Positions 1-64,000 of a stretch of DNA of 64,000 nucleotides are shown piece after piece. The DNA comes from Paramacrobiotus metropolitanus (taxonomy: Eukaryota; Tardigrada; Eutardigrada; Parachela; Macrobiotidae). The translations under genes and the position numbers were made by a program. The stretch covers positions 1 to 64,000 of the forward strand of contig NW_026570402.1 of the NCBI RefSeq assembly GCF_019649055.1. Direction: 5' to 3'. Positions within the stretch are counted from its first letter, which is position 1; each line of letters starts with the position of its first letter. Below the pieces are notes generated by a model. It made no database searches, was not told where the DNA came from, and was given only the letters and a program-made list of their open reading frames with translations.

Positions 1-900
1 AAAAAATGAATCCCAATCTGTTTGCTTATCATTAATATACTTAGCGACAGCTTTCATAGCTTCTCAACACGTTTTCTCCACAAGGCCGTTGCCTTGCTGA
101 TGTCCTTCAGCATAAAGTTTGAACCACGGTCACTCGTAATACTGACCGGCATACCGAAAAACCATACAAATTCTTTTATATAAAAAATTGCGCTAAGTAA
201 ACGCATCAATAGTTTTCTGCTTCCATAACTACATATTTTGATCGTAATCTACTGCAATAATATTCTTATTTTCGTCTTTACTGGTCGGGGCGCTGGTGCA
301 ATATCAATTGCCATGCTGAACGCGGTTCTTCGCCTGACACTGCACATGACTACAACTTCTCAATATCGTTCTCATACCAGGCCAATAAAATGCCTATACA
401 TTCTCAAATGTCGAATTGACAGCTAAATGTGCACTATGTACTTTATCGTGATTTTCGAAATTTCAGTCGCCACTGAAAGGTACATAAACATAAAATATTC
501 TTTACCTTCCATGGCATATCGGTATACAGTACTCCCTGTCTTAAAACTAATTTTCTCAGCTGCTTAATTTCAAACGGTGCTAATTTAATACCATCAGCTT
601 CTTTTGGCTGCTAAACGCCATCTCTGAATAGCAGGATCCTTAGACTGCTCATTGCTAAACTGTGCCTTATCCTGTGGTACGAACATATACTGCTTAATTC
701 CTGCCGGACCATTCTGGTCATTAGGGTAAACAACTTCCATAGTCATACACTGCAATCTACTAGATTCAATTTTAGCTTCGCGTAACTTTCTCACTGCCTT
801 TGCAAATTCTCATCACCATTAAACGGTTCACCTTCTCATAACTTCACATCCGACTCATTAGATGCCGGTTCGGCTGATCGCGGATTACGCGATAATGCAT
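1..900 (-). pseudogene. Decayed integrase region of the Gypsy element
   Basis: Minus-strand translation gives broken pieces in changing frames. Pieces consistent with an H2C2 linker appear at about 460-800. Integrase-core-like pieces follow at about 60-330, including an S-D-R-G-like piece. At 1-70 a K-A-V-A-K-Y-I run ends in D-W-D, the usual end of the Gypsy catalytic core. Stops at roughly every 40-60 codons show it is not a working gene as assembled. Confidence 0.55.
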
Positions 901-911
901 CTGCTATAACG

Positions 912-1286
912 TTATCTTTGCCTTTCATACTCTGGCTTAATATTAAACTGCTGAAGATAAAGTGCCCATCGGGCGATACGACTACCCATATCTTTTAAAT
1001 TATGCAAAAATGTTAACGCTTGATGGTCCGTATGGACTTCAACGTACTTATCACCAATATAATGCTTCCACTTCTTAAAAGCTGAAACTAAACCAAATGC
1101 CTCGAGCTCTGTCGGAAAATAATTTTTCTTCTGCGAACCAGATATTACCTTACTTAAAAATGCTACCGGTTTCCACTCACCATTAATTTCTTGCTGCAAT
1201 ACTGCACCGACTGCTATTCTACTCGCATCTACATGAATTTTCGTCTTAGCTTCCGGATCAAACCGTGCTAGTACCGGGGCTTCCAT
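912..1286 (-). pseudogene. Gypsy RNase H domain, out of frame with RT
   Basis: The frame reads as the RNase H that follows RT in Gypsy elements: V-D-A-S near the start, A-V-L-Q-Q, P-V-A-F-L-S-K, then E-L-E-A-F, H-T-D-H-Q-A-L-T-F-L and a final R-W-A-L-Y-L-Q. It is separated from RT by 70 bp containing a frame change, and it ends in a stop after the E-Y-E-R motif where integrase should follow. Confidence 0.8.
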
Positions 1287-1355
1287 TAACGCTTTCTTGA
1301 GGGCTTTTACTGCTCCATCCTGTTCCTGACCCCATTTAAATTGCGCTTTTAGGAA

Positions 1356-4300
1356 TCAACCGTTGCAACGGTTCTGCTTTCTGAAAGTGGTCAATAAACT
1401 GTCGGTAGTAACCGACCATACCCAAAACCGCATAATGTTTTCCTGTCCTTGAAAGGACCAAACTTCTGTACCGCTTCCGTTTTCCGGATCACGAAATTCG
1501 TCCTTGTCAACAACATGACCAAGAAAACTAATTTTATCAACAAAAAATTCACACTTCTCTGGATTAATAGTCCAGCCACACTCTTCTAATCGTAACAGTA
1601 ATTCTTCAATATCTTTCTTATGCTGTGCTTTAGTTTTACTATAACAAATAATATCATCAATAAAGACTAACGCATTCTTCCATTTAATACCAACAAGTGA
1701 CAGGTCCATGGCGCGCTGAAAAGCCGCTGGAGCATCTTTCATTCCGAAAGGTAGTACTGCATACTGATACTGAAAGTCTTCACCTACCATTGTAGCTTTT
1801 TGTTTATCTTCATCCTTAAGCTTAATTTGCCAAAAACCGCTTTTTAAATCAATCTTACTGAAAACTGTAGCGCCTCGAAGTGCGTTCAAAATATCATCGA
1901 CTCTCGGTAACGGATAGCTACTTCCCAGTAATTTAGTATTTAATTTACGAAAATCAACCGTCAACCTACGTGACCCATCTTTCTTTTTCACAATGCAAAT
2001 CGGACTTCCCCACGGAGAATTCGTAGGTTCAATTATTCCGTCCTTAATCATCTCTTCAGTCTTAGATCTTAACCACTTACGATCTTCCAAGGATGTGCGA
2101 TACGGCGGAGACTTAACAGGCGGACTATCTCCCGTATTTACCGGATGCTCATATATAGTACAACAGCCAACTGGCCTATCTTTAGTCGGTAACACGCCTT
2201 TAGCCTTATAAATTGACCGCTTAAAATCTGCTTTATCTTCCTCATTTGCTAAATTTCCAAATTTAATTTTACTGAAAGTTTCTTCAGTTTTTGCGTCAGT
2301 TATATTATTATCGGACTTTTTATAAATATTCATAGCCATACACTGACAGGTGGTAGCTACACTACATACTGCATCGTGATAATTTTCCTTAAATTCTTTC
2401 GAGTCAACATTATAAACTTCTTCAACAAGCGATAAATTTCCCTGGTTGAAATTTTGATCAAATTCTATACGTTCATCCGACATATTCATAACAGGTATGC
2501 GGCAATAACCTTTTTCACTTATGTCAATAACACCGTCAAACAGTAAAAGTTGACCGACTCGTTTACCTTCATATTCGAAATCATGTTCAACTAAGCCTTT
2601 ACTTACCCAGTCTGCAATTTCCTCATCCGATTTATTAATTTTCGCCCGAATTATTCCTTTCGTACGAGGCCGAATACAGGCTTCATGCTGCGGTACCAAT
2701 TCAATCCTATTAAATTCTGCAATCGGTTTCGGCCGGTTTCGCCGTGTTTCCTCTAATGTCGAAGTCTCATTCTGCGGTTCATTACCAGAATTTCCATTCT
2801 GATTTTCAATACCCATACCTGTTTGCGTTTGCTGACCAACTACATTATTCGCGAATTTTACTTTACGTACATTACCGCTTCTCTGCTTATTATTCGCAAA
2901 TTTTGAAGTATCAACTTTAGCTACTCCTGCCGGTAACTTCCTAGCTAGGGCTAACTTGCTTGCATCTAACTGTTCCATAGCGCGATGATCTGCCGCTGAG
3001 ATCGGCGCATTACCCATATAAACGTCCTGACTGTCATTAGCCGGTACAAACTGCCCATTTTTGAACTCGGCTGCGTTGTCTTCTAATAGCGCAAATCTAT
3101 TAGAAAACCTCGGATCCGCCATATTCTGCGTACCGTGATTTTGCGAAAAATTTCCCAAATTTTGCGACAACTCTAAACCATGAGGCATCTGGTTGCATAA
3201 TTCACATTCTTGTTCTACATGATCAATTTGTGACAACATTTCATACCAATAAAAGTTTTCAACCAAGTATCGATAAGTCGTGGTATCTTGCAGTGAATTA
3301 TCATGCTTAATAGCAAAATGTATTTTCTGGATTAATTTCACTCTCCAATTAAATGGAACAAATATTCTCGGGTTAGAGGCTCTAGCGTCGTTTTTATGAC
3401 ATAACACGCCATCACGTACCGTGAAATCATTAATTTCTTCTCTTATGAATTTAGTATCCGCTTTTTCTGGGTGGGTAAACATATGATACCAACTCTTCGA
3501 ATCCTTCTGAATTTTCTGCTGTTCACGCCAAAATTCTATGTCATGAAACTCATCAAACGAGGGAATATAGTCCTTAAATTTCGGATCTACACGCGGGGTC
3601 ATCCAATTTTTAAAATTAGTATCTGTCTTAACACGTTGAGGCGTACCTCTACATTGTGTTTCAATATTATTCTGAAAATTTCCGCTACCGCTGCCACGCT
3701 GGTTTACTGACACAATATTCAACTTTTTACCGCCAATAGTTAATTCTTGAACTTTCCTCTCAACTGGCTGCTTTATACTCGTATTCTGATTAAACTGAGA
3801 AATTCGCACATTTTTGCCTGTACTACTAGGATTACGTTTCGACACTGAATTACAGGGCGGTATTCTTGCTGAGCTACCAGCTACACCCCCGCAAACTTGA
3901 CCACTACCACCGGAAAACTGAGGACCGATAATATTATCCGACCAAGACTGATTCCTATACCCCCGCAAACTTGCTTGCGTCCGTCCCTGATTCTCGTTTT
4001 CAGACTGCTTAAAATTATTCGCGGAATTTACTTTCAATTTTCCAACAGGTTTACGAATTTTTGCTGAATTAGCATTAATCGCATACGAATCTATGGGCGG
4101 GTTATTATTCTGAATTTCTTCTTCAAAATCGTACGATTCTGGCTCTCTCGGCCATCTTACATTAGCATCATTCAATCCAGCCTTAGACCACTCCTGTGGT
4201 GCATCGGCGAAAACGTTATGTGCTGTTTCATACGTTACAAATTCGGCATTTTCAGCATAAGGTGCAAGCCCCAAAGGCCTCGTACGTAATAACGCCGGGA

Positions 4301-7300
4301 TTGCCTGAGTTTCCAAAATGTATGGCGCTGCTGCGGAATTAAAGTGATGATATTTAATCATCTCATCAAACCTATACCTAGTACGCTTTGTGTACGCGTG
4401 ACGCTCCTCGTCTCGGCAGCAAAGACGCAAAGACATAGTGTTAAAGTCAAGGGCAAATGGTTTCCCAAAAAGGAAATCCATTCCCAAAATGATGTGATCA
4501 CGATCAACTATGGAACTGACTGTACACGTATGTTCGAAAGTCGTACCAAATTCACTAATCGTAATTAATGCAGATAAGGGCTCCACTTTACATAAATTTT
4601 CATATGCAGAATCTACCATCATTTCTTCCATATGGTCATCGCACCGTATTACTGCTAAACCCATCTTTTGAGCTAATTTAAGCGGAATTATCGAAATACT
4701 TGCCCCAGTATCAATCATGACCTTGGTCTGCCAGTGATTAATATTGAGCACACACATCCATGTTTGTGCATCAATTGTCGGCTTATGCATATCCAGATTA
4801 GAAACTTGGACTTGAGATAAGTCCACATTTACTGCGACATTATTTCGCTTTTTACCTTTCCTCAACGAATTAGTATTATAACTCGATTCGATCATATTAT
4901 TCTGAACACTATTTCTTTCCGTAAACTCTTGATCTGCCAACTCGTTTTGGTTTTCGAACGACCAACCATCATTCTGCTGCTCGTTATCGGAATAATTTAC
5001 ATTAATTACCGGTTGAAAATTATCCTGGTAATTATTACCCATGACTGTCGGTTCAACGGCGCTCGGATCTGCCTGATAATCATCATCTGCTTCACCCTGT
5101 TGCTCATTATCGCAATTTTCGAAATTATTATCATTTCCTGACTGATCCGCATAAGTAATAATTCCCTGAGGACTGCTGCCTAAATCGGCCTGAATATCAT
5201 TTCTTAAAACTGCCTGATAACCGCCGCCTTCATCACTATGAAACTGCCCATTATCGGCCACGGTAAAACTCTGACCCAAATTGATTTCCACTTTCTCAAA
5301 ATCACGCATTACTTGAATTAACTCATGCTGATTAACAATTTTCCTCAGAAACAATTTTTCATACCAGTCAAGCTTGTTCGGGTTCAATCCCTCTAACAAA
5401 ATACTGACTCTCTCCTCCTGTGATAATTTCAATTCTTCAAACCACAGTATAAAACTGTCCACGTAACTGTCCACTGTGTCATTTTCACTGAATTTTCGAG
5501 CTGACATTTCTCGCCTTATTTCTTGCGGGGTAAACGAGTCATTAAAATGTTCCAAAATTTCTTTCTTATAAAAATTTTCCCAAGATTCATTTGGTTTATC
5601 TCTTATCAAATTCTGAAACCATACCACTGCATTGCCTTCTAAAGCGGCTAATACTTGACGACATGTCATATTATCATTCCAGCCATTACAAGTACGACAC
5701 TGCTCGACTTGTGAAAGCCATGTACGCACTGAACCGGATTTTATTTTACCACTGTACGGCTGTAATTTCATTATTTCAGTACAGTCAGAAGAACTTTTAT
5801 TCATACTCAGTATCAGTTTCATTATTTCCGAAAATTCACCAGTACCTGCAGTTCCATTTGCCTGCTGTGAAACATGGTCATCACGTGACCTTCTTACCTG
5901 ATTCGGACGATTTCCGTCTTCGACTGCATTATTGTGCTGTGCTGCGTTATGACCGACCTGTGTCCTTTGCTGATTTATCCGCTCGATTACTTCATCATTT
6001 TTCACTTGAAGTCTTACTTCCTTGACCTGGGTCTCAATACCCGGTATTGACCGATTCGGTTGTACTCTGTACTGTTTGGACACATTCTCCCTTTGAACCG
6101 GTGATTCCAACTGGCCAAACGGGGAAATTTCACCCCCGCAAACTTGCATGCCACTGCTATCAACTGGGGAGGAATTACCCCCGCAAACTTGATATGCACC
6201 GGTACTTCCATTAAACGGAATTTTTACAGGACTTAACTGCGACATGTTACTTACATTCACGGCCTCAAAACTTCCCGTCGTACTGCAATTATTAATCGAA
6301 ACGTCTGACTGCCTAGCATTTTGAAATACTGGCGACCGACTGAATACCGAATCAGCTGTACCCACTGGTCTGGCTGCTTCGAAATGCTTTTCATTACCGC
6401 CATAAATTACTTGACCAGAAACGTGGTTTTGATTAAGCTGACTTATCAATTTGTCCATATCTTGCTGAAATCTGCGCATAGACTCCCTCATTTTCACGTC
6501 TACATCCTTAAAGTATCTGTCCTTCTGAAAACATTTGTCTTGCCAGCTTTGGCTTTCTTTTAACGCCCTATCTCGATCATGTTCTGCCTGACGCCTTAAC
6601 TCCTTTTCCTGAGCCAAACTTAGTTTTAACTGTTCATTTTCCAATGATTTAAGTTCATTTACAGACTCGCTTTCAGCAAATTCCTCCATTGCTTCAATAA
6701 AGTCTCGCTCAAGCTCTTTGTTTTGCTTTTCCAGAGAAGCGTTATCTCTTGACACCTCCTTCAGTTTTTGAAAAATTAATTCATTATTTGCCACAGCCGT
6801 TTCCAAATACTGGCTTGTAGTATTTAAATTAGCATTGAGTGATTCTTTTTCCCTGTTCAAACCATTCACCACCGACTGTAGAGATTCTTTTTCGTTATTT
6901 AAACTGCTGACCATATCATTTAATTTACTGACTTCAACCTGAGCATTAAGCTGTTGTTGATACACAGCCGCGAAGCCTTTCAAACAGCGTATTAGTGTGC
7001 CTGCATTGTTACTTACGACAGAACTTAAATCGTACTCGGACAGCGAGTTACGGAGCCTTTGTTCGACCTGCCTCACCTCCTGAAGAAACTCGAACCGCAG
7101 GGGTTCAAAATTATTTTCATACACAATCTGCCTTAACTGTACTTCATTTGAGAAAAACTGTTCCGCTTGAACATCTAATAAATCTTCACCCCATAAACTG
7201 TAATTATTTTGACTCGAGCCTTGCGTCCGCTCGGTCTGTTTATCGAGATTAATTAAGGGATTGCTTACCGATTCCTCTGTACCTGGACTACCGTCCCATC

Positions 7301-8078
7301 TTATGTCTTTTAGTGCTGCAGTATTACCACTGTCAGTGGGTTCAGTGCCACTGACTGGTACGAAAATTTTACTTCTTCCCCATATATCTTCAATATCTTC
7401 CTGCGCGGATGTGCTGCTTCTAGCTGACAATTGTGAAGTTGCCGAAATATTACTTACTGAATTCAAGGTATGAGTTCCTGCACTTAAAACACCTGGCTGC
7501 CATATACTTCGACCACAATTCGCCATAACTGAAGACGCTCCTGATTCCGCCGCTTGTGGTTTTACCAGATATTCTGGATTTACCACAGGTACCAACGGAT
7601 TTATCAATTGAGGATTTACCGATGAACTCGGATTTACCACTGACATATTTACCAGCTGTGGATTTACCGATGAATTCGGATTTACCACTGACACCGACGG
7701 AGTTACCAATTGTGGATTTACCGATGAATTCGGATTTACCACATTACATGGATTTACCGCTACCGCTGACTGACCGCCTACTGACTGCATACTTGGAAAA
7801 GAAAGGCTCGAGTTTTGTGCACCACTGGGAGGACCATTTACAAGAGCTCCCAATGGGGTACTATTTCCCCCAGAACTACCGCTAATTACCGTGGCATTAC
7901 GAGAATACCAATCTGGCATAACCGCTGTGTTCTGTGACTGCGAATTTAATTTATGCTTCCCTGCGATTTTGGCCTTTAACTTCTCTCTGTATACATCAAC
8001 ACGCTGATCAGTTCTGTTTTTCTTCATTTCGGAATTTGCGTTTGATAATTCACTCATTTTGGTTTGTGTTTCAGGCAA
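1356..8078 (-). CDS. Gypsy gag-protease-RT polyprotein (2240 codons, frame lost at 3' end)
   Basis: The ATG at 8078 opens one frame carrying, in order: a low-complexity N terminus with about four imperfect V-V-N-P/S-V-N-P-Q repeats (residues about 110-175); a long heptad-type coiled coil (about 385-515); a Retrotrans_gag-like core with W-x-x-x-V-E and W-F-Q-N-L (about 770-930); an aspartic protease with DTGAS (about 1123) and the I-I-L-G-M-D-F flap partner; a zinc-finger-like segment (see 3186-3440); and an RT domain (about 1960-2190) with S-P-W-G-S-P, V-D-F-R-K-L and the catalytic F-I-D-D. After L-G-H-V-V-D the frame drifts: the expected connection continues in another frame near 1440-1490, so the last ~35 residues are frameshift product. 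No CCHC knuckle was seen. The length is unusual for Gypsy, mostly because of the N-terminal extension. Confidence 0.85.
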   Translation of the reverse strand: MPETQTKMSELSNANSEMKKNRTDQRVDVYREKLKAKIAGKHKLNSQSQNTAVMPDWYSRNATVISGSSGGNSTPLGALVNGPPSGAQNSSLSFPSMQSVGGQSAVAVNPCNVVNPNSSVNPQLVTPSVSVVNPNSSVNPQLVNMSVVNPSSSVNPQLINPLVPVVNPEYLVKPQAAESGASSVMANCGRSIWQPGVLSAGTHTLNSVSNISATSQLSARSSTSAQEDIEDIWGRSKIFVPVSGTEPTDSGNTAALKDIRWDGSPGTEESVSNPLINLDKQTERTQGSSQNNYSLWGEDLLDVQAEQFFSNEVQLRQIVYENNFEPLRFEFLQEVRQVEQRLRNSLSEYDLSSVVSNNAGTLIRCLKGFAAVYQQQLNAQVEVSKLNDMVSSLNNEKESLQSVVNGLNREKESLNANLNTTSQYLETAVANNELIFQKLKEVSRDNASLEKQNKELERDFIEAMEEFAESESVNELKSLENEQLKLSLAQEKELRRQAEHDRDRALKESQSWQDKCFQKDRYFKDVDVKMRESMRRFQQDMDKLISQLNQNHVSGQVIYGGNEKHFEAARPVGTADSVFSRSPVFQNARQSDVSINNCSTTGSFEAVNVSNMSQLSPVKIPFNGSTGAYQVCGGNSSPVDSSGMQVCGGEISPFGQLESPVQRENVSKQYRVQPNRSIPGIETQVKEVRLQVKNDEVIERINQQRTQVGHNAAQHNNAVEDGNRPNQVRRSRDDHVSQQANGTAGTGEFSEIMKLILSMNKSSSDCTEIMKLQPYSGKIKSGSVRTWLSQVEQCRTCNGWNDNMTCRQVLAALEGNAVVWFQNLIRDKPNESWENFYKKEILEHFNDSFTPQEIRREMSARKFSENDTVDSYVDSFILWFEELKLSQEERVSILLEGLNPNKLDWYEKLFLRKIVNQHELIQVMRDFEKVEINLGQSFTVADNGQFHSDEGGGYQAVLRNDIQADLGSSPQGIITYADQSGNDNNFENCDNEQQGEADDDYQADPSAVEPTVMGNNYQDNFQPVINVNYSDNEQQNDGWSFENQNELADQEFTERNSVQNNMIESSYNTNSLRKGKKRNNVAVNVDLSQVQVSNLDMHKPTIDAQTWMCVLNINHWQTKVMIDTGASISIIPLKLAQKMGLAVIRCDDHMEEMMVDSAYENLCKVEPLSALITISEFGTTFEHTCTVSSIVDRDHIILGMDFLFGKPFALDFNTMSLRLCCRDEERHAYTKRTRYRFDEMIKYHHFNSAAAPYILETQAIPALLRTRPLGLAPYAENAEFVTYETAHNVFADAPQEWSKAGLNDANVRWPREPESYDFEEEIQNNNPPIDSYAINANSAKIRKPVGKLKVNSANNFKQSENENQGRTQASLRGYRNQSWSDNIIGPQFSGGSGQVCGGVAGSSARIPPCNSVSKRNPSSTGKNVRISQFNQNTSIKQPVERKVQELTIGGKKLNIVSVNQRGSGSGNFQNNIETQCRGTPQRVKTDTNFKNWMTPRVDPKFKDYIPSFDEFHDIEFWREQQKIQKDSKSWYHMFTHPEKADTKFIREEINDFTVRDGVLCHKNDARASNPRIFVPFNWRVKLIQKIHFAIKHDNSLQDTTTYRYLVENFYWYEMLSQIDHVEQECELCNQMPHGLELSQNLGNFSQNHGTQNMADPRFSNRFALLEDNAAEFKNGQFVPANDSQDVYMGNAPISAADHRAMEQLDASKLALARKLPAGVAKVDTSKFANNKQRSGNVRKVKFANNVVGQQTQTGMGIENQNGNSGNEPQNETSTLEETRRNRPKPIAEFNRIELVPQHEACIRPRTKGIIRAKINKSDEEIADWVSKGLVEHDFEYEGKRVGQLLLFDGVIDISEKGYCRIPVMNMSDERIEFDQNFNQGNLSLVEEVYNVDSKEFKENYHDAVCSVATTCQCMAMNIYKKSDNNITDAKTEETFSKIKFGNLANEEDKADFKRSIYKAKGVLPTKDRPVGCCTIYEHPVNTGDSPPVKSPPYRTSLEDRKWLRSKTEEMIKDGIIEPTNSPWGSPICIVKKKDGSRRLTVDFRKLNTKLLGSSYPLPRVDDILNALRGATVFSKIDLKSGFWQIKLKDEDKQKATMVGEDFQYQYAVLPFGMKDAPAAFQRAMDLSLVGIKWKNALVFIDDIICYSKTKAQHKKDIEELLLRLEECGWTINPEKCEFFVDKISFLGHVVDKDEFRDPENGSGTEVWSFQGQENIMRFWVWSVTTDSLLTTFRKQNRCNG
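3186..3440 (-). other. Integrase-type H2C2 zinc finger lying between protease and RT
   Basis: Inside the polyprotein, residues about 1546-1631 read as an integrase-type HH-CC finger: a short lead containing V-L-C-H and V-P-F-N-W-R, then H-x4-H, a T-T-Y-R-Y-L-V-x-N-F-Y-W stretch, and a closing C-E-L-C pair. In ordinary Gypsy elements this module sits after RNase H at the start of integrase. Here it is upstream of RT in the same open frame. The identification rests on motif spacing only. Confidence 0.6.
7560..7760 (-). repeat. Coding minisatellite in gag (VNP repeats)
   Basis: A unit of about 48-54 bp containing GGATTTACCGATGAATTCGG (plus strand) occurs about four times, encoding the V-V-N-P-x-S-S-V-N-P-Q repeats. 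All units keep the frame. Confidence 0.75.
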
Positions 8079-8084
8079 CCGCGG

Positions 8085-8430
8085 CTATACCGTACCGTTT
8101 AAACGGGTTTGGCAAGCAAAAGTTGCTCTGTTCCAACTGGTTGATTACACAACCAGCTTGTATTACCCACCGACCGATTACAGCAATACCGTACCACTAA
8201 GTGGATTAAGTACACCGCAACGATCTGCTTCGTATTTCCGCCTCACACGCACCTTTGCGTGCAAAAGCTACTTGTATTGTTTCGTTTACGCTACTGACCT
8301 TTGAGGTTTCAGAAGTTTCGCTTCGTATTTCAGTGCTTCTGCTACATACCGTACCACTAAGTGGATTGAGTAAGAGCAAACTGCACCGTTCCCACTGGAT
8401 GACGAATCACCCAGTTTGTATTACCCACGG
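8085..8430 (-). repeat. Imperfect duplication in the Gypsy leader
   Basis: Two copies about 160-260 bp apart share ACCGTACCACTAAGTGGATT (near 8189 and 8347) and GTTTGTATTACCCAC-like blocks (near 8157 and 8417). The region lies in the untranslated leader just before gag. Confidence 0.55.
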
Positions 8431-8720
8431 ACTGACAGGACAACTGACAGCACCGTTTCGTTTGAACCCACCAGACGAAAAGCACTGCTTAACGCTGGTT
8501 TCGTATCACGTTGTTACAGCACACACTTAAGTATGCATGTACAACTTACTTTCGTTACGTTTCAATTTGTCACAGCTGACCTTTCAGGTTTCAGCTGTTT
8601 ACTGTATTTTGCTGCTAGTTACACACTGTGGCTGAATTCCGCCTAACAGTGACACTGCATTAACACAACACGAGACGGTTATATCCGCTCTGGTGATTTT
8701 AACCGAAATTCGAGAATTTT

Positions 8721-8910
8721 CAAAATCGTAGAGTAGTGGCTTTTCCGCTACGAAAGTTCAAAATCGTAGAGTAGTGGCTTTTCCACTACGAAAGTTCAAA
8801 ATCGTAGAGTAGTGGCTTTTCCACTACGAAAGTTCAAAATCGTAGAGTAGTGGCTTTTCCACTACGAAAGTTCAAAATCGTAGAGTAGTGGTTTTTCCAC
8901 TACGAAAGTT
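8721..8910 (-). repeat. Five tandem 38-bp hairpin repeats in the Gypsy leader
   Basis: Five copies of a 38-bp unit start at 8721, 8759, 8797, 8835 and 8873. Each holds GTAGTGG-CTTTT-CCACTAC, a 7-bp stem with a 5-nt loop; the first has one mismatch in the stem and the fifth a loop change. Since the leader RNA is transcribed from the minus strand, its transcript would form five regularly spaced hairpins of the complementary sequence. Confidence 0.92.
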
Positions 8911-9536
8911 CAATGTTTTAAAAAGTTTCAATTTAAGGAACGGCTAAATTTCTGCGGATTTTCGCACGATACACTTACAGATTCCACTCAGCGTTTCTTT
9001 CCTGATATTGCCGTTCACTTCACCTGATCGCAACTGACCTTTAAGGTTTCAGTTGTCCAATTGTCCAATCGATCGTAGCCAAACTTTTTTCGGCTACCGT
9101 ACCGTTATTTTGACCGATTTTAGCGGTTTGAATAATGCTGCAAACTCACACACACTGGCGGCTTGTCAGCCCACAAATATCATACAGAATAATCAAATGA
9201 TAATCACTTTTAATTTCAGAGTTATTAGTACAGCTTTCGCTTCAAGGGAGGCCTATGCTGTACGGTCCCCTATAGCCACCCTGTGCCTTAAGGACACTAG
9301 TACCTTAAGGGCACACCAGATCAATTGATCAGAAAAGAAAGGTGGGATCATTTCACCCGAAGAGAGAAAGATGAGAGACAGATGCCCGGGGGCTTGGGCG
9401 AGGGAAGAGACCCTCGGTCAGTTTGTGGGATTACAATACCCTTACTCTGACCTGGACCAATTTTCGTTTTACGGTTACAAAAGAAAATACAAAATAACGT
9501 ACCATCTACAATTTTCCGTAACATCGGGAAAATAAG
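8911..9536 (-). other. Rest of the Gypsy leader, no gene seen
   Basis: This stretch continues the leader between the hairpin repeats and the primer binding site. No reading frame of interest was found. Confidence 0.5.
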
Positions 9537-9554
9537 AACCATCGGTGGGCGCCA
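9537..9554 (-). other. Primer binding site, tRNA-Lys type
   Basis: On the minus strand TGGCGCCCA directly follows the CA that ends the LTR. It matches the complement of the 3' end of tRNA-Lys (CUU), the primer of Drosophila gypsy-like elements, for nine bases and then only partly. Confidence 0.6.
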
Positions 9555-10303
9555 TGACGTGAATGTAAGACCTGACACAGTGAAGTGGGTTCTGTATCCA
9601 CTAGTCCGACCACGTCCAGTCGGATAGAGCGACTCTGTCTCAAACTGTTACGGAAGATGGTAGAAGATTACGTTGATCTGGTATGAAATAAGAAAGGAAA
9701 AGAAGAAGAGGTCCGGGTCCTGCAAACACGAGAAATACACACACGACGGAGAAGTATACGTTACCTGTCCGACGCTAGATGTTAGCAGAAGCGATAAGAG
9801 AAATATCCATCAACCTGGCGATACAGGGCATGAAGAACGAAGAAGAGACCGAAAGGTCACGGGATGCAAGTGGGATCAAGTGGGTAACCTGTTACGTCAC
9901 GAGACTATCCGAAGATGATAATGCACGTCGACGAAGTAGAGGAATGACCCCTGACAATAGGTGAAAGGTCACCCAGAGGTCAGTTTGAACAGCCTCACTT
10001 GGAAAGAGAAGACCAGAGCAAAAGCCTGAAGTTAATCAGATCGAGTAACAAGACTCTACTTTTGTTGGGATTACAACTCTTGACATTACAATGGGCGACG
10101 AGCGCCTTATTTAGCCCTGGGCACCGCAAGTGCTGGCTCTTCGTACGCGCAGGTACGGATCTGAGAACAATAGGGATATAAACTCTAGCCAATACAAGTC
10201 ATCTAAGGACACGTGGACTAATCACACCGCTGCATCTCTACACGTGGACTAATGAGAACATGAGGTCAACTAATACACTAGAACAATAGGTTGAGCTACG
10301 TCA
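9555..10303 (-). repeat. Proposed LTR of the Gypsy element
   Basis: The plus-strand segment starts TGACGT next to the primer site and ends ACGTCA at 10298-10303, giving a 6-bp inverted terminal repeat and the TG...CA ends of LTRs, length 749 bp. The inner boundary is fixed by the primer site; the outer one rests on the short inverted repeat only, because the partner LTR is outside the window. Confidence 0.5.
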
Positions 10304-10489
10304 TCGAAGCGCGGTCAAGTCGAAATGGCAAGTCGCGGTCAAAGTTCTCTGCTGGAGATTTCTGAGAAGTCGATACTCGGAGTCGCGGTCATGACTCGCG
10401 TAGGAGTTGTAGTAAAGCCTAAGCCTTAGTAGTAGGGGTAGAAGTAGTAGAGTAGTACGATGTGGACGGGGCTGGTACGCCCGTACACG
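10304..10489. other. Short stretch between LTR and G1, three GCGGTCA repeats
   Basis: It holds three copies of an A/G-x-G-C-G-G-T-C-A motif (near 10310, 10333 and 10383) and no exon. The homologous G1 coding sequence stops abruptly at about 10489. Confidence 0.4.
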
Positions 10490-11457
10490 TCAGTAAACAG
10501 CGTGTCGCGTTCCAGGATTGCGCGCAGCGTTCCCGGCTGCAATGCCGTGAACCGCTCCGACTTGAGAACCTCTTCACCGTGCGCGTCCACGAAGTGTAAA
10601 CAGCTTTCCACGATATTCTCGATACCCACAGCCCAATCCAGCGCCTACACAGAATCGAGCTAATGTTTGCAACGAGAACTCTGAACAGAAACAGACATAC
10701 GTTTTCCAGATGCAGTAAGCAGCGATCAGCATTGCCGTTGTCGATGAGATCCTGCATGACAAAATCCAAGCAGAAGTCGGTCAGCAGTGCCGTCGTATTT
10801 GTCGACGCATTGCATCGTCGGAAAGACATCCTCAACTGTCACACGTTTTTCGTCGGTATAGATATATCTATCGTAATGCATATATTGCGTATGCCAGTGG
10901 AGAACCCAATTTACTAAACGATCGTCTTCTTTCTACGATGCATGGAAATTTTAAACGCTCTCTGGTTTACACGGTGATTTTGGAAAACTGACGTCTCTGG
11001 ACACAAACTGATGAAACCGGAACAAAAGTTTAAAGTTCACATACTTTAGCATATTTCCGAAAGCTTCAGGTGGAACTTCTGGAACGTTAATGGCACCGTT
11101 GCACTTCTCAGGTAGGTTTCCGTTAAACATGGTGTAGAAGACATCGCTGCTGCTGCTTAGCACGAACCTGTTCAATTAAGCGGTCGTCAAAGATCCGTAA
11201 AAGCTGTTTCGTATAATATGAAGCAACGCTATCCTAGGTAATAATAGTACGTAGCTGAACACACAAATTCAAGTTTGCTAACGGCTAACTCACTTGTGTG
11301 CTTTGAAAATTTTCGCTGGTCCGAAGTCTCGCCCCACGGAAAACTCCACGTCAGTCAGATCTCCACTTCTGAGCATCTGCTCGGTCCGCTTAGCGATCCC
11401 ATCGATCTTTCCTCGGCGGGGGATACTGGATTTTGTCGAGAGCAGCGATCTCTGCAT
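10490..11457 (-). pseudogene. G1: truncated type A BTB-BACK gene
   Basis: Exons on the minus strand: 11457-11294, 11167-11045, 10867-10701 and 10644 to about 10490. Splice sites are GT-AG and sizes match the sister genes (164, 123, 167, then a cut 185-bp exon). The BTB start has G-D-L-T-D-V-E-F-S-V-G and the middle has D-V-F-Y-T-M-F. Exon 3 is 167 bp instead of 169, a net 2-bp loss just after D-K-Y-D that shifts the frame. The BACK exon keeps V-E-S-C-L-H-F-V-D and then diverges about 30 bp before its expected donor. The linker and C-terminal exons are missing, next to the Gypsy LTR. Together these make it a pseudogene. Confidence 0.8.
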
Positions 11458-11620
11458 GACAATTCAGCTATAACAAACAGTTAAAGGTCAGACTCAGTAG
11501 ATTTGAAACGACGAGATGAGAATCCGTATCGAAGTTCTTAAGGCTAACTGCGGCAGAATTGTTAAACTGACCGCATATTTTTTGTTTTAGTATGCCCATT
11601 TCACTAGCCTATTGTACATA

Positions 11621-11628
11621 CCGGAAGT
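11621..11628 (+). promoter_or_regulatory. ETS-like CCGGAAGT upstream of G1
   Basis: CCGGAAGT lies 164 bp before the G1 ATG and is followed by AGAT as in G8 and G10. A recognisable GGCGACCGCC partner is not present at the expected spacing; only a weak resemblance (CAGCTACGATGCCTCCGAC) is seen. Confidence 0.45.
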
Positions 11629-11792
11629 AGATAGATAATTCGCGCAGACAGCTGCCCCCTTGAGACTAGCGTATATCAGCTACGATGCCTCCGACTGGAA
11701 TTTTCGTAAGACTAAGTACGTTAATGCATTGATTGATTTATTCAGCAAAAGAGTGTTGAATGCATTGACTGTATCTCTTACACGTATACAGT

Positions 11793-12255
11793 TGATATAA
11801 AACCCTTAATGCACTACGTCTACCACCACAACGTTTGCTGCACTCCCGACAACTGTTCCGTCTCCGCACAATTGGATCAACTTATATACACATCAATATG
11901 CGTACTCGCATAACACGCTCATATTCGCATACAGCCACAAAGCTATAAAAACACATGCACCAATCCCATCACTGTGTTTCCCATTATTACATTAATCACA
12001 TCTGCAGGCCACATTCATCCTGCCTCCTCATTATGCCCACTTGACCAGCGGTCAGATCTTACACAGCAGATAAGGCATAATCCGATGAAGACATAAATGT
12101 CTTCACACACATATGGCCATTAATATCTTCAAACAGATACGGTCATAATAATACTCATACTGACGAGGATGCAGAGTGACTTGCAGACCATGCATATTGG
12201 TAATTAATCAAAAAATGATAGCCGCCGTCCACTTGTCAACACCACGGTCGTAACA
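11793..12255 (-). repeat. 3' LTR of the gag-only element
   Basis: 463 bp, highly similar to the copy at 15366-15848. Differences are mostly small indels, including one of about 30 bp after CAACGTTT. Confidence 0.9.
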
Positions 12256-12494
12256 TTAACCTCCGCTTAGATTCTTCGTCCAGAAGAATAGGTCAGCTGA
12301 TTTAAATACACCATCCAGATCACGACTATCCGGAGAACGATAAAGCGCTGATCTTTAATTAACTGCACGGAATCCAATTAAAAAATGGGCACATTAGCCA
12401 ACCCGGCTACACTGTCCCGATTATTAACCACTACTGTCTGTGCACTGTTGCCACATCTTCCTCCACCGCTTTCAATTAAACCGCGGCTTGCAGT

Positions 12495-13075
12495 TCGGAC
12501 AATTCGCCATCAAATGTCCATCAATGCCACACTTGTAGACGACTTTCCACCTTGTGCTGACTTTCCCGGCAACCATAACCGCCGTTGATTATAGCCACTT
12601 CGGCCACTGCCACCCGGCTCATCCTGGCCGCCGGCATTATACACAGTGCTGCCCGCACCGACACCGCCACTGCGCACAACGCTGTTGTCCTCAACTGCGT
12701 CGTCGCTGCATTCACCAGCACTATCGTCATCACCCGCATCACCGACCTGTTGCTCCCGCGCGCTATCAGTACTGTTTTCATCCTCTTGACGATCATGCTC
12801 CCCTTATATTTGCGGTAGTGGTCACGTTCTTCCCATTCTTCCTCATCAGACGCCACAGGCCCAGTGACGTACTTATTCTTCTTACGCGTACTGCGCTTCA
12901 CAGCAGTTTGTGCAAGCACCAAACCAGCGTAAAACTCCGTAGGCGTAGTCGCTTGAGAAAGCACCACATAGCCGTAGTACGATTCAAGTAATCCATCTTT
13001 CAAATGTTCGATAACATCCGCATCGTCCATTTTCGGATTAACAAGGTGACATTTCGAAACCTTCTCGTTGAAATA
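12495..13075 (-). pseudogene. gag, C-terminal part with degenerate zinc knuckle
   Basis: After the mariner the gag frame continues F-N-E-K-V-S-K-C, N-P-K-M-D-D-A-D and L-K-D-G-L, then a charged E-E-E-W-E-E-R-D stretch. Further on a frame change gives Y-K-C-G-I-D-G-H-L-M-A-N-C, a CCHC knuckle with the first Cys replaced by Val. It stops at about 12500. Confidence 0.7.
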
Positions 13076-14368
13076 CAGAGGGTGATTTCGCAATATGCTT
13101 CCAGCACGGGAAAAAATTCCCCAGAATTTCCTTTTCTATTCTTTTTATTTGTTTGCTAAACAGTCTTGTGGGACAACGTGTGCTTAATTGTTCAGAATGA
13201 TTTGTGGAGTTCGAGCGATCAACATGTCATGAAAAACCGATTGAAGAACAAGGTGCCGTGTGCTGGCGTTATTAACAATTTGTAAAAGCCACAGAAAAAT
13301 CGCCGAGCGTTTGATGAGCAAAGGGATCAATATTTCTCTTACTAGGATGAATAGGTTTTTGAAACTATATGGGCCCGAGAGCGAAGGGAATGGTTCGCCT
13401 GTAAAACGCCTAGGAAATCAGTGCCCACCCAAAGTTCCCACAAAGTCCCTCATCGCCGACGTCTAGAGGGCTTTCTTAATACCGAATCCACCGTCTCAGA
13501 GACAGTTGGCAAGGAAATTTAGGACATCCCAGTACACGATGCTGAAGATTATTCATCGTAATCTTGAAGCGAAAGTACGTAAAAAAGGCAAAGTACATGC
13601 ACTGCCAAATAAGCAGGCAGAACAGCGTGCTTCTCGTGTTCCCCGATTTGCCAAATTTCTGAACCAGCGAAATTTGCCCTACATCATTTTAATCGATGCA
13701 GCATCAGTCTGTCTTTATTATACGGGCTAGCGAAGTAAGATCTGCTACGAGTTTAAAAGATCCGAAAATTCCGAAAATTGGATGAAATTTTGGAAAGTTA
13801 AAAAACCACAAGGTGTTACGTATATCGCCAAAATTTTTTATCGTGGCCCAACAGTGATCCGGTTCATTTCTCCCCCTGCTAAAATAATCGCCGATCTCTA
13901 CATTCAAAACGTGTCCGAGCCATTAATGTGAGAAGACCTTCCCCGTCTTTGTCCAGGTGAAGAAAGGAAAGTAGTACTGCATCGGGACTCCGCTCCCGCA
14001 CATACTGCCGAAAAAACCTGCCAGAGGCTAGCTTCTCGGGGCATCCGATACATTCCGAAGGGCATGAGGCCGAGCAACTCAAGGAACTTTGCATCCATGG
14101 ATTTTGCAACGAACGGGATTTTTAAAAGAATTTTGTATCACAAGTATGCAACGTCAATTCGCGGTTTGTTAACAGTCGCGCACCCATCTTTGTCTAGAAT
14201 TTCAATTACCCTGAGCCACAAAATAATTCGTTCCTAGCGTTATCGTGTGGAGTTGATGGCAGAAAAGAAGGGCTTTCAGATAGACCAAATATTAAAATAA
14301 AGTCTATGCGGCGGAGAGTGTAATAAATTTATGAATGAAGTGGAAGCATATTGCGAAATCATCCTCTG
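13076..14368 (+). mobile_element. Mariner-like transposon (1293 bp) nested in gag
   Basis: Ends are 28-bp inverted repeats starting CAGAGG (13076-13103 and 14341-14368) with one mismatch, flanked by TA on both sides (13074-13075 and 14369-14370), the Tc1/mariner target. Removing it rejoins the gag frame at S-T-Y / F-N-E. Length fits mariner (about 1.3 kb). Confidence 0.93.
13200..14230 (+). pseudogene. Dead mariner-type transposase
   Basis: Fragments in several frames resemble a DDE transposase: V-H-A-L-P-N-K-Q and Y-I-I-L-I-D (first Asp, about 13695), L-H-R-D-S-A-P-A-H-T (second Asp, about 13990) and S-M-D-F-A-T-N-G (third Asp, about 14100), followed by F-K-R-I-L. Several stops and frame changes exclude a working protein. 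Confidence 0.8.
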
Positions 14369-14370
14369 TA

Positions 14371-14710
14371 CGTACTCATGTCCTCATCCGGCAATTGTTT
14401 CCGGCGTCGCATCTCACGCTTGTAACGCTGTATCATATCCCTAGGACGAAATGGGGCAATTAATGCCGCTTTAAATTCCGTCCAATCAGCCCATGGAACT
14501 CTCGCTCCATCACTGGTCTCCCTATCATACCAACTGTCTGCAAATGCACGCAGGTATATCGGCGCCTGCTTCAGCAAGACAGCATCCGTCTACTCAAGTG
14601 CATTGCCTATGCGCTGAAATTGCCGGCACCATTCCTGCACCACTTCTTTAGCTTCCCCGCTAAACAACGGTGGCTTGCATGGTGTCGCTGGCCAGTTTCA
14701 AATCCGTAAA
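14371..14710 (-). pseudogene. gag, N-terminal part (before the mariner insertion)
   Basis: Minus-strand frame reads as a retrotransposon gag: P-P-L-F-S-G, W-C-R-Q-F, a stop, then A-P-I-Y-L-R, W-x-D-W-T-E-F-K, F-R-P and D-E-D-M-S-T-Y, where the mariner cuts it. The frame resumes at 13075. One in-frame stop lies near 14595. Confidence 0.75.
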
Positions 14711-14769
14711 CTCCTTCGCTAACTGGCGAGAGTTCACATTCACGGTATATTTCACACCGGCTGCTCCCA

Positions 14770-15300
14770 CAGCGGTAACATTGTCCTTGTCGCCCATTCT
14801 GTTGTCGGAGATATATGCCAAATATTCCAACAATATTAAACCCAGAGGCTCACCGTTTCCAAGCGGTGGCCACTTCCTATATTGTCGGATATTATCCCAA
14901 TATCTCAACAATATCAAACAACATAGTCCACCGTATCCACAGCGGCGACCTTATCCTACATTATTGGATATTTTCCCAGTTTCCAACAATATCCAACAAC
15001 TCAGTCCACCACATCCACAGCGGTGACCTTCCCAGCATCGCCCGTCAGTTGCCAGAAATATATCCCAATATTCCGACAATGTCAACAGCCGGTTTCCCGT
15101 TTCCACAGCGGTGGTTTTCTCCTTCCGCTTTACTTTCAGATATTTCCCAATATCTCAACAATATCCAGCAACTCGGCCCACCGTTCCCATAACGGTGACC
15201 TTCTCCTCCTCCAGTTATATTGTCAGATGTTATCCCAATATACCAACAATATCCCACAACTTGGTTCACCGTATCCAAAACGATGACCTTTTCCTCCTCG
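14770..15300 (-). repeat. Leader minisatellite, seven units of about 78-92 bp
   Basis: Units marked by AGCGGTGACC or close variants start at 14770, 14862, 14941, 15019, 15107, 15191 and 15279. Each contains CCCAATATCTCAACAATATC-like sequence with a short internal inverted repeat (ATATTGT/ACAATAT). No convincing protein is encoded. Confidence 0.8.
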
Positions 15301-15351
15301 CCTGTTATACTGTCAGGTATTGTCCGAATATCCAATAATATAAAACAGCAC

Positions 15352-15364
15352 GGTTTCGGCACCA
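15352..15364 (-). other. Primer binding site, tRNA-Phe type
   Basis: Minus-strand TGGTGCCGAAACC is the exact complement of the 3' end of eukaryotic tRNA-Phe (GGTTTCGGCACCA). It lies one base inside the LTR. Confidence 0.8.
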
Positions 15365-15365
15365 A

Positions 15366-15848
15366 TGATATAAAACCCTTAATGCACTACGTCTTCCACC
15401 GCAACGTTTACTAAGGGAAAAAGCTAACTTTTATTTCCACCTCTTGACAGCTGCATTCCCGACAACTGTGCCGTCTCCGCACAATTGCATCAACTTATAT
15501 ACAAATCAATATGCATACTCGCATAACACACTCATATTCGCATACAGCCACAAAGCTATAAAAACACATGCACCAATCCCATCACTGTGTTTCCCATTAA
15601 TCACATCTGCAGGCCACATTCATCCTGCCTCCTCATTATGCCCACTTGACCAGCGGTCAGATCTTACACAGCAGATAAGGCATAATCCGATGAAGACATA
15701 AATGTCTTCACACACATATGGCCATAAATATCTTCACACAGATACGGTCATAATAATACTCATACTAACGAGGATGCAGACCATGCATATTGGTAATTAA
15801 TCAAACCACGATAGCCGCCGTCCACCTGTCAACACCACGGTCGTAACA
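15366..15848 (-). repeat. 5' LTR of the gag-only element
   Basis: 483 bp; on the minus strand it starts TGTTACGACCGTGG and ends TTTTATATCA, the TG...CA pattern. The next bases inward are the primer binding site. Confidence 0.9.
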
Positions 15849-15852
15849 CAGT

Positions 15853-17393
15853 ACAGATACCTCTTACATTGGGTGGTGCGGGAAACACCTCAAACGCCGT
15901 ACATTACATGCAAGCTAAGTAATGATGTACACTGCATGACTACATGACGTAGTGCCGGCGCATCCGAATTGCGGAAACAAGAAACATGGTACGAGATTTA
16001 AGTCATTCTCGGACAGTGGTTACAGCACAGGGCAGAGCGGCTAGAACCCGATCGGAAAACATCACTAAAAATAAATATGAATCCAATGCTGATCAAGAAA
16101 TCGTAATCTGTCAGCAGTGGATTGCAAACAGCCGAATGGTGCTGGTCAAGTTCCCTTTTGTCGGCTTATCCTGGTTCGAAAAGGTCTGCCCGCTGCCAGG
16201 TACGAGGCACGAATGTGCTGGCCATTGTACCTGGAGTAAATGCGGCCAGTACAACCATCTAGCGTGTGAACTGCGCACAGTTTTCCCGTTTATACCGCAC
16301 CGCCACTTGCAAACGGTAATCCTTAACTTCTACAAATCTTATATAACGATAATCCTTTACTTCTCCTTAACTTCTCCTTATAAGATAGATACTTGTACAA
16401 GCTTGTCCCGTAATTTCCTACGTAAAGGTACAGCTAGTGCAAAATTTGCGCTTGAAACGATGGCCACTACGCTTATCTGATTGCCTAAATCCGCTCCGTA
16501 GTTAGATTGTCCATTACCACACCGACTGTTTCTTAGCCACCTTACGCCAGGCAGTTACTGTTATTCTCGTTGAATCATATGGCGTGTACCAAGCCACCAG
16601 CCAGCCAAATGCATGGTACGTGTTTAAACAGTGTGGCGTGGCGCGCCGTAGCACGGATTTGTAATGTTCGCTGTTCTGATGCGATGGAAATTACGGGACA
16701 AGCTTGTACACTCAGCCGGGTGATTCTTGACAGCTGTCTACCGGCAAAAGAATTATGGTCGTTGTAATGAAATATTAGTGCTCTTATTTTGTTTTAGGTG
16801 CGATTACATAGTTGCACTTCCTCTTGCTCGTCGATCGCTGGGTTTGCTTATTTTACGGCAATAATTTCACCGGCACTGGCCGATATTTCCGGGTTTGGCG
16901 GGCTGGTGTGAGAGCTTTGCCGGGAACCATAGTTTTGTAAACGTCCATTACTAGACTTAGGAACGCGTTGAAAACATTTTTGACATCCGATGCGGAAATT
17001 TTGATAAATATTAGATGTGTCTCCACGTGATTTCCGTGTACGTACTTTTGTTTTAGCTCTGGTTGAATCTTTAGTGTGGACTACGACAGCGCGCGGGTAT
17101 GGATAAAAGGAGCTGACAACGACGTGTCTGATCCTAACGTAATTCCTGGCGTCACTCGGCGGCATGTGACCTTATTGAGCCCTGCTGATCACATCGCTGC
17201 TGACTGCTGATCAGTCATCGTATCCTTTGATCCAGCGCGGTGTGAGATTACGCCTCAACGTGGACTTTTCTGAATCATCGATTATTTGCGTACTCATGAT
17301 AAGGAACTGAAAATTCCGGAAAAAAAACTTTGGTATTACGTTTCGTTGCGCTGTATATTCTGTTAGTTCGAACGTTAGAATATTTAATGATGA
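15853..17393. other. Intergenic stretch, no recognised gene
   Basis: Contains a 164-codon open frame on the plus strand (15986-16480) and a 105-codon frame on the minus strand (17165-16848). Neither matches a family I know and neither has matching splice sites. A 317-bp inverted-repeat structure lies at 16394-16710. Confidence 0.4.
16394..16710. repeat. Perfect 25-bp inverted repeat, candidate MITE
   Basis: TGTACAAGCTTGTCCCGTAA plus TTTCC (16394-16418) is repeated exactly in reverse complement at 16686-16710, enclosing 267 bp. No clear target duplication was seen. Confidence 0.6.
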
Positions 17394-17401
17394 CTTCGAA
17401 G

Positions 17402-17991
17402 TAGAGCTGGGCGCAGGGCAGGGATCCTGTCCTGATCCTGCAGGATCCTGTCCCTGCAGGACAGTTTCAGGGTAAAATGCTGCCCTGAAATCTGCCTCAG
17501 GTTCAGGTTCAGGGCAATCAAACTCCCTGAAAGTTCAGGGACAGGGCGTAACTCAGTCCTGCAGGAACCTGAATTTTTTAAAGAAAATCAAAGTTATCGG
17601 AATTTCAGTTTTGTGGAAGACAATCATGGCACCCGCAAGTCGACAATTGCGGGTGATGGCCCCAAGAAGTGCATCAAGCGCTAAAAATTGCATAAAAACA
17701 CACTACCTCAGTACGTTACACTAAAAATGCGCGCGCGTAGCGCGCGTTAGGTCGTTTCGCTACTGTCTGCTCATCGACTTTCCGATGTGAAAATGTGGAA
17801 AAAAATTTAAAACTAAAATTAAATTTAAACACGCTCAGGTTTTCAGGTCAGGCTCAGAGTGAAGGGCATGAGGTTCAGGACAGGTTCAGGTTGATCGACA
17901 CGGTGAGTTTCAGGGACAGGACAGGTTCAGGGAGAGAAAAATTGAAAACGTACGGGTTCCAGGCAATGTAGCCGTCCTGTTCCCAGCCCTA
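17402..17991. mobile_element. Non-autonomous hAT-like element (590 bp) with 8-bp target duplication
   Basis: Starts TAGAGCTGGG and ends CCCAGCCCTA (one mismatch), with CTTCGAAG directly flanking both ends (17394-17401 and 17992-17999). TAGNGCTGGG ends plus an 8-bp duplication are hAT hallmarks. Both subterminal regions are packed with CAGGTTCAGG/CCTGAA motifs. No transposase is encoded. Confidence 0.92.
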
Positions 17992-17999
17992 CTTCGAAG

Positions 18000-18789
18000 T
18001 AGGTCCTTTCGGGGCCAATCTTTTGGCACCATTAAAGAGAAGCGACGTTCGTATCTTTGGTATCCGAATAACTTGCCACTGCAAACTTTAGCCACGATCA
18101 GCGAAACTGCTTCCCAATCCTGTGGTTGCAAACAAACCGGCTAATACGGCTGCGAGGTTCTGCTGTAAACAGCTGCACCGACTAAAATATCCAAAGGTAT
18201 GTGCGGAAACTTGCACAATAGCTTCGCTGCATGATGCAGTAGCAGTGTGCACCAACGGGGAAATACTTTTTAATCGTAAGTATGTACAAGTTGATACCGT
18301 CACCGCCTTGGCTTTTCTGTAACGGAACCGGAATACAGCTGATCAGTTTTCCGTATCGTCACCCATTTCCGCAGACTAACGGGAGCGGAGTCGGCGTGTT
18401 GAGGAACGGACCGGAAAAGTAACAAACTGGAAGCACTAACCGAAAAAACACTGAATACAGTCCTGCGCTAATTGTGAGGACAGTTTACCGCACACTGTAG
18501 TGCCTCTTAAGTCTTAACTACTTTGACGAAAGTTTTTGTTAGGCAGCAGATTTTAGCAATTATACTCGTAGATATGGGCACAGCGCATCACGACAATATC
18601 TGTACTGAAACCATCTGCATAAAGCCCAACTTTGCAGTATGATTCCATAAAACAAATTTCTCAAATTCGTTAGAATGAAATACGAACACTTCTGCCAACA
18701 TGACACGTACAACAAAAGTATGAACTACCAACCCAGTAAAAAGATGTACACATAAAATATAGTATATAAACAACGCTAGAGTTAGGAGT
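18000..18789. other. 3' flank of G2; Cys-rich coding-like remnant on plus strand
   Basis: At about 18003-18275 the plus strand reads coding-like in two frames: S-C-G-C-K-Q-T-G, then C-C-K-Q-L and C-A-E-T-C. It resembles a broken tesmin-type CXC repeat and is followed by a GTAAGT donor-like site. Stops and a frame change intervene. The rest holds nothing I recognise. Confidence 0.25.
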
Positions 18790-21113
18790 TCAAGCAAGAC
18801 CAGCGGCATCCGGTGAACTCTTTCTCGTACTGTATTCCTTTGAGCGTTTGCGCTGCTCCTTGGCTTCCTTCCACGCTTTAACTCGCCAATGTTGCAAGGA
18901 AAGTTGGTTGAAATTAACGTTTTGTTGTCTGTGGGCCAGACTGATGATGTGGTAACAGCCTCCCGCTAACCGGATATATCTTGCCTCCTTATAAGTGGAG
19001 TCCGCATAACCGCCAACGGAATACAGAACATGCTGGTTGATAGCCAAAATATCCCCTGCACGAATTATTTTTTCTTGCTTTACGTGGCGCACCTTCTCTA
19101 CGGTTTTAATACGCATCAGACACATGATCCCTGACCCGCACGCTCCAATCACAACAGCAGGGTGCCACTTCTTGTGACGCTTCACAGTACGCTTGACGAA
19201 CACTTCTTCCTTGTGCCGGAATTCCATATTTCCGATACGAATGAGTGGGTGTCGTCGAGATTGCTGGGGGAAGCGCTGCTTATGTTGGCGTATCTCCCTT
19301 AACGCTGTTGCCTCCAAAACCCACTCTGCACATAAAAAGAGGTTATACAAATTTTGCTGCACGATCGAAAGTGCGAAACGTTAATAACTATCCATGAAAT
19401 TACTATCCCAAAATGCGTTAAATAATAGCACCGAACTTCTCGATTCATATAATCCGCCATATTCATCAAAACCACAGTAGCAAATTTTAGACCACACTGC
19501 TGGAAATGAACAGGTTTGACTATTAATGAACCACCACAACGTTTTTAGGCTTTTTAGCTTAACATTTATTGTACTTCGATGTCGTCGATAAACGGCTGTC
19601 AACAGCATTAATTTAATATCGACTTTTAACCGCCTTACGTTGGGAGGCAAGTCAGTCAATTGCGAGACAGTCATTAATGGAAAGCGGATCAGGTAAAACA
19701 GTTCGCCCAAGACTTCGCGCCGGTTAGCTGGCGAAGGCTCCAAATTGCTCCGAGTGCAGACAGCCACTGTCCATCTGCGAAAGTAAACCAAACATAACTG
19801 TACCCGCGCAATGTGCCCTGGTTAGTTCTGGGCTATAGCAGCTTTGCTACTTTCAAATTTAGGGTTTTACTGAGTTTCAACCGGGTGACCTTTTAGGCGG
19901 AAGAAAAACAACCACTAGTTAACGGCCCTCGCGTTTAGCTCAGGGATTCATAACTTCTGCACTCGTTACTTTTGACACTCCTGTAATGAACTGGAACGGG
20001 ACACCGGAGCACATAGTCGCGAAGAGAGGACGCCGAGAAGTAAAACTCAATAAGACTGCAATTCTACGTAACCGGCCACACTTGCTTGCCACACTTGCTT
20101 GCTTACCTATCCACAGCCCTGCAAATGAGGCTCTCTTCCGCAAACAGCGTGTCGCGTTCCAGAATTAAGCGCAACGTGCTGGGCTGCAATTCAGCGAACC
20201 GTTCCGACTGGAGAACTCCTCTGCAGTGCACGTCCACAAAGTGAAGACAGTTTTCCACGACACCTTCGATGCCAACAGCCCAAGTCAGCGCCTACAAATC
20301 AGGTGCTGAAACTCATTAGATGCCGAAAACCTAGCAGCAGGAGCAGATATACATTGTCCATATGCAGTAAACAGCGATCAGCACGACCGTTGCCGGTGAG
20401 ATCCTTCAAGACGAAATCCAGACAAAAGTCAGTCAACAGTGGTAAGTCGTACTTGTCGGCGCACTGCATCGTCGGAAAGACATCTTCCACTGTCACACGC
20501 TTTTCATCGGCGTAGATGTATCTACCGTATTGCACGTGTTGTCAAGATGAACCATATTTTCGAACCGTTTTTTCGCAAACTAGCTTAATTTGCGTTCAAA
20601 AGCGTAAACACTAAAGGCGTTCCTAGTTCCTACTTTTGAAGCTGCTTTCTACTGATGAACTTTTCTGGGTATAAAGTTGAATACAAAACTTATCAAGCTA
20701 CAAGAAATTTCGAAGAGTTTACTGACCTCAGCATATTTTCGAACGCTTCAGGAGGAAATTCTGGAATTTCAATGGCACGTTCGCATTTCTCAGGCAGACT
20801 CCCGTGAAACATGGTGAAGAAGACATCACTGGCGTTGCTTAGCATGAATCTATTAATTTATGGATCAGTACAAGTTCGCATCAATCTGTTGCGCAGTAAT
20901 ATCTAGTAAACCTGATAACAGTGGGATAATTCAATCGGAAACGTACTTGTGTGCGCGGAAGATTTTCGCTGGTCCGAACTCTCGCCCTACTGAGAACTTC
21001 ACATCGCTCAAATCTCCACTGTTCAGAATCTGCTCCATTCGCTTAATGAGCCCCTTAATTTGGCCCCGTCGTGGGGTACTGGCTTTTGTCGATCGCGGCA
21101 CAGTTTTCGACAT
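18790..21113 (-). CDS. G2: intact type A BTB-BACK protein, 437 aa
   Basis: Six exons: 21113-20947, 20849-20727, 20521-20353, 20291-20107, 19774-19639 and 19323-18790. All introns are GT-AG, phases agree, and the sum is 438 codons with the stop. BTB spans residues about 33-150 (S-D-V-K-F-S-V-G, S-D-V-F-F-T-M-F, Y-I-Y-A-D). BACK spans about 155-215 (V-V-E-N-C-L-H-F-V-D, L-E-R-D-T-L-F). The BTBD6-like linker (about 215-260) has N-R-R-E-V-L-G and Y-L-I-R-F-P. The type A domain (about 261-437) has E-E-V-F-V, W-H-P-A-V-V-I-G and a basic Lys/Arg tail. BTB-BACK proteins usually act as Cullin-3 adaptors; that role is inferred. The last acceptor was placed at the second AG because only that keeps frame. 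Confidence 0.9.
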
Positions 21114-21447
21114 GTCAGAAATGGACTGCGCTCCTATACTGTTGACGTATCAACACGAATCTCAGATGGATCTGATGACTCCGTGAAGTTCGTACTGCGA
21201 TTTCACGATGCTTCGCCGTCGCTGCTCTCTGCACTGATGACAATTCAACAAGACAGAAACAGTTCAAAGTATGGCCTCGGTAACTTGAAACTACAACAAC
21301 ATGAGAATAAATATCAAAGTTCTGACGAAGACAGAAGACCTGCTGCAGATTTCTCAAAATCTGCTAATTTGTTGTGCTGAAACAGAGTTCCTGTTCTGGG
21401 GTGCAAAGTGAACGGTACAGAGTGCACGCGTTACGAAGCATAACCCA

Positions 21448-21524
21448 CCGGAAGCAGAACAGTTGCATAACCGCTTCTCGCACGAGGCTAGGTTGTATGA
21501 GAACGCCGCTCCTGGCGACCGCCC
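21448..21524 (+). promoter_or_regulatory. Composite promoter module of G2
   Basis: CCGGAAGC (21448) and GGCGACCGCCC (21514) are 66 bp apart, 335 bp before the G2 ATG. The same pair at nearly the same spacing precedes G3, G8 and G10. Confidence 0.6.
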
Positions 21525-22645
21525 CCGAGACGACTTTGCATGTCGGATAGACAGACCAAGGTGTACTCTTGCGCCATGTTTGGCCGCGGCGGAGAAAGTA
21601 CGCTTTCGTCGAGGAAAAGGGGGAAATATCGGCTCTACTCATTTGGTAGACCAGACGCTCGGGACTTTTGAGCTCATAAAAACTCCCTAACCGGATGTGG
21701 CGCGCATAAACGGCTTTTATGCCAGTGGTTATACATCATCTGGCTACAGAACATCATAAAACAACGAAACGATATTTGGGAGTGCGCGAAACGAAAATTC
21801 GTGTGCATATAGCGCATATAAACGCGTTTTGTTCCTTGTATCCGGTCACTTCCCTTAACGGGATCGGAAAAATAATTGGAATGTATTTTTTGCTTCATGA
21901 CCCGTTACGGGAACGATGCCTGCGAAGCGGAACCTGTCGGGATCTCGAGGGACGGTAAAACTTGCGTTACCGTTTCCCTTAAATAAGAATGCACACTTTT
22001 AGTTTCGTAACTGTCTTTTGGTGTTCGGTCTTCATACGTATATTTGGACCTGTATTCCGTCCATTATTTGAACAACTATTATCCCCGTTCAACAAACTTA
22101 AAACAATTCTATCATTCTATGCAAACCGAATGAATTACTGTAGGGTCTGCTGGCAATATGTATTTCGAAAATTGTTCCTTGCCTTTACCAGTTCAGGACA
22201 TGCCAAGTTTAAACCATTCCACTACACCCAGAATTTATTAGCCCGTAGACATACGGTAGCATGATTGTCAACCTAACTGTACATTTTTTGAACTTATGTA
22301 CACATCGTTTTGCATTCTGACTTATACCAAAAAATTTCTCACACTGGTAACAAAAAGTGTAGCGAATCTCGCCAGGTTAAAACTTTAACAACAGTACTGT
22401 ACAAAAACCTATACGGTCAACTATGAAGTACAAGATAATATGCACCAGCTGCGCTAAGTCACCAGTAAAGAGACCTTTTCTTGTGGATACCCGTACTCTT
22501 CCCATTCGCTCCCTCGTCAGTATCCTTTCTGAGGCTTTCTCCACGCATCCACTCGAGAATCGAAGAACCATTACAGTATCTCGCGAAACAACGACAGCAC
22601 GTTCTAATAACGCTCGGTACTTACAACAGAGCCACAGTCAACAGT
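21525..22645. other. Intergenic stretch between G3 and G2, no gene seen
   Basis: A 91-codon open frame on the plus strand (21989-22264) is hydrophobic and unrecognised. No BTB exon, repeat or transposon end was found. Confidence 0.4.
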
Positions 22646-25362
22646 TCACATCAGTCCAGCGACGTCCAATGAACGTTTCCTCGTACTACCGTTGCCACTC
22701 TTTTCCTTGCCTTTCCTCCACGCTTCCACTCGGGAATGTGGAATAAAAATCTGACTGAACTTGACTTTTTGCTCCCTGCCGTTGCGGAATTTAGTGATAT
22801 GATAGCCCCCTTCCAACCTCACATACTTGCAATCCTTGTAGAGGTCCACAAAGCCAGGATCGGGATGAAGAACCAGCAGATTGGCTGTAAGGATATCCGC
22901 CGCGCAAACGATATTCTCCGGGACGACCTTCTGGATGCTTTCATTACACATTAGGACGACCGCCGATCCACGTGTTCCGATCACCACAGCAGGATGCCAT
23001 TTGTCATCTCGTTTCACGAAGACTTCTTCATTATGACGGAATTCTACATCACCGACACGGATGACCGGGGCGCGCCGGGGCTGCTGTTTGGGAAAGCGAT
23101 TTTTCTGCATCTCCTTCGTTGCTGCTGCCTCCAACCATCGGAACTATAAACGTGCATTGATGAACCAATTATTGCAACGTTACACAATCAAAATTTTGGT
23201 AATTAAACGGGGATCAAAACAAACCTGTAAAAGCTACATGCTATACTTATTTCGCGCAGCGTTCGGCCATCCAAGTAATCAAACAGATACCTTTGTGGTT
23301 ACACCATGTGAAGTTGAAATTAAGTACGTACACTAACTGGAATACAATTGCTATCTTTCAAATCAAACTTCAACAGACGACCACCCGAAATCTTCAATTC
23401 CAGAAACCGGTTTTCTTTCGATCCATTTCTTAACCCGATTAAATATGATACACCTTTCAGAGTACGTAAAGTTTAAAAAGATCTTGAACCGTCTCCTAGC
23501 AACTGCCTCGCAAAGAAATCATTGACGAGAGCGCTTTAGCCACTGCACTACACCGAAAAAGATGAAGCACGGGATGGGTACAGTAATTACCGCCTACCTC
23601 CGCAGGCAAGTCAGCAATTTCTTGGTTCGTCATCACTGGGAATCGTATCAGATACAACAGTTTTCCCAGGACCTGGAGACGGTTAGCAGACGAAGGTTCC
23701 ATCTTTCTCCGCGCACAAACAGCCACCGCCCACCTACAAACATAATCACGTCGGCAACTGCCAGTGTAGACCTTCTCCGACACATGTTGATGAGCTACCC
23801 TCTAGTGTGGCAAGTAGCATTATTTACTAAACCGTATCATGGTTAACTGTAAAATTTAGAGCGTTTTAACCAGACAGTCTAACAGAAGACTTTCACTTTT
23901 AAGTGCTGGTAACGAGAGATTCTGTATGCTGTATCCTTTATTATTTTGGATTTGGACCTTATTCATTTCTTGTCAGGTTCTTCTTATTGAGCACTTCTAT
24001 CTGTACTATTTCTGCAGCAAACAGGAAAATCTACCGGAATATTGTGCGTACGGACCGATTGACAGCCGCGCAAATGAGCGTCTCGTCCATAAACAAAGTG
24101 TCACGCTTCAAAATCAGGGTCAGCGGACCGTATTCCAATTTAGCGAAGTGTTCCGACTGGAGGAGGTCCTTACAGCGTATATCCACGAAGTGCAGACAAT
24201 TCTCCACGATATTTTCATGCTTAACGCCATACGATACCGCCTACAGGAGTGGTGTAAACGTAAACAGCAGCAAATGCTCCGTAGCAGTGCAATTACTTAA
24301 TTCTATCATCACGTACGTCTTCTATATATCGGAAACAGTTGTCGGGGCCGCGGTGGAGATCCGTGAGGATAAAGTCCACGCAGTGGTCGGCCAGCTGCTG
24401 CACTTGGTACTGGTCGGCGCACTTCAGCGTCGGAAACACATTTTCCACAGTGAGACGCTTCTCGTTGGTGTACAGGTATCTGTCGTGATTTGTAATGTTT
24501 GAAAATCAGAGCTCAAGCCGAAAAACCGTATACCTGGTGAATTTTCCAAGTTAAAACGGCTATTAAACTATCAGATGGCGCTGACTAGGCGCGCATCGAC
24601 CATCGACGGCGAAACAAAAGCAAACCCGGATGAAGGCTTTAATGCCGAAATCTGACACACACCGCGCTTTGCGCGCAAGCCAAGAACCAACTGGTCTCTG
24701 TAGGCAGCTGCGCTGCCTTACAGAGCCATCAAAACGCATGAAAGTGCCCAGACAGGAAAAAAACCAAAACCAACCAATGACAGAAGGGCTGAATCATAAG
24801 CCCGCCCTGACAAAACTGATTTTTTTTTTCATAACAAAATTAAAACTCCCTTCATGCAAAACCGATCAAACTGCATAGTTTAATCATTCTAATTAGTGTA
24901 AATCTGCGCAGGCTTATTGTCATTGCGTACTGGCTGACTAGCCAAATTAAAAAAAAACTCCGTGCTATTTACTCACTGCAGCATATTTTTGAAAGCTAGA
25001 GGAGGAATGTCCGGAACCACAATCGCGTGGCCAGGCAACTCATGCAGTCTGCCGGGCCCATTGAGCATTGCGTGAAACAGATCACTACCGCTGCTCAGCA
25101 CCAACCTGAAGAAATCACGCATCATCTTCCGGTTCACACTAGTCTCACCATCGGCATCCACTAGCAATTCATAAGAGTGGGATCACAATGTCACATCAGC
25201 TTACTTGTGAGCCTTGATAAGCTCATAATTTCGCCCCACTAAAAAGTGCACATCGGACAGGTCTCCGCTCCGCAGCAGCTGGTCCATCCGTTTGTCCACC
25301 CCGTCGATCGTTCCCCGTGGTGGAACACTGGATCTTGTATCCCGCGCAGTAGTCGTCGACAT
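22646..25362 (-). CDS. G3: intact type A BTB-BACK protein, 422 aa
   Basis: Exons 25362-25205, 25105-24977, 24479-24317, 24240-24056, 23733-23598 and 23143-22646, total 423 codons with the stop. BTB carries S-D-V-H-F-L-V-G, S-D-L-F-H-A-M-L and Y-L-Y-T-N-E-K-R. BACK carries I-V-E-N-C-L-H-F-V-D and L-K-R-D-T-L-F. The linker has R-L-Q-V-L-G-K and L-I-R-F-P. The type A domain has V-E-F-R-H-N-E-E-V-F-V, K-W-H-P-A-V-V-I-G, Y-V-R-L-E-G-G-Y-H and a terminal T-R-K-R-S. It is the most divergent intact member in exon 2, with G-R-L-H-E-L-P-G in place of the usual L-P-E-K-C. Exon 4 uses a GTCCGT donor. Confidence 0.88.
24696..24725. other. Small hairpin in intron 2 of G3
   Basis: CTCTGTAGGCAGC pairs with GCTGCC-T-TACAGAG around a TGC loop: 13 bp of stem with one bulged T. 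It may be chance or the core of a small RNA stem. Confidence 0.35.
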
Positions 25363-25694
25363 GTTGTCAGAAACCGTGAGATATGCGCCTGTTCTCCGGA
25401 CTGATGTATACGTAATACGGGGTTGATCACAGAATCGATGCCTTCATGAAGTTTCCAGGAACATTTACCCACACGCAACTCTAAATTCGGCAACAAAAAC
25501 AACTAGCCAAAGGCAGAAAGCGTCAAGACGAAACGAAAAGGTGTGAATATTATTTTTAGAACTGTTGCAGACGTCAAGAGCTGCTTAGCGTCAATAACCC
25601 GCTGCAGAGTGCAGAATAGTGCATACGGAAAACAAAGAACGTGAAACTGAAATCTTTGGTTCTAGCGTCACACCAATACATTCTTCAGCGTACA

Positions 25695-25772
25695 CCGGAA
25701 GCACGTGCCGAAGCAAACTGCCGCCCGCACAAAAACCGCATTCATCAGAACTGCTCAGCTGGGCGACCGCCT
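25695..25772 (+). promoter_or_regulatory. Composite promoter module of G3
   Basis: CCGGAAGC (25695) and GGCGACCGCCT (25762), 67 bp apart, 333 bp before the ATG. The second motif is preceded by CATTCATCAGAACTGC, which also resembles the G8 and G10 copies. Confidence 0.65.
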
Positions 25773-25917
25773 ATGACTTCAGTTCCGGACTGTGGATTAG
25801 AGTCATTACACTGTACACCAACGTCCACTCACTCACTCCCTGCAGGGAGTTGAAGATAGAGTGTGAGGCGCTCGAGTGTGCCTGCAAAACCACGGTACCT
25901 TACCGCTTGCAAGTGGG

Positions 25918-26080
25918 CACCGCGACATTTCGCCAAGGACAACAAGTCGCGGAACTTCTTGTCGCAGACATTTCGCCGCGCAACGCTGGATCGCGGGACA
26001 TTTAGTCGACAGGACATCACGCCGCGAGACATTTTCTTGCAATGTCGTTTCGATGGCGAGACATTTCGCAGAGAGGCTGT
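25918..26080 (+). repeat. Dispersed GACATTTCGC repeats
   Basis: Five copies of a GACATTT(C/A/T)G-type motif, most preceded by GCG/CGCG, occur at about 30-45 bp spacing. Overlapping open frames here are by-products of the repeat. Confidence 0.5.
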
Positions 26081-27070
26081 TACGCCGAAAATAATTTCTT
26101 TAAACAGACTTTAATTTTTTAGGCTCATAATTAAAACAGTCAAGAAACCACAAGAAAATTTTCTTATTGGTATTTCCGCTACCGGTGTACCTCAACCAGG
26201 GAATTCTCACTTGCATTCCGCCATCGAAAGCATGATTTCGTAATTTGGTTCACATTTAAAGGACGCCTCTATCGCAGTGTTTACCGATGATTACTGGTAC
26301 TGTATCACAAAAATGACTAACAATAAATACCTACTTCGCTTGCACCAGAGTGGCAACCAGTATTCGAACCCCTTCTTGAAGAGTTAGGCTTAAACAACTA
26401 AAGCGCAATAAAATAGCTCGTTAACAAACGTTTGCCTGTATTGTACAACATGGAAGAACATGTCTCTGCCAAGAAAGACATCAATGCACGATCTAATACA
26501 GCGTTTAGACACACTAAGACGATCGGATATCGTTACGGGTATTCGCCATCGTACGAAATTGTTTGTTCGCTGAGTACTACGATAACGATAGACGCAAAGT
26601 AAAATTTGTAGTGAGTTATCACCGTTATCGTCACCGTGGAGTGTCTAGTACAAGCTCTACAGACTCTGTAATTTTGCTGAGATCATAAGTTTGCTGCTAC
26701 TGTAGCGGCGGGAGTTGCACCAACACTAACTATCAGCGTAACCAGCAACTTATGAATTCTGCTCTAATTTATTTATCTGCCTTCTTCCTGCTGTAAAAAA
26801 TAGACCGTTCAACATGCGCAGTAGCATATTACAATATTACCAGCTCAACGAAAGGCCACTCAGCTTCCAGCGAACATTTGCGTGTGAAGACGATTTTAAT
26901 AGGTCCATTTTCATTCTTAACATTCATTAGCTTTTCTCCACCTACCGCTTGAGAATGGATGAACCATCATAGATATAGCCAGAAGCTGACCATAGTACCG
27001 CTCCAAGTGAAGACCTCATGCAAGGGCATTCCGAGGAGTTGTAGGACAATACTGTATTACTAAAGGAAAG
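26081..27070. other. Intergenic stretch, no gene seen
   Basis: No exon, repeat boundary or transposon end could be supported here. Confidence 0.4.
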
Positions 27071-27370
27071 TTATTCTTTCTCGCCGGTCACTTTGACGAC
27101 GTTGCCGTCTTCTTCTGGCTTGAGAGAGCTTCCCTCTGCTGCCATATAGATGCTTGGATAATGGTACAATGGAAACAGAGCGTCCTGACCGATAGTCAAG
27201 ATACCCGAAGCACGCAATATTTTCTCCAGTCCGGACCGGCGCAACTGCTAAAGCGGTTTAGCGCGCATAGATAGATATAAGGCCGCCGAGCAACGTGCTC
27301 CGATCACAGCAGCAGAACGCCAGTATTCCTCTCGTTCTACGAATTTTTCCGCCTTGTTCCGGAACACCTC
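27071..27370 (-). pseudogene. G4: remnant of a type A C-terminal exon
   Basis: The minus strand reads K-F-V-E-R-E-E-Y-W, S-A-A-V-I-G-A-R, a stop (TAG), then E-K-I-L-R-A-S-G-I-L, I-Y-M and a TAA at 27071. These line up with the core of the type A domain, best with G5 (E-N-W-C-P-A-V-V-I-G-A-R and E-K-V-L-R-A-S-A-I-L). No BTB, BACK or linker exon was found upstream, so only the last exon survives. Confidence 0.65.
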
Positions 27371-29453
27371 TCGTTATGAGCATCCCCGACGCTGTTGTGT
27401 GCTGAATATTTGTACTTGTGCAGTGCAGCCATGCGGATTTGTACGAGCGCATTCACGATTCCTGTGTTGCTCATAGCGTACAAATTTTCTTCACGCGCAG
27501 AGTAGAGTACAATACGTTTTGGTACCCACCGAAAGCAGATCATGCAATCACGTCGCTGCCCGCCCGAGATTGGCATATATAAAGACAGCACGCCATGGCG
27601 ACCGCTCACAACTATACTTTTATGTTGGATGGATGATGACAGTTAACAGACATAGACAGCCCAATGTCCACCGAGGCGTAAACCGCTCGAGTATGCTGTA
27701 ATGTCCAATTAGCGAAGCCGTATCATTTGCGCGTGGTGGCGCGGTAGATAGGTAAGCGTCGAACATGGTCTACAAGCTACCACCACCGGGCTGATGCATT
27801 TACTTACGTATTTCCGGGGCCTCAGGAACAAGAAACATGCAGTCCAGTAAGTGACAACTTGTTTGAACTATCGTTTATGTACCTAACGAGAAGCGAGTTA
27901 AAAATTCCGGGAAATGAGCTTCGACATTGGTAGTACTGCAGATTCTGTTTCTTCGTGCGTGAAAAAATGTACTGTACAGTGTAACATGACGCAGGCAAAC
28001 GAGAACGATACCGATGGGATGCGGAGTGGAACACACCGGCAACTCAAAGACCCAACGGACGGTAACTGAACTCCGCCACAGAATCCAAGAATGTTCCCTC
28101 AGAAAAAGAATAGTTTTGTCATTGTGATTAAATTACCAAAAGTGCGCACTAGCAGCCGCGGTAACACGCTACGAGGCAGATGACTTAAGCAACAGCGGCA
28201 AGCGAAACATTAGAAAAACCCAAAAGCGGCACCACCGCAACAAGCAGGCCGCCACAATTTCTCAGCATACCCGGAAGTAAACTTTTCCGCCCCATTTCTC
28301 GATATATAAAGGCAAATTAGGAACAATGATTGTTACCATAAGTTTTCATGATCTGCGAGACCACTTGGTATTAATCGGTACTCCTAAATCACATTCCATC
28401 ATGTAAAATTATAATATTACAGTGAATTTAGAATTATGAACTTGAGTCACACTTTCTGAAATCACTCAATAACTTTTACATAATTCCGAAACCAGGCACA
28501 ATTTTCCAAATCTCATGCATCCACATGACTTCAGTAAAATGGCTTTTTACCGCCGATCTCAGAGACCCAGACCAACCACTGCAGCCCCAGTTTCCCGACT
28601 ATCGATGCGAACTTCGCTGGTACACTCAATTCGACATGATTCAGTCCCGGACATTCCTCTTTCCCCTGTGATATGGGTCTGGTGTAGGGCAAACGGTGAA
28701 TTTTTAAGACTGATGGGAAATATTGGTTGCGTCTGATGGTATCACCCAACAGAATCTCTCCAACTTCAGTCAGCATGAACAAAAACAGCAAGAGTATTGT
28801 ATACAGAGTATTGGTGGCAGCAGTAGACATTATGTCGGCCACTGTTTCCTGGATCTCTAGATGAGGATGCTTGTTATCCGTTGTAGCAATGTTTACTAAA
28901 TTTGCGTTCCGGTTTACGTTCATTAAAGTTCGTGTCTATTCAAACCAGATAAAATACTGCAGTTCTGCGACGGCAATTCGACGCAAATCACGTCCCTTTA
29001 GCTTTATTAATTTCAGTACTCTGTACAGCCACTCAGCCAGATTTCACTAACCAACAGACACATTGTGCGGTACGAGTATTCATTGGCAGACACATTGGCA
29101 GTACGAGTATTCATGACAGCCGTACAACTATTTTGGAATATCACTTCTGTCACTTCTTGAACTGATTAGAAAGCAAGTATCATCAGTCTGCCAATTTAAA
29201 ACTACTGTACAACACAATGTACAAACGACTGTCTTTCTAGTACAAAATTAAAGAATGTTCATTATGCACCAGCAGCATTAAATCACCAGTCACCCGCTGT
29301 TGCTTCGTGGCGACAGTCTTCCCATTCCACTTTCATCTGTAGATTTTCTCCTCGCCATCATTTGAGAAACGCAGAACCACCATGTAACGTAACCGAAACC
29401 AAAACAAACAAGTCCCAACACCCGGTATGCCTAATACCGTCAAAGCGAAGCGC
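27371..29453. other. Intergenic stretch; one unrecognised minus-strand frame
   Basis: A 130-codon minus-strand frame (28923-28531) starts with ATG and has one hydrophobic segment (T-I-L-L-L-F-L-F-M-L). I do not recognise it. It could be a small membrane protein or chance. Nothing else was found. Confidence 0.3.
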
Positions 29454-32094
29454 TCACGTCAAGTCAGCATCATCCCGTGCACGCTTTTTCGCGGGGGCCT
29501 TGGAATTCTCCACTTTCGCGCTCTTCTCATTGGCTTTTTTCCATGTCTTCACGCGAAGATGTTGCAGGAAGATCTCACTGAACTGGACGTGTTGTTCTTT
29601 ACGACCCAATTTAATGACGTGGTGATCTCCATCATCCCGCACGTACTTTGCCACTTTATACTGGTCCACAGCACCGGACCCGGAATGGAGAACAAACTGA
29701 TTAAGTGCCAGGATGGCCGATGCGCGAAGCACTTTCTCCGGCTTGATGTGAGCCACCTGGTTGCTGTTGTTACTGCGCATCATACACAGGATCAGGGAGT
29801 CACGTGCTCCAATAACAACCGCTGGACACCAATTCTCCGCCCGCTCGACGAAGACCTCTTCTTTATCCCTGAATTTCATATCCCCGACACGGATAATCGG
29901 AGTCCGGCGGGGCTGGGTGTTAAAACGGTGGGGGTGATGGCGGATCTCCTTTAACGCCTTCAACGAAAATTACCAAATTAAGTGACAAATTAATTCCGCT
30001 AACAGCAAAGCAATCAAAAGGTCACGTCACGACTCACGAGAAACTGAATCCAAAATTATTCCAGTTCGAAAATTAAATAAGACAGAAACCACATGGCTGT
30101 GCCCAAAAAGAGATAAGCCGCGTTTCTTGAACTAATTAATTCTATATAAATTTCCAAACCAACGTCTACTGGATCAAGCTCCTTACGTCTGCCGGGAGAC
30201 CGAAGAGGTCCATGCCCGCCATTACGGGGAATCGGATCAGATAGAAGAGTTCCCCCAGTGCATCGCGCCGGTTAGCAGGGGAAGGCCGCCAGTTTCTACG
30301 CGCGCAAAGAGCCACGGCCCATCTACGAAAAAAAACCATCTCTTAGTCGCCATGGTTGCAGGTGACACGACACATCGGCAAGCTGCCCTGAGTGTGACAA
30401 GTCACAGCTTTCCCACTAGATCCGTGACGTCGCGAATTGTCACAGCTTGTTCTAGATACTTGTTTTACACCCCACACGTTAACGTAAGTCGTAACTGTAT
30501 CACGTTGTTCGAAAGCCCGTGAAATTCTCTACTAACCGATGTGAAGACTGCTTCAGTAGTAACTTGAAAGTCATCTCATAGCGATCCCCTAAAATTAAGG
30601 CATTTATGACGAGCTGCTGTCGGGAGAAACGAAAGTATAAATGCGAGCCGGTGTTCAGCGCAGCCCAATCGTGCAGGGTATGTTATGTTCACCAGCATCC
30701 CTTTGCTTCCATACCGTACTCGAACTGTTGTACCGTTTCAGTACTGTAGCCGCTCGCTTGAGTTATACCACACAGTTGGTGTACGGGAAAAATGCGCACC
30801 AATATACACACGCTGGCCGGGCCAAATGCACGGACCAGCGCGATTGTAAATTCATTGACGTTTATTCTGAGAATATTGTCCATCAGTTTTTAAGGTGATA
30901 ACTTTCTCTTTTCAATTTTAATATTTCTTAGACAAACCGCACTGTATTCCACAGGAACGATCAGTTTTCAGGCACCAGCATACTGTCGCTCAATGTGCCT
31001 CCCCCTTCCAGGGGCACCCCAAAAACCACAACAAATCAGCTGCTAAACTCGTTCATACATCAAAACTCAAAGTTTATGGCCTTATTTTGGTGTCAAATTT
31101 TAGAATGATAAGTTTTTTTAAATTTCAGATAGATCAGATCGAAAAATGTAACAGAAAAAGTTACAGAAGCACGGTAAATAAGAATCGTGCATTTTGCCCG
31201 GCCAGAGTATGTATATTTGATGCGCATTTTTCCCGTACACCAACTGTGTGGTATAACTCAAGCGAGCGGCTACAGTAATACACGCTGATAAGCCTGATAT
31301 CAAACTTCTACTCTGATTTCCTGCAATTCTTTACCAATGTGTTTTAACCTTGATAATATCTTGGCTTATTTTGTTCGTGTAGCTTCGTTATTTCTGAAAA
31401 AAAGTTGTCTTGCTGGCTTTAATACTTACCAGACTTGGCGTTATGGGACCACTGCCCACAATTAGCGCTACGCTTTCCAGGGAGCGTGCGCGTTTCGCTA
31501 CGAGTTACGCAATTTACACAAGTAAACCGAGTTTCGCGTTATTTTGCACGCTATGCTACATTGTGAAATACAGGTACTTCTGTTTTTAGCAGCGTCACGT
31601 TTCAACATTACGTTATAACCCAATACCGCGCGCTACGTTAATTCGTTAAAAATAACTGCCCATGTCTGATACTTACCTATCGACTGCCTTGCAAATGACA
31701 CTGTCTTCAGCCAACAACGTATCACGTTCCAATATCAGCCGCAGTGTGGTGAATTTCAACTGAATAAACCGTTCGGACAGGAAGACGTCCTTGCAGTGAA
31801 CATCGACATAATGGAGAGTGTTCTCCACCAGACTGTTGTCGATGTCAGCACTCCATGTCATCGCCTAAATCCCGCAGAAACCCTGTCAGTACCAACAAGA
31901 CTGTCAGAAGAAACCGACATACACTCTCCAAGTGCTGCAAACAGCGATCAGCACCGACGCTCTCCGCGTTGAGATCCAGCATCACGTAATCGAAACAGAA
32001 ATTGGCTAACGGTTTCAGATCGTATCGGTTGGCGCAGTTCATCGTGGGGAAAACATCCTCTAATGTCACGCGTTTCTGATTTGTATAGATGTAC
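29454..32094 (-). CDS. G5: type A BTB-BACK gene lacking exons 1-2
   Basis: Exons found: 32094-31923 (172 bp), 31864-31677 (188 bp), 30322-30187 (136 bp) and 29957-29454 (504 bp). All are in phase with GT-AG borders and no internal stop. They encode the end of BTB (Y-I-Y-T-N-Q-K-R), BACK (L-V-E-N-T-L-H-Y-V-D, L-E-R-D-T-L-L), the linker (N-R-R-D-A-L-G-E-L-F-Y-L-I-R-F-P) and a complete type A domain (K-E-E-V-F-V, W-C-P-A-V-V-I-G, basic tail). The first exons, expected in the next few hundred bases, are not visible up to 33839. Either they were lost or a large intron hides diverged copies. Intron 4 holds an inverted-repeat insertion. Confidence 0.75.
30742..31277. repeat. Inverted-repeat element in intron 4 of G5
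   Basis: About 90 bp at 30742-30831 recurs in reverse complement at 31186-31277 with few mismatches. Both arms contain GAGTTATACCACACAGTTGG and GTACGGGAAAAATGCGCA. The spacer is about 355 bp. Intron 4 here is about 1.35 kb, against 0.3-0.5 kb in G2 and G3. Confidence 0.8.
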
Positions 32095-33839
32095 CTAAAT
32101 GTGATTTCAAATTCGCAATATGCATCATTAAAGAAGACAGACACGGTTTAAAAGAAACTGTCCATGACAGCCAACCAGTCAAACTCAAAACGTTCACAAA
32201 CGCAAACGCTTTTTCTTCTAAGCGTAAAAGTTTACTGCGCCTTGATCACTGGCGTTTGTTTAAAACCGGAAAACAAAGAAGCGCAGCCCAGCACTTATTC
32301 GCGCTGACTGCCGTTTCAAAGTTGCGTCTTTGCCTGATTCTTCGTAGCGTGCACCTTAATGGTAGACGCACCTTAAAGTCAAGAGCACCAACTGATAGAC
32401 AAGCGCATCACAAAACAGTTTTTCCGTCCGAACCGTGTTGCTCTCCAGTACAACTTTAGCAGATAACTGATAACATGTCATACGAGTATATAATTTATTT
32501 GTGAATTACGTATGATACAGTAAATTAGTAATTGCTGGTTTAACTGAGTACTCGTACAGTAATTAGCTTCCCAGCTGCTTGGTTTGAAGAAGCAAAATTG
32601 ACTGGCATTCAGCGACTGTATCTCCAGAAGGGACAATTTAACGTTTGCGTATTGACGTCATTATCAGCTACGTACGTTACCACGTGTTGCCTTCTGGAAG
32701 TTATGGATAACCTTACTCATTGGGAATACTCATTCAAAGGTACCGGTTCTTATGTATAACAAGAAAACTATAGCAAATGTTCCGATTTAATACTGCAAAA
32801 ACTGAACCAAACAGAATGTCTCGCGCGCGTGCGCAGTTTTAATGTACAGTATCTTTATGTACTAACTGCTTGCTAGCAGTTAGCACCACTGTCTAATTTG
32901 TAATAGACTAATGGGTACTGACTTCCGGTTTTACATTGCATGCTCGTATATTAAACGGTATAAGTGCCTCAGACTGCACCACATGAAGCATTACTTCCGG
33001 TTGCACGTTCCATCCTGGAATTCCGAGTCATGGAAGACTTGCTCTCCCGATCGACTTTTCGATCCGCTTTGTTAGTAGCGCCTTTGATTTGAGAAATAAT
33101 GAACATTGCAATTCGGAAGTAGGTTTTCGAGGCACGAAAAAAAATAGTAGAAGCGGAACTGAACCATGTGATGTATCATGAACTGACGGCAAACGCCCAA
33201 CCGAGTTTCAATGGCACTGCAGCAGTATCTGCACGAGAGCAAGGGTAGCCGCGGCGCGCAAGAGGAGTATTACAGTGAAGAATGATACGACCTTCACCCA
33301 GAAGAGCCAACATTAATACGTGTTCTGTTTGTTAAGAAATCTGGACCATTTCGTCTGACAATGGACAATGGAAAGCAGGTGCGATAGCAAGCAGGCAAGA
33401 TACAGGCAAGATGCAGGCAACAAGCAATTTATGCCGACGGATTCTGGCATTCAAAGTCACTGCGGGAACACGAAGTAATCGTTTGCACTGTCAGCAAGCG
33501 ATATGCAGTAACACCGACGGCTTTTGACTTTCAGACACAATTGTAGACCATGGAAAACATACTCTAGTACATAATAATTATAACTGACAGTGATATAAGT
33601 ACAAACCTGTGTCATTTCAACACGTACGTTTTTTTTCTGTAAGTGCCCAGCTTAAGCACTAGTATTCAGCTTTCACGGCAGCATATACAGCCTACGAGAT
33701 GCGCCGGTTTCTAGCCAGGCGTTCAATATGTGAAGCTCTGCTCAATATTCGCTGATTTTCCTTTAACCGACCGGTCTGCTCTAACTGTCTGGAGTCCCTT
33801 GACAGATCTTGCGTATTTTTACTTAAAATACAGAGTTTC
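32095..33839. other. Intergenic stretch, no gene seen
   Basis: No BTB exon 1 or 2 could be found despite its position upstream of G5. CCGGAAGT-type sites occur near 32930 and 32996. Confidence 0.4.
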
Positions 33840-33869
33840 TTGAATAAAGCTAATTTTTCAACACCAAAA

Positions 33870-34485
33870 TATGAGTTGTATAGACCACTTTTGCATGGAA
33901 GAACCCGTAATCATATACGTGAAAATGTTGCCCTGCTCGGCGACAATAATGTGGGTAAAACTAGTCTGGTGTCGCGGTTAACGCGTAATACTTTCACCGC
34001 CCACCCAATGGTCACCAAAGGAGTGGAGGCGAGCACGCGGATCTTCAATGTTAACGGGAGGATTAACAAGGTGAGTTTTGCGGAACGTGTACCTTCCTGC
34101 CGATGTCCGGCAGGATGGTGGATGCACTTTGTAAATGACCGTAGTGACGAATGGGACACTGGGTTCTAACCATTCACTTGTTTTCATGCTCTGAGTTCCT
34201 GCCGATGCATATAGGTGCGAATTTGGGATACATCGGGACAAGTAACAAATCCAGCCGTTTGTGATGCGTAAGTAGCACTGGTATGCACATTTGTCAGACC
34301 GTTTTTGTTGTCAAAAAAAGTTGAAGCTGTTCTAGAGGCAACCAAAGGAATAATCCTTGTTACTTCACAGTTATTACCGGGATGCAGCTAGTGGAGCATC
34401 TACGACCGTTCTACGACATCACGCAGCCGCAAGCCTTACTAAATATGGAAGGCTGGCTTAAAATGTTTCGGGATCGCGTAGGCTA
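33870..34485 (+). pseudogene. Fragment of a Rab26/37-like small GTPase gene
   Basis: The first exon (ending 34070 at AAG|GTGAGT) has the P-loop G-D-N-N-V-G-K-T-S-L-V and a switch-like T-K-G-V-E-A. A probable mini-exon at 34215-34241 (after ATAG, before GTAACA) reads V-R-I-W-D-T-S-G-Q. The exon after TTCACAG (34370) reads Y-Y-R-D-A and, in another frame, F-Y-D-I-T-Q-P and G-W-L-K-M-F. Y-Y-R-D-A is typical of Rab26/Rab37. The N-K-x-D and S-A-K motifs are missing: homology ends at 34485, exactly where the truncated G6 exon begins. No in-frame Met precedes the P-loop. It is read as a broken partial gene. Confidence 0.65.
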
Positions 34486-34915
34486 AGGTTGGCGAACGCG
34501 TCGGAAGGAATGTCGGGAAAGTGAATAACCAACGGACACGATTCAGCCACGCTGTTCGAAATCATCGTGTAGAAGACATCGCTGCTGTTGCATAGAATAT
34601 TCCTGCAAAGACGAAACCAGTTCACTTTGCCAGGGAAACCCAACCAACATTTTTCCATGTGTGCGAATAATATTATTCAGATTATATAGTAATTCATTTG
34701 GAAATGGAATTATACTTGTGCGCGGGGAAGATTTTCTCTTGGCTAAATTTGCGTCCCACAACGAACTGCACATCGCTGAGTTCTCCGTTGGCCAGCATGC
34801 GCTTCATACGATCCAGCACTCCAACAGCGCCACGACGTTCTGCGCTGACAGTGACGGCAGGAGTCTCACTGGACTCCACTGGTGAGTTTAAGCACATGGT
34901 AGAATAACTTGCCAT
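34486..34915 (-). pseudogene. G6: truncated type B BTB gene (exons 1 and part of 2)
   Basis: Exon 1 is 34915-34716 (200 bp, as in G11) with S-D-V-Q-F-V-V-G-R. Exon 2 starts at 34602 with N-I-L-C-N-S-S-D-V-F-Y-T-M-I and P-D-I-P-S-D-A-F-A-N-L, then homology stops at about 34486 in mid-exon. The remaining BTB, BACK, linker and tail are absent; the sequence beyond is the Rab-like fragment on the other strand. Confidence 0.8.
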
Positions 34916-35151
34916 GAAAATAAATGTTTACTGAAATTCTGATTCTACAGATAGACAAAATCAACTACAGAGTAGATGTCTGACAGTGAGCAAAATTTAT
35001 GAAATTATCACTACTCGTGGTGTCTCAGCAGTGTGGACTGTGGAATGTCTCAGTGCGATTAACGGCGACTGTGCGAATAATTTTACGCGTAGCGAGCGCC
35101 TGCAGGCGGCTAACAATATGTTTTTACATAATCGTTAATTGGAAGCCCGAT

Positions 35152-35159
35152 ACTTCCGG
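35152..35159 (-). promoter_or_regulatory. ETS-like CCGGAAGT upstream of G6
   Basis: ACTTCCGG on the plus strand, 237 bp before the G6 ATG, reversed relative to the other genes. Confidence 0.4.
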
Positions 35160-35382
35160 TTAAGGAAATCGGCTTCCTTTAACATGAATGAGGAAAGCGA
35201 ATCGAAGGCTTAGTATTAATTAAAACTTTCAAACAAATTCTGGTGCCAAAAATAAGCAAACTACTCGTATAACTACGTAGCCGAAACTGAAAAAACTTCG
35301 TGTACTGTACAGATTTCCAGTTGTCCACTGCGTCGAATTCGTTAGAAAAATCAGCAAATGCGCTTCCGCTTACTAAGAATAC

Positions 35383-35419
35383 GCGGCGTGCCCGGCTTGG
35401 TCCAAGCCGGGCACGCCGC
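35383..35419. repeat. Perfect GC-rich palindrome, 18-bp arms
   Basis: GCGGCGTGCCCGGCTTGG, one T, then its exact reverse complement. The arms are far more GC-rich than the AT-rich surroundings. Confidence 0.9.
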
Positions 35420-36049
35420 TTTTGATACAGCTTTCTCATCTTCCGCAGTATCGTTTTGCTATCATTGACAGTATTTTCTATTATTATTATCATTATTCAT
35501 GGATTAGATGGGCCATTTCCGGCTAGGGTAGCATACTAACATCAGTAACATGAGATTTCAAACATGGCTAAATGCAGCACTTAATACATGGATGATGGAC
35601 AGTAAAGAAAACATAGGACCGCTTGATCAAAATTACGTTCAAAGCATTTTTGAACATATGAGATTAACCTTCAAAGAAATTAAAAATTGCTACCTGATAT
35701 ATTGTTCTTTCGTTCCAGACAACATCAAATCCACGAATCGAATCCCACTGTCAGTCTGTCATGCACACAGTACAAATAAAACGCGATTACTAAAATAGGT
35801 AATACTCAAGCAAAATATGAATACAACACCAATGAGCTTTTGATTTTAAATTCAGGTTTTAACACGATGACCGATTTGCCTGGAACTGCCAATAAAGAAT
35901 GGGTATTAACGTGGGTTGGTGATACTTCATGATAACTAGACATGTATACGCATTGTCACATTCCGTATCTGGCCGTCAAAGTAAGGTATTCTACCGATGT
36001 TCAGCTGGCATCATTTCAATCAAGAAACATTTTTCTTAAACCGCATCCA

Positions 36050-36329
36050 ATCCTCAAAGCGAACCCCTATTTCAAACCCGTCGGCCTCCACAACGTCGGT
36101 TTATCGTCTGTTAACCGCTTGTTGTCGGTACCGTTATCGCCGTACGGATAGGACGGTAGCGCAACTGGTACTTCGTGAAAGTACGGTGGCGGTATAGCTT
36201 GTACAACTGGTGCCTGTGGCGCATTGTACGTGGTGATCCGACATTGCCGTGATTGACCTCGGTGGCTGCGCTGGAAAAGATTAACAGGACGTGGACGAGC
36301 GATGTCCTCGGGTAAGCTATCCAGTAGGG
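36050..36329 (-). other. 3' remnant of the proline-rich tail beyond the G7 stop
   Basis: On the minus strand P-P-P-Y-F-H-E and Y-P-Y-G-D-N-G-T-D resemble the C-terminal P-P-Y-F-S-Y ... D-G-T-D-G-D-D of G12. It lies past the G7 stop in another frame, so G7 has probably lost the end of its tail by frameshift. Confidence 0.5.
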
Positions 36330-39252
36330 CTATAGCCCTACTGGGCAGCCTGTCGGCCCTAGATATGACAAATAATTTCCCTTCTCCAGTAGCGGTATCG
36401 TCCCAGGGATACTGGACACCGCCGCACCCTTCGGGGGATCTCCATTTTGGGCAGACAGCCGCACAGCCGTGAGTAATCGGTTGAATGGAGATCCTGGCTC
36501 AGTGCTAGTACGCCCCGTGGGCAGTGCGGTGAAGGATCGGCGGCTACGTGGCTGCGTCGGGAACGGGAGGGCTGGCTTTTCCGGTGCGTGTTTGTACAGA
36601 AAGAGTTCTCGGAGCTCCGTGAGCGACAATAGTCCACTCTAGTAACCAACAGCAAATAGTTAAATATAATTAATCACTAAGTATTGTAAATTATTATTAC
36701 TTGTATTACTTTTTAGAACTAGCTACTAAGGTAAACTAAAAATCTGTGAAATATTTGTGATAACAAATGACAGAGCACATGACTTTTATCTCGGGTTAGG
36801 TTACGTTGAACTCATGTAATCCAACCAAGAAAGTATAAAATTTTCTAATCTAACCAAAAAATTTTCCAAAAGCCTGGTACGAAATCTCCATTTGAAGGAG
36901 TTGGCTACTGTCCCTAGTTGGATACTTAATGTTGTGATAACAATAAACTCACCTGGACCGGTCCCACTGCGAGTTCCACATCGTTCATGAGCGGAAAACG
37001 GACGAGAAAGAGCGCCTCACCAAGGACTTTGCGCTGGTTGACGACGAACGGTTCTATTTTGCGTTCTTGACAAGTCTTTATGGCCCATCTATCAGCACCC
37101 AATGGAAAACAAACTGATGCGCGCTACACGCAACGTAGTGAGAAAAGCAAACATGCACTCGCCCTGTTCACTGCCAGGAAAGCGCACAATAAGAAAACAT
37201 AAAAATCGGTACAATACTTTTACCTTAGATACTAGATCGTAACACACACCAAGCCACTTCCTTTGGGTGACCTGATTTCCTGGGGAAATCGTTTCCAACC
37301 TTATTTTATTTATATTGCAGGAAAACTTCTATACTTAAATATGGAAATGAAAGGAATTCAAGTACTTCCGGCGCTTGACACAATAACAACCGCCCAGCGC
37401 GGTAATGTAATGTAGCTACTGGCTAACCTGATGATTTTGTGACGAAAATCAAAAGAAAAAATACCATGCTCATTTTATTTGATTTTTCGGAAAAAAAATC
37501 TTTTGGTTTGTCTCTGAAGCACTTTTAAAGATAAATTATGAGTAAATTACGGAGGACTACAGAAAATTACTGAAAATAAATTTATTCCCTGAATAAGTCG
37601 TTTGCGCCGACGAAGAAACCGAATTGTGCCCAGCAAATCCACCCAAAGGTCGCACAGCAGTAAAGTTAGTGAATATTAAACTCATCATAATTATTTTGCT
37701 TATAATTTTGATTAAGCTTATCATAATTGGAAATTGATCAATTTTAATTATGATCAGCATAATCAAAATTCAACAATTTTAATTAAACTGGAGCAAAATT
37801 AAAATTGTCCAATTTTAATTTTGCCTATCATAATTAAAATTCAGTTTTCTTTTGATCAGGCTATTTATATTGTTCATAATTTGACTCAGAATTAAGCTTA
37901 AGTATAATTAAAATTGACGCTTACAACATTATGCTTAAATAACGCAATGCGCAATTTGCTATGCTCAGCATAATCAAAATTGCCATAATTTTAACTGAAT
38001 TAATCATAATGTTTAATTCCCAGCAAAATTAAGAGTTTAATCATCACTAAGTAAAGTACACTGTACAAACCACAAACTGGACGTGAAAATTTAATTTTTT
38101 AAGTGTTACTGTACACGACGTACAGGTGGGCATACAAATGTATGTAAGTACTCCCGCTCGTCGTCCCCGTGGCAAAAGAAACGGCCGATTTCTTTAATAT
38201 GAAATGCGGGAAAATTGACATGGGTTGTATTGTACTGGGCCACAGGCATCGTGTTCGGTGTTTGTTCTGCGATTCGGTAACAAGGCCGGCTAGCTACTAA
38301 CTGCTGCTTGCTAATTCTGTAACAGTCCTTACTTGTGCACTGCCATATACACGATATTCTCGTTGACGGTAAGAGACGAACGCTGTAGGATCATCATGAG
38401 ACAGTCGTGTCCCATGTTGCTAAACTGCTCCGACAGTAGAATGGTCTCGCTGGAAGCGTCCACGATTTCCAGGCACTTCTGCACGATCGCAACGTGATCA
38501 GAGCCACAACGGTTGGCCTGTGGAAGGAACATTATTTTAATTAATTACCAATCGTAGCGTAGGTCAAAACATTATTCAACTAATTATTAAGCAGCGAAAT
38601 CCAAGGGATTGTTATAAAGAGCTTACGTTTTCCAGCGTGGTCAGGCAGTTATCCGCATTCAGGTGTTCGGTGATGTAAGCGCAACAGGTGTCCACCAGCA
38701 AGGGCAAACCGAATTTGTCCGCGCAGTGCATTGTTGGAAAAACAGTGTCTGCGTTGATGTCTTCAACCGAATCAGTGTACACATAACTGAGCAGATTGGC
38801 GAACGCGTCGGACGGAATGTCGGGAAAGTGAATAACCAACGGACACGATTCAGCCACGCTGTTGCAAATCATGGAGTAGAACACATCGCTGCTGTTGCAC
38901 AGAATATTCCTGCAAAAGCGAAATCGATAAACCTTGTAATGGAAACCGATTAGGGGAACACACACTGATTGCCTATTAAGAAATTTTGTTAAACAGTTTA
39001 TAATTCCATTTGTATTAACAGTTTTAAATATTAAACATTTTATAATTCCTTTCGCAATAAAATAATATACTTGTGCGCGGGGAAGACTTTCTCAGTGCCA
39101 AACTGGCGTCCCACGGCGAACTTTATATCGCTGAGCTGCCCGCTGGCTAACATGCGTTTCATGCGATCCAGAACTCCAAATGCTCCACGGCGTTCAGCGC
39201 TGAGAGTAATGGCAGGGGCCTCACTGGTGTCCGATGGCTTGTTTAGACACAT
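36330..39252 (-). CDS. G7: type B BTB-BACK protein, 364 aa, shortened tail
   Basis: Exons 39252-39071, 38909-38627, 38517-38333, 37088-36953 and 36638-36330; 365 codons with the stop. Exon 2 is a fused form (283 bp) holding what is split over two exons in type A. BTB has S-D-I-K-F-A-V-G and S-D-V-F-Y-S-M-I; BACK has I-V-Q-K-C-L-E-I-V-D; the linker has N-Q-R-K-V-L-G and L-V-R-F-P. The tail starts S-L-T-E-L-R-E-L-F-L-Y-K-H-A-P-E-K-P, close to the BTBD6 segment before PHR, but no PHR follows. The sister start (ATG in G6 and G11) is AGG here, so translation should begin at the next ATG six codons later. The stop at 36330 cuts the tail earlier than in G9 or G12. Confidence 0.82.
37560..38040. repeat. 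AT-rich ATAATTAAAATT repeats in intron 3 of G7
   Basis: Many copies of (C)ATAATTAAAATT and its reverse complement AATTTTAATTAT are scattered over about 480 bp. No coding signal. Confidence 0.6.
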
Positions 39253-39528
39253 GGTAGAATCACTTGCCCTGAATGAAAACGCGATTTCCAATATACGAGT
39301 AGTTGACTCTGGAGCTCACTCAGCCCAGCAAATTTTCGGCAGAAGATTTCTTAAATTACCCTTTGGCCTATACGTTATTAGCTACTGTTTGGCTTTGGAG
39401 TGAAGGGTGCCGTGTGTAATTACAGCGAATTCTCGAAGACAGTATGACGTCTAGCAACCGCCTGCAGGTGGTTTCGATGCCCGCAGAGTCGCCGTCCACC
39501 AGTGCCATGGAAAACCTACTTCCGTTTA

Positions 39529-39536
39529 CCGGAAGT
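39529..39536 (+). promoter_or_regulatory. ETS-like CCGGAAGT upstream of G7
   Basis: GTTTACCGGAAGTCGT lies 277 bp before the ATG; the same TTTACCGGAAGTCGT context precedes G9. Confidence 0.5.
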
Positions 39537-39964
39537 CGTTTCTTTGTATTAAACATTCGGAGTAAATTTCAAAGCTATAAATTTTAAACAGGATACAGAT
39601 GGTACGCAAATTTAGTAACAAATTACTAACGACCCTGCGCAATCGCGCACTGGCTTCAGCGGTCGTAGATACAACTTATTTATAATTTTCTAAACTTCAG
39701 GATCTATTTTTCATACCAGAAAATATGCAGTTGCTGAATTTTTTATAGAAGTACATTAAAAAAGGCTTAATTATGTAAACAGTCGCGACATTAGACAATA
39801 TTAATTCAGTGGTTGCACAGGCCAGATTTAAGTCAATAGCTAGACAGTTAGTAAGTCCACGGTCCACCAGCGCCACAGCAAAACGTTATTCTGAGACCTG
39901 CTCCACTGACATCCTTCAGTGATCCATCGGCTGAACATAAACAACAGGCTTCGTACAAACACAA

Positions 39965-42687
39965 TCAGTTCACGGCATCCAGTGAACGCTTCCGGGTGGG
40001 AACAGATTGAACCTTCCCGATACCGTTCTCCCTCGCTTTCTTCCACGCGATTACCTCCGAATGTCCCAAACAAATCTTACCGAATGTAACCATGAGCTGC
40101 CGAGCTCTATCCCAAGGACGGATAACATGGTAATCACCCTCCGATCTAATATACGTGGCTTTCTCATAATGGTAAACGATGGGCTGATTGGCGGTTAGGT
40201 AGTCGGCTGGGCGAATGATATCCCCCGGGTTGACCTTCATCAGGTCTTTATTAACATCGTAATCGTCACCGTCATCATCATCCTCATCATCGTCATCTTC
40301 GTCGTCGTAATGATGCACATTATCATATATCAGAGGCAGGCAAAGGGCTACTGAGCCACGCGATCCCATCACTAATGCAGGAACGAAATCGTCCTTATCA
40401 GGCACAAATACTTCCTCCCGTGCTCGAATTCCACTTCCCCGACACGGATGACGGGGGACCGGCGGGGTTGCGTGGGAAATCGTCCTTTGTCATGGCTTAT
40501 GTCCAGTAGCGATAACGCCTCGGAGAATCCACTCTACACACGCAAGCCGATTATGCATGTAACGTCTAATACACCCTAACAAAAATCGAAACTTCGACAA
40601 GAAAAAAATGGTTTTACTATCAACTGTATTCCGTTATCTGATAGACATTAAAACTACCAAGCAAAAACAGTACGTGCTTAATGCCATTGCGGAAGTTTTA
40701 CAAAATTAAAAAATTCATATTCATTGCATCCGAAGCAGCGGCTTTCTTTCCGCGGAACGGCTGTCAAAAGCGATCAGTTTTATCGCCTTACTTTTGCTTT
40801 TGCGGGTTTGTCAGGTACTGGAGTGATGGTCAGTAAGGGGAATCTGACCAGATAGAGCAGTTCCCCAAGAACCTCGCGCCGGTTTGCGGATGACGGCTCT
40901 AAATTGCTCCGTTTGCAGGCAGCAACAGCCCACCTGCGAGAAAAACAGCCTGTAACTGTCTGCGACTCGGGGGTCATAAATTTGCAAGATATGTACGTCT
41001 ACACTCTACCAGACTAGCATCCTTTGAGTTTTGACACCTAGAACTCTTTCTACTCATTCGTATATCGTATCATTCATTTCTGTCGGATGATGGTTCGTCC
41101 GACGGACCGGAAGCGGAAAGTTTTGAAGGGCAGTTATAACCGCACGTATACAGTTGTAAACAGTTGTTGTTGTATACAGTCGTTTTGAAGGGCAGTTATA
41201 ACCCCTTAGAAATGACCACTACACCGCCACTCTTAATCTCCGTTTGGGTCGTTACGAAAATACCAAAAGATTCCGGTTTAGTATTGTTAGGTTTGCGATA
41301 AAACGTTACGCTAGAGAAGTGCAAGGTTAAAGAGAAACAAATTACCTTTCAGAGATATTTTTAATTTATGTTGCAAAACTGTCCCAACTTGGTTGCCAAG
41401 GGCTGTATTTAATTATCCGCCTCCTTCTAACGGGAGGGAATCGTGAAAGCCACATGACAAACCGCTATTTCTCGACTATTAATCTAACCGTATTTCCTCA
41501 CTTACCTATTCACAGCCGTACAGATGATGTCTTCGTCGGTAAACAACGTATCACGGTCCAGAACTGCACGCAATGTGTCCGGCTGCACTTTAGTAAACCG
41601 CTCCGACATGAGAATTCCGGTACAGTGCTCATCCACGTAGTGCAGACAGTTCTCCACGACACTGTCGATACCAACAGCACACGCCAGCGCCTACCATGAA
41701 ATTATGTAAATGTTAGCCACGAAATCATAAACAGGAGCAGACGTACATTCTCCAGATGCAGTAGATAGCTAGTAGTATTTGCTCCACTGCGGTCCGCCGC
41801 GACGAGATCGCGCATGACGAAATTAAAGCAGGTGTCGGCCAATATTGGCAATTCATACTGGTGTGCGCACTTCATCGTCGGAAAAGCATTACCCAATGTC
41901 ACCTTTGCGTTATCGGCATAGATGTATCTATAACGTAATGTGTACGTATAATGGAGAACTTAAGTTACTTGGACCTTTGCTCATTTAGTAAACCAGAATA
42001 AAACCTAATTTGTTTTCCAAGGTGATTTTAATAATTTAATCGTCGCAAAGAACAACGGTCAATAATCGCTTTAACATTATTAAATAAATTGAGTTATGAT
42101 CTATAAATGTGTGTGACGTCGAAGCATCTGTAAACATACTTGAGCATATTTTCGAAGCCTTCAGGAGGAATATCCGGAAGATCAATTGCAGCGCCGCACT
42201 TCTCAGGCAGACTCCCGTTGAACATGGTGTAAAAGACGTCGCTGGCACAGCTTAGCACGAGCCTGTCAAATATTGGGTCGTTAATTAAAATATAACCCAC
42301 TGGTACCATACAGGCGTACCCTATATACAATATAGACATACATTTTGCACCTTTCTACGTAACTGTTGTTCCTGGTTCCGGAAAAGTTTGTTCCGAATGA
42401 AATTTTAAACTTTAAGAGATAATTAAAACATGCATACCTAACCGACTTATCCAGTACGTATTTGCACACCAGGCAAGCCGTCAGCCCGAAAGAGGAAAGA
42501 GTGGACTTAAAACTTCAACTTACTTGTGGGCTTTGAAGAGTTTCACTGGCCCGAAATCTCGCCCTACGGAAAACTGTACATCGCTGAGATCTCCACTCTT
42601 TAATATCTGCTCTATCCGCTGAGCTACCACGGGAATTCTGCCCCGTGGTACGCTGGCTCCCGTCAATCCTATCGTAGTTTTCGACAT
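39965..42687 (-). CDS. G8: type A BTB-BACK gene with acidic loop, one 1-bp frameshift
   Basis: Exons 42687-42524, 42262-42140, 41927-41747, 41690-41506, 40933-40792 and 40533-39965. The first five are intact. The last is 569 bp, one base short of a whole frame: near 40417 the expected GGGG reads GGG, shifting H-G-x-E-E-V-F-V out of frame. This could be a homopolymer sequencing error or a real null allele. BTB has S-D-V-Q-F-S-V-G-R and S-D-V-F-Y-T-M-F; BACK has V-V-E-N-C-L-H-Y-V-D. The type A domain carries a run of about 20 Asp/Glu between Y-D-N-V and the L-M-K-V-N-P-G-D-I-I motif, and ends T-R-K-R-S-L-D. About 454 residues if the base is restored. Confidence 0.82.
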
Positions 42688-42899
42688 TTCTATAGGTGCA
42701 CGAGTGCAAATCGCTCCTAAAGTTGCGGACAGCTGGTGGCGCCAGAATAATATCTTTGTAGCGTTGGTATGGAGATCTAAGTTCAAATAGAAGATGTAAA
42801 TAGGTTTTGCAGCTCTCTGAATTCTGACGAAGAACTGCTTTCTGAAACTTTCTACAGAAAAAGCGAAAACGTGTTTTTGTTTAATGTGCACACTGCACA

Positions 42900-42976
42900 C
42901 CGGAAGTAGATCATTTAAACCTACTGTCCCCCGGATAAGATCAGATTTCATCAAAAGTGCTTCTGGGCGACCGCCC
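42900..42976 (+). promoter_or_regulatory. Composite promoter module of G8
   Basis: CCGGAAGT (42900) and GGCGACCGCCC (42966), 66 bp apart, 213 bp before the ATG. The stretch between shares GTAGATCATTT and GTCCCCCG with the G10 module. Confidence 0.7.
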
Positions 42977-43942
42977 AGGTCTGCAGCTCCACATGATGGT
43001 ATAATAATATATCGTGTCAATATTGTGATGGCGAATTAATCATTCTGCAGACAAAAGAAATAATGTGTAGCATATATTATGTCAACGGCGTTGTTTAAAA
43101 AGAGGACTTTCCCTAATAACTGTTCTGGACAGTCTGCACATTGAAGAGCGCCTTTAAAGTAGAGGAAGCGGTATAATAATGTAGCTGGCGGCACATCAAC
43201 CAGGAAGTAGGCAACCCAGCAGGGAACGCACGTACGTTGGTCATTCCGAGCTGACTGGCAAGATCCTACAGAAATACTCAATATTTTCTAGAAGAAACTG
43301 TTTACTTTAACGCATAACAGAATAAATGACAGAATAACGAGCATACTCGTTATCGGCGGGACCCGCGCGGAATCAGTAGTCCCGCGGGACTGCTATACAT
43401 CGGGAGTCGGGACTGCTGTCAGCTGTATACAATCATTTGGCTGCAGATTGCTATAAAACGAGGCAAAAAAGTGTTTGGGAGGGGGAGGAAGTAAAAGTTT
43501 TCGGTATGTACACTAATTTAATTTTGTACCATGTACCAGGTCACCTCGTTTAAGGCCAAAGACTGCACTTAAATTCACGAAGTGATTCTCAGTTCTGACC
43601 GCCAGTTGATCATATTTACAATACACAGAATGCGATTTTAGATATGAAAGAAATACTTACAGATTAAAGTTGTGTTTCGAAAACGCTTCCAGTCAAATTT
43701 TCACTAAAGCTCGAGTCAAGTGCATACATTTAGAGCAGCAGTAAGTACATATAGGGCGTGCCTCAAGCCGCCGAACCATGAACTTAAACGTGCAGGAACT
43801 AATAAACAAATACTTATAACATCGGCTGATGATATCATGCGTCATGCGTAGTCCGTTTCTAAGATTAAGCGATAAAACGGGAGTTAGTCCATCAACGTTC
43901 AGCTGGCAGCATTCCACTCCAGAAACATTTCCTTAGACAGCA
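42977..43942. other. Intergenic stretch between G9 and G8, no gene seen
   Basis: Short open frames here have no recognisable features and no paired splice sites. Confidence 0.4.
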
Positions 43943-45786
43943 TCAGACCCGCAAAACGAACAGCTGTTCCATATCCGTCGTTGATAACGTCGGCTTGTCA
44001 TCGGTATCGTCACGTGGTAATGGACGGAATGGTGCTGCAGGCGGCGGCGTTGCATACGAGAAGTACGGTGGTGATACAGCTTGTACCGGTGGTGCGTCGT
44101 ATGTGCGGCCCCACCACGGCCGTGATGGATCTCCCTGGCCGGGCAGGGAAGACTTTATGTTTACAGCACGTGGATAAGCGATTCCGCCTGGCAGCCCTAC
44201 TGTACAACCTTGATGGCGCGCTGGATACAAATTTTCGATCCCTGCTGCCGGTACCTTCCCGTGGGTTCTGGGCAGCGCCACCGCCGTGATTAGTCGGTTG
44301 GATGGAGATCCTGTCTTAGCGTTTGTGGGCCTCGTGCGCAATGCGGTGAAGGACCGGCGGTTACGTGGCTCCGTCGGGAACGGGAGGGCTGGCTTTTCCG
44401 GAGCGTGTTTGTACAGAAAAATGTCACGCAGCTCGGTGAGCGACAGTAGTCCACTCTAGATAAGCAAATAGTTAAGAAAATTACTAACGAATAATTATTA
44501 TTATAAATGATTAATAGGTGATTAGTACCAACTACCAAGGTCAACTGAAAATTGGTGAAAAAACGCATGAACGCATGCATAAGGTAACAATATGGATGAC
44601 AGTAAAAAGGTAGTGTATGTGCAGAAAGTGATGCAAAAATTCTCAGTGCGGTAACGTATTGGTTATTCCTTACTTTTGCTGTGAACGCGACGAACCTTGA
44701 AGTGTTGGTTGGATAGCATTTATCTTCATTTTTCGTTTTATTTTTGCTGTATTTTTTTCGATGCAGAAAGGTAAAATTAACAATTTTATAACAGGCAAGC
44801 CCACTGATGCGCAGTAGTGGGTTCGGTAGATTTAATGATCGCATAATTTGAACTGACCTGAACCGGCCCCACTGCGAGTTCCGCATCGCTCAGCAGCGGA
44901 AAGCGAACAAGGTAGAGCGCCGCTCCCAATACTTTACGCCGGTTGGCGGCGGACGGCTCCAGCTTACGTTCTTGACAAGTCTTCGTGGCCCACCTGTAGC
45001 AACCGAGGGAAATTTCACTTGATTCGAGCAATATGCACCGCAGTGATCGATAAAAAAAAGCCAGAGCACTCGCAGTGTTCGTTTAGTGCGAGAAAAATAC
45101 GCAGAATGCATTCAACACCTCCTGCTCGGAAGTCGGAACAAACAAAACGATTCCTAACGGTTGGTTTGATTTCCTGGGGAAGTCGCTTTACTGTCATGCT
45201 TAGGTTCATATTTCACGAAAACGCCAGAACTGAACAACGTAAATGAATGAGATTCTGGTACTTCCGCCGCCTGACGCAATTTCAACCACCCGGTTTAGTA
45301 ACGCGGTATGGTTTATCTTCACAATTTTTCGTGACGAAAAATCAAAAAAAGAGAAACCTGCAATGCTTTTTCTGCTATACCGTACTCGTAGTCACAAAAA
45401 GCTGCTTTTTCATTTTATACGTCGAAATTTTAGTCTAAAATTAGGGACAAAATATAAATTACATAGAAAGACATTCTGCTGCAAATGTGTCGTTGGAACG
45501 GTAGTAGGAACCAAACTAGCAAGAATGGCATCTACTCTGCCTAAAGGTGACACAGAACCTTCCCACGCAAATAAACTGAAAGCGAAATAAAAATAGTGTA
45601 TCTGTTTGAAGATGCGCAACAAAAGAATGGTTGTAAACTTATACTGGACCACTGGAGCCGAGTTTGTGCTGGGATTCGCTAGCCAGAATAGCTACCATAG
45701 ATACTGTCATACTGATAAATCGCACAGTCCTTACTTGTGTACTGCCCTATATACGATTTTTTCGTTGACGGACAAACACGGATGCT

Positions 45787-46812
45787 TTATTGATGCCGTA
45801 TATAAGATATTTGATGCCGTATATGTATAATTCAGCTCTTGCTAAACGACTGACCTTTAACCCGAAAAAATCAGTGCATATGCGCTTTTCCATGAAGCGA
45901 AGTTTGGAGACGTACATAAATATGTTCTAAACAACGTTGAGATTGAAAATCGTCCTATAGCCAAATATTTAGGGTTGTTGGTCGATCGAAAACTACGGTG
46001 GAGTGAACACACGAGTAATTTGTGCACCAAGATTCGGAAGCGCATAGGCTACATTCTATCGCTTTTTAACCATTATGATTCTGCAGCACTTATTTGTTTA
46101 TATAAAGCATTAATCTTTCCCCTTTTCGATTTTTGCAGTCCCGTTGTTAAACCCTTTTTTAAAACTCATAGAGATGATCTGGATAAATGTGCCCTGAAAT
46201 TTTTGAAAAGATTGCGAATGGGTAGTGCACTTACAGATTACTGTGGCCGGCTTCGCGAGATAAACTGGGACGGTGTTGAATTGCGTCGCATTAAAACCTC
46301 TTTGTGTGTTGCATATAAACTTGTATTCGGCATGATACCTTTCGGTAACAACTTTTTCATTAGCTATGAGTCAGTTACTGCCGCTAACACTGTTGCAGGT
46401 AACACTCGGAATGCGGATCGAATGTCGCGCCACCCATTCCCGATTCAAGCCGCCAGAACCAATTTTTGTGGAGCGGAAGTGCCAGCCAGCGAAGACTCCT
46501 TCGCATGGAGGATCGCTAAAATCTGGAACGACCTCGATTTGGATCTATCGTCGTATCGCTCACTGCAAGCGTTCCAAACAGCACTGGAAGACGTCTCATG
46601 GAAGGAGATCGCATCTGCTAAAGACCACCTGCCATCGAATAACCTTGACCTTTGATTAAATCGATGAATTGTTTCATTTCTTTCTTTTAAGAGTTTTAAA
46701 TTGTTGTTCTTATTATTTTATTATGTTGACCTGTCTATAGATCTCGATAAGGAGTGATTCCTTGTATCTGTAGACAATAAGCAATTAAAACCTAAACCTA
46801 AACCTAAACCTT
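45787..46812 (+). mobile_element. CR1/L2-like LINE, 5'-truncated, in the BACK exon of G9
   Basis: Encodes the end of a non-LTR reverse transcriptase: L-T-F-N-P-K-K-S, then K-Y-L-G-L-L-V-D-R-K-L-R-W-S, a Y-K-A-L-I-F-P-L-F-D-F-C-S-P segment and a C-terminal R-I-A-K-I-W-N-D-L. One frame change precedes the 226-codon open frame (45975-46655). The element ends in a (CCTAAA) tail. Severe 5' truncation is usual for LINE insertions. Confidence 0.85.
46791..46812 (+). repeat. (CCTAAA) tail of the LINE
   Basis: About 3.7 units of CCTAAA directly join the resumed G9 exon. Short tandem 3' tails are typical of CR1/L2-type LINEs. Confidence 0.85.
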
Positions 46813-47458
46813 AGGATCATCTTGAGACTGTCGTGTCCAATGCTGCTGAACTGTTCGGATCGCAGAATTTTATCACTGGAAGCCGTCACGATATTCATGC
46901 ATTTCTCCACAAAATTAAGCCGATGAGGGCTCCAACGGTTGGCCTGTGGAAAGAAGGGGCACAAATTTAATTGGCTTTTATCTGCTGATTACCTAATACC
47001 TAGCACGGGGTTACGATGAGAGTTCTACTTAGAACCAACATTGTCCAGCGTGATCAGGCAGTTATCTGCATTCAGATGTTGGAAGATGTAGGCGCAACAG
47101 GTGTCAGCCATTAAGGGAAAACCAAATTTATCAGCGCAGTGCAGTGTTGGGAAGACGTTAGCTTCGTTGATGCCTTCCAGCGAATCAGTGTACACATAAC
47201 TGAGCAAGTTGGCGAACGCGTCACAAGGAATGTCAGGAAAGTGAATAATCAACGGGCACGATTCAGGCACGCTTTTACTAATCATTGAGTTGAATACGTC
47301 GCTGCTGTTGCACAGAATATTCCTGCAAAAGCGAAATCAACTACCCTTGCAATGGAGACCGAACAATGATCGCATATTTACGATTAGTATTAAGCAGTTT
47401 ATAATTCCTTTTGCAATGAAATATACTTGTGTGCGGGGAAGGTTTTCTCAGTGCCAAA

Positions 47459-47500
47459 TTGGCGTCCCACAGCGAAGTGCACATCGCTGTGGGACGCCAA
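47459..47500. other. Inverted templated mutation in G9 exon 1
   Basis: TTGGCGTCCCACAGCGA (47459-47475) is followed after 8 bp by its exact reverse complement (47484-47500). In G6, G7 and G11 this second position holds ordinary BTB sequence. Net change is -2 bp. Confidence 0.85.
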
Positions 47501-47842
47501 CTAACATGCGCTTTATGCGATCCAGCACTCCCACAGCGCCACGACGTTCAACGCTGGTAGCGATGATAGGAGCCTCACTGGCCTCCGATGACTGATTCAT
47601 GCACATAGTAGAACTGCAGGCCATGAGATGCAAGCTCAAATTCGAATCCAGATAACTTCGAAGTCAAAACAAATTTTCAGCAAAAAATCTATAAGGCTAT
47701 CAGCTGCTGTTTGGCTTTGGAATGAAGGTGCCGTGGCCCGTGTGTAACTACAGCAGTGTCGCCTCTGAAGTCTTAACAGCGTCTAGCAATCGCCTATGGG
47801 CGGCGGCCATGCTTGTCCAGTCAACAAATCATCTTCCGTTTA

Positions 47843-47850
47843 CCGGAAGT
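47843..47850 (+). promoter_or_regulatory. ETS-like CCGGAAGT upstream of G9
   Basis: 219 bp before the ATG, in the same TTTACCGGAAGTCGT context as G7. Confidence 0.5.
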
Positions 47851-48493
47851 CGTATCTATATATGGTTTCGTTTTATTAAACATTCGGAGAAAATTCGAAG
47901 CAATAATTGTGAACAAGGTATTAATAAATTTAGCAACAACCCCGCGCAGCGTGTTCAGATTCTTAAATCTAATCTTATTATTTTTGACACAGTCAAATTC
48001 TTACTTATAATTTTATTATTTTCTATTATTATATACAGATGTCAAGTCATACAGTACACACTAGACACCAAAAGAATACGATCGCCAAATATCTAAAAAC
48101 GAGGTAGCATTTTAATAATTTTTAAGATTTTAGATTCAAAAATCGCGATAACGAGAAGCGCCTTCTACCACTTTTCGTACTCACCATCAGCGTTTTAGCT
48201 GTTGCGTAAGGAATCGCCATGTGGGTCTGGCTGTTCTGACAGTACGGAAACTTTGATTCGAGAGGATATTCTTTTTGTTCATGATTAAATTTTAATTAAA
48301 TATCAAGTCGTATACTGCACTTGCAGTTTTTGTTTAACAGGTGACTATTGCAATTAACACATCGCGGCATTGGCCAATATTCAGAGAATTCCGAGCGTAA
48401 GATTGTTAGTTCATCAGCCAGGTAGTTAATGAGTCAACTAAGCCACACAAAAATTAATTTTAAGACATTCTACAGACTACTTTCGGTGGTCTA
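47851..48493. other. Intergenic stretch between G10 and G9, AT-rich, no gene seen
   Basis: A low-complexity AT-rich patch lies at about 47990-48030. No exon was found. Confidence 0.4.
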
Positions 48494-51400
48494 TCAGTTG
48501 AAAACAAACAGCACGCTCGGTACCAACACGATCGGTTCAAGGCAGACTAGGGCATCCGGTGAACGTTTCCGTTTACGAGCGGCTTGAGCCTTCCCGTTGC
48601 CGATCTCCGTGGCTTTCTTCCACGCCATCACCTGCAAATGTCCCAAATAAATCTTATCGAATGCCACTTCCCGTTTAGGTCGGCCCGGCAAAGCGATGAT
48701 ATGGCGGCAATCCTCCGCTTTGACATATTTGGCTTTCTCATGGTTGTACCAGACCGGTTGCCGAGCGGTTAAGTAGTCGGATGCGCGAATGATATCCCCC
48801 GGGTCCACTTTCATCAGGTCTTCATTCTCATCATAATCGTCATCGGCGTCGCCATCATAATCATCATCCTTGTTATCGTCATGATATTCGTCATCTTCGC
48901 TGTCGTAGTCGTAGTCGTCGGGATGAGGACGTACGTTAAAATAATTCAGAGGCAGGCAGAGGGCTGCTGAGCCACGCGATCCCATCACTAATGCAGGCAC
49001 GTACAAGGTCTCATCACTATCAGCCACAAATACTTGCTCCGCGTGCTTGAATTCCACCTCGCCGACAAGGATGACGGGGGGCCGGCGGGGTTGCGTGGGA
49101 AATCGGCCTTTGTCATGGCATACGTCCAATAACGATAAGGCTTCAAAGAATCCACTCTACACACACAAACCGATTCGGGAAACATTTTGGAGTCGAAGAG
49201 ACCATTTTTTCGAAGTCTTGATAATTTTGGTTTGGTTTAAGTCTGAAATGGATCTCGTGATCCGAGAATTAAAATAAGCGTCAACGGTGCCTAATTCTAA
49301 TGCGGAAATTCAACAGAATTCAATTCACAACATTTATATTGAATGCGAAACAGTAGCAGCCTTTCCCCAAAAATATTTCATTTTCGAACTTCATTTTGCA
49401 TTTTAAAAAGCGATCAGCTTTACTGCCTTACTTTGGCGGGTTTGTCAGGCACTTGACTGATGGGTGTCAGTAACGGGAATCGGATCAGGTAAAATAATTC
49501 TCCCAGGACCTCGCGCCGGTTAGCGGGCGACGCCTCCAAATTTCTCCGTGCGCAGGCAGCAGCAGCCCATCTGCGAGAAAAACAGAATGTAACTGTCAGG
49601 TTCATAAATCTCGAACATAGATCTACAAGAAGTCTTCTCAAGTTGCAAAATCATAATACTTCTAAGTAATTTCGTACGGGTGATGCCACTGGACGGACCA
49701 GAACATAGATCGCTCCCCTGCTTTAACTGCTGATATTGATTTACCCGTTTATGGTGTTTGTGGAAGTATGTACGTATGTATCATCATTTACTATGTAATA
49801 ATTATTGTATTATGTATTGTATGTAGTATGTATCGGAATTCGGGAAGTACGCATCTTTACTGGAACTCGACAACTTGCAACTGAACTCATAATACAGCAA
49901 CCGCTGGAAGTACAACATAGCGTTGCTAGGTAGAAAGCATCATAGAATCTCGAGAATCTTATGTACGTAGGTACTACCAAGAACTTACTATAGGTAGTAG
50001 TAGTAAGTACACTATAGTAAGTACTATAGTACTCACACTATAGTAAGTACTTGGTACTACGTATCGTACGTATAGGTACGCGCACATCACACCGTTCTAT
50101 ATTGTTATTAATTAAGTTTTGATACCTTGTTTTTAATTCTGTTTATCATTTTCCGTTGTCGAACAAAACCGCTGTAGCGGTGCCACGAAATTAGCAGTTG
50201 GCAATGCGCTAGTGTACATGTGAGCTTGGCTGATAAGAAAAGTGGTGAAGGTAACTCAGTTCTGGTTTGTTCACAATATGATCAAAATTATTCGTCTGCA
50301 GTTCTTGTTATTAATGTCCCCATGCTTGTAACCGGCGGGAATGGTGAAAGCCACAGGACAAAACCGCTACGTTTCCACTATTAGACTAACCGTAGTTCCC
50401 TACTGACCTATTCACTGCCGTGAAAATGATGTCCTCGTCGGCCAACAGGGTGTCGCGTTCCAGAATGGCGCGCAAGGTGCCGGGCGGTAATTCAGTGAAC
50501 CGCTTCGACCGGAGAACTTCCTCACAGTGTACGTCAACATAATGCAGACAATTTTCCACGACCCTGTCGATACCAACAGCACACGCCAGCGCCTGCGCAG
50601 TAACCAAGTAAATGTTAGGAAGTTCGTGTAGATCATAAACATGAGCAGACGTACATTCTCCAGATGCAGTAAACAGTGAGGAGAATCTACTGTGAGGCGA
50701 TCCTCCGCGACGAGATCCCGAATGACGAAATCAAAGCAGGTGTCGGCCAGTAATGACAAGTCGTATTTGTCGGCGCACTTCATCGTCGGATGAACATTTT
50801 CCAACGTCACCTTTTCATTGTCGGCATAGATATATCTGTAACACGATGTATCATGGAGAACCGTTGGTCATTCAATAAACCAGAGTAAAATCTATAACTC
50901 CGTTTTTCAAGCTGACCTTTATTAATTTCATCGTAATGAGAGCATTTTATACGACGAATAAACGTATCCAACGAAATAGGTTAAAGTTTTAACAAGCTAT
51001 AACAAGAAAATTTCCTCTAATTTCTCATGATCCGGTATTGTGCCCATCACGCACATAGCGTTTCCTCTTTGAATCTGTATGGAGATCCGCTGCCGGAAAA
51101 ATTCCTTCGCCCGTGGTTGCCCGGTAGTGGCCGCGACGAGGTGTCCGATTTTATCCACTAGCTTCTTAGCTCCGCCGCCCAAAGGTCCGTAGGTTTCGAA
51201 GGCAGCGGTGACAAAATCGTACCTTGGCTGAAGCCACGCATGTTTTGCGAGCTTTTTTGTTTCGGCTAGTTCCGCTGCCGCACCGACATTGACGGATGTA
51301 CGATCAACATAAGAAGTTGCCAGAGTGTCAACACAGGTTACGTCTATTGCGAGTGGTTTACCACGTTCCCATGGGATAAGCGTAACTACATCCGGTCTTT

Positions 51401-53029
51401 TGTTACCCACTATGGCCAATCCTTTCGGTTCTACTCTGGCAGGGAAACCGCCCGTCGTTAACGCGCGAGCGAACTCCCTGCTGATGCCATCGTGTCTAGG
51501 TAGTCGTCCGGCTGATCGTTTGCACCGCATTCCATGTCTCCCGAACTCGTCCACCCATTCGCCGCATTTACATTCATGAGGAGTTACGATAGGGGCACCT
51601 AATCGTAGAGCGACGCTGGTCTGAAAATCAATATTTTCTAACAGATTACCTAAGCAAGCAGCTGGTAATGCGTGAATCCAGTAACCGGATTCTGGTGTTG
51701 ACACCGCCTTCAAATGTGCGACTTCTGTGGCGGAGACACGGAGTGCAGAAAGGTCAGAGAGGGCACGCAAGGTCGCAGGAGTGTCCCATGCTTTTTGGAC
51801 GCTGTGAAGGGGTTCAGCCGGCACATCATTTAAACCTGTAAGCAACTTCCAGGCCAGTGTTGCGGATGTTACATCGGTCGGTGGTAGTATCGGGCATAAT
51901 TTAGAGATAAGCGGGCGCACAGAGGAAGCCGATGCCAGGTAGGCGGAGGGAGCTAGCTCCTCGGTGCGTCGTATACCTAAACCACCCAATCGAACAGGAA
52001 GTGATGCCTGCATCCACGTAGGGTGATCCATTTTCACGTTAGTGATGGTCTCCACAGCAGCGCGAAAAGTTTGATCTAGGGCGTATAATTCTTCCGGAAA
52101 CTGCCACGCCAAGGAAGTACGAAGGAGGTGAACGATTTTCGGTACGCCAAGGCAATTTTTTAACAAAAACAGTGCTTGGTGTTTTGGAATTAGCGTAAGT
52201 CGTTCGCTCATGTTCTTCACTTCTTCCACTTTCTTTTTAATTACGGGTGTTACTCCTGTCGGCAACAAAGGTGATCCCAAGAGGCTGAGCTTGTCTTTGG
52301 ACACCACCGACAAACTGGGAAAATGTGCCTTGAAATTTGCAGCGACCTCTTCTTGTTGTGTGTCCGATCCACCGCAGATAAAGAGCTCGCATTTTGAAAG
52401 AGCTCGTAATGAGAACAACTGGTCAAAGTTATTACGTAACTGAACTTATCAACTTGTAACTGCGTATGACGTCGTAGGATCGATGAACATACTTCAGCAT
52501 ATTTGCGAAGCCCACAGGAGGAATATCCGGAATATGAATTGGAGCATCGCACTTCTCAGGCAGACTCCCGTGGAACATGGTGTAAAATACATCGCTGGCA
52601 CTGCTTAGCACGAGCCTGTTAAATACTGCAGGTCGTTTAAATAACCTACTGTTATCGGCGTGGCAGCTAGTGGCCTGCTTCAGCATCTTTTGCGTTAATT
52701 TTGGTCCTGGTTACGAAAACGTTAGTTTCGAGTGAGAAAAAGCCAAAACTTTCAAAGATACACTGCTTGGCTAGTTGGCTGTAATATCCAGTATTTGTAC
52801 AACAGGCAAGCCGTCAAACGGTCTCAGATCGTAAGAGTCCGTCCAGCGAGATAACGGCAACTTACTTGTGGGCTTTGAAGATTTTCGCTGGTCCGAAATC
52901 TCGTCCTACGGAGAACTGGACATCGCTCAGATCTCCAGTCTGTAGTATCTGCACCATCCGCTGAGCGACCGCGGGAATCGTGCCCCGTGTGAAGCTGGCT
53001 CTGGTCAGTCCAGGCGCAGTTTTCGACAT
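48494..53029 (-). CDS. G10: intact type A BTB-BACK protein with acidic loop, 484 aa
   Basis: Exons 53029-52866, 52615-52493, 50835-50655, 50592-50408, 49570-49432 and 49156-48494; 485 codons with the stop and GT-AG throughout. BTB (about 33-155) has S-D-V-Q-F-S-V-G-R and S-D-V-F-Y-T-M-F; BACK (about 157-218) has V-V-E-N-C-L-H-Y-V-D and L-E-R-D-T-L-L. The linker has N-R-R-E-V-L-G and Y-L-I-R-F-P. The type A domain (about 264-484) starts F-P-T-Q-P-R-R-P-P-V-I, has P-A-L-V-M-G-S-R-G-S, then an Asp/Glu/Tyr-rich loop of about 45 residues, K-V-D-P-G-D-I-I, and a basic R-K-R-K-R-S that could act as a nuclear signal. Intron 2 is stretched by a LINE fragment. Confidence 0.9.
48822..48935 (-). repeat. 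Trinucleotide-rich tract coding the acidic loop of G10
   Basis: Plus-strand TCATCG/TCATCA/GTCGTA triplets give the Asp/Glu/Tyr run. The matching tract in G8 (about 40250-40320) is shorter and differently arranged. Confidence 0.75.
49780..50060. repeat. GTA/TAC-rich palindromic patch in intron 4 of G10
   Basis: Dense TATGTA, GTACTA and ACTATAGTAAGTACT motifs, several self-complementary. No coding signal. Confidence 0.5.
50997..52418 (-). mobile_element. 5'-truncated LINE with endonuclease-like C terminus, in intron 2 of G10
   Basis: A 473-codon open frame covers the RT thumb and C-terminal parts of a non-LTR element family common in marine invertebrates: A-L-S-K-C-E, L-L-G-S-P-L, L-P-V-R-L-G-G-L-G-I-R, then C-x-C-G-x-x-V-D-x-x-G-R-H-G-M-x-C, R-L-P-R-H, and K-R-P-D-V-V followed by A-I-D-V-T, which look like the PD-(D/E)xK core of a restriction-like endonuclease. 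It ends Q-R-I-S-I-Q-I-Q-R-G-N-A. No stop interrupts it, suggesting a young insertion. Intron 2 is 1.66 kb here against 0.21 kb in G8. Confidence 0.82.
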
Positions 53030-53116
53030 TTCCACAGTTGCACGGGTGGACACACAGGGTTATCGACAGCTTTATACCTGAATGACAGCTGCTAGTGACA
53101 GATAGACAGATATAGT

Positions 53117-53842
53117 ATACCGAGACATTACGAAAGCTAAGGCATAAAATCGAACTGGCAGCCTGTACGATGACGTCACGGTAGGGGAGACCCCATGTTA
53201 TGAAGTCCATAGGCTTGCACAATTTTGCGTTCCAGCAGAACGAATTTTCCTGGTGTCTAAATGATTTTTCTTCTGTTTAAAACTCAAAAACATTATGCTC
53301 CCTCACCGTCCCCAAAAATTCTAGCGGTAAAAAGTGAGTTATCGCACACTTTGGCCTCTCAAATGGTGGTTCCAAAAGCCAAGGTAGTGGTGTGTCTTCA
53401 AAGAGTGGTTAAGCTGTAACCACTGTCGTTTCCGTTATGATTGAAGTCCAGGAAACAAAGTCAAGTAAAAATATAACTTTCTGGACTCATATTTCAGAAA
53501 ATGAACACACACTGATAGTCAGCAACTTGGTCGGAAGACCGTAGCCGTCCACAGTAAATCCACACCACAAGTGCAGGCTTCTTCCATAGACTTCCATGTT
53601 AACTGAAAACACTCATATCGCATCCAGTTTGCCACGGATCCGCGCTAACTCAGCATAAAAAAAAATAACAAATTATTCTCTTTCTTTTGAGATGTTTCTG
53701 TAGGCTTATTAACAAAAATACAAGGAATTCTAGAATTTCAAAGTTGTATGTAAGTCTATGGGCAACACAGTGCACCGTCTCCACTATCCCGACTTCATCG
53801 CAGTCGATTTTATGCCTTAGCTTTCGTAATGTCTCGAGTATA
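53117..53842. repeat. Foldback-type inverted repeat upstream of G10
   Basis: About 37 bp (53117-53153, with GAGACATTACGAAAGCTAAG) recurs in reverse complement at 53804-53842 with one indel, spaced by about 650 bp. It lies between the G10 ATG and its promoter module. Confidence 0.75.
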
Positions 53843-54034
53843 CGTATAATATCCTAGTAGTGCTCGTATCGAGATTTAGCAATGCTTCCTCATCGCAGCG
53901 TTATAGAAAGCAAAAAATCAAAATTAATCGAAACACCCAGTCGTGTGAATTACACTTGCTTTCCGACACTTCTTACAGATAGCGAAAATGAGTTTTTAAT
54001 CTGATGTGCAGATGTGCATTGTGCAACTCGCACA

Positions 54035-54114
54035 CCGGAAGTAGATCATTTGAACGAGCCGTCCCCCGCATAAGACCTTGCATTCATTAGGAATGCATAT
54101 CTCGGCGACCGCCC
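54035..54114 (+). promoter_or_regulatory. Composite promoter module of G10, displaced
   Basis: CCGGAAGT (54035) and GGCGACCGCCC (54104) are 69 bp apart and closely match the G8 module, including GTAGATCATTT and GTCCCCCG. It is 1006 bp from the ATG. Subtracting the ~730-bp foldback gives about 275 bp, in line with the sister genes. Confidence 0.65.
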
Positions 54115-55254
54115 ATGATTGCAGCTCTGTAGACGGAAAAAAACCGGGATACTTTAGTCTCCCGGCCAACGACGTTCCCGAGTTCTTCGGCAGCGACTGT
54201 CCATTCAAATCCACCCAGGGGACGCCTTAAAAGCATCTTGTCGGCCCAGGTGCAATTTCGCCGACACTGACGAACCACTCGGATATTATTAAATCAGAGC
54301 GCCCTAAAATTAACCGACATATCCCGGCCGCCTACTGCAAAGTCCCAGGGAACGTGCTTACCGCCGCGCCGCGTGCAGGAAGTAGCCGCAGCCCATCACC
54401 TTATTATTGTTGATCAGCAGGTGACCACGTCTCTTTCCCGTTTCTCAACCACTTTCGTCGGATACCAGCGCCCTTCGTGCTGCGTACACACCGCATAACA
54501 AAACGGGTACGGGCCGATGTGGCGTTGGATGCTGACTTCCGGTTGCGGCGAGAACTGGAGTGCTGACATTTCTGGAGCATGTTTGGGTGGGAACCTGCAC
54601 CACAGCATCCTGCTTCATAAACAACGCACTCGACCAAAGGCATTTACATAAAGATAGTATAAGATGATAGTGTCAAGTGTCAGCTGCACGTTCTCTTTAT
54701 ATAACGGGGAAACACATAACACATCGATTTTGTCAGTTTTGTTACGATTCCGATAGAAAATGAGATAATAAATGAGAACGGACGGGGAAATTTAGGTTCG
54801 TTCCACTGTTTCGTTCAGTTTCGTTTCCTGTTCCGTTTAATAAAAATATCTATAGAAGTACTTTAAGCATAGACGAAAGAAATTCAAATTCAAACATTAG
54901 TACGCTGTTTTCTTCTTACCAAGAACACGCTGATTTCGTTAGCTGTGCTTCTGCTTAGCAAGAATGCGATTATGAAAAATTTACATACAACGCGATTATG
55001 AAAATAACAGAAGCACGAATATCTATACAATATAAAAAAATTACAAAATCAGTGCAAATGAACTTTGGGTCAGTAATAGTGAGCGCCATCCCAGTTCGTA
55101 GGTTATGCGACAAAATTGGATTTAATCCGGACAGCACCCTACTGTTTGCTTTACATTTCAGGAGCAAGCTGCTCAAGCAGCATTAGATTCGTAAACTTAA
55201 TCGCTATCCCTCGCTCGAACAGCGGCCGCGTCCATGTGTTAACCACCGTGCTTC
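54115..55254. other. Stretch between G11 and G10, one unrecognised short frame
   Basis: A minus-strand frame (54608-54414) reads coding-like (H-I-G-P-Y-P-F-C-Y-A-V, G-R-W-Y-P-T-K-V-V-E) and faintly recalls the W-x-P-A-V-V strand of the type A domain. No flanking exons were found. The rest is empty. Confidence 0.3.
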
Positions 55255-58002
55255 TTAGCTACCGCATTGGTCGAGATAGCGGTCGTAATACGAGCGTCGC
55301 CTGTGTTCTTCGAGGGCGTACCGCAAACGATTCAGATCTAGCCGATTACGGCGGAATCCCGACCCTGCATTTGAGGAACTAACTTCCCCCTTCCCAGTTG
55401 TCGGTGGTTTCGCTTGGAAACCGGCACGTGCTGGCAGAGGCCCACTATTCAGCGCGGCAGTCTTGGACGAACACTCCATCTCGGTGTGTGTACGCGAACT
55501 GGCCGTTACGTTGCTGAATCGGCTTCGGCGTGGCTCTGTCGGAAACGGAAGGGCTGGCTTTTCCGGGGCGTGTTTGTACAGGTAGATATCACGTAGCTCG
55601 GTGAGCAGCAGTAGTCCACTCTAGCCAAAAATACATACGCATAAAATACCATTCTAATACTAGTAATATTACGTAGTAATCAAGCAGTGAAAATCGATCG
55701 TGACAGTGATACAGTACTGATACAATTCATTCAGCATATTAAAGCGAATGAATGTTGTCTAAGCGGTTCACAAAACGCGACATCCTGTTCTGATTAGCTT
55801 GCCATAAGCGTTTAATAACTATGTAGACACATTATCCGAAGCTGACCATTCTATTTCTATTCCTGATTTTAGCTGTGTTTCTTCTTCCGTTCGTACGGGA
55901 CGACGTCTAATAAATTAGACCTGCGATCTGGCCGCACAGTGAACTGGTGTTTCTCTCGCTCGTGTATCGTAATCATAGCTGATTCGTGACCTTAAATCCT
56001 TTTTCAACCCGTACAATCGCAAGCTCCCTCGAAGCGCTGAGTAAGCAATTCGAGTTGAGATGCTTTAAGAGCATCGTTTCAATAGTGGAGTAGCTAAATG
56101 CAACTCATACTTCATTGATAAATGTTGTCAACTTTACACTACCTCGTTGCCAACGAGGTGAACTGAGAACTTTTAAAAAGAACAAGTAAAAAGGTTTATT
56201 GAAATTTTTAAAGGATAACTTTTAAAATGTTGTTATTAATATTACTACTTAACAAAATATAATTATAGAAGACGGTGAATCAGGAACCTGTAAAACACTG
56301 TTGCGGATTAAAAGCAAATGCTTGCAACTGGCAAACTTTCGATGCGCAGTCCTGTTTTGCAAATAAGATGATCACACCACTGCAGTTCAACTCACCTGGA
56401 TCGGTCCCACGGCCAACTGAGCATCTGTCATGAGCGGAAAGCGAATGAGAAAGAGCGCCGCACCCAGCACTTCCCGCCGTTTGGCGGCGGACGGTTCCAA
56501 GTTGCGTTCCCGGCAAGCCGCCACTGCCCACCTGCTTTGACAGACTAGAAATAAACCGGTTCCACAAAACTTGCTGCGCAGTAACAAAATACATTTTCCG
56601 CATAAAGGCGGCAGCGAAAGATTACAAGGCATGACTCCCATGTTGGGAATAGAGTCATGACTGCGCATTTAGACTAATTTTTTCGCGTGCGGAAAGATAA
56701 AATTTTCAGTACATTGTTGGATTGTAGCGCTTCCGCTGCAATTATACTGAAACTTTTGTTCCTAATTGCACAGAAATTTCATGATAAGGGCAGAGCCAAG
56801 TTTATTTTTAACGAACGGATTCTACAGACTTCCGGCGCGTGACACAAATGGAACTGCCCAGAATTGCAGCATTCTTCGGTTTGTATCTGGGAAAATATCT
56901 GAAAGCTCCCATTCCTTATGGTTTTTAATTTTTGCCCCGAAAAGTGACTTCTTCTACGAAACTCTGACTGGAAAATAAAAAGCGCGTTATGGGAATCAGT
57001 TTAAGTGGAAAAAGGTAGAGCTATTAAAAAAGAGAGCAAGGGCCCATTCAAGAAGAGGATTTACGGAAAATCTGTTGACTGATTGATATATTTTCAAGAT
57101 ATGGTTCTTTTAATTGTTTTTCTTACTTGTCCACTGCCATATACACGATACTCTCATGGACGGACAGAGATGAACGCTGTAGAATCTTAATCAAACTGTC
57201 GTGTCCAATGCTGCTAAACCGCTCCGACCGCAGAATTTCGTCACTGGAAGCGTCGACGATCTCGAAACACTTCCCCATAATCTTAACGTTACCAGGGCTC
57301 CAACGGTTGGCCTGCCAAAGGAACATTAATTTAATACGCTATTAAATACTGACTATGCAGCATAAAAGTTCACGGGATTATAATAAGAGTAAAATTTAGT
57401 TTTGAACCAACATTTTCCAGCGTGGTCAGGCAGTTATCCGCATTCAGGTGTTCGATGATGTAAGCGCAACAGGTGTCCACCAGCAAGGGCAAACCGAATT
57501 TATCAGCGCAGTGCAGGGTTGGAAAGACGTTGTCTGCGTTGATTCCTTCCACCGAATCGGTGTACACATAATTGAGCAGGTTGGCGAACGCGTCGGAAAG
57601 AATGTCTGGGAAGTGAATAACCAACGGACACGATTCAGCCACGCAGTTGCAGATCATCGAGTAGAATACATCGCTGCTGTTGCACAGGATGTTCCTGCAA
57701 AAACAACATCCGATCACCTCGCACTGGAAACCCTTCACACAATGATCCCATATTCTAAATTCGTACTGGTTAATTTACAAGTCGTTTTTCAATGAAATAT
57801 ACTTGTGCGCGGGGAAGATTTTCTCTTGGCCAAATTGGCGCCCCACAGAGAACTGCACATCGCTGAGTTCTCCGCTGGCCAGCATGCGCTTCATGCGATC
57901 GAGTATTCCAACAGCGCCACGGCGTTCTGCGCCGACGGAGATGGCTGGAGCCTCACTGGACTCCGCTGGTGAGTTTAAGCACATGGTAGAATCACTTGCC
58001 AT
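55255..58002 (-). CDS. G11: intact type B BTB-BACK protein, 389 aa
   Basis: Exons 58002-57803 (200 bp), 57694-57412 (283), 57311-57127 (185), 56531-56396 (136) and 55620-55255 (366); 390 codons with the stop. The donor after exon 2 is GTTGGT, shared with G9. BTB has S-D-V-Q-F-S-V-G-R, N-S-S-D-V-F-Y-S-M-I and Y-V-Y-T-D-S-V-E-G; BACK has M-G-K-C-F-E-I-V-D and L-Q-R-S-S-L. The linker has K-R-R-E-V-L-G and L-I-R-F-P. The tail begins L-L-T-E-L-R-D-I-Y-L-Y-K-H-A-P-E-K-P and then differs from the other type B tails: little proline, ending with an Arg-rich E-E-H-R-R-R. The switch is near T-E-M-E-C and may reflect an old frameshift. Confidence 0.88.
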
Positions 58003-58236
58003 GAAAACGAATGCAGACACAAATTCTGATTCTAGAACCTAGACAAATTCCACTTGACGTCTGACACTGAGCGAAATTTATGAAGTTTGACTCAAAATGT
58101 TTCGGTTATTGTGCAGTGGGTCAGTCTGCGACTCTGCGTTCTGCATCTGCTGTGCGAATGATTTGATGTGAAACGAGAGCCTGCAGACGGCTACCATGCT
58201 TTGCAATTTGAGTATACTGAATCTATTTCCGGTAAT

Positions 58237-58244
58237 CCGGAAGT
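58237..58244 (+). promoter_or_regulatory. ETS-like CCGGAAGT upstream of G11
   Basis: 235 bp before the ATG; a TTTCCGGT in the opposite sense lies just before it. Confidence 0.5.
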
Positions 58245-59147
58245 GTCATTGATCAGCGATTCAGCTAACATTTTCAATTTTACGAGTGAGCGGATCGAAG
58301 GTTTAATTTAAATGAAAACTTGAGAGAAACATGTCGATGCAAAACATAAATAAATTAATATTGTTTAGTTAGCAGAAACTGAGAAAATTGAAAACCCCGC
58401 GCACTATTTAATGCGGGTAGTAACAATTCCCACATACAGCTAGACAGATACAGTAACATTAACTACTTGTAGTTATTACGAAGAGTCAGACATCTTTCTC
58501 TGTTGGCTGGTATACGGCCAGTGCAGCGCACCATGGTGCATAAGCTATGATTCATAGAGATAAGAACGGGTATGTTAAAAAACGGAGCTCTGCAGCGCGG
58601 TATCTCGAATACGTGCGGTATAGTTGTTTTGACCATTCAGAGCATAGATAAGCTCCGGATCGTGATGACACACGTTACCAGTCGTTTCTACTGCGCTTAA
58701 TGCACAAAAAACCTTCATAGGCGTTGGAAGATACCCGAATGTCTGAATCTGTGCATTGTAACAGAATACCGCCAATAAACTGCGCAATCAGTAAGGGATA
58801 AGAACTACATTGGATTCACTAAACGAACGCCACTGTACGTCTGCCACATGTGCATAAAATGCGATAATATGAACTGAGACTTAGAAAGTAAGTACACAAA
58901 AAATGATACATAGTACAGAAAACTTTGAGATTGAACAACTGCGAAAAGCGGACAACTGCGAATATTGAACGCCAGGGCATACTGTAGCTGGGTTTGGTGT
59001 TAGCCTGTTAGGTATGCGTATACACTATCATTTTCGATTAAGCGATAAAATGGTGGTTCTTTCATCAGTGCTGTTGTATTCCACTCCAGAGACATTTTTT
59101 AGGCAGCAGCAGAACCGCAAAACGGACTGTTATTTCAGATCCGTCGG
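58245..59147. other. Intergenic stretch between G12 and G11, no gene seen
   Basis: A 70-codon minus-strand frame (58787-58575) is unrecognised. By the B-A alternation a type A gene would be expected between G11 and G12, but no trace of one was found. Confidence 0.4.
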
Positions 59148-60454
59148 TTAATCGTCGCCATCGGTACCGTCGCTATCGCTATCGGACTCGTATGTTATCG
59201 GATGGTACGGTACCGTAGTCGGCGGTGTTGCGTAGGAGAAGTATGGTGGCGGTACAGGTGGTACCGGTGGTGCGTTGTAATATGTTTGGCCGATCGGCTT
59301 CATTTCGATGGCCCCATGTGTAATCGGAAGGGACGGTGTTGCGTAGGAGATGTACGGAGGCGCAACAGGTAGTGGTAACGGTACAGGTGGCAGTGGTTGT
59401 ACAGGTGGCAGTGGTTGCACAGGTGGCAGTGGTTGTACAGGTGGTGGGTCGTAATATGTTTGGCCTATCGGCTTCGTTTCGATGGCCTCACGTGGTAACG
59501 GACGGGACGGTGTTGCGTACGAGATGTACGGAGGCGCAACAGGTAGTGGTAACGGTACAGGTGGCAGTGGTTGTACAGGTGGTGGGTCGTAATGTGAGCG
59601 GCCCCACCACGGCCCTAAAAATCCTGCCTGGACGCCCATGAAAGGATTCACAGCCAGTGGATAAGCCATTGGTCCTGGCAGATTTGTTGTCATTGTCATT
59701 GTTGGCGCTGGACACATCCCACCAGGCACTGGCATCACCCCATGGGCATTGGACTGCCCCACCGCCGTGAGTAGCGGGTTGAATGGAAACCCTGTGCCGG
59801 TGTTGGTAGGCCCTGTGGGTAATGTGGTGGACGACCGGCGGCTACGCGGCTGCGTCGGGAACGGGGATACTGGCTTTTCCGGGGCGTGTTTGTACAGGAA
59901 GATGTCGCGCAGCTCGGTGAGCAGCAACAGTCCGCTCTAGCAACCAACCATCCCAGTGAATAATAAGCCAGTTAAATGCAAATTATTATAAAAATTCTCA
60001 CAATTCTTGCTGTTAACCCTAAAATTCTTGATGCACGTTCTGTATCTGCCTTTAAATTCATACTCAGATCTGTTGATCTGCCTTAAGCATTTTACATCTG
60101 GAGCTCAAGTGCTTTCTGTTCGACCAGATTTAAATAGTAACTAGCAACTAATAGGTAATAATTAGAAACTGATTGTTATTGTTACAGGTTCGTACCAAGT
60201 GAAAAGAAAATTTGTAAAATAACTGACCAACTCGAAGGTAGTGCGTATGGCAGGGAAGTTATCGATTCGAAGTAGGGAGTTGAGAATTTAACAGCACTGA
60301 TGATGCAGCTACACTCACCTGGACCGGTCCCGCTGCGAGTTCCGCATCGCTCAACAGCGGAAAGCGGACGAGAAAGAGCGCCGCACCCAAGGCTTCGCGC
60401 CGGTTGGTGGCGGACGGCTCCAGTTTGCGCTCTTGACAAGTCTTCGTGGCCCAC
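59148..60454 (-). CDS. G12: last two exons of a type B gene with a long proline-rich tail
   Basis: Exons 60454-60319 (136 bp linker exon: K-T-C-Q-E-R-K-L-E-P, A-L-G-A-A-L-F-L-V-R-F-P) and 59936-59148 (262 codons plus stop). The tail starts L-L-T-E-L-R-D-I-F-L-Y-K-H-A-P-E-K-P and continues as a low-complexity chain with repeated D-P-P-P-V-Q-P-L-P-P-V and P-P-Y-I-S-Y-A-T-P, ending in an acidic D-S-D-S-D-G-T-D-G-D-D. BTB and BACK exons are not in the window and must lie past the LINE at 61404 if they exist. The repeats suggest growth by replication slippage. Confidence 0.82.
59380..59600 (-). repeat. Coding minisatellite in the G12 tail
   Basis: ACAGGTGGCAGTGGTTG-type units of 18 bp occur in a row near 59384-59445 and again near 59553-59580, inside a larger duplication (59336-59460 and 59513-59592) that contains GAGATGTACGGAGGCGCAAC. 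Confidence 0.75.
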
Positions 60455-61403
60455 CTGTAGTACCAGATGGCAAATTAAAAATGATTCGCGGAATTAATTC
60501 GCCAATCAAGTTAATTAAAACAGGCAACGCGTTGATGGGAACAAACAAGCAGTCACACGGTTCACTGCCGCGAAAACGCACGGAGTTAGTACTTACAAAA
60601 TTAACAGTACTAGGTACGTATATACCGCTGGCTCCTAACATACAGATCACAAGCGATTTCCTTTCGGCTGACCTGATTTACTGGGGAAATCAACTTCATA
60701 TCCTAATCGATTATTATTTTACGAAAACGTCTGAACTGAAAAATCTTAATGAATGAAATCCACGCCCTTCCGCCGCTTGACACAACTGTAAGTGACTGTA
60801 ACAATCCGAAGCGGTGACTATATGGGCCACCTTGATTACTTAGTTTCGTAATGAAAATCAAAAGGAAAAAACTGTCATGGTCAGTCTGTTTGATTTTCGT
60901 CAACAAAGGCCTGCTTTTCCCGTGCATTTCTGCAACACTTTTGATAAATGATAAATTACGAGAATTACTTTTATTGTGCGAATGCGTTGTTTTGAGCCAT
61001 CGAAGAAACCGAACTGAGAAACATTCGGTGATCAACCTGGAAAATTGCATTGCGAATAAACGCCTGGAAAATTGCATTGCGAATAAACTTGCGGTCGCCT
61101 GGAAAATTGTATTGCGAATACACTGAGCGTAAACAAAGAAACCGTAGTTTGTTTTAATAAGCAATGAGGGAAAAGAACACTCTGACTCCGAGTTTGTGCG
61201 GAAATTTATTGGTAGTGCTTTATACTCGATCTCGATCGCTGCTTGTGCTGGCTGGTCGAGACTTTGCTATGCATGTTACCCACAGGTAAAAGCATAGCGG
61301 TTTTCGAATTTAACTGGCGTTTTTAACTGTGAAAACTGCCGTATTCCATCATCCGAATTTGAATATCCCTTGTTAATTATCGACATCAGTCCTCCCAGTC
61401 ACC
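60455..61403 (-). other. Proposed intron of G12 up to the LINE; small repeat
   Basis: Blocks near 60660-60790 (ACTGGGGAAATC, CTTCCGCCGCTTGACAC) recur in the matching intron of G7, G9 and partly G11, supporting intron identity. CCTGGAAAATTGNATTGCGA is repeated three times at 61036, 61063 and 61098. Confidence 0.55.
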
Positions 61404-63212
61404 ATGGAAGTTCAGAACTGGTACCGATTCACACGCTGCCAATCTGGACATGAAGAAGCATACCTTACCCGGTTTTTATATGAAATTATTTACCGTAAAT
61501 TACCAATTAATATTTCCTCTGTAATTCTCGCTAATTCTTCTCGTCAGAAAATCCTTCCTCCTGCGTGGGACAACCTCCCCCATTCCGCACTGGTAAGATA
61601 TCAATCGTTTCTTGGTGACTTCACTAATCAGTTATCTTACGCATGTAAGCATGACCTTTGGGCTGCGCATGAGATTGCTGAATTATTCACTTGGGGGTTG
61701 GCAGAATATGCTTTGTGTGTTTTACGTTGCACGTCTTCTAAAAGTAAATTTTTTAACAAAAAGCGAGTTAGTGCCGTCCCTCCCGAACTGTTGTCCCACC
61801 TTTCTTCGGTTACTCGTGAAATTAATAAACTAAAGCGGACGAAGCGCCGCCTCAGGGCCAATAACCGCGAACTGTCTCTCGATTATGCCAGTAATTTAAG
61901 TCATTTAAAACTATTAAAGAAAACTCTTTCCGAAAAAGTAGCACAGCTCCGATCTTCAGCAGAGCGTAAAGAAAACGATAGTTGGTTCCGGCGAAATATG
62001 TTCAGTTTCATTAATTCGAAACTCAAGCACGGTAATAATACTTCCAATAGCGCGCTGAAAACTGGTGATATTGAAGAATATTTTAAAAAGGTTTGTAACC
62101 CAACCCAGCTACCACCAGTCGATTGTGCTTGGATTAACAAACTCGAAAAGAAACCAGTGACTGTTAACTTTAATTCGTCTGATATCAAGCCATCCGATAT
62201 CGAGTACATCTTGAAAGAAAAGAAGCTTTCATGTGGGTCTGGTCTCGATGGTTTAAACTATGTTTTTTTAAAACCGTTTCCGGTAATTCACAGATTTTTG
62301 GCTTTTCTTTTTAATAAAATTTTGGCGTCAGGGAAACCGTGTAAGTCATAGCAGACAGGTAAGACTGTTCTTATACATAAGAAGGGCGATTTGAAATCGG
62401 TTGAAAATTATCGTCCCATCACTTTAACCAGTTGTGTAGGTAAAATTTTCCACTCAGTTATTTCTAAACGGCTAATGTCTTTTTGCATAAAAAACGGTAT
62501 TATCGATACGGATGTACAAAAGGGGTTCATAGAAGAAATGAATGGGTGCGGCGAACATTCGTTAAAACTTTTGAAACTGATCGAGCAGCAACGTACTGAA
62601 AGACGTGCAATGCACGTCACCTGGCTCGATGTAGCCAATGCTTATGGCTCGGTAAGGAAAGAAGTCATGTTGGCTGCGTTAAAGCATTATGGCATTCCTG
62701 ACGAAATTATTAATTACATTAATAATTATTACACTGGACTTTCTATTAAAATTCAAAATGACGATTCTTTTACCAGTGAAATTCCGTTTAACGTAGGTTT
62801 GTTTCAGGGCGACACAATGAGCTGTGCGCTGTTTTTATTAATTTTTAACCCAATTTTGGAATTTATTGAAAATAACAGGAAGCACGGTATTGCTTTCGAT
62901 AATTTACCCGACCATAAGCTTATCGCACTGAGTTTTGCCGATGACCTTACGTTAATCGTGCACAATAAATTAACTATGCAGCGCGTCTTGAACGACATCG
63001 ATAGCCGAATGAATTCACTGGGTTTGCAGCTCCAACCCAGTAAATGCAGAAGTTTTTCTTTAAAAAAAGGCGTTTCTACAGTTTCCGATTTTTCGATTAA
63101 AGGTCAGCGTATAACGAATATCTCTGAAGAACCGATGAAATTTTTGGGAACCTGGGTTTTTGAGAAGCAGCAAACAACTTCAGCTGGTGATAAGATATGC
63201 GAAAATTTTTGA
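61404..63212 (+). pseudogene. LINE reverse transcriptase, N-terminal and RT part with one TAG
   Basis: Both halves are in one frame, interrupted only by TAG at 62349-62351, just before T-V-L-I-H-K-K-G-D. A single base change would explain it. RT fingers and palm are complete by motif: N-Y-R-P-I, D-V-A-N-A-Y-G-S, Q-G-D-T-M-S, F-A-D-D, L-G-T-W. Confidence 0.82.
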
Positions 63213-63316
63213 TAATTTTCTACAGCGTATTGATAAATTGAATTTACGTGATACTTTTAAAATAAAAAATTTACAAAGACTATATGACATCGTGTGTCCG
63301 GTTTCTTCTTACGGTA

Positions 63317-64000
63317 CATGATCTGACTCTGTCTGTTGGCAATAAGTTGGAAAGCAAAGTGAATAAATACATCAAAAAGTGGATTGGGTTGAATGATTCC
63401 GCGAATTGCGACTACTTCTATTCACCTGATGGCCTAGATCTAAAATCTGTTACTTCTATCTATTTGCAATCGCATGCAGCCTTTCTTGCGGATGCCATGT
63501 GTTCTACAGATCTTGTTGTTTCTACTACTGCATCTAAATCCTTGGAAAAATCTTGTTTGTCAGACACAGCTGTTGTTAACATTGTTAACGACACCGTAGA
63601 GGCAGGGAAGCAGGCAGGTGTATCAAAAGGGAAAATTAGGAAGTTGGTCAGCGCCAAAGTTCGCTCAGAAAGGACAACTAGGCGAGAAAATAGGTTAAGT
63701 ACTATTATTCAGCAGGGCGCGTGGAAGGCAGTCGCAGAAGCACAAGCATTGGATACGTTTTGGAAGTCAGTAATATACAACCTCCCAGAGAAGACTGTAT
63801 CCTTTATGGTTAAAGCGGCTCTTGACATTGCTCCTTCTTTCACTAATCTCTGTAAGTGGGGCATGTCTGTCTCACCTAAGTGTGATCTCTGTGGTGGTGA
63901 AAGCGGTACCCTTTGTCATATCCTTAATTGGTGTCCTATCGCTCTCTCTGGTGCACGCTTCACATGGCGACATAACAGTGTTCTGAAAGCTATTTTCGAC
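63317..64000 (+). CDS. LINE C-terminal frame with CCHC-type finger, open to the edge
   Basis: 227 codons without a stop, following two frame changes. It holds V-N-K-Y-I-K-K-W-I-G-L, a W-K-x-x-V-A-E-A segment and C-D-L-C ... H ... C near 63880-63935. It is the thumb/connector and zinc-finger region; the nuclease itself would be to the right of the window. Confidence 0.75.

Follow-up and report, generated by a model that had tools for sequence, protein, structure and literature searches.

A minus-strand array of BTB-BACK genes

The window, i.e. the whole 64,000-nucleotide stretch of DNA that was analysed, contains nine minus-strand loci (W1-W9) for which exon profiles recovered a C-terminal exon, five with a type A domain (a predicted tandem Tudor domain, TTD; see below) and four with a type B tail (Table 1). 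The original prediction had placed at least ten loci between 18790 and 60454. Nine of them stand with a C-terminal exon, W4-W7 being incomplete or broken, and a tenth (W10; 11.4-10.5 kb) is a truncated pseudogene whose E5 and E6 were not matched by the exon profiles. The array itself is real, but it extends leftward to this pseudogene at 10.4 kb and, within the stretches fetched, rightward to about C182:180 kb. Upstream of W7, the exon profiles did not find E1 or E2 of its own kind, the sole find being a detached type-B-like E1/E2 fragment. Broken in the window are W4, W5, W6, W10 and the fragment at 34.8 kb. E4 of W4 is shortened and stops ahead of a TTTAGG-like repeat, and the tail of W1 holds a 174-bp tandem repeat within its Pro-rich part. 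Retroelement-like ORFs are present in the interior of the array, and intron 2 of W3 holds an RT-like ORF. The type A domain occurs at dozens of loci in the genome; the family has expanded, as had been proposed, but genome-wide and beyond the local array.

Table 1 Features of the BTB-BACK array in the window.
Feature	Position	Strand	Description
W1	59148..60454	-	E5 60454-60319; E6 with type B tail 59936-59148
W1 E1-E4			Beyond the window end, in L038
W2	55255..57927	-	E1, fused E2+E3, E4, E5, E6; tail of the type B side
TTD exon relic, 3' of W2 tail	54294..54584	-	Stop-broken TTD-like reading in frame 2, by eye
W3	48494..52990	-	E1-E6; TTD 49105-48599 with acidic insert
W4	43943..47549	-	E1 frame-broken, fused E2+E3, E4, E5, E6 with type B tail
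W5	39965..42648	-	E1-E6; frame break in TTD exon near 40.41-40.43 kb
W6	36067..39195	-	E1, fused E2+E3, E4, E5, E6; type B tail with frame break
Detached B-side E1+E2 fragment	34485..34840	-	E2 ends abruptly past FANL
W7	29454..32093	-	E3-E6; TTD 29927-29520
Isolated TTD fragment	27251..27373	-	Profile match, E 2.8e-8
W8	22646..25323	-	E1-E5 and TTD exon 23143-22646; the TTD that was modelled
W9	18790..21074	-	E1-E6; TTD 19275-18850
W10 pseudogene	10489..11421	-	E1, E2, broken E3, part of E4

Sequence constraint and the Cullin-3 motif

Across 15 chosen gene pairs, dN of the TTD exceeded that of both BTB and BACK in 14, TTD dN/dS ranged from 0.17 to 0.57 in the 14 computable pairs, and every computable dN/dS value for BTB, BACK and TTD was at most 0.57. 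The faster change of the TTD agrees with the original suggestion that the swapped ends may be substrate-binding modules. An alternative explanation for the family is that it is mostly neutral duplication debris, in which tails drift and a target-binding role is unneeded. The broken loci listed above and the retroelement-like ORFs within the array are in line with this explanation, but the dN/dS values are not, nor are nine TTD columns that are near-invariant across 54 members, and we consider it unlikely. The phi-x-E motif, given as the Cullin-3 motif of the BTB alpha3/beta4 loop in the available part of the source (PMC3616122), was present in 35 of 55 E2 exons with a relaxed pattern and in 32 of 55 with a strict one. 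By class, the relaxed pattern occurred in TTD (20/29), type B (3/4), MATH (4/13; see below), PHR (0/1) and other rows (8/8). Since it is absent from 9 of 13 MATH rows and from the single PHR row tested, Cullin-3 binding may differ there.

Exon structure and relation to BTB-BACK-PHR genes

Exon sizes were counted by hand from the splice flanks in W5 (E2, E4 and E5) and in W1, W2, W4 and W6 (E5). The predicted common sizes were recovered for E2 (123 bp) and E4 (185 bp) of W5 and for E5 (136 bp) of W1, W2, W4 and W6, but E5 of W5 measured 142 bp, and B-side genes have E2 and E3 merged into one exon. BTB scored above the Pfam cut-off in both of the window BTB exons tested, and the hand-spliced W5 protein showed BTB followed by BACK, both above their cut-offs. 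Intron phases in the family genes read were 2 (E2/E3), 0 (E3/E4), 2 (E4/E5) and 0 (E5/E6), and the phases at these four boundaries were the same in two PHR genes of the same genome (L031 and L033; E2/E3 readable in L033 alone). The family linker, SGLL..LTELRDIFLYKHAPEKP, occupies the place held by SGLLSDKEVKELFLYFTLNPKP or a similar sequence in the PHR genes of the same genome, with equal intron phases, confirming its position at the lead-in to PHR. Genome-wide, PHR (PF08005) gave seven matches at E up to 0.001, none of them on contig C182, and no PHR match lies on the contig from which splicing downstream of the array genes could draw.

The array genes share BTB, BACK, linker, exon order and intron phases with BTBD1, BTBD2, BTBD3 and BTBD6, as represented by the two PHR genes of the same genome, whereas the family is without the PHR domain that BTBD1/2/3/6 carry and has a TTD, a MATH domain or a decayed tail. 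This comparison of gene structure supports the proposed derivation of the array genes from a BTBD1/2/3/6-like parent with loss of PHR.

Predicted fold of the type A domain

The TTD of W8 was modelled with AF2 from an alignment of four window sequences; the best of the five models reached pLDDT 78.8 and pTM 0.70, with three of the five at pLDDT 55.8-62.1. Over nearly its full length, the predicted fold resembled the TTDs of 53BP1 (Z 11.9, 110 residues aligned, rmsd 3.4 A) and Crb2 (Z 9.4), the next best other structure scoring Z 7.8, and Foldseek gave TM 0.61/0.66 for 53BP1. The top Foldseek match by E-value was the Tudor domain of SETDB1 (4e-4), yet its TM was just 0.33/0.22. A model of the W3 domain, which carries the acidic insert, was too poor for use (pLDDT 48, pTM 0.30). 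Profile-profile comparison did not bear out the structural match: hhalign detected no sequence kinship between the type A profile and 53BP1 (probability 0.4%). Against PDB profiles the best match was a weak one to the PHF20 Tudor domain (E 0.048), and Pfam searches returned weak Agenet matches in 4 of 54 members (best E 0.051). No similarity was detected between the two halves of the domain (score 7.6 vs up to 12.7 in shuffled controls), nor was a TTD donor identified. A folded domain had been anticipated here, and this one model of one member predicts a tandem Tudor domain, with two barrels and a C-terminal helix, that is attached to BTB-BACK.

A different reading is that type A is a strongly diverged PHR domain and that no swap took place, as might be suggested by its position directly past the same linker, where the junction shows a comparable ..PR, and by its predicted mostly beta composition. 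However, PHR was not among the 21 Pfam families matched by any of the 54 members at E up to 1 (a search in which HMMER filters discard most weak matches), the model matches a tandem Tudor along almost its whole length, and type A lies within one exon whereas PHR is spread across further exons in the PHR genes. This reading is not supported, and we regard it as quite improbable.

Origin of the type B tail

The original prediction of two unrelated C termini did not hold. On a tree of exons E2-E5 from 57 of the 68 assembled genes, the type B genes joined together (82/91) inside a TTD-bearing clade (100/100), their exact position within it being weakly supported. A TTD-exon DNA profile, made from eight exons of which L049 and L072 come from C103 and lie outside the B lineage, found remnants in the type B exons of W1 (17.2 bits), W2 (28.4 and 12.9), W4 (24.9), W6 (12.8) and L040, with best matches of 12.8-28.9 bits compared to a maximum of 0.8 bits in 500 dinucleotide shuffles of the same five exons. 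In the W4 tail, the TTD C-terminal helix is still legible in frame 2. Because the type B genes group in the TTD-bearing clade and contain TTD-exon DNA, type B is not an independent domain or an unrelated replacement but a decayed TTD exon that is now read out of frame.

Independent replacement of the PHR exons by two unrelated functional C termini, one folded (A) and one proline-rich (B), could account for the long type B reading frames (up to 262 aa) and the intact B linker, but it fits neither the tree nor the TTD-exon DNA inside the B exons. The tail dN/dS of 0.84 in the sole pair tested also speaks against it, as do the breakage of W4 outside its tail and that of W6 inside its tail; we judge it highly improbable. 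It is scarcely credible that the C-terminal exons are separate neighbour genes and that the BTB-BACK genes stop before exon 6, given that linker and type A domain are in frame within one exon, that acceptor and donor phases fit and the same order is repeated at many loci, and that the intronless relative L036 unites BTB (E 8.3e-15) and BACK (E 1.3e-10), both scoring over their Pfam cut-offs, with linker and type A domain in a 396-aa open frame (its E1 being in a different frame), the C-terminal exon therefore being part of the gene.

MATH exons at the same junction

Outside the window, 15 of the 40 linker loci examined had MATH exons at the same linker junction. All three MATH exon queries matched in 14 of these loci and two in L054, and BTB-BACK exons were found upstream of the linker in 15 of 15 (E3-E5, paired loci). 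The spliced tails of L047 (35.6 bits), L058 (44.8 bits) and L060 (39.2 bits) all exceeded the PF22486 cut-off of 32. A search for the MATH family had given no match in the genome or in any of the control genomes. Division of the domain among small exons is the probable reason, as the spliced tails did match. The MATH-bearing genes form one clade (100/96) on the BTB-BACK tree, and MATH is a genuinely different C-terminal replacement.

Discussion

The history that we consider probable begins with a BTB-BACK-PHR gene of the BTBD1/2/3/6 kind that would have lost its PHR domain. A tandem-Tudor-like domain would have taken the place of PHR inside exon 6, directly past the linker ..PR, and the BTB-BACK-TTD gene would then have multiplied genome-wide, array included. 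In one large branch, the TTD would have been swapped for MATH, entering via a phase-1 intron past ..PRQ, and in the array some TTD exons have decayed, leaving the linker to continue in a shifted frame into proline-rich or other sequence. The base of the E2-E5 tree is not resolved, so that replacement of PHR by the TTD as a single event that came first is suggested by parsimony. In the same account, BTB-BACK would dock on Cullin-3, the linker would form a socket that takes interchangeable target-binding domains, and the proteins are most likely Cullin-3 adaptors in which the faster-evolving C-terminal domain would select the targets. A more specific proposal, which we hold tentatively and with more doubt than confidence, is that of an expanded Cullin-3 receptor set whose head, a fast-evolving TTD, may serve as a diversifying target receptor; the linker would later have accepted MATH, with PHR, TTD, MATH and decayed as the states of the socket.

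KLHL3 and other BTB-BACK-Kelch adaptors likewise combine a BTB-BACK platform with a C-terminal domain, and phi-x-E is found in many members of the present family, but no Kelch propeller was named in the Pfam scans of family sequences. MATH-BTB proteins of the SPOP type are expanded in C. elegans. They have in common with the present family a lineage expansion and the occurrence of MATH and BTB in one protein. In the available part of a survey of metazoan genomes (PMC1257465), however, MATH is N-terminal, whereas here it is C-terminal, after BACK. The same partial source gives four to seven BTB-BACK-PHR copies per metazoan genome surveyed, compared to dozens of members in the array family. The orthogroup OG0005117 was considered as a tardigrade BTB family and rejected, as it comprises tardigrades and arthropods and, from the accessible part of its source (PMC5531438), is uninformative on the array family. 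Among the matches listed in a search of the literature on tardigrade or Paramacrobiotus BTB, TTD-BTB and BTB-BACK-PHR proteins, with preprints outside its scope and subscription journals thinly covered, the BTB-BACK-TTD/MATH architecture was not named.

Lineage-specific expansions of BTB adaptors are known, and these adaptors are usually classed by one typical partner domain. Here, the same BTB-BACK platform carries PHR, a predicted TTD, MATH or a decayed tail at one junction in one genome. The type B tails add a caution, namely that what looks like a tidy second C terminus can turn out to be leftovers of the first, read out of frame. The tandem Tudor fold is familiar from chromatin readers, and whether a Tudor-type fold may serve as a diversifying degradation receptor becomes a testable question in this family, which would offer a concrete case of E3-ligase target receptors changing their target-binding domain.

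BTB-BACK array and its exon structure

A minus-strand array of BTB-BACK genes had been proposed at 18.8–60.5 kb of the window, and exon profiles derived from two hand-read genes and one PHR gene bore this out, recovering nine loci with a C-terminal exon (W1–W9) and one truncated pseudogene (W10). The C-terminal exon was of type A in W3, W5, W7, W8 and W9 and of type B in W1, W2, W4 and W6. The exon sizes of the original prediction (123, 185 and 136 bp) held for E2 and E4 as counted in W5 and for E5 in W1, W2, W4 and W6, but E5 of W5 measured 142 bp. The array extends along contig C182 of this 169.8 Mb, 533-contig assembly: the stretches fetched past the window (64–84, 114–144 and 158–180 kb) contained gene units at approximately 65–69, 74–83, 117–119, 126–142, 160–177 and 180 kb. 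The BTB-BACK rows from 129 and 140 kb showed no difference on the tree (see below), and some loci on contigs C103 and C251 had identical match scores; either two haplotypes or recent duplication would account for these likenesses.

Other elements in the window and intronless copies elsewhere in the genome
Feature	Position	Strand	Remark
Long gag-pol-like frames	window 912-8084	-	window left end; judged Ty3-type by eye from motifs of protease and reverse transcriptase
38-bp tandem repeat	window 8719-8913		five near-perfect copies, 98% matches
Rab-like small GTPase fragment	window 33756-34169	+	by eye; between detached E1/E2 fragment and W7
Reverse-transcriptase/LINE-like frame	window 45861-46655	+	by eye; intron 4 of W4 by position
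Short TTTAGG-like repeat	just below window 46809	-	W4 E4 ends abruptly here
Reverse-transcriptase/LINE-like frame	window 50997-52445	-	by eye; intron 2 of W3 by position
Reverse-transcriptase/LINE-like frame	window 61377-63212	+	by eye; intron 4 of W1 by position
L036, intronless BTB-BACK copy	C11:1321400-1323400		with TTD
L035, intronless BTB-BACK copy	C72:601800-604200		no exon 6 match

Type A is a predicted tandem Tudor domain

Queried with a single type A copy, the genome yielded 76 matches in 47 places; 58 rows among the sequences collected scored above 90 bits with the type A profile, and 54 were used in the alignment (A1). A Pfam scan of these 54 members found no reliable family (Agenet in 4, best E 0.051), and a profile search against PDB sequences returned the PHF20 Tudor domain (E 0.048). 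The AlphaFold2 model from four window sequences was mostly beta with a C-terminal helix (best pLDDT 78.8, pTM 0.70; the five models reached 78.8, 75.9, 62.1, 60.7 and 55.8), and it matched the tandem Tudor domain of 53BP1 with Z 11.9 (110 aligned residues, rmsd 3.4 Å, 11% identity), followed by Crb2 (Z 9.4) and other structures at 7.8 and lower. Foldseek gave TM 0.61/0.66 against 53BP1; its top match by E-value, the SETDB1 Tudor domain (4e-4), had a TM of just 0.33/0.22. Three results count against a Tudor reading, namely a second, low-confidence model from W3 (pLDDT 48, pTM 0.30), a sequence comparison with 53BP1 that was not significant, and no sequence likeness between the two type A halves. 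Type A is taken here as a predicted tandem Tudor domain (TTD).

Type B is a decayed type A exon

The original prediction held the two kinds of C terminus to be unrelated, but the type B tails hold TTD-exon DNA. When eight TTD exons, linker excluded, were combined into a DNA profile, it matched the tails of W2 (28.4 + 12.9 bits), W4 (24.9), W1 (17.2), W6 (12.8) and the fetched locus L040 (28.9 + 16.8), compared to a best of 0.8 bits in 500 dinucleotide shuffles of these five tails and at most -0.8 bits on both strands of seven other window stretches. Fuller matches were found at L083 (54.0 bits) and L043 (166 kb; 40.1 bits). In W4, frame 2 reads the C-terminal helix of the TTD while frame 0 is the proline-rich frame, and the proline-rich part of W1 contains a 174-bp tandem repeat. 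For the single pair W1 and W4, dN/dS was 0.84 in the tail, compared to 0.28 in BTB and 0.30 in BACK. In W4 the E1 and E4 exons are broken as well, and in W6 a break lies inside the tail. The type B tails are decayed type A exons.

A third C terminus and descent from PHR genes

Among 40 sampled linker loci, type A occurred at 17, some of them broken, and MATH exons at 15, with every one of the three exon queries matching in 14 and two of them in L054. The remaining 8 had tails of other kinds: basic or arginine-glycine-rich on C189, short, or decayed. On C189, L059, L085 and L076 carry a basic or arginine-glycine-rich tail after the linker, without TTD or MATH. BTB-BACK exons lay upstream at all 15 MATH loci, and the three script-spliced MATH tails all exceeded the MATH_2 cut-off and showed a phase-1 intron past ..PRQ. 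A single MATH tail matched 164 times in the genome, in at least 69 places among the matches listed; the linker was checked at the 15 fetched loci.

PHR had seven genome matches, none on C182. Two PHR genes, L031 (C183) and L033 (C66), possess the family exons, with phases 0 at E3/E4, 2 at E4/E5 and 0 at E5/E6, and phase 2 at E2/E3 where readable (L033). Their exon 6 begins SGLLSDKEVKELFLYF or SGILRPEEVKDIFLYL and continues towards PHR; array exon 6 begins SGLL..LTELRDIFLYK, a start that is shorter in the window type A genes, and past ..PR leads into other sequence. The array genes belong to the BTB-BACK adaptor type by kinship, descending from the PHR family yet lacking PHR itself. Because L036 contains most of BTB, BACK, linker and type A in a single 396-aa frame free of introns (its E1 in a different frame), it shows the exon order within one protein without RNA. 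L036 and L035 are perhaps retrocopies.

The metazoan genomes of a 2005 survey contain four to seven BTB-BACK-PHR proteins, and MATH is N-terminal in MATH-BTB proteins (PMC1257465). Literature searches on tardigrade BTB, BTB with tandem Tudor, and BTB-BACK-PHR named no BTB-BACK-tandem-Tudor or BTB-BACK-MATH family among the matches listed.

Order of replacements

A tree of E2–E5, tail exon excluded, was built from the 57 of 68 assembled genes with sufficient sequence, leaving out W7x, W10, C182i, L104, L105, L110 and L123–L127. It separated the expanded genes from the two PHR genes (100/99) and placed the MATH genes in a single clade (100/96). A nine-row C182 clade (100/100) includes four TTD genes, and inside it all four type B genes clustered (82/91). 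Resolution was poor at the root of the expanded family and for the branching inside the nine-row clade, so that a TTD-first order of replacement is favoured by parsimony rather than proven.

Proposed adaptor function

In related proteins, BTB-BACK is the Cullin-3 platform and the C-terminal domain reads the target (PMC3616122; PMC1257465). TTD dN exceeded BTB and BACK dN in 14 of 15 chosen, partly overlapping pairs, with TTD dN/dS of 0.17–0.57 in the 14 computable; the TTD is constrained, yet changes faster than the other folded parts. With a relaxed pattern, phi-x-E, the Cullin-3 motif, was present in 35 of 55 E2 exons, and with a strict one in 32. By class, the relaxed pattern occurred in 20/29 TTD genes (at least two misses being cut rows, C182j and L120, the latter with LPE just ahead of the tested stretch), 3/4 type B, 4/13 MATH, 0/1 PHR and 8/8 others. 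In the MATH branch, Cullin-3 binding may be different or absent. Overall, the findings fit an adaptor family whose head domain is exchanged at a single junction, in which, as we infer, BTB-BACK would dock to Cullin-3 and the exchanged head would read the target.
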